Shown piece after piece: positions 1 through 64,000 of a stretch of DNA of 64,000 nucleotides. The stretch covers positions 417,501 through 481,500 of the forward strand of contig JACVVK020000477.1 in NCBI GenBank assembly GCA_018292915.2. Direction: 5' to 3'. Numbering within the stretch: position 1 is the stretch's first letter; each line of letters opens with the position of its first letter. The notes under the pieces were generated by a model, which was not told where the DNA came from, made no database searches, and saw only the letters and a program-made list of their open reading frames with translations. The DNA is from Batillaria attramentaria. Taxonomy: Eukaryota > Mollusca > Gastropoda > Batillariidae. Both the position numbers and the translations under genes were made by a program.

Positions 1-2
1 CG

Positions 3-189
3 ACCGGCGAAGATGTTCGCGATACAATTAAATCAATGAAAGTTTCTGAACTGAAAAAAATATCTGAAAGACAGGGGCGTGCGTTTTAGTGGCTACACAA
101 AAGCGCAGCTTATCACTCTAGCCCTTGAAGCAGATCGGCAGTCGCTTCAACCGAGAGGTAGGCGGTGTAAAGGTCAAGTCGACCTGTGA
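3..189 (+). pseudogene. SAP-domain relic, broken by a one-base frameshift
   Basis: Read from base 3 the frame gives a helix ending in KVSELKKISERQG and then runs into TAG at 87-89. Moving by one base near 76 restores a second half (VRFSGYTKAQLITLALEAD) and runs to TGA at 187-189. Together the halves resemble a SAP motif, a two-helix DNA-binding fold with a Leu-rich first helix and a G-Y/L-x-K-x-x-L second part. The window starts inside the ORF, so the 5' end is missing. SAP motifs occur in many chromatin and transposon-linked proteins. Whether the break is a real mutation, an assembly error or an intron edge cannot be told here. Confidence 0.45.
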
Positions 190-234
190 CTTGTGGCTTG
201 CCACTAATTTTTATTCAAGCACTTTGGCTGTTTA

Positions 235-567
235 TCAGTGCGAACTGAACTTTTGCTTGGAAATGAAAGTCTTTCTTTCTTGATTTTTGGTTCCATAACC
301 ATTGTGTTCAAACAATGTAGGTACCGGGACAGAATTTGTCCGCTTGTACCCGACGAAATGGCGGCTGCACACGCTAGGCCACCGAGACGGGTCGACGTTC
401 TGCCTTTGAATCGCTTTTCTCCACAAATTTCTTGAAACTTTTGAAGAAAAGGGCTCAAACTGAACGATCTCACCATTAGGTAAGACCATCTCTGGGAATT
501 TCTCCGGCTTATCTGATTTTCTCGAGCCATTTTGGCGGCCGATCGCAACGCAGTGGTAGTGCGGCAT
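235..567 (-). CDS. THAP-type zinc finger protein fragment (transposon-associated type)
   Basis: The ORF of about 110 residues starts at the ATG at 567 (MPHYHCVAIG). It then shows a basic stretch, FPEM, a Trp in NLWRKAIQR, a further Trp in DPSRWPSVCSRHF, and VPVPTLFEHNGYG. This order of N-terminal Cys, central Trp, CSRHF and then a Pro-Thr-Leu-Phe box matches THAP-like zinc fingers that begin many invertebrate transposase-related proteins. The second Cys of the usual C2CH set is not obvious near the N-terminus (a Gly sits where Cys is expected), so zinc binding may be lost. The ORF ends at a stop soon after the domain, so no transposase part is attached. It may be a single exon or a relic. An in-frame start 24 codons upstream (639) is possible but less THAP-like. 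Confidence 0.5.
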   Translation of the reverse strand: MPHYHCVAIGRQNGSRKSDKPEKFPEMVLPNGEIVQFEPFSSKVSRNLWRKAIQRQNVDPSRWPSVCSRHFVGYKRTNSVPVPTLFEHNGYGTKNQERKTFISKQKFSSH

Positions 568-679
568 CGTGTGTGACTCGAGTAGCCCACATGCCGAGTC
601 TATCAAGCCTAGTCTCGGTCCAAAATCGCGCACGTTCACGCATGTTCACGCGCTATAACGAGAATCGGCAACCGCGGTA

Positions 680-1540
680 TTGGGCAAACACATACATTTC
701 TGAGTCACAACCCTGACTCATATTTATATATCATGGGCCTTCGGAAAAGATAGGTGATATGAAGTGGGGGTTTGGGGTGGGAGAGGGGCAGGGTTTCACT
801 GGAAGTTTGCTCTCGCATTGTGCACTTGAATGTGCGGATATGCAATATTTCTGCGTACCAACTGAAAGAGTAATCACGTTTCTTTCAGATCACACAAAGA
901 GGAATATCTCGATTAGTGGCGGTTTAGCAGCTCAGTGACCAACCGTGCCCTGAAAATGGAAGTATAGGGCCCACAGTAAGACATCCACTATACCTTGACC
1001 TCTGGTCACCAATGTACATCGTTTAAATTTGGCAAACACATGAATGTTATCCTTTTATATCATGGGTTTTCTGAAAAGGTAGGTGAGAAATCCCCATATG
1101 GGGGATGGAAGTTTGAAGGTTTCACCTGACAGGTGACGGAGGAGTATTGGAGTCAGAACCGGTTTGCTCTCTTTGTGCACTTGAATATGCATATATACGG
1201 AATATACTTCCGCACCAACATTCTTCGTTTAGGACACTAATTAATAAATCAATTAGAAATATCTTGATGAGTGGTTTCGCAGATTCCCTACCAACCGTAA
1301 CAATTACCGTCAAAAAGCACATCATTGTTTGGCCCAGGGACGGAAGAGTAGACAGTATTTTGACCGGACGTTAATTTGCTGTCGTATTGGTAATTAAATT
1401 ATGCAGACATTGGATATCAATAAATACTAACTGAAAGGGTAATCATGTTTCTTTCCGAAAAAGTAAATTCATTAGAAAAATCTTGATCAGTACTGGCTAA
1501 GCAGCTCCTTTACCAACCATACCCTGAACTATAGGACACA
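680..1540. repeat. Diverged ~360 bp tandem duplication, about 2.4 copies
   Basis: Blocks near 680, 1030 and 1390 share landmarks in the same order: CAAACACAT, ATATCATGGG, a GAAAAG..AGGTGA piece, TTGTGCACTTGAAT, then a TTGATGAGTGG-like or TTAGTGGCGG-like end followed by ACCAACC. The copies are diverged, so the duplication is old. No gene is seen. Confidence 0.6.
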
Positions 1541-2040
1541 AGGAAGGGCAAATCATTCATGTCAAGCCTCACTACATGTTCCAGCCCCAACGAATTCGTG
1601 TTGTTTTCTTAAGGTCAGGTATCCCATTTCTACAAGAGAGTGCATGTTTAGGGAAGGTTTTGTTATTTTTGCAAGATATGCGCACAGGTAACCCCGCCCA
1701 CAGTCTTATTCTATGACGAAATGTCAATCATACCAAATAGTGGGTTCCAGTGCCCTGATGTATTGGTCCTACCAAAATTTATTAGTTTATTGAGTGGAAA
1801 TCACATGGAGTTATTTTCATGCTTTTGTCAGGCCGGTCCCAGTCCGAGCTAACTCTGACCGTAAGCTGCCGTACTATCAGTGTGTGGGGTGTTTAAGAGT
1901 TTAACGTCCTTTTCCATCCACGTGATGTAAAGTCTGATTCGGTTTCAAAGTTTTCTCTCTCGTAGGTGGTGTAGATTCTTCAGAGAATTATGACACAAGA
2001 GAAATTTGTATAGAACATTGGAGTTTCCTATCAAAATTCG

Positions 2041-2222
2041 GGGAGCCGGGATAGCCGAATAGTAGAGCGTTGGACTCTCAATGCTAGGGTCGTGAGTTCG
2101 AATCCCGCCTGGGGCCAAATAATATTATTTGTATTGGCCGTTTTTTTTCGTTGCCCCGTCTTTGATATCACCCATACGTGGTGGAAAAGGATGTTACACT
2201 CCCAAACACCCACCCACCCTCC
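2041..2222 (+). mobile_element. tRNA-derived SINE, near full length
   Basis: The 5' head looks like a tRNA: an A-box-like part (TAGCCGAATAGTAGAGCG) followed 30-40 bases on by a B box (GTGAGTTCGAATCCCGCC). The body continues GTTGCCCCGTCTTTGATATC and then GGTGGAAAAGGATGTTAC, ending in CCCAAACACCCACCC. The same body and tail recur at 5632, 10702, 10845 and 41377, which shows a dispersed family. It is a pseudo-tRNA, not a tRNA gene: there is no acceptor-stem pairing with the 3' part. Confidence 0.75.
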
Positions 2223-2414
2223 GATAAAAATGCAGGCATTATATAGACCTAGAGTTGCCTGAAAATAAATGTGATCAGAAAATGCGGAAATGCTCGTGAA
2301 CGGAAGAGATTTTCGGTAAAATCAAATAATATTATTGACGTTTTTAAGTCAACGCGTAGGTAAACCTGGCTGTATCTGTACAAATGTAGAGCGGATATCA
2401 GGCACAATGTTTTT

Positions 2415-2474
<60 letters not shown>

Positions 2475-2500
2475 ACACAGTGTGTGTGTGTGTGTGTGTG
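2415..2500. repeat. (GT)n microsatellite
   Basis: Runs of GT, broken once by a short CACACAGT piece. Long open frames across it (CVCVCV / HTHTHT) are artefacts of the repeat. Confidence 0.95.
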
Positions 2501-2509
2501 TTGTCTTGT

Positions 2510-3480
2510 ACTGTTGTAATTTAACGTCACAAAAGCGATTGCGAACAAATAGCTTGGGAAAGAAGCCAAACATTCAACTGAAGATGTAGGCGTCTAGTAC
2601 TGGCCTGTGTAACCCTCCTAATTCGTCCTACGATTGTAACTTTGTTATATCTGTCAGTTCATGGCCCCAGATTTTGCATCCATAGGTAAGGACTTGTTAA
2701 GTAGTTTTATCAACCATATCAGTCTAACATCACATCAGTGGGTAACATCAACTCATTACCTTTTTTTATCGAAGCTAACATCTTGATGTCCTGTCAAACA
2801 GATCTCTTTGGGCAATATGTATGAGTGCGGTTCAGAAATATGGATTATTGAATTTCGCTTTTTGAGCCTGCTTTGGGGGCTGGCAGTATGAAATATAGAT
2901 CAGGTATCTAGCGGCTTAATTAATATGGGGTTTACTGTCATCATTTTCTGCCTGACACACTTGTCTCGGCATAAGTGCACTTTTCAGTTTTCAATGTTTA
3001 CATTTTAACTAAGTACTAAGTCTGTCCTGTTTTTAGAAACAGACTTTAGATTCCTCACGTGTAACGAGCACGTGACGCTCGTGGGCCAATCGTTTTGAGA
3101 GTACGACCAGAACTGAAGCTACTCTTTCCTTACCACGTGATTGACCGTGCGTATAGTTCTTCATCTGACACTGTCCACAATACGATTCACTGTCTCCTGT
3201 TTATCTCAACACCTCGCACGTGGAACAATTCGGATAGCACGAAGGACTGTGACAGGTAGTAAGGGAAGCACGTGCATTTAGTGGGTCGCTTGTTACGCTC
3301 TGTTCCAAGAATGCTACAGACGTCGAACTTAGACAAAAATTTGACCCGAAAACTGCAAATGTTCACTCATTCCGAGACGAGTGTGTCACTGACAAAATGA
3401 TGAGAGTAAAACCCATGTTAAGCCGTTAGACACGTGATGCACATTTCATACTGCCAGCTTCGTATGTAGACGCATGAATA
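2510..3480. other. No recognisable feature
   Basis: AT-rich unique-looking DNA. I find no convincing ORF, repeat array or transposon end here. Confidence 0.5.
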
Positions 3481-3485
3481 ATTAA

Positions 3486-3695
3486 CCCTTTCACTGCCGC
3501 CGTCGCAGGATTTCATGAATCGCACCAGTAGCCCCACTGTCAAATTATTTAAAAACCTTAAATGTAGACTTTCCAGCAGTTGGGGAAAAAAAAAGTTGTC
3601 TGGATGTAGTGTAGGTTTTGATTCCTGTTTACAGCAGAGTGGCGTGAAGAAATGTTATCCATGAGTGAACCGAAACGTGTCTGGCAGCGAAAGGG
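3486..3695. mobile_element. piggyBac-type MITE with TTAA duplications
   Basis: A 210 bp element is flanked on both sides by TTAA (3482-3485 and 3696-3699). The left end reads CCCTTTCACTGCC and the right end, reverse complemented, reads CCCTTTCGCTGCC, so 12 of 13 bases match. TTAA target duplication and CCCTTT-like termini are hallmarks of piggyBac elements. The interior has no coding capacity. Confidence 0.7.
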
Positions 3696-3699
3696 TTAA

Positions 3700-4980
3700 A
3701 AGCGGAAATTCATTTCAGAATTTTGAACCGCGCTTGTATAGAATTGTAATTTAGTTTTAATCCATGACATACAAATTCACTGACTACTTTCATTCTGGTA
3801 TTTTTCTATGAAAACATCAGGTATATTTCTTATTTTCCTCTGGAAAAATAATCTTACGTTTACGTAGATTCAAGCGTAATTTCCATTTATCCCAGTATTG
3901 CTGTATCAAATTAACCCCGCCACTGTCTCTGAGAAAAAACAGACTGAGTTGTCCCCCGTGCATACACAGACCCGCAGCATGCATGCATTGTTCTTGGCAG
4001 GTGTGTGCTCTGCCACGAAAAATGTGTGCTAGTTTCGGCAAGGGAGAAAACTCATGCAGGCAATAATCTCTAAACGGGCTTGAAAATGTACTGTGCTGGT
4101 GAATGCGACAGTTTTCACCGCTTCTGTGCACACTGTGAAATAACCCGGGGACCTCAAAGTTGTTCGCAACTGTCCACTTTCCTTGTCACCGAGTATTTTG
4201 ATTTTTTCCTCGTTAGGCATTACTAAGCTCAGCCCGGTCTCTGGAAAAGGAATGTACGTGATGTAGAGGGTTAGTGGGTGGGTATTTAGGAGCTTAACTC
4301 TCAGCAGTTCTTTCCCTTGAATTTCGATCACCCGGGATCGATGCCCACAAGAACTGACTGTGATAAAATAATTCCCTGTGAAAGTGTTTTCTTGCCTGTT
4401 CATTAAAATAATGATGTTTTATGACGTACATGCAAAAAAAAAAAAAAGTTTGTGACGTAGAAAATTATTTAGAGGTACCGCAAAGAACTATACTGCGACG
4501 ATCCCTTCGTCCGTCATCTTGCAAAATCGAAAAGTTTGTTTACTCTTCACCGACAGTCGTTTTGTGCCCACTATGAGACTCAGATAGTGACGTGTGACAC
4601 ATACTTGTGTTTTCAGAAAAAAAAAGGAAATGTTCCCTGGATTTCCATTCAAGTGGTTGGTGTGAACACATCTGCTCTTACCCGTTCACCCCTGTTCTCG
4701 CCTGTAAATACAGTGCGTGTTTTTTTTTTCAGTGACAGCTGAGCCTGAAGTAAACACACATCAAATGCCTCAAAATTTCATACATGTATGTATGGTGAAA
4801 CATTGTTTTATGAGGGTTTTAGTATGAATTCATTCAAGTGATCCTGTTTTGGGCGTTGATGACAGGTGTTAATTACTCTGTTGTAACACCTATAAATGTT
4901 GTATAGATAGGCCTAAATTTGGGAATGTGCTGCAAAACAGGTTGCATTTTATGCAAAGTTACAGTATAGCATGAATAACT
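3700..4980. other. No recognisable feature
   Basis: Only short frames without recognisable domains are present, plus poly-A (4434-4447) and short poly-T tracts. Confidence 0.5.
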
Positions 4981-5117
4981 TCGTATCATGTTTCTGTACA
5001 GCCTATAGTAATCTTGCAATACATGTTAAACATTGTTCCACAACGTCCGTCGGTTTCCGTAGAGTCTACAGTAATCTTGCAATATACATGTTAAACATTG
5101 TTCCAGAACATCTGCCG

Positions 5118-5612
5118 GGTTTTTTTTTTTTGTTGCTGTCCCAACTCTTTGCCAGCTCCAGTGGTGTTCCTCCCAGGTCATGGGTGGAACCCACGGAGGA
5201 CTCGGAAGCCGGGACAATTTTTATTGTGCATGATGATGGAGATGAGGATGATAGTAAGATGATGCTATGGAAGTCCATGTGGTTTGGGACTGCGGGGCAG
5301 GGCCGCATTCCACGCTTCCTGTCATAAATATCCCGGCATTAACCAGGCCCGGGAAATACGGCACCTGCGGTGCCGGCCGTGTAATCATCCACATCATACG
5401 ACGTGTCATACTAAGGGAAGCACCCCCAAAGTCGCACCCGTGAAGTGGGTGAAACTCGGCTGTGTGGCAACAGCCTCCCCATCGGGCCCATAGCACACCC
5501 GCTCTGGGTAGGAGCCGACCTAGGTAGGAAAAATCTCGCTTGTCTCGGCTGGGACTCGAACCCGGGTCTCCCGGTCCATGGTCCGAAGTGCTAACCACTA
5601 CACTACGGGGGC
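5118..5612 (-). mobile_element. tRNA-headed SINE with poly-A tail, minus strand
   Basis: Read on the minus strand, the element begins with a tRNA-like head at 5612: A box TAGTGTAGTGGTTAGCAC, B box GGGTTCGAGTCCC. It ends about 500 bases later in an A run (poly-T at 5120-5131 on the plus strand). The minisatellite on both sides gives GCCGG-like edges that may be a short target duplication. The head differs from the family at 2041, so this is a second SINE family or a composite. Confidence 0.65.
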
Positions 5613-5631
5613 CGGTTTCTGTAGAGTCTAC

Positions 5632-5678
5632 GTGTGTGGCGGAAAAGGGCGTTAAACCCCCAAACACCCACCCCACCC
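5632..5678 (+). mobile_element. 47 bp SINE-tail micro-insertion with 12 bp target duplication
   Basis: The insert carries GGCGGAAAAGGGCGTTAAAC and ends in CCCAAACACCCACCCC, matching the 3' tail of the SINE at 2041. It is flanked by perfect copies of TGTAGAGTCTAC at 5620-5631 and 5679-5690. The surrounding minisatellite has that sequence once per unit, so the second copy is a target-site duplication. Confidence 0.75.
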
Positions 5679-5989
5679 TGTAGAGTCTACAGTAATCTTG
5701 CAATATACGTGTTAAACATTGTTCCACATCTGTCGGTTTCTGTAGAGCCTTCTGTAATCTTTCAACATACGTGTTACACATTGTTCCAGAACATCTGTCG
5801 GTTTTTGTAAGCCTACAGTACTCTTGCAATATACATGTTAAACATTGTTCCACAACATAAGTTGGATTCTCTAAAGCCTACAATAATCTTAAAATATACA
5901 TGTTAAACATTGTTCCACAAAATAAGCTGGTTTCTGTTAAGCCTACAGAATCTTTGCAATCTGCCTGTTTCAGTCAACGGTGCCCGCCA

Positions 5990-6510
5990 GTCTCGTACAG
6001 ATACTTACTGTAAACACAACACAGGCACAAGACTAGACTCAGTACTATAATGACAGCAGCGGTACAAGACTAGAATTATTACTGTAAACACACCACAGGC
6101 ACAATTCCAGACTCATCAGAACAAACACAGCCGCACAGGCACAAAACTAGTCATGGACTCCCCTTTCCTGGATGTGTCTTCCCCGATCACTCATAACTAG
6201 CACAAAACTAGACTCATTACTGTTAACAAAGCACAGGCACAAGACTAGTTTCGTTACTGAAAACACAGTAGAGGTACAAGACTAGACTCAATACTGTAAA
6301 CACGACACATGCACCAGACTAGACTCATTAGTGTAAACACAGCACAGGCACAATACTACGACTCATTACTGTAAACAAAGCACAGACACAAGACTAGAAT
6401 TATTACCGTAAACACAGCACAGGCACAAGACTAGAATTATTACCGTAAACACAGCACAGGTACGAGACAAGGTTTATTAATGTAAACACAACAGAGGTAC
6501 AAGTCTAGAC
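5990..6510. repeat. ~37 bp minisatellite, about 13 diverged copies
   Basis: Units contain CACAGGCACAAGACTAGA and TTACTGTAAACACA with point changes and a few indels. No coding content. Confidence 0.75.
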
Positions 6511-6907
6511 TCGCTAGTGGCAAAATACCATTGGATAATTATGTACGATACACACACATATCTGTACACAGATGAAAACTCACGATGGTGAGTTACATCC
6601 GCGTGTTGTGTTTTGCCTGCCGAATTTAAGCCACAGACGTCTGTTGCCGAAGCAGAAAGAGAAAGAAGTGGAACGATTCTGTAATATGCATTATGATGTG
6701 TACTCACTGTTTACAAGCCTCTGTTTACAGAACTAACAAAACAATTTGACAAGCACAGGTTCCGCCGCCCTTAAACACTTCTAGTACTTGATATGAAACA
6801 CACGATAACACACGTTTTCCTGCCTTTGTTTCTACACTAATAAATTTTCTCCATACCTTTCAGAACCAGCCAGAATGTCCACTGTTTTCTTCTAAAAAAA
6901 AACAAAA

Positions 6908-8353
6908 ATGGAAAAGTACAAAAATAACCCTGAAGGAAAACGCCAACAGTTCCGGGACAGTCAGTGTAGTCGGTGTGGACAGGTCGGCCATGATGCAGAA
7001 AACTGTCCTACATGTGGTTTGTGTGGACAGGTCGGCCATGATGTAGAAAACTGTCCTACATGTGGGTTGTGTGGACAGGTCGGCCATGATGCAGAAAACT
7101 GTCCTACATGTGGTTTGTGTGGACAGGTCGGCCATGATGCAGAAAACTGTCCCACATGTGGTTTGTGTGGACAGGTCGGCCATGATGCAGAAAACTGTCA
7201 CGAATGTGGTTTGTGTGGACAGTTCGGACATACTGAAGAAAACTGTACTGAATGTGATTTGTGCGAACAGTTCGGCCATGATACAGGTAACTGTCCCAAT
7301 GCTTGTCGTCGTTGTACACAGGTCGGACATCATGAAGAAAACTGTCCCGAATGTGATTTGTGCGAACAGTTCGGCCATACTGCAGACAACTGCCCCAATG
7401 CTTGTCGTCTGTGTAGACAGGTCGGCCATACTGCAGACAGCTGTCCTGAATGTAGTTTGTGTGGACAGTTCGGCCATACTAAAGGCAACTGTCCCAATGC
7501 TTGTCGTCGCTGTAGAAAGGTCGGACATACTGTAGAAAACTGTCTCGATTGTCGTCAGTGTGGACAGTTCGGTCATACTGCATCAGACTGTTCCTATGTT
7601 CTGTGTCATCGCTGTGAATGGCGTGGCCATAGTGCACAAGACTGTCCCAGTTTCCCGTGTCATCGTTGTGGACAGGACGGCCATGTTGCTTCAGAGTGTC
7701 CCTGCACCCCACCCTCGGCATCAGTGCAGTGCCAAAGCCAGCAACAACCATCTCCCCACATTGGAACACACGGCCAGCAGCAACCATCCCCCCACACTCC
7801 TTACACTGGAACACACGGCCAGCGGCAACCATCCCCCCACACTCCTCACACTGGAACACACGGCCAGCGGCAACCATCCCCCCACACTCCTCACACTGGA
7901 ACACAAGGCCAGCGGCAACCATCCCCCCACACTCCTCACACTGGAACACAAGGCCAGCAGCAACCATCCCCCGACACTCCTTACACTGACACACAAGGCC
8001 AGCAGCAACCATCCCCCAACACTCCTTACACTGGAACACAAGGCCAGCAGCAACCATCCCCCCACACTCCTCACACTGGAACACAAGGCCAGCAGCAACC
8101 ATCCCCCCACACTCCTTACACTGGAACACAAGGCCAGCAGCAACCATCCCCCCACACTCCTCACACTGGAACACAAGGCCAGCAGCAACCATCCCCCCAC
8201 ACTCCTTACACTGGAACACAAGGCCAGCAGCAACCATCCCCCCACACTCCTCTGTCCAATCCTCAGCCTACGTCACACCGTCCTTCACCTTCACAAGGAG
8301 GTCAAGGTCAACACCAGGCAGCAGTTCAGCAAGGCCAGCAGCCAGCACGTCAG
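6908..8353 (+). CDS. Exon 1: fifteen CCHC zinc knuckles plus P/Q-rich repeat
   Basis: The start is the ATG at 6908, preceded by an A-rich leader (Kozak-like A at -3). A 5-codon upstream ORF starts at 6875 (ATGTCC), and TTTCAG just before it may mark a 5' UTR splice acceptor. Residues 20-275 hold fifteen knuckles of the form C-x2-C-x3-G-H-x4-C (for example CGLCGQVGHDAENC). Such knuckles bind single-stranded RNA or DNA in CNBP-like and Gag-like proteins. Knuckles 2-5 are almost identical at the DNA level, so they duplicated recently; later ones have diverged. The exon then encodes about ten copies of a 15-residue Pro/Gln/Thr/His repeat. The donor is CAG/GTTTGT at 8353/8354; without splicing the ORF stops at 8366-8368. 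Confidence 0.8.
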
Positions 8354-11300
8354 GTTTGTGGACAATAACTTCAGCTTGTCTTTTTGTTGTTGTTGACGAT
8401 GATGATGATGATGATGATGATGATTACTATTATTATACTTACACTCCATTCTTGTAACTTCAAACGGTCAAACACTGTGCCCCCTATGGAGAAACAAAGG
8501 TCGTTCAGAATTTTCTGACCTGTGGGGTTATGCTCAAACCACCTGGCTATACACAAAAAGCTGCCTCCGCAGCAACAGTCTGTTCCAATAATCCGTCACG
8601 GGGGACTTGGGGAATTTTGTCTGGTAAAGACGAATGGTGGAGAAAACCCGTGGATTAAACGAATGATTCAAACATTACACACTGTCTTGGGGAACAGTGT
8701 GGCAAAACAGATCATGCAGTGAACGATGATTTGTATCGACATTTCGTCTATGAGATCGACCATGTCGTCGTACAGATCTAGGTTATGAGATCAGTATAGG
8801 TCATTTTCTTCCGTGCTGTGAGTTGTAACAGAGTTCACTTCCAACTCACCAGCCAACTAGTATGTTACAGGGACAATCTGTAGGATGTTTACCCTCACAC
8901 ATCGTCCTGAGCTTATTTCGTGATGTCTAGCAGGACCCCACTGAGACACCTGCACAGTGACACCATTTACCTGCACAGTGACACCATTTTCCTCTACAGT
9001 GACACCATTTACCTGCACAGTGACACCATTTTCCTCTACAGTGACACCATTTACCTGCACAGTGACACCATTTACCTCTACAGTGACACCATTTACCTGC
9101 ACAGTGACACCATTTACCTCTACACTGACACCATTTACCTCTACAGTGACACCATTTACCTCTACAGTGACACCATTTACCTGCACAGTGACACCATTTA
9201 CCTCTACAGTGACACCATTTACCTCTACAGTGACACCATTTACCTGCACAGTGACACCATTTACCTGCACAGTGACACCATTTCAAGTGCTGGCACTGAG
9301 AGAACAGAAATATACTCGTACTCTACCTCACTAACGCGGCTGACACGCAGAGTGAGATTGTTGTATATTCAGGCGTAGAATTTGAATCCTTGGCTGCGCA
9401 TGCAAAGTGTAAACAACAGTTTCGCATTAAGAGCTCTACTCATCATCAAAATAAGAACATTACAGGCGCACTCACAAGCGAAACTGTTCCAAAACATAAG
9501 TTAGTAGCCATGGCAACAGTCCGTTTAAATACAAGGCAGGTGATATGTATTCCCTACACATTTATCTGTCTGTCACCTAACCAAGTGCATGTAGTATAGA
9601 AGGTGGCCTAGCCAAAAATGACTGAAAACCGTCACACACGTTTGAAATGATAAGAATTATCTGTTTAGACTTTCTTACTAAACTGTTGTGATGTACGTGT
9701 GATTTAGTATAATATTATTATGTTGCCTTCATATAAGTGTACGGGGAAATCATAAAATATACATTGCTTTCATTTTCTGTGAATCTGCAGAGAAATCATC
9801 CTACTTGGCAAGTATTCTGTCTGCGGAAGACATGATCGTGTATTCATCAAATCAAATTAACTACTCGTGTACTGTAATGTGGTAAAAATGTGCAACAGAA
9901 CCTACTGACTTCATTTAATTATTTATTTCACTTTTTGTAGACACAAGATCCGATGTCATGGCGGCAGTGTGTGAGACAGTGGTATCCAGACCTGTTACAG
10001 CGGACACACTTCCTGCCGCACGTCTACATGCACCGCGTGCAGCACGAGACACGGGTGGTAGCTGGGCTGAACGTCAACGTCCCACAGTCAGCACAAGATC
10101 AACGTCCCGCGGGCGCCAGTAACGTGTTGTCCACGAGCGATGTACGGGATGACAGGGCGCAACAACACGTCCTCCATTGTCTCCAGGCCATGAGCCACTC
10201 TCAGCGTGACGTCATGTTCGTCTTGTCCCAGATGGGTTTCGGCGATTATCTCGACGGCTCGTGTTATGCCGCCGCCTCATCCTCATTACCGCGACCCGTG
10301 GACTTGAGGAAGAAGCAACTGGATGCTGGGGACTTTGATGTCCTCATTATACACAGACAGTACGGCATACTGGCAGGTGAGATCAAGTCTGTCGGAGCCA
10401 CCGCTACACAACGGGGATTGACTCAGCAACAGCTACAAGATGAAGTGCTCGCTAAACTGAGGAAGACCCTGAACTGTAAGAGACCAGGACAGAAAAGGCC
10501 GAAAAAACAGAAACCTGGCCAGTTGGGAAAGGCACGTGAAGTCCTGCGTCACGTGACAAGTGACCTTCAGCAGCCTCCGAGAGTGCGTGCGACGTTAATG
10601 TTGCCTTCTGTTTCCAGCGCCACACTGCGGGCAGCACTGACTCAAGATCCGCCCACCAGAGATGTGAGTTGATGACTCTCTCTCTCTCTCTCTCTTTTCA
10701 AGGGTCGTGAGTTCGTATCCCGGTTGGGGCCAAAAATCTGTGCTGGCTTTTCCATCGTTGCCCCGTCTTTGATATCACCCTATGTGGTGGAAAAGGACGT
10801 TAAACACCCCCCCCCCCCCCACACACACACACCCTCTCTCTTTTCAATGTTCGGCTGGGGCCAGATATTTGTGCTGGCCTTTTCTTCGTTGCCCCGTCTT
10901 TGATGTCACCCTTACGTGGTGGAAAAGGACGTTAAACATCCATCCATCCATCCATCCCTCTCTCTCTCTCTCTCTCTGTGGTTGATCTATAGCAGTAACA
11001 ATTCACTAATAACTGTTCACCTAGCGTTTGTTGCAACAATAATAGCATGAAATCCTGTAGACTGACATTATGAAAGCTTGTTAAAGGAAAGTCACATACG
11101 ATAGTGACAATAATGACATGGAGTAGGTGTTAATGTCCATCAAAATGTTGCATTTCCAAATCGTGCCGTAGGGTTTAGAAAATGGTATGAACGGTAAAGG
11201 CGGTAGGAAGGGGACGACATTTTCAAGCACCATTATTTATTTCGTGTTTCATCTTTCTTCGTTTCAAGTTTACAACTGACCTGTGTGTTTGTATAAGTTT

Positions 11301-11889
11301 TATTTCTCTGTGTCTGCTACAGGCCCTGTGTAGAGAGCTGGATATTCCACTAACTGCCGACCCTGTGGACTACTGTTTGTGTTCTGACAACATGTCGGAC
11401 GCTAGCACGCCACACCAAGTCACTGATGACGTCATGAGAAGTCTGTCCAGTTGGTGGACACGGTGTGTAGCAGGGGCCGGGCCGGACTCCGCCATGACGG
11501 ATGACGTGTATGAGACCCTTGTGGCCAGGTAGGGTCCAACTCACTCTGAATAAAGTCATCTGTTACGTCATTCGTCGAGTGTGATTGTTTTTTTCTTTTA
11601 AAGATTTTGTAAAACTACAATATTACGTTTTGGGCGTAATGTCTTGCGCAAGTTGGCATTGTGATACAAAGTTTCCATGGCTGTTTTGTCGGGAAAGACT
11701 CCAGATATCATCGTGTTTTGTAATCTGGGGAGATATCGTGTTTTGTAGGAAAAGATAACATCTTGTTTTGTAGGGAAAGATATCATCATGTTTTGAAGGG
11801 AAAGATATCATCATGTTTTGTAGGGAAAGATATGCTTTGCTCTTATCTTTCGTGTTATTTTGTTTTCTTTTTTTAAACGAACCTAAGTG

Positions 11890-11949
<60 letters not shown>

Positions 11950-12277
11950 CGACATATTTTATTGTTTAGATACTTGATCCGTAACAAGGGGGAGTTATAC
12001 ATGCACAATACACGATCAATCATCGTTTTCACAACAAGACACGTGTGGGTACTGGATAGTTTAAAGAGAGAGAACAAAACTCCAAAAACAACAAAAACAA
12101 AACGAAAAACATATAAAGTATCCACATTCGTGGCCGCATGCTGTTACGTGTATACGCTACAAACTACTATGGTTTATTTGCATTTTATTAGTTTATACCC
12201 CGCAAGTTTGAATTTTTTAAATAGTCGTGTGCGTGATTGTTTTGGCCTCAGTCCTTGCTAAATGTGCGTTTCCTTAT

Positions 12278-12308
<31 letters not shown>

Positions 12309-15300
12309 CATATTGCGACAGATTGTTTCCTTCACTGTGATGAGTTCATTCTCTCTCCTATATCCTGATATAACCCATGGATTTATTGACAGATTTGCGG
12401 GTCCGGCGACTGTAGTGAGGATCTTCTGTAAGACCGAGCCCCGGTTACACGTGACAGACTTACGTTCTGCCGGACAGTTCGTCTCCCATGTCGGTGACAG
12501 GATGAGCCAGATCGCCCTGTTGCCGGATCAGGTAAATATCTATATTACCGCCTGTCGGCAATGGTTCTCTACTCCTATCACAGTCTAATCCAAACGCCTC
12601 CCAAAATGCATGAAGCTTTTTCCTGTTTGCTGTCTTATCTTAGCGACCAACACCAGCAGGTTACCGTCAATGGGTCATTTGTTTTAAACGGGTCAGTAGC
12701 ACGAGGCGTACCCCAAGGTTCCCCCCTTGGTCCCCTCTTATTCAACCACGACCTCCCATGACATGTAAACCACCAACAAGTACCACGTGACTTATTTTAC
12801 ATATTTACTAATCGGACCTATCCTGACACCTAAATCACGAACAAGTGTCACGTGAGTCATTCGCTGAGGACGCAACCTTTCAGTTTCACACCGCCAGCAA
12901 CAACATCACCACAGTCACGCTAGTGGACGCTTGCAGCGGGGTTTGGACGAAGTGTCCGACTGATGCCAACGTAACTCTATGGTATTCAATCCATCTCAAA
13001 CTGAGTGCATGATTATAACAACGAGACAGGAACATCAGCTCGAACCACTTGTTCTTAATTTGTCTCTCCATAACCAGTCCATTGTTCGAATCAATGAACA
13101 CGGTTTACAGGGGGGTAATCGTTGACAACCAGTTGAAATGTCTACCACTGCCCAGTTCACTCCCCTTGATATCCGACTCTGAAGTCGGATGGTTCATCGC
13201 CAGTCCCTGACAAAGACTTACTGTATAATTCTTAAAGCGTACTGTTTAGCTGTACTAAAAATAGTCATAGACGACCAGTAAAGCCGTTAGTTTGAGTAGA
13301 AATGACAAAACCTAGAATGTTGACTGTAGGTATTTGGGAACAATTTTGCCCCAAAAGGCTGAACTGGTAAGAGTTCATAAAATTTGCAAAAAAGGTATCG
13401 AGAAATTTGTTCCTGCTGTCACAGCTGAGACATTTCATTGACACAGACTGTAAAATTATGTTATACTGCTCATATCAACACTCACATTGATCACGCCTCT
13501 ACCATTATGGAATGGAAGCAGTGACGTGCACTTACAGAGTGTCGATCAACTCCCTACATCGTAGAGCAGCAAAACTGATCCTACCTGACCCTTCCCTGTC
13601 TACTGACCAGAAACTCTAAAAACTAGAGATGTTCCCTCCCTCAACTTCTTTTCAACAAAGGGTTCAAATCCTACATGTTATTTCTGTCATGGTTTTACTG
13701 CTTCAGAATCCCGTTATTCAAGCTCCAGATTACGTCTCATTACCCTACGTCCAAGATATCTTTAAAACAAGCTTATCATTCTCGGGTGCTTCTCTTTGGA
13801 ACAGTCTGCCCACCGTGATCACAAACAGTGGACCGCTGTCTTTGTATAAAAAGGATCTCATTAATCTCTATGTTCGTAATGGGTTCTAAGGGGAACAACT
13901 GCCGCTAATAAAACTCTAAGGCAGTTTACAAAATGAATAGATGTTCCTTTGGTCGTTGTGACCATTTTAGTGACTTTTTTCCGGCTTCTAATAAAAAAGA
14001 GACTTTTGTAAAGGCCTAACGCTTCCTTACTTGTACCACATGTCGATCGACCAAGTCACTAAAAATAGCCACCAATCAGCGGTGTCTAGCTGGTTGTAGT
14101 CAGTCCGCAACCAAATAATGTCGTCTGCTCGGTACGTAATACGTACATAGAACAACGTATCAAGTTTTCCCGCGCGTTCTAGTGTGAGACCCCTTGCTGC
14201 GCGTCTTGTCCGCAACGAAAATCTCTGTCGCGGGCCGATAGAAAATGTTCTATTCTTGCGACAAAGACGCGCGTAAATTATTGCTATCAGCCAATCAGAA
14301 ACGAGTATGAGCCTGGCAGGGGAAGCCACTGGTACAACAGCGACAGCAGCACTAAAATCGCATCTTCATCTTCTTCGGATGATCTGTAGGACGCCATCTT
14401 GTAAAAACTTTCGTAGCTGTCTACGTCACGCTAGTGTGAGAGCACGATCACGCGCGTGCGACGTGGGTAGCGACACGCACGCTCGATGTGCCAAGCGTTG
14501 CGCGCGGGGCGTTACGCTAGTGTGAGAGGACCCTAAGGAAGTATCAGTATAAGTATTTCCTAGTCGGGACAGTTCTTCTTGCTGAAGCGCTTGTCGGTAA
14601 CCGATGTTTTTGAAGCCATCCTTTCTACGAAAAGACCGCACATGGCAAGGAAGTTACCGAATGTAAACAAAATCCACGCCTGGGGCATGCGCACATGTGT
14701 TTATTTATGTGTGGAGAATTACATAATGTTGTTCTGTTTTGTTTTTCGGTGCACTGCGATCTAGATAATAAAAATTCGTATTCGTATTCATGCTCTAACT
14801 TCGACTTCTGCATCGCACTAAATCGCTCCCGCTAGACTCGGAGTAGCTAGTCTGGGTTAGGCCCGTAGCCGTGGGTTAAATTAACCTCGACTTTTACATG
14901 CGGGCCCAGAAGCCGACAGAGTCATTTTTACAATTTTCTAAGCTGGAAAGTATATTTAATTTGTACATTTGTTATTTTCTTAGACAACAAACTCTTCTAC
15001 GCTTTCCTCGTTTGACAGTAAGCAGTTCTATCATTGTCAGCTCGCTATTATAGGATTCTATCTTTAGACTTCAGTGTATGCAAGCGGTGAGCACGTGATC
15101 AGCTCCGAATCACGTGGACAGTTAAATGTAGTTGACCAGACTCAGTACTGTACTTTGAAGTGCTGCTGTACCAAACACACACAAAGCGAAGTGCATCTTC
15201 GCTACACATTACTGACTGTCAGCACCGGCTCTCTGCCCCTATCACGTGATTCCATCTGTACTCTATATTACTGACTGTCAGCACCGGCTCTCTACCCCTA

Positions 15301-18300
15301 TCACGTGATTCCATCTGTACTCTATATTACCGGGTGTCAGCACCGGCTCTACCCCTATCACGTGATTCCATCTGTACTCTATATTACCGGGTGTCAGCAG
15401 TGACTCTCTACCCCTATCACGTGATTCCATCTGTACTCTATATTACCGGGTGTCAGCACCGGCTCTCTACCCCTATCAGATGATACGATCTGTACTCTAT
15501 ATTACCGGGTGTTAGCAGTGACTCTCACCTGATAGGGTGATACGATCTGTACTCTATATTACCGGGTGTTAGCAGTGACTCTCTACCCCTATCAGATGAT
15601 TCCATCTGCACTCTATATTACCGGGCGTCAGCAGTGACTCTCTACCCCTATCAGATGATTCCATCTGTACTCTATATTACCGGGTGTCAGCAGTGACTCT
15701 CTACCCCTATCAGATGATACGATCTGTACTCTATATTACCGGGTGTCAGCAGTGACTCTCTACCCCTATCACGGGATTCCATCTGTACTCTATATTACCG
15801 TCAGCTCCGGCTCTCTACCCCCTATCAGATGATTCTATATTACCGGGTGTCAGCAGTGACTCTCTACCCCTATCAGATGATACGATCTGTACTCTATATT
15901 ACCGGGTGTCAGCAGTGACTCTCTACCCCTATCACGGGATTCCATCTGTACTCTATATTACCGTCAGCTCCGGCTCTCTACCCCCTATCAGATGATTCTA
16001 TATTACCGGGTGTCAGCAGTGACTCTCTACCCCTATCAGATGATACGATCTGTACTCTATATTACCGGGTGTTAGCAGTGGCTCTCTACCCCTATCACGT
16101 GATTCCATCTGTACTCTATATTACCGGGTGTCAGCACCGGCTCTCTACCCCCTATCACATGATTCTATATTACCGGGTGTTAGCAGTCACTCTCTACCCC
16201 TATCACGTGATTCCATCTGTACTCTATATTACCGGGTGTCAGCAGTGGCTCTCTACCCCTATCACATGATTCTATATTACCGGGTGTCAGCAGTGACTCT
16301 CTACCCCTATCACATGATTCTATATTACCGGGTGTCAGCAGTGACTCTCTACCCCTATCAGATGATACGATCTGTACTCTATATTACCGGGTGTTAGCAG
16401 TGGCTCTCTACCCCTATCACATGATTCTATATTACCGGGTGTCAGCAGTGACTCTCTACCCCTATCACATGATTCTATATTACCGGGTGTCAGCAGTGAC
16501 TCTCTACCCCTATCAGATGATACGATCTGTACTCTATATTACCGGGTGTCAGCAGTGACTCTCTACCCCTATCAGATGATACGATCTGTACTCTATATTA
16601 CCGGGTGTTAGCAGTGGCTCTCTACCCCTATCACGTGATTCCATCTGTACTCTATATTACCGGGTGTCAGCACCGGCTCTCTACCCCCTATCACATGATT
16701 CTATATTACCGGGTGTTAGCAGTCACTCTCTACCCCTATCACGTGATTCCATCTGTACTCTATATTACCGGGTGTCAGCAGTGGCTCTCTACCCCTATCA
16801 CATGATTCTATATTACCGGGTGTCAGCAGTGACTCTCTACCCCTATCACATGATTCTATATTACCGGGTGTCAGCAGTGACTCTCTACCCCTATCAGATG
16901 ATACGATCTGTACTCTATATTACCGGGTGTCAGCACCGGCTCTCTACCCCTATCACATGATTCTATATTACCGGGTGTCAGCAGTGACTCTCTACCCCTA
17001 TCAGATGATACGATCTGTACTCTATATTACCGGGTGTCAGCAGTGACTCTCTGCCCCTATCACGTGATTCCATCTGTACTCTATATTACCGACTGTCAGC
17101 ACCGGCTCTCTACCCCTATCACGTGATTCCATCTGTACTCTATATTACCGACTGTCAGCACCGGCTCTCTACCCCCTATCACATGATTCTATATTACCGA
17201 CTGTCAGCACCGGCTCTCTACCCCCTATCACATGATTCTATATTACCGGGTGTCAGCAGTGACTCTCTACCCCTATCAGATGATACGATCTGTACTCTAT
17301 ATTACCGGGTGTCAGCAGTGACTCTCTACCTCTGTCAAGTGATTCGATCTGTATTCTATATTACCGGATGTCAGCAGTGACTCTCTACCCCTATCACGTG
17401 ATTCCATCTGTACGCTTAATTACCGGGTGTCAGCAGTGACTCTCTACCCCTATCACGGGATTCCATCTGTACTCTATATTACCGACTGTCAGCACCGGCT
17501 CTCTACCCCCTATCACATGATTCTATATTACCGGGTGTCAGCAGTGACTCTCTACCCCTATCAGATGATACGATCTGTACTCTATATTACCGGGTGTTAG
17601 CAGTGACTCTCTACCCCTATCAGGTGATACGATCTGTACTCTATATTACCGGGTGTCAGCAGTGACTCTCTACCCCTATCACGTGATTCCATCTGTACTC
17701 TATATTACCGTCAGCTCCGGCTCTCTACCGCTTATCACATGATTCTATATTACCGGGTGTCAGCAGTGACTCTCTACCCCTATCAGATGATACGATTTTT
17801 ACTCTATATTACCGGGTGTTAGCAGTCACTCTCTACCCCTATCAGGTGATACGATCTGTACTCTATATTACCGGGTGTCAGCAGTGACTCTCTACCCCTA
17901 TCACGTGATTCCATCTGTACTCTATATTACCGACTGTCAGCATCGGCTCTCTACCCCCTATCAGATGATTCTATATTACCGGGTGTCAGCAGTCACTCTC
18001 TACCCCTATCAGATGATACGATTGTTACTCTAAATTACCGGGTGTCAGCAGTGGCTCTCTACCCCCTATCAGGTGATTCCATTTGTACTCTATATTACCG
18101 GGTGTCAGCAGTGACTCTCTACCCCTATCACGTGATTCCATCTGTACTCTATATTACCGACTGTCAGCACCGGCTTTCTACCCCCTATCAGATGATTCTA
18201 TATTACTGGGTGTCAGCAGTGACTCTCTACCCCTATCAGATGAAACAATCTTTACTCTATATTACCGGGTGTCAGCAGTGACTCTCTACCCCTGTCAGAT

Positions 18301-18686
18301 GATACGATCATTACTCTGTATTACCGGGTGTTAGCAGTGACTCTCTACCCCTATCAGATGATACGATCTTTACTCTATATTACCGGGTGTCAGCAGTGAC
18401 ACCCTACCCCTATCAGGTGATCCGATCTTTACTCTGTATTACCGGGTGTCAACAATGAGTATCTACCCCTATCAGCTGACTCTGTGTTACCGGGTGTCAG
18501 CAGTGATCTCTACCCGGTATCAGCTGTGCGGCTTCGTTGCCCCGTCACGGTCATTGTGGAATTCACTCCCTGCCTGTCTGAGAGACTTGACGGACATGGA
18601 TCGTTTCAATTCTCACTTGAAAACGTTTCTGTTCCGGCTGGCTTTCAACTAGGTCGTTACTGTATTTATACTCTTGACTCATCTGA

Positions 18687-18745
<59 letters not shown>

Positions 18746-20063
18746 AGTATGCGCTATATCAGTATGAATCATTATTATCAGTTTAGGAAACGAATCTAAT
18801 CACCTGACTCTCCATACTTGTCACGTGACATTTTCTCTACCCTGTCTGTTTCATCAGGTGGACATGATACATCAGGCGCCTGACCTTGCCTATCTGGCCG
18901 GACCGCCCGGGACAGGCAAAACACTCGTTACAGTAATTATGTCCCTGGAGTGGCTGCGGCAACACATGACCGTGGACATCCTAAGCCGAGCTATAGAGAG
19001 CCTTGCCGCCGCCCACCTGATCAAGCAGCAGCTGGAGGAGACGGCCCGGCAGATACTGGGAGAAGAAGCGGCCAGTCGTGTCCACCTTCATGACAACCTG
19101 TGGGAAGACGGAGCTGTGGACAGACTAGTGGCGACGCTGACGGCCAGACCAACACCCGACGTCTGTCTCGTCGCTGATGAAGCGGAGTTGTTTGGGTGAG
19201 TTGTCTGTTTGTTTGATCGGATTGGATTTGTCCGTGTGTTGTTTGTTTGTATGTTTGTTCGAATGTTGATTGGTTTTATTCGTGTTTTGTTTGTGTGTTT
19301 GTTTGTGTGTTTGTTTGTTCGTGTGTTTGTTTGTGTGTTTGTTTGTTCGGATGTTGAATGGTTTTGTTCACAAACCAAACCAATCAACACCCGAAAAGAC
19401 ACACAAACAAACGTACAAACAAACAAACGCGAACAAAAACATTCACACCCGAACAAACATAAACAAACAAACAGCACACGCACAAAAACTATTGGACACC
19501 CTAACAAATACATATACAAACAGCACACGAACAAATCTTTAGCACCCACACAGAAACACAGACAGACAAACAACACACGCACAAAAACTATTGAACACCC
19601 AAACAAATACACAAACAAACAGCACACGGACAAAACCTTTAGCACCCACACCAAAACACAGACAGACAAACAACACACGAACAAACACACAAACAAACAA
19701 CACCATTCAACATCGGAACAAACACACACTTACAAATTCCCTTCTGCAGAAACGACACTGACTTGTGTCGGTAATCAGAGTAACTACTTCACCAGTCACT
19801 GCTCTACATAAATCCAAAAGTCAAAGTGAAAAGTTCAAACGATTGTATTCCTTTCTGCCCTATCGGGGTGTCAGTGGAGGAATGGACAAGTAAAAGGGAC
19901 AAGACATGCATAAATGATGAAACATTGATATTAAAGAAAAATAAACGATGCACGCAAACAGAAAAGAAGAAAAATATAATACACGTAAACTGAACTGGTA
20001 GCAGCAAAAGGAGATTTTATGAAACAAAATGCACTCGGAGAGCGTTCACAAGTAGCGTAATTT

Positions 20064-20138
<75 letters not shown>

Positions 20139-22368
20139 TTGTTACATTAAAAATGGATACTATTCTATAATTTTGATATATTTAGCAAAGTCCAGTACAT
20201 ATTTCTGTGGCATTTTCCGTTGGTGTGAGGTGTGAGTGTCTGTGTGATCAGGGTTATCTGTGGTTGACTGCGTTGAAAGTGTTGATTGATTTGTCTTGTT
20301 ACTCGTCCGTTTTAACACCCCCCCCCCCTCTCCAGCCGCTATATAATCTTTGTTGCTTGCGTGGTTTTAAGTTTAGTTTTAAGTTTGTAGGGCGCCTAGA
20401 GCTTGCCAAAGGATAAGTATAAAAGTATTCGTCATTATCATTATAATTATCAAACAAACAACACACGAACTCATTCAACAACTGAAGAAACAAACACACA
20501 AACAACACACAAACACTGAAACTATTCAACACACGAACAAACACACAGACAAACAAACAACACGCAAACAGAACCATTTAACACCGAAAACAAACACACC
20601 CTTCCAAACTGCCTTCAGTCTCCAGAAACTACAGAATGCAGGGGCGCCGGAAGATGTTGGGGGGGGGGGGGCAGAATCTCAGAGGGGGGAAACGCCAGAG
20701 CCAGTAAAAGGAAGGACGTTGCCCGGAGAAAGTGAAAAGCGGGGGGGGGGGGGGGGGGGGGCGTTCAGATGCAGCACAGACAAAAACCTTTCCGAACCAG
20801 TGAGCCAGTGAAAGGAAGGACGTTGCCCGAAGAAAGTGAAAGGGGGGGGGGGGGGGCGTTCAGATACTGCGCAGACAAAAGCCTTTACGAACCAGTGAGC
20901 CACTGAAAGGAAGGACGTTACCCAAAGAAACAGTGATTATCAGACGACTTTCTGCCAAGTCGTTTTGATATTTCATGCAACGGCTAAACTGAGTTCTCTG
21001 TTGGGTGGGATGAGGGAGAGAGCAGGAAGAGGGGGGAGGGAGGGGGGGGGGCAAGACCATGGCTTTGCCCCCCCCCCTCTTGCCATAGTCAAAAAGATAC
21101 TCTTGCCCCCCCCCCACCCGCCCCCCCCCCCCCTAGACTCCAGAGTGCAGTCCCTTTTCGGCGGGGCGTGAAAATGTGACTGCTTACACCCAGCGCCATT
21201 TTCAAAAATGGCGAATTTTTTTTAGAAAAGCAGAGACTTGTGTGTCATATGATTCGATTTGAAACGAAGTCTTGAATATCCGACCACTTTTCGTTTGGGC
21301 AAAATCTTTGCCAACGCACAATTATTGTTGCGCTTTGTTGGCACTGTTTACGTGGTACACTGATCCAACAGGATGTGAGTAAACGGCAAGGGGGTTGCAC
21401 TCTGACAGGCAAGGGTGTTGCACTCTACAGGCAAGTATTATTGCACAGTGCAGACGATCACGTAACTGCCTTGTGGTGGAATAAGAGACGATTACAAAAG
21501 CATACACACCCGTGCTCTAGGACTGAATGTAATAATAGATCTGTCCATTCAGACAGAGACATGTTATGTATGTCTCTGATTCAGAAACACGCCTACTTTC
21601 ACTCTGAAGACAGCCTGCCATCACTTGCGCCACTGAGGATCCCTCTGGGTTCAAAGCTGGTCAAGGATGACATAGTGCGCAACCTTGTGTTTGAGAGCAC
21701 CGAGACAATTTAGGCCCGTCACGGTAGCGCAGTGAGCGCCATTTCCCCACCGTGCACAGAGGTACTTTCCACTGAAAGACTCTGTGCCCCAGAGAGTGCC
21801 CCCCCCCCCCCCCCTGCAAGAGTAGGCGCCCCTGGAATGCAAAATAGAGCAGCCTGCCTGATTGTCAGCGCCGCACGGCACCAACCTATTACACCCATTC
21901 TTACACAGCTCCACTGGCTGCCAGTGCAAACTAGGATCATGTATAAGATAACCTGCCTGTGTTTCAAGGCAGTCACCATCTCTACTCCTGCCTATTGTGC
22001 TGAACGTCTCCACCTGTACACCCTCTCTCGTTCTCTCCGCTCCACTGAGCTGTGACACTGGCACTGATGTTGAGAATTGCAGTCTGTAAATACAAAACCA
22101 GAGGTGGCCGTTCATTTGTACACCTTGACCCTGTGATCTGGAACTCACTTCCATCTGAGCCGGATCAGGCATCTGCAGTCCATTGTCACCTTGAACTGAA
22201 ATGAGAGTAGCTACTTCACCATGCAGTCCCTGCTGTACATAAGATGTAGTATTCCGTCGTCAGGGGGTCACAGTGACCGGGATGGCGGAACCCCAACATG
22301 TGTAAGATTAGTGATAACCGCCAAGTACAGAGCAGGCATCGTAACCGTGACTACAAAAAGGCTCTAAA

Positions 22369-22442
<74 letters not shown>

Positions 22443-25400
22443 CCACGCACTCGGTTTACATCATTCACGGAATTGTCCACTCCCCGCTACTTCAGCTGTA
22501 CTCTCCCGCCAGTCCCGTATTTTGCAGCTTAGTCTCTTCCCGCATTCTTTTGTTCTATTTGTAGAGTAGTTTTTAGTAGTCTCTAGTTTGTTGCCCGACA
22601 AGTATTAATCATCACGCTCATATATTTTGAGCCGAATCTGTGTTGCCGGCCTTATTACATCTAACGATTCATATGATCCGCATGTAACTTTTATCGGAAT
22701 AAGTGAACACTCTGATTTTTACTCTCTTGTCAGTTGTTTCTTTCGAGAGATAGTGTAAGTTTGATGAGTGACTGTGTGCGTAGATGTGTGTGGCACGTAG
22801 GCCCGACAGTATGATGCAATACTCTTTCGCACTTCAGTCATCTTGAACACACATGTCAGAGTAGCTCACTAAACTAAATCTGTAGCGTTCCCGACAACCA
22901 CGACGACCCCACACCCGGGGCGCTACAAATACACACCAGGGGCCGTGGTCACGACGCGTTCGTAACTTTTCCGCCACCGATTTACGCACGCGAGGGTCCG
23001 TAACTTACGATTTGTGATAAAATTGGGTGGTCATGACGTTTGCGCAGAGTTACGGCCGCTCGGAAACCCTTGCGTATTGTACACCACCTAGGAGGGTGTC
23101 GGAAAGGTGCCGTAGCCTTTGCGTAGATCTGAAAAATGGCGGCCCGCTTGATTTACCAACTGCAAATGAGAAGAGCATTGCGACGGGAAAGGGTGTTCCG
23201 CGATCGTACTAACCCTTTTGACTCGTACGACGATGTGGACATGCTTCAAAGGTTTAGATTTAGGAGGAGAGACCTGCAGGAATTGTGCGATCTGCTGTAG
23301 GACGACTTGAGTGTAGAGGGGGCGCGTTCAGTTCACTACGCACCCTGCAATGCAAAGGCCCGTATGGCCGGCTGTACACACATCGTGGGTTGATTTGTTT
23401 CCTTTTTGTGGGTTAACATTTGTTGTGTGTGTTTCGGACTAGTTCAGTGCTGAACGCACTCGGTCAGTCCTCACTGATCAGCCACCACCTTTTTGATCGT
23501 ATGCCTGTCAATGCAGGTCTCATCAGTTCATTGTGTTGTCAGTGGACCCGAAATGTGCGGGTTCCGAATTCAGAGTTCTGGTCGAGTCATGTTTCTCTGC
23601 CGTAGCAAGTCAGGTTAAATGCGTGGCATGTATGTGGAGAGTTTTGTTGATGTTGTTGTTATCCTCTCCTCTTTCGTTTTTCGTTGTTCTTTGATTGAGG
23701 TTCATTCCGTTGGTTTTCTTGCCAGTGAGCCTGCTACATCAGTACGGTTTGTACGTGCAGTAAATGCTTCTACTGGTTGTAGTCCGTCCAATGTTGAGAT
23801 AGAGACTGCTAGGAAGCGGTCTATATGCGACCTGCATGCTCTCCTGATCACACTCTCCACATACATGCCACGCATTTAACCTGACGGCAGATAAACACGA
23901 CTCGATCAAAAATTCTGTAGTGAACGCGTACTGAACACACCCCCTCTACTCTTTCACGCTTCACGCTGGAAGGAGAATTTGTGCAGGCCACGTGATGGTG
24001 TTTTCCGTGGGAATCCCAGGGGTCCCACACCTATCTAAAAATAACCCGTACGTGACACCGTTTCCAGTCAGTGCGCGTCGTGACCGGCCAACTAGCGGAA
24101 GAGATAGTTTTCACGTAGCCACGTACGAACTTACGATCCGCAACCCATTTGCGCAAAGAAATTTGCGTTCGCGTCGTGACCACGGCCCCAGGACCCATGA
24201 GGAGTAGGGTGTGTCAGTCGTCTGTAAAGTAGCAACGTCCCTAAATCTATTGTTACTCATTCCGCTGTCTAGTAGTGTCTACCTAACAGACTCCCTATCA
24301 ACACAAATACAAATCACAACTCTATCAATGTCTCAGCTAAGCAAGATTTCTAACTAACATTACTAACGTATCAACACATCTAATACTATGATACACAAGA
24401 AGAATCCCGCTCTATTGTCTACAGATCTCTGCGCGCGGGGTAAAGGGGGGTAGACCAGGAATGGTTAACCTTATACTTGCCAACTCCGTAGACGGAGGGA
24501 GTTTTACTCGTCTTCACACACATCTGGGCGGAGTCAGTCTCGGTCGCTCAGTTGACCGCTGTGTGTGGGCTGTGGCCAATCACGGGACGGCTCGGGGATG
24601 ACGTCCATGCGCGCGTGTCCTCGGACCCCAGGTGTGGACTCAGCTTGCAAGACTGGGCTGACGAGGATTCCTCGCGGTTCGCGTTGTCCAGCCACAGACA
24701 AGATGCAGGCTCTGTGAGGGGTCCGCCGCAGCTGGTTCTAACCCTAAACTTTCCTTGCACCGCACTCAATGACTTGACCACAGTTCTGTTGCTAGTCGTC
24801 ATCAACATAGTTCTTATTGACGGAATATTACTGATTTAGTCAGTTCATGTAGACTTCAGTCGAGTGACAACAGGAGAATACACTGAGGGTGTCGGCTACT
24901 CACGAAACTGTCACTCCGAGTCACGAGGCATGAAGTTCTTACACAATCTCAGGCAGGAGTTCCATAGTACTGGATGTTTTCAGGTGATAATTCAGCAGTT
25001 CTTCTGGCGGCAAATCGGTAATGAGACAACACTTTGGCAGCAGTTCGGTTCGGGGGACACCTGGTCGCATCTCTCACTTAGCGTCAAACCAGGAACGTTT
25101 ATAGGCTGGCCGCGTCGGGTCTTACACCATTAACCTGCAAACCCTAAGACTGAGTCAATTAGTAGAGAGGGGAGAGATGTGTGTGAGGAGGGACTGCACG
25201 ATCACTGAGCTGTAGAGAGGGGAGAGATGTGTTGGAGGAGGGATCTGCAGGAGGTAGCTGCTGTATTTAACTATAGGGAGGCTATTCTTAGAACGGCTGG
25301 GAAACCCAGGACCCCAAAATCTCCGACAGGAGGGCTATAGAGATCTGTACGCTACCTAAAATACATTTCTCAGTATCATTTCTTAATCGTGATGCAAGAT

Positions 25401-26269
25401 ACTTTAGTCTAATTACTTCTAACTAAGTCCAACGCAGTTTTACCACACATACATCAGTTGGTGTGAGGTGTGTGTATGTGATGAGGGTTAATTATCTGCT
25501 TGAATGCATTGGAAGTGTAGCTTAATTTGTTTTGTTACATGACTGTTTGTACCCCCCCCCCCTCTTCTTCAGCCGCTGTATAGTCTTTGTTGCTTGAGCG
25601 GCGTGAATGTTTACTTTGTAACTAAGGTGCCCCCTTTTCTTCAGCCGTGGTAGTCTTTGTTGCTTGCGCGGCTTTAAGTTTTAGGTTTTCGTTTGTAAGG
25701 TTTGCCAAGGATAGACGCCATGTAAGTTCTCATTATTATTATTATTATTGCCCTATTCCGTTGGTATTTGGGGTCCCCTAGGGCTCCGCGTTAAGGCGTG
25801 TCTTAACTAGCGAAAATATTCCTAGAACTTTTATTCGCGATGGAAAAAATCCTGCGGCCGAACAAACCTTTCCCCTCGCCGAAGCCCTTTCAGTCGGCCT
25901 CTTCGGGCTTGCTCAGCATGCAATGCGAGGACCAGCGAACAAAAGCCGAACGTTTATCTGATTGGCTACCTGATTTCAAGATGGAGGTGGGCTGCGCTCG
26001 CACGTGGCCGGTGTCGGTTCAGAGTTACAAGCATTCATATTTCGGCGATAAATTAGTTTCTTGGTTTTGTTGGCATACATTGATCAGTTAGAATAATGTA
26101 CATTTGACTTGTTAAAGCTGATGCAAGAATACGCAATATTTGTAATTACGGCGTTTTTGCTTCGTATGCTAACGCCGTCTAAGGGTTCGCGTCGTCACAT
26201 GGTGAGTACCGAGTCAACGTTCCAGTCGCTGCTATTTCAGGCATTAATTAGTTTCATGGCTTACTTTCC

Positions 26270-26342
<73 letters not shown>

Positions 26343-29300
26343 AGTCATTGAACCTTGCCATTAGCTACTTGAATAGACTGTGGTGGGAAATCGGGATCTA
26401 ATGACGGGGGTAGTGCGGTACGGAGATCAGATCTATTTTTAGTTCAGCCATTCACACGTCAGCTTACACCCTGCCCCAGAACAGGACTTCATTACACCGT
26501 GTCATTCACACGTGAGCCTTGAAGACTTTGTCTCTTCTGTTACAACCGTCTGCTATGCCGGTGTACCGGCTCGTAACAGTCTGTCGGTTCAGTGTTATAG
26601 TTATTTCGGTAATCAATCGATCAGTAGATTAACACAGAAACTCTTCGCGAAGTCAAAAAGACGTCAATTCTTCGCGGAGCGTGTCTTCGCTTGATTAATA
26701 ACGGCCTTTAGGGCCTGTTTTGTTTACATTGTATTCACAAACTCTCTCTGATGCGATCTCCGCTCATGAGTGTGCTTTTCATAAGTATGCAGACGACACT
26801 GAACTGTCAAATAGCAAATAGCAGTACTCCCGACCATTTCAGCTCTGCTCAGCTGAGCATTCAGTGTTGTATTTAAGCTGTTTTTGTGTTGGATGGCCAG
26901 CAACAAGCTTAAACTTCACACTGACAAACCCGAGGTCACGCCTGTAGGCTCCGGCTCAGTCGCATCTCGGACTGATTGGCACTTCGGTCGCAAACATCGG
27001 TGGTTCTCAGGTCTCTTTCCAGAACTGTGTGAAATATCAAGGTGTCAAGACCGACCAGACGTTCTCCATGCATGATCAGATCAGCAGCGTCTTGTTTATT
27101 GAGGAAACACAGACAGACAGACAACACACAATCAAAACCATTCAACACGCGAACAGACACACAAACAAACAAACAAACAACGCGCGAACATAATTATTGC
27201 ATACGTGAACAAACACACAACCACGAACGCACAAACAAAAGCATTCAACACCCGAACACAGAAAAACTTACAAACACAAAACACACAAACAAAACCATTC
27301 AACAACCGAACACACAAAGACACACAAACAAAACCATTGTTTATCCGAACAAACATACAGACAAACAAGCAACACACGGACGAAACCATTCAACGCCCGA
27401 ACAAACAAACAAGCGACACACTAACCATCCAGCACCCCCTCCCCCCCCCCGAAAAAAAGAAACCAACAACAACAGCAACCCCCCCAAAAAAACAACCAAA
27501 AAAAAAAAACCAAAAAAAAACAGACAACGCATGAATAAAACCATTCAGTGCGGAATAAATGAACATGTAGCGCTCGCCTTTTCGTTCTGGTGTCGTGTTA
27601 GTGTTCGTACAGTGGTAGCGAAGTCAGTGAAACGCTCTGGTTGCAATGTTTCTGTCACACACGCATCCACTCCGGCTCTGGCACACGCTGAACATAAAGT
27701 CGGACAGACAGAACAACTGAGCGACAACAAACTCACACACTCGCGCCATACACTCGAACTGACACAGTGAAGCCAGAGAATAAACTCAAGTCAGGTTCCG
27801 AGTTGTATTCACGGTCCAACTTCACATACATAAAGGCGAGAACAAGTTAACAAAGAATGACAACACTAACGTGAATTCGTTTGACAGAAAATAGCTGTCA
27901 GGCTAACGTTTGCAAGGGAAACTGAATACTACTAAGTTGAATGGAACACTGAAAAAGATACGCGAAGTCGGAGAAACACGTACGGAAAACTATACTGTCC
28001 AACTGCCTACAATCCTGTCCAGTGTTGGAAGCTATCACCCTTCCCACGGCAAGTGCCTTACTGTGCGCTATGTTCGGACCTGGGGCCTGACCACGGGAGG
28101 TCGGTAAGCGGGGAATCTTAGTTGTCGAGCAAGGAAAAAGAAAAGAGGGAAAGAGAGAGAGAGAGGATTTGCGTGAGACTAATTACTATTTAGCTCACGC
28201 GAGAGGGGACAGAAAGAGAAAGACAATACACAAAGTCAAATTCGCTTCAAACACACAGCACCCGAAGAAACACACACAAAAACAAACAACTCAACAATAA
28301 AAATTAAAATCATTCAACATCCGAACAAACACACAAACAAACAAACAACACACGAACGAAACAATTCAACACGTGAGTGAGCTTTTAGGGCTTAAAGCCG
28401 CGCAAGCCACAAAGACTAATTCGCGGCTGTCAACACGTGAGTAAACACATAAACAAACAAACAAACAACACACAAACAGAAACCTATTCAGCACCGGAAC
28501 AAACACAACACACGAAAAAAATCATTCAACATCCGAAGAAACACACAAACAAAACCATTCAGCACAAAAACAAACAAACAAACAACACCGACTCGAATAA
28601 AAACAAACTACTATTCAACACCGGAACAAATACACAGCACACGAACAGAATCATTCAACACCCGAAGAAACAAACAAGGAAAAACAACAACCAAAAACAA
28701 CAAACAACACACAAACAAAATTTCCAAGACCCGTACAAACATACTAACAGAAACCATTCAACACCCGAACAAACAAACGAACAGCATATAAATACAAACT
28801 ACACCACCACGATATCATTGACAAGTAGATACTAACGGTCAGCATACGGCGTCGACAATAGTAATTACAGACATAAACAAGCGGTTGCAACTGTAATAGA
28901 CTAAGTAAACAAACAGTAGGCCTAGGAGCGCTCAGTACTAGAACGTTCTGAAGATGGCAATGTGCACGTACGTTCAGTTGAGCGTAGCCAGGCTAGCCCC
29001 TAGCGTAGGAAAAGTAGCACCCCGCAGAGGTGCTAGCTTCGGCTAGCTTCTCATCAGTTTCAAGATGGCGTCCGTTCGTGTGTGTGGCTTCAATTTTTTT
29101 CAGCTGTTTGATTTTTAAAGATCGATGGGTACCGCATCATAAATGATATGACCGTTGTGTATCAGGCTTGATCTGTACCAACTTATTATCCAGTTTAATT
29201 TGCTGAATCCTGTTAGGGACGTCCATAAATCATTTCTAAGCCAGCGTTTCCTTTGTTCGCGTTCAGCGTTCACGCTCAGCGTTGGTTGTTGCTTAACTGA

Positions 29301-32300
29301 CGAAGTCTTTCATATGCGCGTCAGTCTAGGTTTCTGTCTTTGGCCTGCTTCTCTTCACTCAACATGCAAAACAACTTGTCTGTGACTTGCATCATGCTTA
29401 CGATCGCCCCCTCAACAGCATTATAGCAAAGTTCTTGTTTAAGAAGTTCCTTCACAACGCCAACGCTCACGCTTTCCGCCATTTTGAAAATGCTCGCACC
29501 GCTAGCGCCGTTCAGTTGACTGCTAGCTTTCTCCCTTTTGCGATCGCTACGTCGACCTAGATATCTAGCTCAACTGAACGCGCCTCGGGACACACCCACG
29601 ATGCCTTCAAACCGCAAAACAAGTTGCGCGCCGTTCACAAGCGCAAGGCTATTTATGGCTGGCATGGCTTTCCTCTCCGTAGGCGGCCAGCGCCAACGCC
29701 ACGCTATTCGCGTTGCCACGCTATTGGCATTGCATAACATAACCTAATTCCGCACGCTGGACGCTCCGTCCTCTTGTCCGATGTGTCCAGCTCATTGCGC
29801 CAGCGTCGCTTTTGGAAGACAGACTTCAGTTCGCTCGGCAGCAGCGGCCTCTGTTTTTACAAACTTGACGCTTTTTAGTTCGGCATTTGCCAACCTACCG
29901 AAAGAAAGTGGGTACCTCCTGGCTTACCCGGAAGTTGCACACGATAAGCAACACCTACCCTCTCTCGATTTGGTTTCCGTGTCGCCTAGGACACGGAGCG
30001 GAGTTCCCCCGCACTTCTTTCCAACAGGCTTGCGAGTTCACCGTCTCGTGTTTTGTCCAGTCTGCTGTTTACCATTTGAGTAAGCCTGCTACGGCGTTTG
30101 AGCTTTGGCGAGAGGAGTTGTCCACTTTTTCTCCCTACTTTTGGGCGCTGAACAGGAATCCTGTCGGTCAGGCTTCCTGTTCGTGGCGGGTTCAGCCCCC
30201 AAAACAGTAGTGGATTTCGCAATACTGCTTTTCTCCTTGAATCTTGGACTTGTATGTTTTATTAATCCTTTGCTGGGATTTTGCTTTTGGTTTAAACAGT
30301 TTTTATTCATTTTAAACGGACAGAAAATTCACTCGCACAATTTCGACAATACCGAGCACAACAAGTTAAAAACTTATGAATGTGCTCATAAGTACAAAAA
30401 ACAATTTGCGGCGGAGTATTATAAGACAGATCTGTAAGAGATAGAGAAGAGAGAGGATAGAAAGAATGACCAATAGATACAGTACAAAGAAAAATGCAGT
30501 GGGATTGCGTCTGCGACGGTGGCAGCGGGCCGGCGACTGGTATTGGAAATCGGAATTTAGGTGTCAAAGCGACCTGATACTTCTATAAAGTGCTGTACAG
30601 TTTTAAAAATGTTTATATTATCATTCAAAGGAAGACAGAGATTCCCTCTCAAGAGGGTGTCGATGTTGTAGTTATATGGAAGAGTTGATATTGTTTGCGT
30701 GCGTGCATTATTAAAGAGAGGACAATCCATAAGAAAGTGGGCTGGATCTTCAACAACGTGGCCGCAAGCACATGAGCGGTCTTCAGATAGATGTCTCTTA
30801 AAGAGATGGTCATTAAGATCACTCATCTCAAGCCTCAATTTACAATGAATGCTCTGGACTAATCTTTCACCTGAATAATAATAGAAAGGTACTGCAGGAT
30901 CTGCACTAGATAAAAAACGTTTGAAGGAACTGAGTGAATCTGAGAACTTAACGTGATCCGGCAACTCATTCCATGCGGCAGTTGTTGAAGGGAAAAATGA
31001 AGATTTATATAACTCAGTGCGACAACGAGGCATCTGTCTTTCTAGGGGATTACGTACATGATAGGGGTTCACTGATGACACCAGAGGGGGCAGACGTTGA
31101 CAAAGATAAGAAGGAACATTCCCATTAACAATTTTAAAGTACAAGATTAATTTGTGTCTGTAACGTCTTTCTGAAAGTGATGTGAAACCTGATTCGGTGT
31201 ATAATTTACTATGGCTTGTACCTCGAACAGTTCCTATAATGGTTCTCAAAGCCTCAAGGTGCAAATTTTCTAAATCTTCAGCCAAATGAGCTGGACAGTT
31301 ATCCCAAACAACGTCTGAGAAGTCAAAATGCGGCATAATAAAAGACTTGTACATTACCTCGAGAGATTTCCTGCTCAGACGGTGTTTAAAAGAACGTAGA
31401 CAGGATACTAAGACTCGACATTTGGAAATGATTGACTGTATATGCTCATCCCATTTACAATTCTTCTGAATGATTACACCTAAATGTTTGTGGGAGTTCT
31501 TGTCAAGTAAGACTGTATTACCGAAAGCAAGTGGTAATGTAGATGGGTCTCTCTTGTTAGAAATGGTCATAAGCTCAGTTTTTTGGGGGTTAAAAGTCAC
31601 TTTCCATCTGGTTGCCCATAGACTAATCTTGTCTAGGTCAGAATTTAAAATTTCAGTTCTCCGGATTGTATTTTGAAAGCGCAAGTACATACTGGTGTCG
31701 TCCGCAAAAAGTTTAATGGTTGACTCTATGTCGTGGGTAATATCGTTAATATAAATTAAAAAAAGCAGGGGACCTAGAACAGATCCTTGAGGAACTCCAG
31801 CATGTATGGGGAGGTAATCAGATTTACTACCTTTGATTGTGACAGCTTGTGTACGACCAGAAAGATAACTTTCAAACCAAGTTAAAAGATTTCCTCTTAT
31901 GCCAATAGCAGAAAGTTTACTAAGGAGCCCTTTATGCCAAACTTTATCGAAAGCTTTGGATACGTCAAAGAAAATCGCCTGCGTTGTTGCTTGGTTATCA
32001 AGAGACCGACAGAAATCGTCATAAATAGTGAGCAGCTGATAAACCGTACAATCACCGGGAATGAAACCAGACTGAGAGGTGCTGAGAAGCTTATTAGTCG
32101 ACAAATATTCATACACATGATTTTGGACGCATTTTTCCATTACCTTCCCCACACAACTGAGTAAGGATACTGGACGATAATTAGTACATCTTTCTTTCTC
32201 TCCTTTCTTAAAGATTGGAGTGACATTAGCTTGTTTCCATATATTAGGAAAAATACCCTCAGTCAACGAACGGTTAAACAGAATTACAAGTGAGTCTGAC

Positions 32301-33822
32301 AGAACGTCAGCTGAAAGAGATAATATTCTATTATGGACTAAATCGGGACCCACAGCTTTTTTCAGATCAAGACCTTTAAGAATACCTTTAACCATGTCAA
32401 TAGTCACAATCATATTGTCTGCAGAATTCACAGATTCAACTAAGGTAGGTACGTCGTCGTCTTGGCCTTCCACCCGAGCCTGGCTAACGGATTTTGCTTT
32501 TCCGTTTGTCAAATAAATTCACTGAACGTGGACAACTCCGCCAATAGCTCGGGTCGTGTTTTAGTTAGTGTAGGTTTTGACTTGTGGTACCTCTACAGGG
32601 CGAACATGCAGTAGATTCTCTGGGACACAAAGTTTTCCCTGTCTCACGAATGCCAGACATAAATATACAAACACGGGCGGCGGGTGAAGAGCTGTCTCGG
32701 CAGTTCATAAACCCTCGATACACAAGCGGGCCAGCACCCTCACTAAAGCCGTATATGGGCTGTCAGGCTCCCTATCTCCATGCAAGGCCAAAGCATCCAC
32801 TAGCACGACAAGGGTCTGCGTTGCAGTCACTGGCACCCAAAGTCACTCAGGCTAAAATCCACAAACTAACAAACAACACACAAACAAAGATGTAAAGACT
32901 GGTTGGTTTGTTAAAGCTAAAATACGTCGCCTAAAAACTTGCTCACCGTATTCTGTGGGTGCACATGTGATGGTGTTGAGTGATTCAGGCAGGCAGGGAG
33001 ACAAACACAGCGGTCGCTATGACATGAGTTTTATTGCAACAGGAAAACAAAAAGCAGAATACCAACAAACGCAGTCACAAGCGGCAGGGCTGAGAGCGAG
33101 GGTGTGAGCGTGCCGCGAACCGTGGCTCGCAGCTCCTTATATGCGCTCAGCGCGGCCCGCAAAGAAGGCAACGGCCGCTCGCAGCAGAAACAAGGGCTAG
33201 ATGCTCTCGAGCGGCGAAATCTGTGTTTGTTTACACACAGAAAACTAACAATAGCGGGCGTAATACAACAGCTACAAACTTCAAACAAACTGCATTCAAA
33301 AGAGCGTGAAAAGTACTTTAAGATGGCGTAAGTTTTGGCACATTATCAAAGTACAGAGAATTTCCTATCGCCGATTTAAGAGCGTAAAGACAGGGACCAC
33401 GCATTTGAAAAAGGGTGAAAAAGGCAAAATACACTAGTTGAACTACAAAACAGCGCTAACAACAAAACATGATCGGAAAGCACAAACTCTTCGGAAACTA
33501 CTACAGTTACCATGATAACTTTAGGTTAGGCGACTGCGGAGATATTTAGCACGAAATGGACACAAACAAACACAACTAACTGACACGTGGCTATCGTGGA
33601 TCCGCAACGCTGCACGCGTGCGGTAGCCTACAGGCGAACAAAGCCGGTGTCATAAAGTTGTTAGACCCCCATAGTACTTGGACCCCCCCCGGTCCAATAA
33701 GTTTAAAGTTAATGGACCCCTCCTATAGTTGTTGGACCCCCCTGTTACTTAAAGGTGTTTCTCATTACTTAAGGTGTTTTAACCCATGTCGTGATTGTTT
33801 ATAGATCTCCCTGTGATGTTTG

Positions 33823-33859
<37 letters not shown>

Positions 33860-35631
33860 GCGCGCGCGCGAGCGCGCGCGCGTAGTGAAGGTTTTTTTTT
33901 TTTTTTTTGGGGGGGGGGGGGGTGGGTATGAGTCGTGTATGATTCAGGCTCCAATCCATTTATTTTCATCATTAATTACTGGTTATTATCAACTTGTCTA
34001 CAAAAATAAATGATTCTTGGTATTGAAAGAAAAAAAATGATTAAAATATCAATGGTAAATATTTTCTAAGAAAATCTTTAAGAGGCCAGCAGAAACAATA
34101 TTATAAAACCGTGGTTAAAATACAGAACACAAAACGTGTTTTACAAGGGTGACGATTTACAAAAGACGTAAACATATCGGAATCACAGATTTCACATTAA
34201 CAAATAAACTTCCTGAGATATTAAAATGACATTACACCATCAATATTTTTTTTTTTACTCCTCCATGTACACCCCCCCCCTCACCCCCATCCTCTCATCT
34301 ACGTCGTACTGACCCTGCCCCTCCATACATATGACGCAACCACACCACCCCTCTCAATCCATATTGACCTCCCTCCCCCCCCCCCCACCTCCATCCCCAC
34401 ATACACACAAGCGCGCGCGCAACGTCAAAATTCACACATCCACTGCAGACCGCAACCCTTTAACCCCATACCCCCTCCCCAGCCCTCCGAGCAGGTAGAT
34501 CCCCCATCCCTACCCATCGTCCAAATACTCACCCTCACCCCCACCATCCCCATACTGACCCCGCCCCCCATCCCGACTCATCAGTCCATATTCTATCGCC
34601 GTCAATATTAACAATAGCAGTTTTAATTGCAGAACTTTGTTTAGCGGACTTCAGTTCACACATCGGCAACACCGACACCCCCCCCCCCCCCCCCCACACG
34701 CCTGAATACGCACACACGGCAAACAGAGATACTTTGTTATTTGTCTTTTTACGTGATAGCATATTTTCCTTCAGAAATCCAATGTGTCTGAGTCAATACC
34801 TCAGCTAGTTCAGTTTACTTGTACCAGAGTTACTCCTAAACCATAATGTGTGGTGTACGAGTGATAGAAAACAGAATAGAGCTATAAGTAATTGAATTCT
34901 TTTCAAGTGAAAGGGGTATACCCTCTGATTATAATTGTTGGACCCCGGGGGTCCATTAACTTTAAAGTTATTGGACTGGGGGGTCCATTACTTGGGGGGT
35001 CCATTAACTATACCACACCGGCGGCACACAGCTGGCCGGAGAACCTAGGGTAGTGGGCGAGAGGGTCCAAACGACTCGGCTACACACACACACACCTATT
35101 CGTAAAACAAGAAAACTTGCGCGCTGGACATCGTGGGTGCAAACACACCCATGTTTGTAAAGGAGAAAAAACAAACACGTATTATGCAATGTTTTTGATG
35201 TGTATTTACTTGTTTGTCCACCATCCAAATCACGGAAGGTTTGATGATCACATTTACAAAAACCGTACTTAAAAAGTCACTGAGTTTCGTGGATCTAGCG
35301 TGAATTGATGGGCGTTGAAATGAAGTTGCGGGTGCATTTGTACCCATCAGGTACGGTGAAGGTTAGAAGGAAACTTTACAGTTTTTCACATTGTTTGTTT
35401 GTTAGCGTCTAAAGCGTGTAAAGTGGTATTTTTGGTTAAATTAAACTTTTCACTTGTCGCGCCAGTTGTACTTAGACACTTGGTCGAGTCATGGTCTGTG
35501 ACATTCAGTACATTGTGTGTGTATAGGTTGCTACGTTTACTCCAGGAAAGCACAGTGAAACTGAGCACAAACAAACAAAAGGGAAAAAAGCCAAACTAGA
35601 CCGTGCAAACAAACAACTTGCTAACCAAACG

Positions 35632-35721
<90 letters not shown>

Positions 35722-36660
35722 CATGGCGGTACTGCTATATAGCATGTTGTTTAGTATTGACGTCAAACTATTTGCTGAAATCGGAAATGTGAATTATTGC
35801 GTCAGAGCTGTACATTTTTTACGTCACTAACGTTTGCGACCAGAAAACCGATGGACGTTGTCTCCTCTCCATGGACGTTAGAAGTCAAGTCATGTCTTCA
35901 GCCTCAGTCTGCTAGTTGTCTGTCCGCTGTCACTACACTGTGGGGTTTGTTGTTAGTGGACGCCAAATTTGCTGATTTCATTTTGTTTTGTTTTGTTTTG
36001 ATATTTTCTTACAATCGTGCAGTTGTTGATAGGTAGAACTACCGCTAATATTTCTTTGTTTATCAGTTTTGCAGATTTTTTTGTTTTTGTGGTCGTTGTG
36101 GCTGTCGCTGGTGTGGTTGTCGTCGTCGTAGTTGTCGTTCTTATTATCGTCGTTGTCGTGGTAGTAGTTGTTGCTGAAGTGGGAGATAACTCACTCTGTC
36201 TGTCTGTCTGTGTCTCTCTCTGTCTCTGTCTCTCTCTGTCTCTGTCTCTGTCTCCTGGTTGACGTCATCCACTAACCGTCTTCTCCATTCTCTGTAACAG
36301 TGACGAACTGGATGTCCTGTACCAAGCGCTAGTCAACAACAAGAAGCACGTCAGGCTGTGGGCAGCATGCCTAGAGCCTGGCGCCGCACCCTCATGTCTA
36401 CAGAATCACGTTCACACGATGACAACTCCCTTGCGCTGCCCCCCGTGCGTTGTACGGGAGGTGGCGGCATCACGCAACATTAAGACAGGAGATGTCCCCG
36501 ACTACACAACACCAACGGCTCCCCTGCCAGCTGACGGACCGCCCGTCATCACTGTGAGCCACCAGGGACCCGGGCACGAGGAGGAGTATACATATGACTG
36601 TGAGGCGTGCGGCCGGGAGGTGGGGAGGATACTGACACAGGTGTTACACGTCGGTAAGTA

Positions 36661-36717
<57 letters not shown>

Positions 36718-37469
36718 ATCTGTGTCAGGGGAGATAACATTGTAGATCTAGTTGGGTGAGTTATTGTTTACATTTTGGATAAAGGGGTGGGGGGTGGATA
36801 GGGGAGGATGCGCATGATTACCTTGAGGTGTGTTGTCGCTGTTTGTGATGGTGAAAGTGTCGGCGTTGTCGTTGTTGTTGCGGTGGTCGTTGTATGAGCT
36901 GTGTATGATTTAGATCTAACCAACGCTCTGTTTCCTAGAATTATAGCGCAGTTCGGAATATTCACTACGACAACGACAACCGCCACCATCCTCACCATCA
37001 TCATGGTCTCCACTACCACCACCACCACCACCGCCACCACCCCCACCACCACCACTGACGTTTGTCGTTGTACGTTTCAGGTCAGGGCGGCAACCCCAGC
37101 AGCAGCAGCACCACGACCTTACAGTACCGGGACGTCTTCGTCCTGTCGTCGTATAACGTCCACGATGACGAGACAGACGACGCGGGTGACGTGACCAGAC
37201 GAGCTAGCGGCGCGGTGCGCGGCCTCCGTCAGGCTGGAGTGCCGGTGCGGGTGGTTGGGGCGGGTGATAATGCGGGTGTGGGTGAGGTGGGTAGAATGTC
37301 GGGTGCAGACAGTGTTATAGTAACACTTTGTTACTGTGTGCAGGGACTGGAGAGAAAGGTTGTAGTGTGGATGGCGGGAACACGGTATAGTGGTGGTGAT
37401 TCAGTCTGGGGCCGACTTTTCTCCATGTCCCGTACTACATCACAACTTATCTGGGTAAAGTATTCTTAA
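6908..37469 (+). CDS. Zinc-knuckle / PD-(D/E)XK nuclease / SF1 helicase fusion gene (7 exons, whole span)
   Basis: Seven exons join to a predicted protein of 1197 residues: 6908-8353, 9941-10663, 11323-11528, 12393-12531, 18858-19195, 36301-36653, 37081-37469. Each junction has GT and AG, and the phases (0,0,2,0,2,1) agree. Domain order: fifteen CCHC knuckles (about 20-275); a Pro/Gln-rich 15-residue repeat (about 285-450); a NERD-like nuclease with D615 in GDFDVLII and E629-x-K631 in AGEIKS; helicase Q-motif-like LLPDQ (834-838); Walker A GPPGTGKT (853-860); Walker B LVADEAE with D945 and E946; motif V QGLE (1156-1159); motif VI SMSRTTSQL (1183 on). SF1 helicases move along nucleic acid with ATP; PD-(D/E)XK enzymes cut it. 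I recall uncharacterised lancelet and mollusc proteins of similar nuclease-helicase type, but no assigned function. Exon 1 could instead be a separate gene ending at TAA 8366-8368. No promoter is assigned; intron 5 is 17 kb. Confidence 0.75.
7745..8252 (+). repeat. In-frame 45 bp minisatellite in exon 1
   Basis: About ten full copies and two partial ones encode QQQPSPHTPYTGTQG-like 15-mers. PHTG and PYTG forms alternate over the last five copies, suggesting a 90 bp duplication unit. Pro, Gln and Thr dominate, so the segment is likely disordered, a linker between knuckles and nuclease. Confidence 0.95.
8399..8438. repeat. (GAT)n / ATT microsatellite
   Basis: Short trinucleotide tract at the start of intron 1. 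Confidence 0.8.
8950..9285. repeat. 21 bp minisatellite, 16 copies, intron 1
   Basis: Exact 21 bp spacing of AGTGACACCATTT. The two variants CTGCAC and CTCTAC are interspersed. Because 21 is a multiple of three, all six frames look open or regularly patterned, but the array lies inside intron 1 and has no coding evidence. Confidence 0.95.
9941..10663 (+). CDS. Exon 2: PD-(D/E)XK (NERD-like) nuclease domain
   Basis: The acceptor is TTTTTTGTAG-like (ends 9940) and the donor GAT/GTGAGT (10664). The 241 codons are open and in phase with exon 1. The key motif is GDFDVLIIHRQYGILAGEIK: an Asp ending a strand, a Gly-Ile strand, then E-x-K. This is the D-(x)n-ExK catalytic pattern of PD-(D/E)XK enzymes, closest in shape to NERD domains. 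An upstream helix with QQHVLHCLQAM followed by MFVLSQ fits the first helix and strand of that fold. A Lys/Arg/Pro/Gln-rich basic stretch (GQKRPKKQKPGQ) follows and could contact nucleic acid. Base composition is GC-richer than the introns, as expected for coding DNA. If exon 1 is separate, ATG 9953 could be a start. Confidence 0.75.
10702..10800 (+). mobile_element. SINE, 5'-truncated copy
   Basis: Starts at the B box (GGGTCGTGAGTTCGTATCCC), continues with GTTGCCCCGTCTTTGATATC and GTGGAAAAGGACGTTAAAC, same family as 2041. It is followed by a poly-C tract. Confidence 0.75.
10845..10945 (+). mobile_element. SINE, 5'-truncated copy with CATC tail
   Basis: Starts near TTCGGCTGGGGCCAG and ends in GTGGAAAAGGACGTTAAAC, then (ATCC)n and (CT)n. 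It sits in tandem with the copy at 10702. Confidence 0.75.
11323..11528 (+). CDS. Exon 3: linker between nuclease and helicase
   Basis: The acceptor is TCTGCTACAG (ends 11322) and the donor AG/GTAGGG (11529). 68 codons plus two bases are open, in frame with exon 2. It encodes ALCRELDIPLTADPVDYC and SWWTRCVAGAGPDSAMTDD, a mixed helical segment without catalytic motifs. It probably completes the nuclease fold and leads to the helicase core. Its identity rests on splice phase and context. Confidence 0.7.
11893..11946. repeat. (GA)n microsatellite
   Basis: Pure GA tract in intron 3. A shorter one lies at 12281-12308. Confidence 0.95.
12393..12531 (+). CDS. Exon 4: pre-helicase segment with Q-motif-like end
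   Basis: The acceptor is TTATTGACAG (ends 12392) and the donor CAG/GTAAAT. The first base completes an Arg codon with the AG of exon 3, giving ARFAGPATVVRIF. The exon ends with ALLPDQ, which sits just before the Walker A exon, as the Gln of the Q-motif does in SF1 helicases. The whole exon is open and in phase on both sides. Confidence 0.7.
12586..13890 (+). pseudogene. Degenerate CR1/Jockey-type LINE ORF2 remnant
   Basis: The frame at 12600-12760 contains SYLSDQHQQVTVNG and GVPQGSPLGPLLF, the reverse-transcriptase block before the catalytic Asp pair. Further on, FAEDATF near 12855-12875 is a decayed form of the FADDT box. The end at 13530-13889 carries LHRRAAKLILPDPSLSTDQ and SGASLWNSLPTVITNSGPLS, the usual C-terminus of these LINEs. 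Stops and frameshifts are frequent. It lies in intron 4 of the helicase gene, same strand. Confidence 0.75.
14160..14535. mobile_element. Possible DNA-transposon/MITE fragment, CpG-rich
   Basis: The motif CTAGTGTGAGA recurs at about 14177, 14430 and 14517, within unusually CpG-rich DNA (CACGCGCGTGCGACGTGG). The style resembles subterminal repeats of Harbinger-type elements, but I could not define terminal repeats or a target duplication. Confidence 0.25.
15207..18500. repeat. 59/48 bp satellite array, about 60 units
   Basis: The basic unit runs TTACCGGGTGTCAGCAGTGA, CTCTCTACCCCTATCA, GATGATACGATCTGTACTCTATA. A short 48 bp variant lacks 11 bases (CATCTGTACTC-like) after GATTC. Variants at the site (ACGTGATTCC, AGATGATACG, ACATGATTC) are mixed along the array. 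It lies in intron 4. Confidence 0.95.
16069..17140. repeat. 536 bp higher-order repeat within the satellite
   Basis: The order of 59 and 48 bp variants from 16069 repeats from 16605 onward, with apparently identical sequence for some 300 bases. The shift is 536 bp. Confidence 0.75.
18519..18652 (+). pseudogene. LINE ORF2 C-terminal fragment
   Basis: The frame reads SLWNSLPACLRDLTDMDRF and LKTFLFRLAFN, then a stop at 18650-18652. This is the standard end of CR1/Jockey-type ORF2. It sits at the downstream edge of the satellite. Confidence 0.7.
18689..18744. repeat. (GT)n microsatellite
   Basis: Pure GT tract in intron 4. Confidence 0.95.
18858..19195 (+). CDS. Exon 5: helicase Walker A and Walker B
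   Basis: The acceptor is TGTTTCATCAG (ends 18857) and the donor GG/GTGAGT (19196). 112 codons plus two bases are open. The exon starts VDMIHQAPDLAYLAG and runs into GPPGTGKT, where the Lys and Thr bind ATP phosphates and magnesium. It ends DVCLVADEAELF, with the Asp-Glu pair of Walker B that activates water. Between them, AAHLIKQQLEET is a helix as in SF1 helicases. GC-rich codon use stands out from the AT-rich, repeat-filled introns. The final GG joins T of exon 6 to give Gly, reading ELFGDELDVLYQALV without a break. Confidence 0.85.
19197..19725. repeat. Inverted copies of a CAAACAAA-rich dispersed repeat
   Basis: From 19197 to about 19370 the sequence is TGTTTGTTCGGATGTTGAA-like; from 19375 on it is the complement type (CAACACCCGAACAAACAC, about 50 bp spacing). 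The two halves form a large imperfect palindrome. The same family recurs at 20449-20600, 27100-27540 and 28250-28800. Confidence 0.75.
20067..20134. repeat. (CA)n microsatellite
   Basis: Pure CA tract in intron 5. Confidence 0.95.
20207..20450 (+). mobile_element. Dispersed repeat, probable retroelement 3' end
   Basis: Shares with 25459-25750 the order TTGGTGTGAGGTGTG, a poly-C tract, CAGCCGCT..TAGTCTTTGTTGCTTG-like core, GGTTTTAAG, TTGCCAAAGGATA, then an ATTATT tail. A microsatellite-like A/T-rich end is typical of LINE or SINE 3' tails. A reverse-oriented 51 bp piece of its core lies at 28379. Confidence 0.6.
20449..20600. repeat. CAAACAAA-rich dispersed repeat
   Basis: Contains AACAACACACGAAC and CATTTAACACCG blocks at about 50 bp spacing, as at 27100. 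Confidence 0.6.
20660..20935. repeat. ~115 bp tandem repeat with poly-G tracts
   Basis: Three copies of GAGCCAGT(A)AAAGGAAGGACGTT-type sequence, each followed by a G run of up to 20 and GCGTTCAGAT. G-run length varies, so sequence length here may be unreliable. Confidence 0.75.
21031..21134. repeat. Poly-G block facing poly-C blocks
   Basis: A G-rich stretch (21031-21050) is followed by C runs at 21067-21078, 21106-21115 and 21120-21133, with AAGACCATGGCTTTG between. Strands could pair as a hairpin, and the G runs could form quadruplexes. Confidence 0.6.
21838..22200 (+). pseudogene. LINE ORF2 C-terminal remnant
   Basis: The frame gives QNRAACLIVSAARHQPITPI, LHWLPVQTRIMYKI and SRSLRSTEL before a stop, the conserved C-terminal region of CR1/Jockey-type LINEs. 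Downstream, decayed sequence including a GIWNSLP-like end extends to about 22200. Confidence 0.7.
22368..22440. repeat. (GT)n microsatellite
   Basis: Pure GT tract in intron 5. Confidence 0.95.
23136..23300 (+). pseudogene. HARBI1-like transposase N-terminus, truncated
   Basis: The ATG at 23136 (AAAATGGCG context) starts 54 codons ending at TAG 23298-23300. RRERVFRDRTNPFDSYDDVD followed by FRFRRRDLQELCDLL is the conserved N-terminal part of Harbinger transposases and HARBI1, upstream of the DDE nuclease. The DDE catalytic domain is absent, replaced by unrelated sequence, so it is not functional. Confidence 0.75.
23609..23885. mobile_element. Nested foldback element with perfect 34 bp inverted repeats
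   Basis: GTCAGGTTAAATGCGTGGCA and the bases to 23642 recur inverted at 23852-23885 without a mismatch over 34 bp. Outside these, imperfect pairing continues (GTCGAGTCATGTTTCTCTGC against the complement of GCAGATAAACACGACTCGA), interrupted by TAGCAA on the left. The loop has no ORF of note. Confidence 0.75.
24200..25450. other. No recognisable feature
   Basis: Mixed-composition intron DNA. A short imperfect duplication (TAGAGAGGGGAGAGATGTGT) occurs near 25162 and 25212. No domain or transposon end is evident. Confidence 0.5.
25459..25750 (+). mobile_element. Dispersed repeat, second copy
   Basis: Matches 20207-20450 in order and sequence, with the TCTTCAGCCG..GTAGTCTTTGTTGCTTG core duplicated. 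Ends in (ATT)n. Confidence 0.6.
25760..27090. other. No recognised gene; contains a (GT)n tract at 26270-26338
   Basis: Frames up to about 80 codons exist (for example from 25840) but show no domain I recognise and no conserved neighbours. The GT tract is pure. Confidence 0.5.
27100..27540. repeat. CAAACAAA-rich dispersed repeat, tandem units
   Basis: Blocks such as AACCATTCAACACCCGAAC alternate with ACACACAAACAAACAAAC at about 50 bp spacing. It ends in C and A homopolymers. Confidence 0.75.
28250..28800. repeat. CAAACAAA-rich dispersed repeat, tandem units
   Basis: Same family as at 27100, here interrupted by a 51 bp insertion at 28379-28429. Confidence 0.75.
28379..28429 (-). mobile_element. 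51 bp micro-insertion with 13 bp target duplication
   Basis: Perfect copies of TCAACACGTGAGT lie at 28366-28378 and 28430-28442. The 51 bp between them, read on the minus strand, is CAGCCGCG..TAGTCTTTGTGGCTTG and GCGCGGCTTTAAG, matching the core of the dispersed repeat at 20207 and 25459. Confidence 0.75.
28971..29580. mobile_element. Possible 610 bp MITE with 13 bp inverted ends
   Basis: CGTTCAGTTGAGC at 28971-28983 is complementary to GCTCAACTGAACG at 29568-29580. A partial inner copy (CGTTCAGTTGACT) is near 29510. No clear target duplication was found. Confidence 0.35.
29600..30440. other. No recognisable feature
   Basis: Open frames of up to about 110 codons exist on both strands but none carries a recognisable domain or splice context. 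Confidence 0.45.
30557..32520 (-). mobile_element. CR1/Jockey-type LINE, 5'-truncated, long intact ORF2
   Basis: About 650 codons remain open. The reverse transcriptase has TNYRPVSLLS, the first catalytic Asp in FFDVSKAFDKVW (about 181-192), GVPQGSVLGPLLF (about 239-251) and the Asp pair in FADDTSMYL (about 269-277). The C-terminus has a zinc-ribbon-like CACGHVVEDPAHFLMDC. The frame is preceded by a stop just upstream, and the endonuclease domain is missing, so this is a 5'-truncated copy that cannot move by itself. No stop codons have accumulated over 1.9 kb, so insertion is recent. It lies antisense in intron 5 of the helicase gene. Confidence 0.9.
33030..33145 (-). promoter_or_regulatory. 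Possible LTR core: TATA box and poly-A signal, minus strand
   Basis: On the minus strand GCATATAAGG (33145-33136) is followed about 105 bases later by AATAAA (33035-33030). A TATA box and poly-A signal at that spacing is the layout of an LTR promoter/R region. LTR ends and a target duplication were not found. Confidence 0.3.
33658..35008. mobile_element. 1.35 kb element with ~60 bp GGTCCA-rich inverted ends
   Basis: The left end (GTCCAATAAGTTTAAAGTTA, then ATGGACCCC) matches the complement of the right end (GTCCAATAACTTTAAAGTTA, then ATGGACCCC) over about 60 bases with a few indels. Each end has several TGGACCCC boxes in both orientations. The interior is C-rich low-complexity DNA, a CA/GC tract and homopolymers, with no transposase. 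Confidence 0.65.
33826..33872. repeat. (CA)n followed by (CG)n
   Basis: CA repeats run into an alternating GC tract, a purine-pyrimidine stretch able to adopt Z-DNA. Poly-T and poly-G follow at 33890-33921. Confidence 0.9.
35637..35720. repeat. (CA)n microsatellite
   Basis: Pure CA tract, 40 or more units. Confidence 0.95.
36301..36653 (+). CDS. Exon 6: helicase middle region with Cys cluster
   Basis: The acceptor is TCTCTGTAACAG (ends 36300) and the donor G/GTAAGT (36654). The first base completes Gly with exon 5. The exon encodes DELDVLYQALVNN, then MTTPLRCPPCVVREV, where the L-R-C-P block is in the place of SF1 motif IV, and YDCEACGREVGRILTQVLHVG. RCPPC and CEAC are two CxxC pairs and might bind a metal, but that is inference. 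The exon is GC-rich (56-60 percent by eye) against AT-rich flanks. Confidence 0.8.
36661..36713. repeat. (GT)n microsatellite at the intron 6 donor
   Basis: Begins seven bases after the exon 6 splice donor. Confidence 0.95.
37081..37469 (+). CDS. Exon 7: helicase motifs V and VI, C-terminus
   Basis: The acceptor is TGTACGTTTCAG (ends 37080). GT completes Gly with exon 6. The exon has LQYRDVFVLSSYNVHDDE, then DSVIVTLCYCVQGLERKVVV, the SF1 motif V pattern (T/S-x4-QGLE-x2-VV), and RLFSMSRTTSQLIWV, motif VI with the arginine finger Arg. The frame ends at TAA 37467-37469. TGG/GTAAAG at 37454/37455 is a possible donor, so a further small 3' exon cannot be excluded. A candidate poly-A signal lies at 38479; a better one at 40912. 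Confidence 0.8.
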
Positions 37470-37520
37470 TCCTCCATCCCCTGACTCCACACACCACCAC
37501 ACTGACCACTAACCCCCCAC

Positions 37521-37559
37521 ACCCACCACCACCACCACCACCACCACCACCACCACCAC
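37521..37559. repeat. (CAC)n tract
   Basis: Short trinucleotide run just 3' of exon 7. Confidence 0.9.
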
Positions 37560-37945
37560 GGACACCGACAACGACTTCTAACGGTCACGTTCCTTAAACG
37601 GTCTTAAATATTTCCACAATCCTTTCTTATTTTTCGGTTCCTTTGCCTTCTGTTCGTCCCGCCATCGTCGCCTCGCTTCCGTCGTAACGTTTTTTTTCCT
37701 TCCGTTGTCGTCGTCGTCGCTCAATGACACCCCTCACAAAAAAATCATAATTGTTGTTGAAATTTATGTTCGTTCAACTTTTGCAGTTTTGAGTCGAGCA
37801 AAACACTTGTAATTGACGTCATTCGGAGACAGGTTAGTGTATGACGTGTTTATAATCGTGACGACATTTCCCTTTGACGTCACAAGACGTGTAGTTGATT
37901 TGTTCGTGTTGAACATCTTGTCAAAGACTATGCTACTACACATTC

Positions 37946-38149
37946 TTTGATCTCTCTCTCTCCACTCTCTCTCTCTCTCTGCCCCCCCCCCCTCTCTCTC
38001 TCTCTCTCTGTGCCCCCCTCTCTCTCTCTGCCCCCCCCCCTATCTCTCTCTCTCTCTCCACTCTCTCTCTCTCTCTGCTTTGGCGTGTGGCGTGTTACCT
38101 TGTCCTGCAACAAATTACAGATAAACGCTCCTCTCTCTCTCTCTCTCTC

Positions 38150-38188
<39 letters not shown>

Positions 38189-38539
38189 GCTTTGGCGTGT
38201 GGCGTGTTGTTTTGTCCTGCAACAAATTACAGGTAAACGCTCCTCTCTCTCTCTGTGTCTGTCTGTGCCTGTCTGTCTGTCTGTCTGTCTCTCTCTGTCT
38301 CTCTGCTTTGGCGTGTGGCATGTTGCCTTGTCCTGCAACAAGTTACAGGTAAACGCTCCTCTCTCTCTCTCTCTCTCTGTGCCTGTCTGTCTGTCTGTGC
38401 CTGTCTGTCTGTCTGTGCCTGTCTGTCTGTCTGTCTGTCTCTCTTTGCTTTGGCGTGTGGCGTGTTGCCTTGTCCTGCAATAAATTACAGGTAAACGCTC
38501 CTCTCTCTCTGTCTTTGTGTCTCTGTCTTTGTCTGTCTG

Positions 38540-38572
<33 letters not shown>

Positions 38573-38784
38573 CGTCATGCCTTGACCTGCAACAAATTAA
38601 AGTCAATCCCTCTCTGTCTCTGTCTCTCACTCTCTTTCTGTGTCTGTCTTGTCTGTCTGTCTGTCTGTATTTTCGCATATTGGCTTGTCCTGCGACAAAT
38701 TACGTATAAGCTGTCTGTCTGTCTGTTTCCCTCTCTCTCTGACTGTCTTTCTTTCTCTGTGGATCTGTCTTTCTGCACGTTCTC

Positions 38785-38851
<67 letters not shown>

Positions 38852-39010
38852 CTCTCGACGTCTGTCTGTCTGTCTATGTCCGTCGCTGTCTCTGTTTTTA
38901 TCTTTCTCTGTCTCTGTCTCGGTCTCTGTGATCTTTCTCCATCTTTCTGTCTGCTTCCCTCCTCCCCGTCTGTCTGTCTATCTGCCTCTCTCTCTCTCTC
39001 TCTCTGTTTT
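37946..39010. repeat. TC-rich tract with six copies of a 55 bp block
   Basis: GCTTTGGCGTGTGGCGTGTT followed by TTGTCCTGCAACAAATTACA and GGTAAACGCTCC recurs at about 38077, 38188, 38306 and 38447, and decayed near 38570 and 38670. The spacers are CT/TCTG microsatellite of changing length. Very long RERERE frames here are artefacts. A (GT)n tract is at 38788-38849. Confidence 0.85.
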
Positions 39011-39307
39011 TGACTTTCTCTGACTCGCTTACTCTAGCTGTTTCTCCCCCCCCCCCCCCACCCCTCTGACTGTTTGTCATTCTGTCTCTGTTTCTCGTCG
39101 TGTCTGACTGTCTATATCGGTCTATCTTGTTCTGTCTTTTTGTTGTTGTTATTTTGCTTTCTCTGTCTGTCTTACGCTGTGTCTCCGCCCCCCCCCCCCC
39201 CACTTCACCCCTCTCTTTGACCCTATCTTTCTCCCCTCTCCTGCACCCTCTCCTGTTTGTGTCTGTCTGTCTTTGGCCTTGTCTGTCTCACTCTTTGTTC
39301 TGCCTCT

Positions 39308-39309
<2 letters not shown>

Positions 39310-39374
<65 letters not shown>
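39310..39374. repeat. (GT)n microsatellite
   Basis: Pure GT tract; poly-C follows at 39458-39473. Confidence 0.95.
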
Positions 39375-39376
<2 letters not shown>

Positions 39377-39734
39377 TAACGGGCTGTCGTCACGGTGGTG
39401 GTTGTCGTGTAGGGGGTTGTCAGTGTATCCCTTACCCAGTGTTGCTGATGTTGTACACCCCCCCCCCCCCCCCAAACGACTCCAGCGGTTCACACGACAC
39501 CAGTCTCTCCAGTCCCACACATCAGACAGGCCTGTGTCACGTGAGGACAATATTGTGTAGTTACCTGAAGGCCGTACGTTATCTTACAAGTCGTGTTGTG
39601 TTTAGTTGTAGCTATAGTGTTTTCTGCCTTCACACTTGTACAGTGCTTGCTACATTGTGAATATGTATCTAGCGCTGTCTACAGATCACGTGACCGGGGC
39701 AGTACCACGCCAGCTGTCTGAAGACAGGAAGTAT

Positions 39735-39975
39735 TTGTCAGATTATGTAACTGATAAACATTGGTTTCATTTGTCAGATCCATAACTGATAAACATTGGT
39801 TTTATTTTTCTGATCCATAACTGATAAACATTGATGTTATTTGTCTGGTCCATAACTGATAAACATTGATGTTATTTGTCTGCTCCATAACTGATAAACA
39901 TTGATGTTATTTGTCTGATCCATAACTGATAAACACTGGTTTTATTTGTCTGATCCATAACTGTTGTTTTCCTAA
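39735..39975. repeat. 35 bp minisatellite, seven copies
   Basis: CATAACTGATAAACATTG recurs with exact 35 bp spacing (39751 to 39961). Spacers are TTTATTTGTCTGATC-like. Confidence 0.95.
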
Positions 39976-40170
39976 TGTATTATGTAACCTGATCATATAT
40001 TTATTGGTTTTATTTGTCTTAATCATAACTGTTCTTTCTGCTCCCCCCCCCCTTTTCCCCCCCTCCCCCCTCCGCCTGGCTGTATCTGTCGCTATGTATG
40101 TATGTTTATATTTGTCTGTCTTTCTGTCTGTCTTTTTTTTACTCTCTCTCTCTCAGTCTGTTACTCACCC

Positions 40171-40172
<2 letters not shown>

Positions 40173-40219
<47 letters not shown>

Positions 40220-40720
40220 CCCCTTCTCTATATGACACAGTTTTTCTGTCTGTCACTGTCTGTCTGTCTGTCTGACTGTTTGACTTTCTCTGGCTCTCCG
40301 CCACACCCCCCCCCCTCTCCCTTTCTGTCGGTCTTACTTTCTGTCTTCCTTTCTTTGAATTTGTGTGTCTCAGTCTGTCGCTCTCTTTGTCTATCTTTGT
40401 CTCTGTCTGTGTCCCCTCCTCTCTGTCTGTGTGTGTCTCTCTCTCTTTGTCTGTCTGTCTCTCTTTGTCTATTTTTGTCTCTGTGTCCCCTCCTCTCTGT
40501 CTGTGTATGTCTCTCTCTTTGTCTGTCTGCCTCTCATTCTTTGTCTATCTTTGTCTCTGTGTCCCCTACTGTCTGTCTGTGTATGTCTGTCTCTTTTTTC
40601 TGTCTCTCTGTCTGTGTATGTCTGTCTCTTTGTCTATCTTTCTCTCTGTATGTGTCCCCTCCTTTCTGTCTGTGTATCTCTCTCTCTCTCTCTATCTTTC
40701 TGTCTGTCTGTCTTTTCCAC
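40173..40720. repeat. GT tract and TCTG-rich low-complexity DNA
   Basis: (GT)n at 40173-40218, then CTCTGTCTG-rich sequence. Long frames are artefacts of composition. Confidence 0.85.
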
Positions 40721-40911
40721 CTTGACTTTCTCCGTCTCTTTTACTCCAACTATCCAACTTGTGCTTGATTTGTGTTTGACCTTAATATTAGCATGTAGAT
40801 ATGTTCATAACGAGCTTACTGAAACTAATATTGGTCAAAGATCCATTATCGATATTGATTCTTTGTATGTGTCGTGAAAAGATCTGTTGTGAGACTGTGC
40901 TTTTCTCTGTA

Positions 40912-40917
40912 AATAAA
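40912..40917 (+). terminator. Candidate poly-A signal AATAAA
   Basis: AATAAA is followed within about 30 bases by TG-rich sequence, as at a cleavage site. The upstream 150 bases are unique, UTR-like DNA. It could end a helicase transcript, but 3.4 kb of simple repeats lie between. Confidence 0.35.
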
Positions 40918-40947
40918 AGTTTTGTTGGTACAAGTTTGTGCTGTGCT

Positions 40948-41170
<223 letters not shown>

Positions 41171-41376
41171 CATGATCCATTACCCATGCCGAACATTCAG
41201 ACAAGATTGCTCTAATACGGATTGAAACTGTTTTAAATGTTGACATACATAAATAGATCAACATGCACAGTTTGTTAATATTTTAATTAAAACCACAACA
41301 CCGACTGACATAGAAAACACAGACACGCTTCGGCGTTGTGTAAACACAAACTGAACATTCACGTTTTGCTAACCGG

Positions 41377-41440
41377 TCCAGTCTTTGACATCACCCGTTT
41401 GTGGTGGAAAAGGACGTTAAACTCCCAAACACCCACCCCA
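41377..41440 (+). mobile_element. SINE tail fragment
   Basis: CAGTCTTTGACATCACCC and GTGGTGGAAAAGGACGTTAA, then ACTCCCAAACACCCACCC: the 3' part of the family at 2041. Confidence 0.7.
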
Positions 41441-41492
41441 CCGGCCCACCCTAACCCGTCCAAGCACACGGGTAGTTAGTGAGTTGCGTTTG

Positions 41493-42610
41493 TTAACTAC
41501 TGCAAGCCCACAGTTAGTTAAAGGAACCTTTGTTCACCATGCACTCCAAACTCACAGTTAGTAAAAGGAACACTTGTTGATTACACCAAGCACACAGTTA
41601 AAGTTACATTGTTCACTTCTCCAATCTCACAATTAGTTAAAGTTACATTACTACTTCAAGCTCACAGTTAGTTAAAGGGACATTTGTTCACTACCCCACG
41701 CTCACAGTTAAAGGGACACTTGTTAACGACTCCAAGCTCACAGTTAGTAAACGTTACATTTGTTAACTACTCCAGGCTCACAGTTAGTAAACGTTACACT
41801 TGTTAACTACTCCAAGCTGACAGTAAAGGTTACATTTGTTAACTACTCCAGGCTCACAGTTAGTAAAGGTTACATTTGTTAACTACTCCAAGCTCACAGT
41901 TAGTAAAGGTTACATTTGTTAACTATTCCAAGCTCACAGTTAGTAAAGGTTACATTTGTTAAATACTCCAAGCTCACAGTTAGTAATGGTTACATTTGTT
42001 AACTACTCCAAGCTGACAGTTAGTAAAGGTTACATTTGTTAACTACTCCAAGCTCACAGTTAGTAAAGGTTACATTTGTTAACTATTCCAAGCTCACAGT
42101 TAGTAAACGTTACACTCTTTAACGACTCCAAGCTCACAGTTAGTGAGTAAAGTAAACCTTTAGTTAGTAAAGGTTACATTTGTTAACTACTCCAGTCTCA
42201 CAGTTAGTAAACGTTACACTTGTTAACTACTCCAAGCTCACAGTTAGTAAACGTTACATTTGTTAACTACTCCAAGCTCACACAGTTAGTAAATGTTACA
42301 TTTGTTGACTACTCCAAGCTCACGGTTAGTAAACGTTACATTTGTTAACTACTCCAAGCTCACGGTTAGTAAACGTTACATTTGTTAACTACTCCAAGCT
42401 CACACAGTTAGTAAAGGTTACATTTGTTAACTACTCCAAGCTCACAGTTAGTAAACGTTACATTTGTTAACTACTCCAAGCTCACAGTTAGTAAACGTTA
42501 CATTTGTTAACTACTCCAAGCTCACAGTTAGTAAACGTTACATTTGTTAACTACTCCAAGCTCACAGTTAGTAAACGTTACATTTGTTAACTACTCCAAG
42601 CCCACAGTTA
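41493..42610. repeat. 40 bp minisatellite, about 27 copies
   Basis: CTCCAAGCTCACAGTTAGTA followed by AACGTTACATTTGTTAACTA, spaced 40 bp in the homogeneous right half; the left half is diverged. Homogeneity rises toward 42600. Confidence 0.95.
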
Positions 42611-42671
42611 CTTAAAGTTGCATTAATTTTTTTTAATTTTTTTTTGGTCCCAAGTACAGCAGTAATCATAC

Positions 42672-43892
42672 ATGCCAACATGTGATGGTGGCAACAGCCC
42701 GCATCCACTGGGCATTCAATGGTACAGATTATTAATGTAATAGTGCTGTGATACATGTGATGGTGGCAACAGCCCGCATCCACTGGGCATTCAATGGTAC
42801 AGATTATTAATGTAATAGTGCTGTGATACATGTGATGGTGGCAACAGCCCGCATCCACTGGGCATTCAATGGTACAGATTATTAATGTAATAGTGCTGTG
42901 ATACATGTGATGGTGGCAACAGCCCGCATCCACTGGGCATTCAATGGTACAGATTATTAATGTAATAGTGCTGTGATACATGTGATGGTGGCAACAGCCC
43001 GCATCCACTGGGCATTCAATGGTACAGATTATTAATGTCATAGTGCTGTGATACATGTGATGGTGGCAACAGCCCGCATCCACTGGGCATTCAATGGTAC
43101 AGATTATTAATGTCATAGTGCTGTGATACATGTGATGGTGGCAACAGCCCGCATCCACTGGGCATTCAATGGTACAGATTATTAATGTCATAGTGCTATG
43201 ATACATGTGATGGTGGCAACAGCCCGCATCCACTGGGCATTCAATGGTACAGATTATTAATGTCATAGTGCTATGATACATGTGATGGTGGCAACAGCCC
43301 GCATCCACTGGGCATTCAATGGTACAGATTATTAATGTCATAGTGCTATGATACATGTGATGGTGGCAACAGCCCGCAGCCACTGGGCATTCAATGGTAC
43401 AGATTATTAATGTCATAGTGCTATGATACATGTGATGGTGGCAACAGCCCGCAGCCACTGGGCATTCAATGGTACAGATTATTAATGTCATAGTGCTATG
43501 ATACATGTGATGGTGGCAACAGCCCGCAGCCACTGGGCATTCAATGGTACAGATTATTAATGTAATAGTGCTATGATACATGTGATGGTGGCAACAGCCC
43601 GCATCCACTGGGCATTCAATGGTACAGATTATTAATGTAATAGTGCTATGATACATGTGATGGTGGCAACAGCCTGCAGCCACTGGGCATTCAATGGTAC
43701 AGATTATTAATGTAATAGTGCTATGATACATGTGATGGTGGCAACAGCCCGCATCCACTGGGCATTCAATGGTACAGATTATTAATGTAATAGTGCTATG
43801 ATACATGTGATGGTGGCAACAGCCCGCATCCACTGGGCATTCAATGGTACAGATTATTAATGTCATAGTGCTATGATACATGTGATGGTGGC
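42672..43892 (-). repeat. 75 bp minisatellite, 16 copies, open on the minus strand
   Basis: ATACATGTGATGGTGGCAAC recurs with exact 75 bp spacing. The minus strand stays open for about 450 codons (25-residue unit with CCHHHMYHS and CTIECP), from 43926 to 42568. Because 75 is a multiple of three, one clean unit gives an open array, so this is not evidence for a gene. Copies differ at a few sites (GTAA/GTCA, GCATCC/GCAGCC, CTGTG/CTATG), with variants grouped along the array. Confidence 0.95.
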
Positions 43893-44379
43893 ACGTCGGG
43901 ACCAAAGGCTCACGGACGTTTGGCATTCACTCCATGCTGATGAATACGTAAGTAATCACTGTACATGTAGTATACCTGTTAGTGTGACTAGATAACCTGA
44001 CTTTTGTGTCTGAAGAAACAGGTTCGTGCCGACTAAGTATCCGAAACAGCAGTGTTATGGCGGACAGTGGTTTCGCACCGAGTCACCCCTGCCATACAGT
44101 GGTTTGTGTGGCAAGACAAGAATAAGTGTACTGGCAGAAACAGTGCAACTTGATATGAAACAGAAGCAAGTAACACCGAGTAATACTGTTCCAATGGTTT
44201 TCTCATTTAGGGAGAATGAAAAGGGAACATAATTATGAGATAAGAAGTATTTTTCACACAGTGTGTTACTGATAATTGAACCACCGAGTCACTAGTGACA
44301 GGCCCTAGCCAGTGGCATCTGCTTTTTTTTTTATTCTGGTAATGTCATGCCCATCATTTTAAAAATTATTTTTCTTTAT

Positions 44380-44540
44380 TGTGTGTGTGTGTGTGTGTGC
44401 AGGTACTTTTCGTCAAGATCTCTACAGCCGCCACCCATGCAGGTTAGCACACTTTTTGTTTCAGTAGTTTGTCGTCGAATTGCACAGGTCAAATTGCAAA
44501 AAAATATATACATATAATGTGTGTGTGTGTGTGTGTGCTT
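44380..44540. repeat. Two short (GT)n tracts
   Basis: GT runs at 44383-44399 and 44519-44536 inside the Kolobok-like gene; others at 45031-45054, 46695-46712 and 48345-48367. Confidence 0.85.
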
Positions 44541-45089
44541 TTAATTCCACCAAGCTTGTATACCAATGTACAGATGAAAATTAAATGGCATAGTATAACT
44601 TGGCTGTTTTATATTTGCTTTTCATGTTTTCTTCTTGTTGTTTTTTGTTGTTGTTGTTTTTTGTAAATGATGATTTATTCAGTATTGATAGGTGGGGGGA
44701 TGTTTATAGTTCCAGTTTGGATGGATCCACCTGAAGTGGCAGGAACTTCTGGTTCCACAGCTAGACGCAGCACATCAACCCTAGCTGCAGCTGGAAGCAT
44801 CTTTCCAAGGGTATGTGTTTACTCCTGCAATTTCAGAAATCTCAGCAAATTCTGACAGGTACATGTACTTCGTCAGATACTGTGAAGTTGTATTTATCAT
44901 GATGCACTATGATAGTGACACTGGTAGTGGTGACTACTTGCGTGCTGCAGTATGCTTTTATACTGGTTTTTTGGCTCCCTTGTGTAACAATGGGAGTCTA
45001 TGTATTAACCCTCCATCGTCCGTCTGTCTCTGTGTGTGTGTGTGTGTGTGTGTGTCCAGAAAACTTTAACATTGTCATTTTCTCAGAAT

Positions 45090-46035
45090 CTACAAACAGC
45101 AGAGGCACCAAACTTGGCATGCTGATAGACAACCACAAGACCTTTCAAAACATATCAATTTGAATGACCTTGACTCAAGGTCAAGGTCACTGAAGCTCTC
45201 TTTTTGAAAATTTTATATTGGCATTTTTTCGTAATCTACAAATACCAGAGGTTTAAAACTTTGCATGATGATAGATGTTGATAAGAACTTTACAGATGTA
45301 CATGTAGTCAGTGGCCTTGTGTCAAGGTCAAGGCCATACAAGCTATTTTTGTAAAACCTTAACATTGGCATTTTCTCAGAAACAACAAACAGCAGAGGCA
45401 CCAAACCTGGCCTGGCGTGCTGATAGACAGTGATAAGACCTATGCACGCATACCACCTTAAATGACCTTGACTCAAAGTCAAGGTCATTAAAACAGTCTG
45501 TTGGGAAAATTTACATTTGCATTTTCTCAGAATCCAGAAGAATCAGAAGCAGCAAACTACATGTGCAATGATTGACATTGGCAGCACCTTTACAGACATA
45601 CCTGTGTTCAGTGACTTTTAGTCAAGGTCAAGGTCGTGCAAGCGTTTTTGGGGAAACTTTAACCTTGGCATTTCCTCCAAAACAACAAACAGTAGAGGCA
45701 CCAAACGAGGCATGATGATAGACAGCAATGAGACCTACCTTTCTGAATGACCTTGACTGAAGGTCAAGGTCATTACAGCTGCCTGTTTTGAATTTTAACA
45801 TTACTGTTTTCGGAGGATCTACAAATACTAGAGGCATCAAACTTGGCATAATGATAGACATTGATGAGATCTCATTTGAATGACCTTGACCAAAGGTCAA
45901 GGCCATACAAACTGTTTTGGGGAAAATTGTAATATTGCCATGAACTAAGAGCGCCACAGACACTTTACTTGGCATGATAATGGATAGCGATAAGAGCGTT
46001 ACAAACATACTCTTGTGAATGGCCTTGACCTGTGT
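45090..46035. repeat. ~140 bp repeat, seven units, with TCAAGGTCA half-sites
   Basis: Each unit has a core such as ATGACCTTGACTCAAGGTCA, usually followed by AGGTCA, and flanks CACCAAACTTGGCATGATGA and ATTTTCTCAGAATCTACAAA. Cores lie near 45168, 45316, 45470, 45616, 45750, 45882 and 46022. Each pairs TGACCTTGA with TCAAGGTCA (an inverted repeat), the extended half-site bound by FTZ-F1/ERR-type nuclear receptors. No receptor binding is shown by the sequence. Confidence 0.8.
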
Positions 46036-48153
46036 CACAAGGGAGCCATGGAGGCTTTTGCCTGTCTAGTTTTTTTTTATTGTTTTTTTTATTTTTTATT
46101 GTAGAGTTATGCATGCTTATGCTTTGTAGCCACATGTATTATTCCAAGAAATCCTCTCAGACAACAGTGAACACATGTATGATCATGTTTGTTGCAATAA
46201 GTTGTCTCTTTCCCTTTTGACAGTGCCACTGCCAGTGGTGGTAGTCAGATGTCTGGCGTGGAACCAACAGAGTGAGGAAGAAATGCCAGTGGCATCAATG
46301 TAAGTGAAGGGCTGTGTTCTGAATTTCTTGTCTAATCTTACTGTACATGTTAGTTTTATGAGGTTGGTTTACTTTGGTTGGGAACTAGTGCAGGTTTTGA
46401 GCCACTGTCAGTTGCTGACAGAACTCTCTCAGCTGTGATAAGCTCAGTGAGGCAAGGTGTGCTTGTGTTAGTGCACTGTAGTGCACCAAGTCTCTTAGTT
46501 GCCTGATGATAATCACCTTTGTGCTTGCAGTCACACTCACAAGCAGACAGCAAGAAATCAGCCAACTTTGGGTAAAAAAGAGGGCAAGTCAACATGTCAC
46601 AAGTAAGTGATATCTTCTATGGTGTTTCTTTGGATTAGGGTTTCTAAGGTTTTCAGTGTAATTGTATTCTCATCACGTCACATAATCATATCTGTGTGTG
46701 TGTGTGTGTGTGTTTTCGTTTTTAAATTTCATTCAAGTGTGTGTTTGTGGGAGGTTGGCCTTACCACCACAACAGTGACACAAACATTTAGTGGTTTACA
46801 GAAAAAGAAAACAAAAACAACAGCCTCACCTACCCTACATTTTTTGTTTTTTTTGTTTCATTTTACTTCAACTGATCATGTTTACTGTGAGATGTGTTCA
46901 TGCAGTACATGTACACTGACGTCTGTAAGTTGAAGCAATACATGTTTGTGTGTGGTTCTTTACAGAAGGTAGATACTGCCTCCAGAGCCTGTGACAAACC
47001 AAGTCTGGGAGGACAGCAAGGAAGAATCTCCTGTCAAGATTCATTCATGGACCCATTTGAGTGAGCAAGATGCTGGTGCATATTTTTGTTTATGTTAACA
47101 AGCAGGACCGAAGAAAGAGGTCTGTTAGAATGAAGTCATATATGTGAATCATAACTGAAGGAGTGTTACATTACTGTGTGTGTGCATTCTTGTACATGCA
47201 TTTTCTACATAGACGAAGCATGTAATTTGTAAAGATTGTCAAAATATCACTTTGGGGTTATCCCTTTTGTGAAACATTCAGATTGTCTTTCCAGGTGCAC
47301 AAGTCGAAAAATGAAAAGAAAACAACAGCATATAGTAGTCATTGTGATAGTTGACTGGGGGGGGGGGGGGGGTCAGTTTGTGTACCCAGTGACCTTGTTG
47401 CTGGTCTAACTCAGAACAGTTACGAGCGACTTAGCCCAAGTTTCACTAACTAAGAGATCATTGGGTTTTTTTTTCACTCACTATGCCCATTGTGTGTAGG
47501 TTCTTTACTTGGCAGTTTTTTTCAGTTTCAGTTGATGAATGCCTTCTTTTATCATAGGCATTCCACTTAGGTGACAGTAGAAGAAAGGAGGAGGAAGAAG
47601 ATCCATGTGATGTTGATGATCCTGACTATGAGCCTTACTTCCGCTTGACAGCTATACTGTAAGTTGTTATTCAGTTCTTGAATCATTATAATGAATGATA
47701 AAGCAAATAATGAAGTAATGAGTTTGCTTATTATGAAATACAACCATACCATCCCCTGTCACCAACAACTTGCATTCAATTTTTAATAACTAATAACTTG
47801 CACAAAACCTTTTCTTTCTACTGTAAATGGTAAACTGGTGTTTTGTCATCAAGTTATATGAAAAATACGCTTGAAAAGTGTTGAGGAGGAAGATGAATTA
47901 CCCTTGTTCACGTGTGCTCTCAGTTGCATGTAGACTACTCGACACCATTTAATTAGACACCAGAACTGGGAACTAGCTTGTTGATTTTTTAGATGGAGCT
48001 CCCTCGCCTTTTAGTTTTACTTCATGTGCTACATGTACTGACCTGTCTTCAGATGACTTTTTTTATCATTGTTACTAGTATTATTTTTAGTTTATAGCAC
48101 TGTGGATATTCAGTAGATGAGAGTCTTGCTTGAATGATTTTATTTACTGTCAG

Positions 48154-48330
48154 GAAATGACTACTGTACGCTGGGGCTGTGGGCACGGACGCTAAGTCTA
48201 AAGTTCCCTGGACTCTGTGTTTTCCATGGGATCCAGCGCACCTATCTGGAATCTACCATAGGTGGCTACTGGGCTGACCACCAGCATAGTGTACTGAACT
48301 CTTTCCCGGGACAATCACCTATCATTCTAG
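48154..48330 (+). pseudogene. Kolobok-like exon: FPGLCVFHGIQRTY block
   Basis: Acceptor TTACTGTCAG and donor CTAG/GTAAAG are good. The open frame reads NDYCTLGLWARTLSLKFPG and on to YWADHQHSVLNSF, GQSPIILG. The frame does not follow from the upstream exon, where a stop would appear. Confidence 0.5.
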
Positions 48331-48682
48331 GTAAAGGCTTCAGCATGTGTGTGTGTGTGTGTGTGTGATTTCATCCATGCTCACTATAAGAGTAAATATT
48401 GGCATCAGAAATTTTCATCTGGTTTTCTTTTTAATTTCTGGAATGTGCATTTTCATCCACCTTCTTGTATGAGACAGTACTGGAACAGTACGCTGGACTA
48501 TGCTTAATTTTATGAAAATCATAGGCATGTGTTTGAGTGGGTATCACCTGTTTTCTCTTTGCTGCAGGTCACAAGAGAAGAAAGGGGGTGGATTCAGGGG
48601 TGGGGGTGGTGGTAGGGGATAGAAAATAGCCTACTATACACATGTTCAAAAGCCAGTGCATTATCCATTCATTTTTGAACAG

Positions 48683-48828
48683 GCGCACGGCTGCACTGGA
48701 GGTGTTTCATCAGCACACACTGATGTATTGTGCAAATGGGTGTATCGTGTGCGAAACCTGCTAACTGCTCTGGACCACAACATCCACAGTGACGGGGGCA
48801 TATGGACCAACAGGAAAGGGGAGCCAGT
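48683..48828 (+). pseudogene. Kolobok-like exon: LDHN block, frameshifted
   Basis: Acceptor TTTTTGAACAG and donor CAGT/GTAAGT. One frame gives LEVFHQHTLMYCANGC, another VRNLLTALDHNIHSDGG and TNRKGEPV. The two halves belong to the same family motif in different frames, showing a one-base change near the middle. Confidence 0.5.
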
Positions 48829-48922
48829 GTAAGTAGCGTTGCATGATTCAGTTGTCTGCACATAGACATGGATGGCACTCTTCCACCTCAGGGCAGATTT
48901 CTGCCCAATAATTTTGGGGAAA

Positions 48923-48936
48923 TCAACCCAACCCCC

Positions 48937-48957
<21 letters not shown>
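48923..48957. repeat. Poly-C then poly-A tract
   Basis: A C run of about 27 followed by A-rich sequence to 49010. Other C or G runs are at 47359-47372, 49110-49124, 60271-60289 and 60361-60379. Confidence 0.9.
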
Positions 48958-48967
<10 letters not shown>

Positions 48968-49353
48968 AATAAAATAAAATAAAAAAATAAATAAAAAAAT
49001 TGGGCAGTTGTGTGCTTAGGTTATTGACATGTGAGGTGAGGTTGGATGATATTGACAGTTCAGGACCCTCCCCCATATTTCTGGAGCATGTTGTTAACAT
49101 GTCGTCGTCGCCCCCCCCCCCCCCCTTTTTTTTTTTCTATTTTTTTTTAACATTTTCATCAGTTTCACCCCAGCAATGATGTATACGTGTGTCCATTGAA
49201 ACTGGCATAGCTGTTGTTTTGTCACAAAGTTCACGTTTCAGTGACACTGATAGATATCGAGCTTTATATTAGCACATACAGCTAGAGTATCTAACTGAAT
49301 TTCATCATGATAGCACTAGCAGTTGACAAGAAATGATTCCTATGGTTTTTCAG

Positions 49354-49581
49354 ATACCACAGATGCTTCAGCAAGAAGACAGGGAGATGGTCTTCCCAGA
49401 GAAGGAGAGGAAGATGTACCCACACATTCGGGACCGTGAACTTTCAGCTGTGAAAATGAGGCTAGCTGACAGACAGGGCATGTGGCAAAGCCTCAGACCT
49501 TTGGAGGATTTCAACTACGCTGGCGCCTGTAGAATATCCACCATCAAAACAACTTGTTCAGACCGAAATATCACGCTTTGA
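49354..49581 (+). pseudogene. Kolobok-like terminal exon, frameshifted
   Basis: Acceptor TATGGTTTTTCAG. One frame starts YHRCFSKKTGRWS, continuing GEPV of the previous exon; the family pattern then continues in a second frame as VFPEKERKMYPHIRDRELSA and ends TCSDRNITL at TGA 49579-49581. Confidence 0.5.
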
Positions 49582-49945
49582 GAAATGAATTTGTGCATTC
49601 TGCTTTTGCTCATTTTCAAAGCCTTACAGTTGTGCATAGTTGTGCTGTACATCAGTACTGTCATCATACAGCTGTGCTACTTCCTAAAATCTACTTCTGT
49701 GCTTGTGCATGTGTAGAGAATTGAGTTTTTAATTTTTATTTTTGTATCAGTGTTTGTAATTAGATGTAGGATGTTTGCCGTAGTTTAGTTCTTGGTAGTA
49801 GTTCGCTATTAGTTTCTAGTTAGTCCCTGGTTTAGTATTGAGAGAAGTCACGTTGCTTGGCCTTCCCACCTCCCTTCCCCTCACGTGCGCGCACGCTGGT
49901 CAGTCCCAAGGTCGTCCCGCGAGCCCGCCACGCCTGGCCCCTCCC

Positions 49946-50100
49946 TATAAAAACCCCTGTTTTCGCGCCGAAAATCAGAGCGCTCCCAACTTTTGGATTA
50001 CCCCCCTCGGGCCGACCAATTTTCCCGACTAAATTCCTAATTGTGTGGATTACTTTTGTGGTTGTGTTTCCTTTGGCTACGGGCGAGCGGACCGCAGAAC
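49946..50100 (+). promoter_or_regulatory. TATA-box promoter-like region with downstream splice donor
   Basis: TATAAAAA at 49946-49953 lies in GC-rich DNA (CCTGGCCCCTCCC before it). About 150 bases on, CAGAAC/GTAAGT at 50100/50101 is a strong donor, so this could be a first exon or an LTR/leader. No ORF of note starts in the exon and no LTR ends were found. Confidence 0.35.
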
Positions 50101-50109
50101 GTAAGTGTC

Positions 50110-52480
50110 CCAGTTTCTTTTGGTGTTTACTTAGTGTTGGCCAGTCAGTGCCGTCTCATGCAGTCAGTTTCCAAGCTTTCACGTAAACGCTATTTTCGTT
50201 ACTTTATTTTTGAAAACTTTAGTGCATAAATTGTGTGAACTAGTGCGTTCGTTTGTTCTTGTAAGTGTATTCCTTCCCGCATAGTTCCCATGCAGTTTTA
50301 TAGTTTCACCAGCGTTAGTGAGTGTGAATTATTTTTACCGCTGATGCTTCGACGCTCAGCGTGCACTGACCCCTAGTCCGTGTAACCTTTGCCCGGCAGC
50401 GAGCGAGCGAGCGTGCGCGCACCGCGAACTTCTGATTCTCGCGACTACACAGTCACCGCAGTGGAGAAATTCTATTCTTAGTAATTCTTAGCGCCCAGCC
50501 TTACCGTTTCCCCTCTCCCCGGAATTCCCAGGCCTACGTAGAGTTTGTTTTTATGATAATTCTTAGTTTGGTTTCGCGCTTCCCCTCTTCTTTTGTTTTG
50601 TTTGTTTGTTAGTTGGAATAGTTGATAAGGGTTCAGTGATTTATGCCAATCAGGAGTTTTGTCTGTTATTTTAGACGTGCTCATTTTGTTAGTCAGGATT
50701 AGTTCGCTTTTCCCTTTGTTTTGGTTATTTCACTTCTATTCGTAAAGTGACCACCAGACAGCATAGTAGTCGTACAAGAGATTATATTTTTCTCCGAATC
50801 TGTGCCATAATCAATCGCAATTCCTTTCTTTTGTTGATTTGTGCCATGATTTACTGAGTGATTACTGTGATTTCCCCTTGTTGTTTGTTACCTTATTTTT
50901 GGAATAATCACTATGTTTGAACGTTCCTCTCCTCTCAGTTATTGATAGCGTGTGTTAGGGAGTGATTGTGTGGGTGAAGTGAGTGCGTGCTAAAGCAAGC
51001 GTGATTCACACCTTCTGAGAGCTTGCACAGGCCGTGTCCTCAATTACAGACTCGCAGACACACACCAGACATCCACTGCCCCTTACATACGCTAATTAAA
51101 ATCATGCGCACCTTTATTTTTTATTAATGTAACCTACACACGACGACACCTTCCCTCCCGGCGTTACACATGACTTATACATATTGTAATTACTTTGCTG
51201 TCATTCTAACAACTATGTATTGTACTCTGACATTGAAATTGTAACTGTTGCATCCGGACAAAAAGAGGAAATCGAGTGAATAATAATGGCCATCCTGAAC
51301 AACTAAACATTGAATTGGTGTGTGGTGTGTGTGCGAGTTGCGTGAGAAAGACCGATGGCGTGTAGGTGAGCCAAACAACACCGACAGCGAAGAAGGGAGA
51401 AGTTTACAATATTATGGAAAACTGCTTATTTTGAGCCACGGAAAGGAAGGATGATTCATAAAGTAAACTAGTTTGAAGATCATGGGAAGCGTTATTGATC
51501 AACACTGATCTTTCATTCTTTGCCTTTGGTATCCTGTCACTGAACGACTACGAGTCAACGATGCGCTAGCTGACCCATTGCAGCCTACAAAACTTACAAC
51601 AATGGTCACAGAAATCCAAACTGGAATGTCAAAGATTGGAAATCAATGCGTGAATGTTAACAAAATTATGAAAATGTGGAATAAAGCTTACCGTGATCGC
51701 ACGTAGGCGGCCAGCCCACCAACAAAATCCTTCAGGCAGCGCGCGCTAAAGGATGTGACGTCACTGTGGTCTCGGTGTCCCCGGCCTAAAGCTTCACTGG
51801 CGTCTGCTTCGAACGCGATGACAGAACAAGCTTCCAGACCCGAGACACCACAACGGTCTCAGACGCTATTTTGTGACCCAAGTGACTGATTCTGATGCAC
51901 AAATTACTCGCATTAGATGATTTTTTTTCCACACGCTATAGTATGCTTGTTCTGCGTATAGAGCCTTTAACTATCAGACCACATTCCCTTTCAAACTAAA
52001 TTCACTACATTAGGTATACTATAGGAGATATCATGGCACTTGATGTGTGAAGTGTTTTTTGTTTATCACACACAGCCTGCACGCATCAGTAAATTATTCC
52101 TACTATGAGGCAAATAAGCATCAAATATTTATAATGCTGTAAATTGTAAAGGGTCCATGATTGTCATGTCTTATCAGCATGTTTAATCTTCATGAAATTT
52201 TTTTAGAAACTCGTTTGCATTGCTTTTTTTTTTTTCCCTACATTCAATGTTCGCATCCCATTTCTGGGGGAAATAAAAGGCACGTTGCGTGTGGTTGTGC
52301 GAGTGGGCGTGCTGATCAAAAGGAGCCCTGAGCTCCTGTGGGACCTTCGAGATTCATCATAGAAGCATTATTGAATTTCACTGCTCATGGCTGAGCGTAA
52401 CATCACATGCTGCCTAGATGTCCAATCCACCCAGCAACAAGTTCAACCAATGAAACGACTCGCACTCTCTCTCACACTTA
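50110..52480. other. No recognisable feature
   Basis: Mixed unique DNA. A 42 bp piece at 51128-51169 starts TGTAAC and ends GTTACA, which is LTR-like, but its partner was not found. No ORF with a domain. Confidence 0.45.
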
Positions 52481-52511
52481 CAGACAGAAAAAGTACTATG
52501 TTCAAGTGAAC

Positions 52512-52517
52512 TTTATT
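52512..52517 (-). terminator. Poly-A signal of the antizyme gene
   Basis: AATAAA on the minus strand (TTTATT here) lies about 1.47 kb 3' of the antizyme stop. No better signal is obvious between them. Confidence 0.55.
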
Positions 52518-52750
52518 TCCAACTACATCATACAATAAAAAGTGGACAAAATGAACTGCCAGCCAGGCAAAGAGCAAACATCACTCCAGACAATGTAATG
52601 TATCAAAGGAACTTTCTCAATGGTGGTAAATGCATCAAGTGACGCCAAATCAAAACCTTCCACTGTTTTACCTGACCACCAAACTTTTCAACAATTTGTT
52701 TTATAGCACAAGCTCTTTTTTTTTTTTTTTTTTTTTACTGCAAGTGCTTT

Positions 52751-52942
52751 TTTGATGACTTCCTCATTACCAGATGGAAACCAATACCGATAGCTATTAT
52801 AGCTCAGCCTCTGTCTTGATGACTTCCTCATTACCAGATGGAAACCAATACCGATAGCTATTATAGCTCAGCCTCTGTCTTGATGACTTCCTCATTACCA
52901 GATGGAAACCAATACCGATAGCTATTATAGCTCAGCTTCTTT
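52751..52942. repeat. 64 bp tandem triplication in the antizyme 3' UTR
   Basis: CTTGATGACTTCCTCATTAC and CAATACCGATAGCTATTATA recur at 64 bp spacing (52754, 52818, 52882), nearly identical, so the duplication is recent. A poly-T tract (52717-52736) lies just before. Confidence 0.9.
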
Positions 52943-52949
52943 CTTGCTA

Positions 52950-53981
52950 AAAGTGTGTACGATAGTGACAATACTTATCATTCACACCTTTCTGTATGAA
53001 CTGACTTGATCTCACCATCACCTTTCTGTATGAACTAACTTGATCTCACCAGCACACTGGAATCAGAAGGGAAAAACAGAAAGGGAATCTACAGACATCA
53101 GTATGGATCAGGTACCACAGTGGACTTTCTTTGAGCGCGTGAACCAGTTTTCCTTGATGAGTTACAGGGCAAAATGCAGTGATGAAATCCCAAAGTGTAC
53201 AGTGTTTTCATGACATCCTATTCGTGACAGAAGCTAGGCACAGGGGAAGAAAAGATAAGGGACAACTGTTGTACGTGCACACGACCCCGCACACCACAAA
53301 ACTTGCACACCACTTGACAAGGGGCGGGTTGACCTATCACCGCAGGATCAGTCAGTGTGAATGCTTCAGGGCAGTCTGTGTCAGCGACTACTGCTGCGGA
53401 CTGGGCCTAACTACTGTAGCAAGCTGTGAGGTGTAGGCAGGGAATGGTGAATGGTAAAAGATAAAACAGGCTGAACTGTACTGTATACATCACACCAACT
53501 TCACTGGCAAAACTGTACAGACAGTTGTAGAAAATTTCAGCTACACTTGATACAAAATGTCCATTCACTGGGAATTTAATTGCAGAACAGAAAATACACA
53601 AGCACGAAAAAAAAAAGAAAAAAAAAACGCAAACCACAGAGGAGAGGAGAGAAATGGTAAATCGGAAGAGAACCACAAGATTTCTTTCAAACAGATGAAC
53701 TCAAACTGTGAAAACTTGATATGCATTTGATCCCAAACCTTAATGAACAGAAACTTCTTTCAGAATTCGATTGAGAGATTGACATTAAAATGAGGGCTAG
53801 ACAGGGAGGGAGAGAAAGGCAGGAGACATTTTATAGAGTCCTCACAACATGAAGATGCTACACAAGATGGCTAACATGTAACATGTAAAGAACCCAAGAC
53901 AAAAAGTCAGTTGACATCAAAAAGGAAGAAAGGAAAAGAAACATGGCGCAAGGTGACCAATGCCGAGGCTTTTCCGGTCGA
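52950..53981 (-). other. Antizyme 3' UTR, otherwise unremarkable
   Basis: No competing gene is visible. It is presumed 3' UTR because no intron acceptor or domain is seen between stop and poly-A signal. Confidence 0.45.
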
Positions 53982-54151
53982 CTACTCGCTGCCGCAGTCG
54001 CTCTTGCTATCCTCATCGTCATCGCTACTTTCATCGTCGCTGTTGTCAATGACGTAGGCCATGAAGATCAGGTCGTCGGTCTTGGGCGCCAGAGGGTGGC
54101 CTGGCGGCAGGATCGAGAACCCAAAGAAATTGAACACTCGCAGGAGCGAGG
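53982..54151 (-). CDS. OAZ: Antizyme exon 5, C-terminus
   Basis: The acceptor is TTCTTGTCTTACAG (minus strand). The first two bases complete Thr with exon 4. It encodes SLLRVFNFFGFSILPPGHPL, then APKTDDLIFMAYVID and an acidic Ser-rich tail ending at TAG 53984-53982. This is the most conserved part of antizymes, packing against ornithine decarboxylase. Confidence 0.9.
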
Positions 54152-57100
54152 CTGTAAGACAAGAAATGACAAATTACTGACATTGCTTCCCGCTCAACAC
54201 TGAACACTAGATTTGTCCAGCCTGGCCAAGGCTGATACCACTTTTAAATGTTATTTCCATGAGCGTAAGAATTAGTTGTTTGTAAAAAAATTGTGTGGCA
54301 TGACGGAACTAGTGATAGTGAACTGTACAGTCCTACATCATGAGGCCCAGACAAATTTGAAGACAGGTGGAACAGCCGTCCAGGTCAGGCAAACATTCAA
54401 AGTGAGCTAGATAAGATGAAGTAACACCATGGCATCTGCCAGAGTTGTCTGCAAGTCGCAGTGAACTTACTTCGATCAGGCCTGTTCTTCTTGAAGCACA
54501 GGATGACGTGTGTACACTTCAGTTGCTCCTCAGCGTGCTCCAGCAGAGTGATCAAGCTACACACAGGCAAACACCAAACACTCATTATTACATGTATTAC
54601 CATCAGCCAACACCACTATTGTCGGTCTTACTGGGGGCCAACACCATCACCAACACCATTACTCTCACAGTGTCAGTCTTACTGCTACAGCAAATATGTT
54701 AACCCTGTACAGTTCTGGCTCCCGCCAGATGCTATCATGAGCTACAAAACACTGACCCGCACATTTAATTACCAGACAAGCTTTTAAAATGCTATGAAAC
54801 TTTCGCAACCTTGCCCCAACCACCAAAAATTTGACTTGTACCCTTATCTTAAAAATGTTTTAAAATTTTTTTTTAAAAAAAGCCCTGACAGAATGTGCGG
54901 TAAAACTTCTACAACAAACGCTTGTCCTTCTGCCCCCTGTCCCAATTTCCTCCATTCTGACACATCCACTGACCTCTCACGTGAACCCTCAGGCAGGATG
55001 CCCGATGGGACCTCCACGTAAAGACGCTTGCCATCAACCAGTATGGTCTCCCAGACGACCTCTATGCCTGGCACAGGGGTCACCTTGAAGCACAAGTTGA
55101 CGGCACCGTCCTCTCGCTCACTCAGACGAAGCAGGCCCACCTCTGGGGAAGCAAACACATGTAATGATAAGTTGGACTTTTTCCATTCCTTTCTTTCTCT
55201 TTTAATAATTTGTTAAAAAATATAATTATATCATATCCACTCATTATCCAGTCAACACACAAGCACAACTGCAACCTTTCTTGCCTGTATTTTTTTCCCG
55301 TAATTAACGTTTCCACGTTTTTATTCTTCATTCAAGTGATCAAAACCTGCTGTGCATGTACTGTGACATGTATACCTTTGCTGGGTGTAGGGAGGCGGGC
55401 CAGACTGGCGGTGATGTTGTCCACCAATGATCCATGCGAGCTGCTGCTACCGCTGCTGACGGAGCCAGCAGACGACGACGCTGATGATGCAAGAGCGGAG
55501 CTGTCGGCTAGAAAGCCTTCAACATTGACAGGGGGCGCTTTTAAAACCCCCACGCCGTTGCCCTCTGTCACGAATGACACCTGGGATTCATGACCGGCGT
55601 GGGGCACATCAGGAGCACCACAGAGGCCCTGGACCCAGCCGTATAATGTACCGGCTACTGGAGATGCTGAAACACAGACAATACACAGTCCTATAGTATA
55701 ACACAGACAATACACAGTCCTATAGTATAAACTATAATGCATTGAACATGCTGGAAGTGAAACACAGACAATAGACAGTCCTATAGTATAAACTATAATG
55801 CACTGAACATGCTGGAAGTGAAACACAGACAATACACAGTCCTATAGTATAAACTATAATGCACTGAACATGCTGGAAGCGAAACACAGACAATACACAG
55901 TCCTATAGTATAAACTATAATGCACTGAACATGCTGGAAGTGAAACACAGACAATACACAGTCCTATAGTATAAACTATAATGCACTGAACATGCTGGAA
56001 GTGAAACACAGACAATACACAGTCCTATAGTATAGTACACGGAACATGCTGGAACTCAGTGGAAGTGAGAAACAGTCAACACAGCTTTATACAGTATAAT
56101 AATAATGTACTGATAAACTCGCAGCCGCATGTTCAACTGTTCCAAAACAAAATCTGCCTTCTATGAAGCTCCCTTATGTTGGAACGTGCGTTTACATAAC
56201 AGACTCGCACACTCATTGCTGCTCACCTACACACACTGCATACCAGCCTGTATTACACTGTAACAGTTGGTACAGCTATAAATACAACCAATTCTAGTTG
56301 CAAATTTTAAAACAGCCGAGTAATACAATACCTGTCGGAACGTTTTCTAGTCTGTCCCATAAAAGAGTCGCTTGTAGGCAGTACTAGTTGATAAGTAATA
56401 ATATGAAGGACAATGTCTGAACGTCTATACTGATGCGATGCTAAATGGCTGCGTGTACCTGGCCCCATCCCTTATTATCTTATATAGCATCTGTTTTAAT
56501 TTGGTGACGTCATCTTTTGCCTGTCGCACTAACAAGTTCACCTCTCCATAATGTATCACTTTGTTCAAACGCAAGCTTTGTCGATCATACTTTGTACGCT
56601 TTGCAGTTCTGCTTAGATTCAATTTAAAAAAATTTTATTCTTTCCTTTAGGGAAGTTAGGGTAAGGGTTAGGGTTAGGTTAGGGTTAGTTTAGGGAAGTT
56701 ATAGAAGTCTGTGAACCATAAACAATTTGTGAAACTGCACAAATCTATCCTCCTATTCTGCTTGATTATTCAAACTGGAACAGTGACAATGCCCACAGGT
56801 TGTCAGGAGCTGTTTTTGTGGCACATCACTACATGTGGTATCATCACATCACTACATGTGGTATCATCACATCACTACATGTAAGGATGGACAGTAACAG
56901 TGTCTGTAAATTAAAGTGTAATGCTGGCACTGAGCCAGCAGAAGCATACTCAATGACACAGGGACCACACTGAGCGCTCCAATAGGACCCTATGGTAAGG
57001 CTGACCTGTTACTGTGTTAGTGTTAAGAACCACAAGTTGAGATAACGATTGTATTGTATTGATTCAGGACAGCTGTGACAGTGTTGGTATCTACGCAGTT

Positions 57101-60100
57101 CTGAGTCATTATCATAATATCAATACATATTGAATTTTGTCCACATATATAATCTAATTAACAGCGTAGAATGCAGGCCCTTGCTTGACAGGCGAGGTCA
57201 GCCAGCAAAACGGAGATCTATCTACGTCTTAACCAAACAAGCAGCTGCTATTGATTTGCATAATTTATCTACACACAGTTGTGCTCTCTGCCCAAACAGT
57301 GATAGGTGTACCGGTACAACCAGAACATCTGTTGATACATCAATACAATGACTGGCTATGGGAGTATCCACCACTCCTCAGTAATGCTTCATGGGGAAAA
57401 AAACGCTACATTACAGTTGACATAGTCATACATCATGATGATCATGTACACTGTAACACAGCATCAGTAATGCTTTATGGGAAAAAACGCTACATTACAG
57501 TTGACATAGTCATACATCATGATGATCATGTACACTGTAACACAGCATCAGTAATGCTTTATGGGAAAAAACGCTACATTACAGTTGACATAGTCATACA
57601 TCATGATGATCATGTACACTGTAACACAGCATCAGTAATGCTTTATGGGAAAAAACGCTACATTACAGTTGACATAGTCATACATCATGATGATCATGTA
57701 CACTGTAACACAGCATCAGTAATGCTTTATGGGAAAAAACGCTACATTACAGTTGACATAGTCATACATCATGATGATCATGTACACTGTAACACAGCAT
57801 CAGTAATGCTTTATGGGAAAAAACGCTACATTACAGTTTACATAGTCATACATCATGATGATCATGTACACTGTAACACAGCATCAGTTTAGCGTGTGAA
57901 CCCAACACTGCTGTGAAATAAAGCATGTGAATGGATCCAACTTGCTGCCTTCTTATGCTGGCAGCTGCTACTGTACCTCTATGACAATCACTTACATGAA
58001 CCACTCACACAACCCGAAGTAGTCAATATATTCAACACTTCAAGTAACTTTGTATCTTGTACGTTACAGGCGATAATAATTAATATCAAGTTATCCCAAT
58101 TATGGCCAGGTCAATGTTGTTCAATGCAAAGTTCTGCATATCGATGTTAGTGCTTAAAATGGTCCATGATGAAGAGGAGGAAAGGTGAGTAGCAATAACT
58201 GATTCATTCAGCGACACAGTGGCCAATCCATGAGCGCGCAGATGCTGTAAGCTAGGGGTGTATGGGGGCACGGTCCCCCGGACTTTGTTTTCAAAAAATA
58301 TATAGAAATATTTTAGAATTGGACTTAAATCTGTGTAATGTGGGGTGTTTTGGCATGATTTGAAATGCTTCAAGTTCAGAGGAAGGGCCACACTATTAGG
58401 AGGGAGGGCAAGTGTTATCCAAAGGCAGAAATCTCATCCTGCCAAAAGGTGCAAGATTTTAAGCCTTGCTACTGCTTTTTGCACTGTATACACGTGTACA
58501 TGGGTCATGTGACAACATACTTCTAGTCCTATTCACAGGCCAGTTAAAGCTGTTGATTATCTCAAGCCCATGTCTGCCTGCCGCAACACAATTATACAGG
58601 CACTGAAGTAGGCCTCAGAGTCTGAAAGATAAACAGTAATTGTCATCATTATCTGTACTCTTTATCTTTAGAAGCTTATGTTAAGAACATATTAGTTCAT
58701 GCGTACATGTAGTCCCTGCTGTCACACCTTTCATTGTTTCAATGAATGGAGTCTAAAGTTACAAGCTGCAAGTCAAGACTCTTTCAATTTCATTATTAGC
58801 TGAGAATTTTTGTTGCTATAGTTACCGTAAGCACAATGCACTCTTTCCAGAGCTTTCACTAGTTTCAGTCACAGGATCACTGAAGTGATTAATTGCCGGC
58901 TGGTGAAAAATAAAGTGAGTGCCAAACATCTGGCCGCTAGCCAAGCCTGCCACAAAGTACCTGCTACAGCGCATTTATTATAACTATAAGCACTGGGCAG
59001 TGGGCTTGTGGAGACACGAGTTACTTCTGCACCTGTCAGTGACTACTACTGACTACTGTACTACTGCTCTGCTTTCGTTCTGTAGTATACACCAGCCATT
59101 ATGACACAAAACTGCTGTTTAACCTCAAGTCATATGTTTCCTCTATCTGACAGGCATCTGTTTACTAAAGTTTAAACTGTATCAAGTAAAGCATTGAATT
59201 CAAAATCAGTTTTAATGAAGGGATCTCCACTGTGGGATGTTAACCACTCTGATGGGTTTGTCACACGATTCACGAGATCGAGAAAGAAATTGCCCGTCTA
59301 ACATTAGCAACTTTGCTGTTGCACTGCTGGCTAGTAGTACATACAGTACTAGTCGGTACTTTTCCAATTCAGCAGTCTAAAAATAAAGTTAGGCACCATG
59401 TGGTATGCCACTGCCTAGGCTAATGTAAATTGAAATTTGAGATTCTGATTGACACGTCAGTGCAGCCAATCACGGTGCACCCATAGGACAACAGACAAAT
59501 CACATAAGTGGGATTGTCGGAGTATTTGAGGGTTCCCTGCCAGAAGGCCCTATCTCTCCTCTTTGTATAGATCTGTATTCCCTGCCAGAAGGCCCTATCT
59601 CTCCTCTTTGTATAGATCTGTATTCCCTGCCAGAAGGCCCTATCTCTCCTCTTTGTATCTGTATGGATGGCAGGGAACCCTTGATCTGCTTGACAAAGCT
59701 GCCTTGTAATGCCACACCACAGTAAATCCTTGACATCATTTTGTTTAAGAAACAAACGCACACATTACATCAATGCGCGTTCAGCTACCTCGCCCCAACA
59801 ATCTGGAACTCGCTGCCTTCTGCCCTCCGTGATGTCCCCACACTGTCAGCCTTTAAATCACAGCTTTAAACATGTATACCTGTTCCGTCAGGCTTTCCAT
59901 TGAAAACTGAGACCCTCTGTCCATGTTCAAGTGTGGGTGTGTGTGTGCGCTCTGAGTCTGTCCTTGAGAGACGGGCGCCTTATAAGTATTACGTATTATT
60001 AATGTCTTTCATCTTGAAACCACCCATTTTCCCTACAAATGACGTCATAGACTTGCTGTGTTGTGCCACTGCATGATAGAAATAAATCAGATGAATTGCT

Positions 60101-60912
60101 ATGGAGAATCAGAGGGTGTGGCTACGGGCCTGTAGGCCAGATCTTACTTCCTTGTTCTTCCACTGGATTGGCGAAAAAAATAATAGGAAAATACAAACAG
60201 ATGCAATCACACCAGCTCACGGTCACACCTACTGACTGATGTCTGTCTGCAATACAGCTTAGCCTCCACAGCCCCCCCCCCCCCCCCCCACGTCTTCTAT
60301 TTTTAGAATTTTTTTTACTACAACTGGAATGGAAGAACACCTGATTCATACAACTTCTACCCCCCCCCCCCCCCCCCCCTGAATATTCTGGTGTTCAGTG
60401 GGAATGACGAACACGACTGTGTAGTTTTGTCCATTTGAAGCACCCTCTGCCAGTCTGAAAAATACAATCCTGCGTTTTTGCTTGTCTGACCTCATGCTGT
60501 CGTTTTTCAACTGGGCTTACCACTGAGTGCTCACTCCACGCACACAAAGCTTGTTCCACGCATCCCCCAAAAGAAATATAAATTCGTCATTTCACAGCAA
60601 ACATCAACTAAACATCGTATACAAAATATTACAGCGAACAGTATCACTATCAGTTAAACAATGTAGGGGGTGTGGGAAAAAAAATCACAACGGCAGTGGC
60701 TGAAAAGATCTATTTTTAGACGACAGTGGCCGCCATGTTGACAGAGAAAAATCCACGTCGTCATTTGTTTTTGTGGACAATATCGGCGCCCTGTACAAAA
60801 ATCAGTTAGCTTACATGTTTGTTCTTTGTAAGGCTGGCATCTCTTCTTCTTTCTCTTTCGCTTGCGGGCCGAAATTCTCGTCCAAAACGATTGCGTCTGA
60901 GGCTTTGAGCAT
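53982..60912 (-). CDS. OAZ: Ornithine decarboxylase antizyme, programmed +1 frameshift (whole span)
   Basis: Antizyme binds ornithine decarboxylase, breaks its dimer and sends it to the proteasome without ubiquitin; it also restrains polyamine uptake. Five coding exons join with matching phases: 60815-60912, 55376-55666, 54974-55142, 54471-54556, 53982-54151. ORF1 has two in-frame ATGs (60912 and 60840), as in other antizymes, and ends LGPGPLWCS at the TGA 55611-55609. ORF2 continues in the +1 frame as DVPHAGHES to SDCGSE. Total about 270 residues, against roughly 230 in mammals; the extra length is a Ser-rich stretch in exon 2. Conserved blocks are YVEVPSGILPEGSRE, LLEHAEEQLKCTHVILCF, FFGFSILPPGHPLAP and FMAY. 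The tail is acidic (DDESSDDDEDS). High polyamines raise frameshifting, so the gene is a feedback sensor. An E-box CACGTG lies at 60971-60976. Confidence 0.9.
54471..54556 (-). CDS. OAZ: Antizyme exon 4
   Basis: 86 bases; phase 1 start completes Ser with AG of exon 3, 28 codons LITLLEHAEEQLKCTHVI to FKKNRPDR, then A/GTAAGT donor. The EHAEEQL helix and HVILCF strand are antizyme signatures. Confidence 0.9.
54974..55142 (-). CDS. OAZ: Antizyme exon 3
   Basis: 169 bases; acceptor TTTGCTTCCCCAG, donor AG/GTCAGT. It encodes EVGLLRLSEREDGAVNL, VVWETILVDGKRLYVEV and PSGILPEGSRE. The donor choice GAGAG/GTCAGT is set by the frame, as the nearer GTGAGA would break it. Confidence 0.85.
55376..55666 (-). 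CDS. OAZ: Antizyme exon 2, contains the frameshift site
   Basis: 291 bases; acceptor TGTCTGTGTTTCAG, donor AAAG/GTATAC. The first base completes an Ile codon with exon 1. ORF1 runs ISSSRYIIRLGPGPLWCS to TGA (55611-55609); ORF2, in the +1 frame, covers 55610 to 55376 (DVPHAGHESQVSF, then a Ser-rich region with GSSSSHGSLVD). Without the shift the chain stops after 51 residues. Confidence 0.9.
55548..55604 (-). ncRNA. Predicted RNA stem-loop 3' of the frameshift site
   Basis: In the mRNA sense, CCCCACGCCG (55604-55595) pairs perfectly with CGGCGTGGGG (55557-55548). Directly inside, GTCATGAAT (55594-55586) pairs with ATTCGTGAC (55575-55567) using one T-G wobble. The loop is CCCAGGTGTC, and AGAGGGCAA bulges on the 3' side. 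The stem starts four bases after TGA, the usual spacing of frameshift stimulators. CCC of the loop could also pair with GGG of the bulge. Folding was by eye only. Confidence 0.7.
55609..55614 (-). promoter_or_regulatory. OAZ: Programmed +1 ribosomal frameshift site TCC-TGA
   Basis: TGGTGCTCCTGATG is the conserved antizyme shift site: ribosomes pause with TCC in the P site and TGA in the A site, and slip one base forward to read GAT. The surrounding WCS | DVPH peptide matches the family. Confidence 0.95.
55668..56065. repeat. 61 bp minisatellite abutting antizyme exon 2
   Basis: AAACACAGACAATACACAGT and GCACTGAACATGCTGGAAGT recur at about 61 bp, six to seven copies. The first unit supplies the TGTCTGTGTTTCAG acceptor of exon 2 on the minus strand. 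Confidence 0.9.
56648..56696. repeat. Short interstitial telomere-like stretch
   Basis: TTAGGG-like units (GGGTTAGGGTTAGG) with interruptions over about 45 bases. Confidence 0.6.
57390..57890. repeat. 84 bp minisatellite, six copies
   Basis: ACGCTACATTACAGTTGACA and CATCATGATGATCATGTACA recur at 84 bp spacing, nearly identical. The plus strand is open across it (28-residue unit) because 84 is a multiple of three. It lies in antizyme intron 1, so it is not taken as a gene. Confidence 0.95.
57900..59520. other. Antizyme intron 1, no recognised feature
   Basis: AT-rich unique-looking DNA without recognisable ORF or repeat. Confidence 0.5.
59535..59668. repeat. 45 bp tandem triplication
   Basis: CCCTGCCAGAAGGCCCTATC followed by TCTCCTCTTTGTAT recurs at 59535, 59580 and 59625. 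Confidence 0.9.
59765..59998 (+). pseudogene. LINE 3' end fragment
   Basis: One frame reads FSYLAPTIWNSLPSALRDVP and TLSAFKSQL, the end of a CR1/Jockey-type ORF2. The 3' UTR remnant ends GCGCCTTATAAGTATTACGT with an ATT tail, the microsatellite-like end of these LINEs. Confidence 0.75.
60815..60912 (-). CDS. OAZ: Antizyme exon 1 with two in-frame start codons
   Basis: ATG at 60912 (MLKASDAIVLDENFGPQA) and ATG at 60840 (MPALQRTN) are in one frame, 24 codons apart. The frame upstream is closed by TGA. The donor AT/GTAAGC leaves two bases that join C of exon 2 to make Ile. Antizymes commonly have a long form and a short form from two starts, the longer one sometimes sent to mitochondria. This exon is assigned from phase, the paired ATGs and position; transcript evidence is needed to be certain. 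Confidence 0.65.
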
Positions 60913-60970
60913 CTCCTTGCCGATAGTCGGCAGAGAGAAAGTCCGAATGACGTCTGCTCACTCTTTCAGT

Positions 60971-60976
60971 CACGTG
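60971..60976. promoter_or_regulatory. E-box CACGTG upstream of antizyme
   Basis: A palindromic CACGTG lies about 60 bases 5' of the first antizyme ATG. Myc/Max-type factors bind this sequence; control of antizyme by it is inference. Confidence 0.35.
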
Positions 60977-61314
60977 ATTTTATCTGCAAAGGAGTTTCCA
61001 TATAATGTTTTCAAAACCGCTCAGATATCGTTAAATTTCGTAATGGTGAATAAATAACTCTTGATGACACAATCTTTAAAATTTTAGTTTAGTCTCAGCA
61101 AAATGAGACTTGGTTAACAGCATCAATTTACCGGAAGATATAGAATTATGACTCATCTGCACTATGTAGTACAAATTTTAAAATTAATCTTTTTTTTCTG
61201 CGCCGATTGACTGTTTTTGATTTTGATAGATTTGTGTGACCAAAGAGCTGGCAACACAACATAGATATCATCACCTGTGGACACCTTGTGGTAAATCGAT
61301 TTGCGGGATTGTCA

Positions 61315-61345
61315 AAATGGCGGCTCCGAATAAATCAAGGTACAG
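61315..61345 (+). promoter_or_regulatory. YY1-like CAAAATGGCGGC motif, possible divergent first exon
   Basis: CAAAATGGCGGC is a YY1-type start element. An ORF beginning at its ATG (MAAPNKS) meets AAG/GTACAG, a possible donor. It lies about 400 bases from the antizyme start on the other strand. A similar GGCCGCCATGTTG motif is near 60730. No downstream exon was identified. Confidence 0.25.
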
Positions 61346-61689
61346 CAGACATAAGGTTTTTTCCTTCATGCTTCGGTTTGCTTAATAGAGACAGGTTCCA
61401 CAGAGACATTTTCTGCTTACAAATTGCAGATTATTTAAAGCTCTTGACGTAAAACAGGCGATCTCGCACCATGCATGCCGGCGTTTTGGGGCAAACGGCT
61501 TGCATCGTCTGCACTGCTGAACACGGGTTCTGCAAACCTGTGATTTAGGGTGTCCAGCCAAAACACACGTATGGCAGTGCTCCCTGTGAATCGAAAATAC
61601 AAGGGTCTCTCCATATTTTTGAGAGCCCTTTTGTCAATTTTTAGGGTCCATGGTCTTTTACATTTTGTTACTTTACTTACTTTACAGGT

Positions 61690-62065
61690 TCGACTGATTC
61701 AGAGCTAGTTGCCTTTCAGTCGTTCGCTACTCTCTTCGCAAACATCTTCTTCCTGCTGATGTTTCTCTGATACCTGCGCGGGTTTGGGAGCCTTGAGCCA
61801 GTCTGATTCTTGGACAAACTTTTATGGTTGCCATACTCTGTCTAGCCTGCTTTTGAAGGTGTTTAGCGTAGGGAAAGAGACGACAGATTCTGGGAGTGAG
61901 TTCCAGTAACTTCCACGCATTTACTACACAAGCATACGGACTGAGAAGAAGTTAATGCTGATCTTAGCAGATGGCTTCTTAAGTTTATAAATAGGAATGG
62001 CCGTGGGTAGTAGATTCTGTGTCCCGTGGAAGATGATCTCTTACAGTCTTCTTGTTGCTGCTTAC
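61690..62065 (-). pseudogene. LINE ORF2 C-terminal fragment, minus strand
   Basis: On the minus strand, frames give WNSLPESVVSFPTLNTFKSR followed by LDRVW, and further 5' HLLRSALTSSQSV, a pattern seen at the end of a common invertebrate LINE family. Frameshifts separate the pieces. Confidence 0.65.
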
Positions 62066-62069
62066 TTAA

Positions 62070-63020
62070 AAGTATTCAAGTATTCGTTCCCTGTGATGCA
62101 CTGTTCTCAAATTTGTGCGCCAATTTAAGGGCTTTGTGCGCCTACAGGTGCATAATTGGGACCACTGGTATGGCGCTGTCTAAGTGAATCAGAAATTCTC
62201 AGTGGGATTGTATCACAGAATAACCAAACACCCATGGTCGGTGTGGCGCGCTGTTCACAGTGAGAATACTGGTAATTTTCATCAAATAGAAGTAAAACGG
62301 AAGGTAGAAGTGATACATGTTAATCTCTATTTACAATACTATTTTCTAATGGACAAAGCAACATTGTGTTGACTAGGCGCATGAACATTCATGACAGATG
62401 GTTGGTGTGACACAATCTGCAACTAGCGTTGTGCCCATTTTGGAATCCTTTTTTTAAACATTTTAACATTGCCTGCATTTTCAAAATCAACATGTCGTGT
62501 TTCAAAGGCAACACCTGATCAGTTTCTTTGATATACTGATACATTCTTAGTAAAAATTTTGTGTGCATTATCATCTACAGTACCATTTTACCGTGACACT
62601 CTCTTGATGTCTGGGCATTAATTAAAGGGAAAAAACAACTCACAGCACATATAATGCAGTTTACCTGAGTGTTCAGGTGCAACAACTAAGAAATACATTG
62701 TTAGTCCATGAAAAGATTTTTGTTTTGGCTGGTGTCGTAGTGGTGAATTATCTGTTTGAAGTGGTCACTGTCAATTCTCACTAGCTGACAAAAAAAAACA
62801 AAAAAAAAACCTCAAAAGACAAAGGGGAACAAACCCATCACATAAAGTTGTTTCTCCAAATGTCATGCTATTTTGTCTGTTTTGATGTTGCTGTTGTTGA
62901 TGGTTTTTCATTTTCGTTGTGTTTGTTTTCTTTTTTCAAATCTGTCTGACCTACAAAAGACACTGGATCTGCGATGCTATAGCAGATCTATCTCTAGTCT
63001 TTGGATCTACTGACAGTACC
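62070..63020. other. No recognisable feature
   Basis: AT-rich DNA with short frames only. Confidence 0.5.
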
Positions 63021-63031
63021 TAATACATATG

Positions 63032-63090
63032 TGTGTGTGTGTGTGTGTGTGTGTGGGTGTGTGTGTGTGTGTGTGTGTGGGTGTGCTTGC
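63032..63090. repeat. (GT)n microsatellite
   Basis: GT tract with two GGG interruptions. Confidence 0.95.
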
Positions 63091-63787
63091 CAGGTGAGAG
63101 ACAGAAGTGTCATCAATTCCGTCAGAGGCATTGACAATATGGACAGAATTTGTGAACTAACATTTGACGTCAGTCTTAACGCAGGTTTTCTGACAGGTTG
63201 CTTGTGCATGTCTTGAGATTTCCCTGTTGGTGTTGTGACGTCCCTGACTCAATTGATTTTTACAAAAAACAACAACAACAAATAAATCTGGGAGATTTAG
63301 AGGAGTGGTGAAATCCCGTACCTTGGATATTACTTACAAAATCACAAGACTGGCACTCTTTGGACTAGTGCTTCTAGAAATATGAAAAATAATGTATGTG
63401 TATTAAGAGCTCTGTTATTTTTAATATTAAACTAAAGCTATATAAACAGTGCAGTAGTTCATGCCATGTGCGCAGTTTTCACACTTGACACAAATGCTGG
63501 GATGATGAGTGATTTGAAGGAATCTTTTTATAACTATTTGGCTTTATATGCAAACCACCCCTACCTCAGAAATTGTTTTTTACACAAACTCTTTCAGGGC
63601 TGCAGAGCTGTGCTAAGAACCCGTTCAGTATAATCCAGTGAACTTCCAAATTCTAGAAAAAGGAAATGACTGATTTCTTTAAATGGGTGATAACTCTTTT
63701 CAGCATGTGGCAAGAGAAAAATCGTGAATAGTAGATTAGTACCTCTGGAGAATGTGACTGTCCATTCCAAATATCACGTGGTTTATA

Positions 63788-63845
63788 CACACACACACAC
63801 ACACACGCACGCACGCACGCACACACACACACACACACACACACA
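63788..63845. repeat. (CA)n microsatellite with CACG interruption
   Basis: CA tract containing four GCAC units. Confidence 0.95.
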
Positions 63846-64000
63846 TATTGCACAACTCCCACAAAAAGAACACAGCAGCATAATGTGCACATAAAGTGTC
63901 TGTGAGGCAGATTTTGTTGTGTCACCCTGTGGGTGGAAGTACTGCCCTTTCCCATGAAGAACCACCAACAAAATTTCTTGGCATTTCTTATGGAAATTAT

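Follow-up and report, generated by a model that had tools for sequence, protein, structure and literature searches.

What kind of gene joins a long array of zinc knuckles to a nuclease and a helicase, and what would a snail use it for? The question is raised by a locus of Batillaria attramentaria that lies in a 64,000-nucleotide stretch of contig JACVVK020000477.1 (assembly GCA_018292915.2, positions 417,501 to 481,500), which is referred to here as the window. An earlier note on this DNA had described a seven-exon fusion protein whose variable front end might recognise foreign nucleic acid and whose core might cut it. We describe the gene, its copies and its relatives, and then consider what such a protein might do.

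Organization of the gene

The seven exons join in frame on the plus strand between positions 6908 and 37469 to give 1197 open codons (1197 amino acids), and GT-AG borders occur at all six introns, so that the exons, splice sites and phases described in the note all hold. Exon 1 (6908-8353, amino acids 1-482) carries 15 CCHC zinc knuckles and Pro/Gln-rich repeats and ends in the phase 0 donor CAG/GTTTGT. Exon 2 (9941-10663, amino acids 483-723) encodes the predicted nuclease and has a possible alternative start, an ATG at 9953. Exons 3 (11323-11528) and 4 (12393-12531) encode the linker between nuclease and helicase, including a conserved RFxGPA block that straddles the exon 3/4 junction; R289, G292 and P293 of this block, in the numbering of the related protein P0002, are invariant in 24 relatives. 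The predicted SF1 helicase occupies the remaining exons, with Walker A and Walker B in the first RecA fold (exon 5, 18858-19195), a segment with the motifs LWAAC, PLRCPP and HxxxxH...CxxC (exon 6, 36301-36653) and the second RecA fold with motif V, motif VI and the stop codon (exon 7, 37081-37469).

Both ends of the gene deserve a comment. An acceptor-like TTTCAG ends 45 bases upstream of the ATG of exon 1, and because of it a non-coding first exon is possible. At the other end a donor-like GTAAAG lies directly upstream of the stop codon, and the C-terminus given here is provisional.

The gene structure is judged to be far beyond chance, because exons 2-7 match relatives that are single proteins and because exons and splice sites recur in paralogues. 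The alignment of exons 2-7 with P0002 (692 amino acids) runs from end to end, with 43% identity over 99% (E 2.4e-149). Exon 3 and its splice sites recur in 33 of 34 tblastn matches (35 copies were compared; the L050 match is partial and L049 has none), and one further copy, on contig C207, has exons 2-5 together with their splice sites. We have high confidence in the gene and in the identity of its domains as described here.

The window also contains several other features. The 17-kb intron 5 (19196-36300) holds repeats and, antisense to the gene, a reverse transcriptase frame of 653 amino acids on the minus strand (30557-32518; RVT_1, E 8.4e-36). A THAP-domain frame lies at 235-645 on the minus strand (E 1.7e-05; 25.9 bits, with the cut-off at 23.9). 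Large minisatellites occur at 15217-18479 (59 bp unit) and, with 98-99% matched units, at 42678-43893 (75 bp), 57378-57888 (84 bp) and 55700-56034 (61 bp).

The nuclease and helicase core

The catalytic and ATPase motifs of the window gene are intact, and each motif listed in the earlier note was located. GDFDVLII lies at 10328-10351 and GEIKS at 10376-10390 in the nuclease; Walker A (GPPGTGKT) lies at 18900-18923, Walker B (VADEAE) at 19170-19187, the motif V QGLE within VQGLERK at 37338-37358 and the motif VI MSRTTSQL at 37425-37448 in the helicase.

Exon 2 of the window has no Pfam match by itself. Among its relatives the NERD profile (PF08378) is found in five of 24 at E<=0.01; P0024 and P0052 exceed the cut-off of this profile, and P0050 just reaches it. 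The core of PD-(D/E)XK nucleases is a helix followed by three strands, a helix and a strand, with the D and the ExK on strands 2 and 3. The structure model of P0002 shows the same order: a helix at 72-92, strands at 99-106, 139-146 (DFDVLVIH) and 150-156 (GILVGEI), a helix at 167-198 and a strand at 208-214; short helices lie between the first two strands. The motif, the NERD profile in relatives and this predicted order together lead us to assign exon 2 to the PD-(D/E)XK nucleases of the NERD type.

The C-terminal part is assigned to the SF1 helicases and, from the model, has a predicted UvrD/Schlafen-like fold. Both RecA folds are present, as are motifs I, II, V and VI, and the best Foldseek matches are Schlafen proteins. 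The earlier note had made its reading depend on a PD-(D/E)XK fold at the nuclease and on RecA-like folds downstream, and the model shows the strand and helix order of the first and the two folds of the second. The window helicase has a weak AAA-type match in Pfam, below the cut-offs, and when solved structures were searched by sequence the best 60 matches were all confined to the P-loop region. The HxxxxH...CxxC motif (36554-36613, residues 529-546 of P0002) is found family-wide, with H529, C543 and C546 invariant and H534 nearly so, and is possibly a metal site.

A few members of the family have altered nuclease motifs. For example, two close copies in the Batillaria genome, L027 (contig C445) and L029 (contig C458), have lost the E, I and K of the nuclease motif, and the 10 kb upstream of each is free of knuckle matches; judging from these residues, they may be catalytically dead variants. 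Likewise, P0030 from Pomacea has other residues in place of the nuclease D and K and is another possibly dead member.

Does the zinc-knuckle exon belong to the gene?

A strict CCHC knuckle is present in none of the 64 relatives returned by the protein searches, and many relatives in other snails start near the equivalent of position 9953, where exon 2 has its early ATG. These observations would fit a separate small CNBP-like gene that is merely copied along with a nuclease-helicase starting at 9953. The arrangement of the two exons in the genome argues for a single gene. Knuckle matches (the best 150 of 169) were grouped into 79 loci, and among the matches listed 67 of these loci are followed on their own strand by a nuclease exon no more than 10 kb away (no more than 5 kb in 65 of them), at a median distance of 2.1 kb. 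The other 12 comprise four that sit 17-30 kb ahead of a nuclease exon (on contigs C207, C528, C637 and C770), one on C26 that is 50 kb ahead and seven for which the matches checked include no nuclease exon on that strand of the contig.

Viewed from the nuclease exon, the pattern depends on relatedness to the window gene. A knuckle exon lies upstream in 26 of 30 close copies, 38 of 49 middling copies and two of 29 distant copies; that is, 64 of the 79 checked copies with at least 57% identity in exon 2 have one. The arrangement persists in copies that are only 58-75% identical in exon 2, which speaks against a separate gene. A knuckle frame was found within the fetched upstream stretch of 18 of 20 copies (L041 and L042 are without), and in 17 of these 18, the exception being L033, it terminates in a phase 0 CAG/GT (GTTTGT, GTACGT or GTAAGT), which fits the phase 0 start of exon 2. 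The terminal position of this donor is what counts, because CAG/GT also occurs inside knuckle codons.

Since 64 of the 79 copies have a knuckle exon and 67 of the 79 knuckle loci adjoin a nuclease exon, exon 1 is very probably joined to the nuclease-helicase gene, and we regard a co-copied separate gene as unlikely. When 79 nuclease domains were placed in a tree, the 18 genome copies used formed one branch (95/85, with the bootstrap not fully settled) that adjoins two Batillaria proteins without annotated knuckles. The simplest reading would be that the knuckle exon is a clade-specific gain, acquired once within the lineage of Batillaria and lost again in some copies.

Composition and variation of the knuckle array

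The 15 knuckles counted in the earlier note are all present as strict C-x2-C-x4-H-x4-C motifs (6965-7699, amino acids 20-264), and the array matches Pfam zf-CCHC (PF00098) in 11 stretches with 50.1 bits against a cut-off of 20.8 (E 2.2e-13). Pro/Gln-rich repeats of 15 amino acids follow at about 7733-8260. The exon 1 repeat units are 48/99 bp in the knuckles and 45 bp in the Pro/Gln part, and all are multiples of three.

The number of strict knuckles varies among copies. L048 and L050 have three, the window gene 15, L036 19, L045 20 and L039 22; L044 has 32, with one stretch out of frame. Frame slips are present in L038 and L044, and one knuckle is spoiled in L034. The last three knuckles have pN/pS values of 0.73 in 15 copies, 0.67 in four diverged copies and 0.72 between the two sets, which indicates that constraint on the knuckles is weak or mixed. 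Copy L049 (C207:954800-960800) is only 62% identical to the window in exon 2, and yet its last three knuckles differ from those of the window at two of 50 residues. This difference suggests that exon 1 has been exchanged between subfamilies and that L049 is an apparent mosaic.

Tandem C-x2-C-x4-H-x4-C motifs with a GH core are shared with CNBP and retroviral nucleocapsid proteins, and nucleic-acid-binding knuckles usually have an aromatic residue at position 2 and a basic surface. The window array differs from these proteins in being acidic, in lacking the position 2 aromatic, in being built from repeats within one exon and in varying in number between copies. Its net charge (K+R-D-E) is -18, and the residues found at position 2 are G, R, S, D and H, none of them counted as aromatic. 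Of the 19 arrays whose charge was measured, 13 have a negative value, one has a value of zero and five have slightly positive ones (one of the five, L043, is a partial sequence). As for the proposal that a variable multi-knuckle front end recognises foreign RNA or DNA, the variable part stands, with three to 22 knuckles per copy. Because the window array is acidic and has no aromatic residue at position 2, binding of foreign RNA or DNA would not be the first function to expect of it. Avidity, assembly or contacts with proteins would be at least as likely as direct recognition.

Copies in the Batillaria genome

The earlier note had suggested counting paralogues, and the count is high. The genome searched has 715,342,989 bases in 863 contigs and contains at least 163 matches to the nuclease exon, some of which are fragments of one copy (the best 150 of 429 candidates were scored), and at least 150 matches to the helicase exon. 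Thirty copies, including the window gene, are 90-100% identical in the nuclease exon and open. In 98 of 108 checked matches (all 30 close ones, 43 of the 49 middling ones and 25 of the 29 distant ones) a helicase exon lies downstream on the same strand, no more than 30 kb away and ahead of the next nuclease exon.

Many of the copies stand in same-strand rows. For example, contig C207 has 19 of the 108 checked nuclease exons, all on the plus strand, and 18 of them lie within 371-1031 kb at spacings of about 20-70 kb, with copies of a 93% type and a 62% type interleaved. We read these rows as tandem segmental duplications. A sister copy of the window gene (G000:C477:348903-349625; L002, L031) lies about 78.5 kb upstream on the same strand; it is 98% identical in exon 2 and has eight knuckles versus 15.

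Could the copies instead be insertions of a mobile element, with nuclease, helicase and knuckles as the proteins of a DNA transposon? More than 100 copies exist, such a set of proteins would be a plausible kit, and the upstream homology of L037, L036 and L045 stops at one point, 254 bases before the ATG. Elsewhere, however, the upstream homology ends variably (L031 matches over the whole fetched 1.6 kb, L034 over 1.1 kb and L032 over 95 bases). A transposon would also have to be reconciled with a multi-exon gene that has long introns and whose splice sites are conserved, with the spaced same-strand rows of C207, with homologues that form families in four further genera of snails and with a stop codon in only four of the exon 2 matches listed. 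We consider this explanation very improbable.

The selection pattern is not uniform. Uncorrected pN/pS in the nuclease exon is 0.54 in the 30 close copies and 0.42 against five diverged ones (pS about 0.5), and exon 3 has 0.76 (33 copies). In 30-codon segments of exon 2 the ratio is mostly below 1, with 2.95 at codons 31-60 and 1.27 at codons 91-120, both on very low pS. From these values the nuclease exon is mainly under purifying selection.

The nearest annotated proteins are P0001, the best by score, with 45% identity over 86%, and P0017, with 70% over 18%. No near-identical annotated Batillaria protein was among the relatives returned by the length-limited search. Repeats were masked ahead of gene prediction, according to the Batillaria genome paper (PMC10382545), and masking of a high-copy family is a possible explanation for this gap; the length limits of the search are another. 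The size of the family in gene sets may therefore be under-counted.

Relatives in other snails

The protein searches, each of which took the best of up to 8000 scored candidates of limited length, returned 64 different related proteins (P0001-P0064). All of those with a species name come from caenogastropods, namely Batillaria, Littorina, Nucella, Babylonia and Pomacea, and in the long relatives the core is one protein. P0004, P0018, P0028, P0055 and P0056 are long open frames on sequences of about 2.5-3.5 kb, which would fit transcripts. Scans of prokaryote and viral contigs, which reach what shares the scanned patterns, gave no relative. No paper describes the family in its title or the opening of its abstract within the literature covered, subscription journals being mostly outside that coverage. 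As far as these comparisons reach, the nuclease-helicase core is that of a large caenogastropod family which is duplicating and has no assigned function.

The front ends and neighbouring domains of the relatives differ. P0032 and P0034 have repeat-rich leaders. In P0020 from Pomacea an N-terminal stretch (residues 30-73) is KH-like at a sub-threshold score and is possibly another nucleic-acid-binding front end. A ZU5 domain is above the Pfam cut-off in P0024 and P0029 from Pomacea and in P0045 from Littorina, and P0024 has two nuclease-helicase units in tandem. P0033 and P0001 also contain TMEM232 and ion-channel parts, which were set aside as likely gene-prediction fusions. A C-terminal death domain suspected by eye in P0045 was dropped because it had no Pfam match and because nothing in the PDB matched it except a PIDD chain (E 0.71).

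The nuclease-domain tree has branches made up of Littorina, of Pomacea or of Batillaria sequences alone. This has a bearing on whether the family could serve germline or housekeeping surveillance of the genome, such as repair, transposon control or gamete conflict, with its amplification due to conflict or drift in tandem arrays. Repair proteins such as Dna2 and AddAB also combine an SF1 helicase with a nuclease, both are among the fold matches, and the mainly purifying selection on the nuclease exon would suit such a role. Branches confined to single genera and front ends that vary are, however, ill-suited to a conserved repair function, and we give surveillance a lesser though appreciable chance.

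Resemblance to known systems

Schlafens are animal restriction factors, and their nuclease is not known to be of the PD-(D/E)XK kind. SLFN11 and SLFN14 are the best Foldseek matches of the structure model, at 11-15% identity in the listed rows, and share the SF1 helicase module with it, whereas the nuclease motif differs from that of the snail family. The Pfam SLFN-g3 helicase profile is below the cut-off in the window and is found in three of 24 relatives at E<=0.01. The NERD domain (PF08378) has the D...ExK core in common with the snail family, even though exon 2 of the window lacks a Pfam match.

The earlier note had compared the protein to nuclease-helicase fusions in bacterial anti-phage proteins. 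A table in one review places NERD in Mokosh type I and Nhi-like systems (PMC10952713), a second paper presents Nhi as a single-gene nuclease-helicase linked to phage SSB (PMC12904381), and a third has a NERD nuclease within a prokaryotic defence system (PMC12458937). Like the window family, the Nhi and NERD-helicase proteins carry nuclease and helicase on a single chain; unlike it, they are bacterial. We know of no knuckle array or tandem expansion in them. Matches to PADLOC models are weak and partial: mad8 with P0008 is the best (9.4e-06), MkoC follows with P0002 (0.00012) and the window core (0.00027), and the NERD+UvrD, RTasNERD-Hel and Nhi models are weaker still. The Nhi model matched P-loop stretches of P0008 (E 0.0018) and P0002 (E 0.069) and nowhere gave a full-length match in PADLOC; it returned no row for the window core.

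In their lineage-specific amplification FREPs, NLRs and IAPs, which are expanded immune families of invertebrates, resemble the snail family, and they are built from other domains. The rows of near-copies look like those often seen in immune gene families.

Possible function

Our best guess, which we favour somewhat over its negation, is an intracellular defence enzyme that senses and cuts nucleic acid; by analogy, its nearest working counterparts would be the single-chain nuclease-helicases of phage defence and the Schlafens. In the enzyme activity, substrate, defence role and knuckle function that we infer, the helicase would load on single-stranded or aberrant viral or transposon nucleic acid, ATP hydrolysis would drive it along the strand or open the duplex, and the tethered nuclease would cut. 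The knuckle array would set avidity, assembly or the choice of partner. Several points count against this explanation: tandem expansion is also typical of gamete, chemosensory and genome-conflict families, the knuckle array of the window is acidic and has no aromatic residue at position 2, some members look catalytically dead, exon 2 of the window lacks a Pfam match and selection is not uniform.

A more specific possibility, which we put forward tentatively, is a germline repertoire of innate immune nucleases, with dozens of tandem genes in which the effector is fairly constant and the knuckle repeat is variable and swapped. If this were true, each gene would have its own recognition or assembly surface, and the family would be a molluscan counterpart of the NLR and FREP repertoires that directly cuts invading nucleic acid. 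Because the paralogues vary in knuckle number and have a similar effector, the effect of a tunable knuckle array on a nuclease-helicase is testable.

In conclusion, single-chain nuclease-helicases are a staple of phage defence in bacteria and Schlafens are restriction factors in mammals, and a family of this kind that numbers about a hundred loci or more in a marine snail would form a natural bridge between them.
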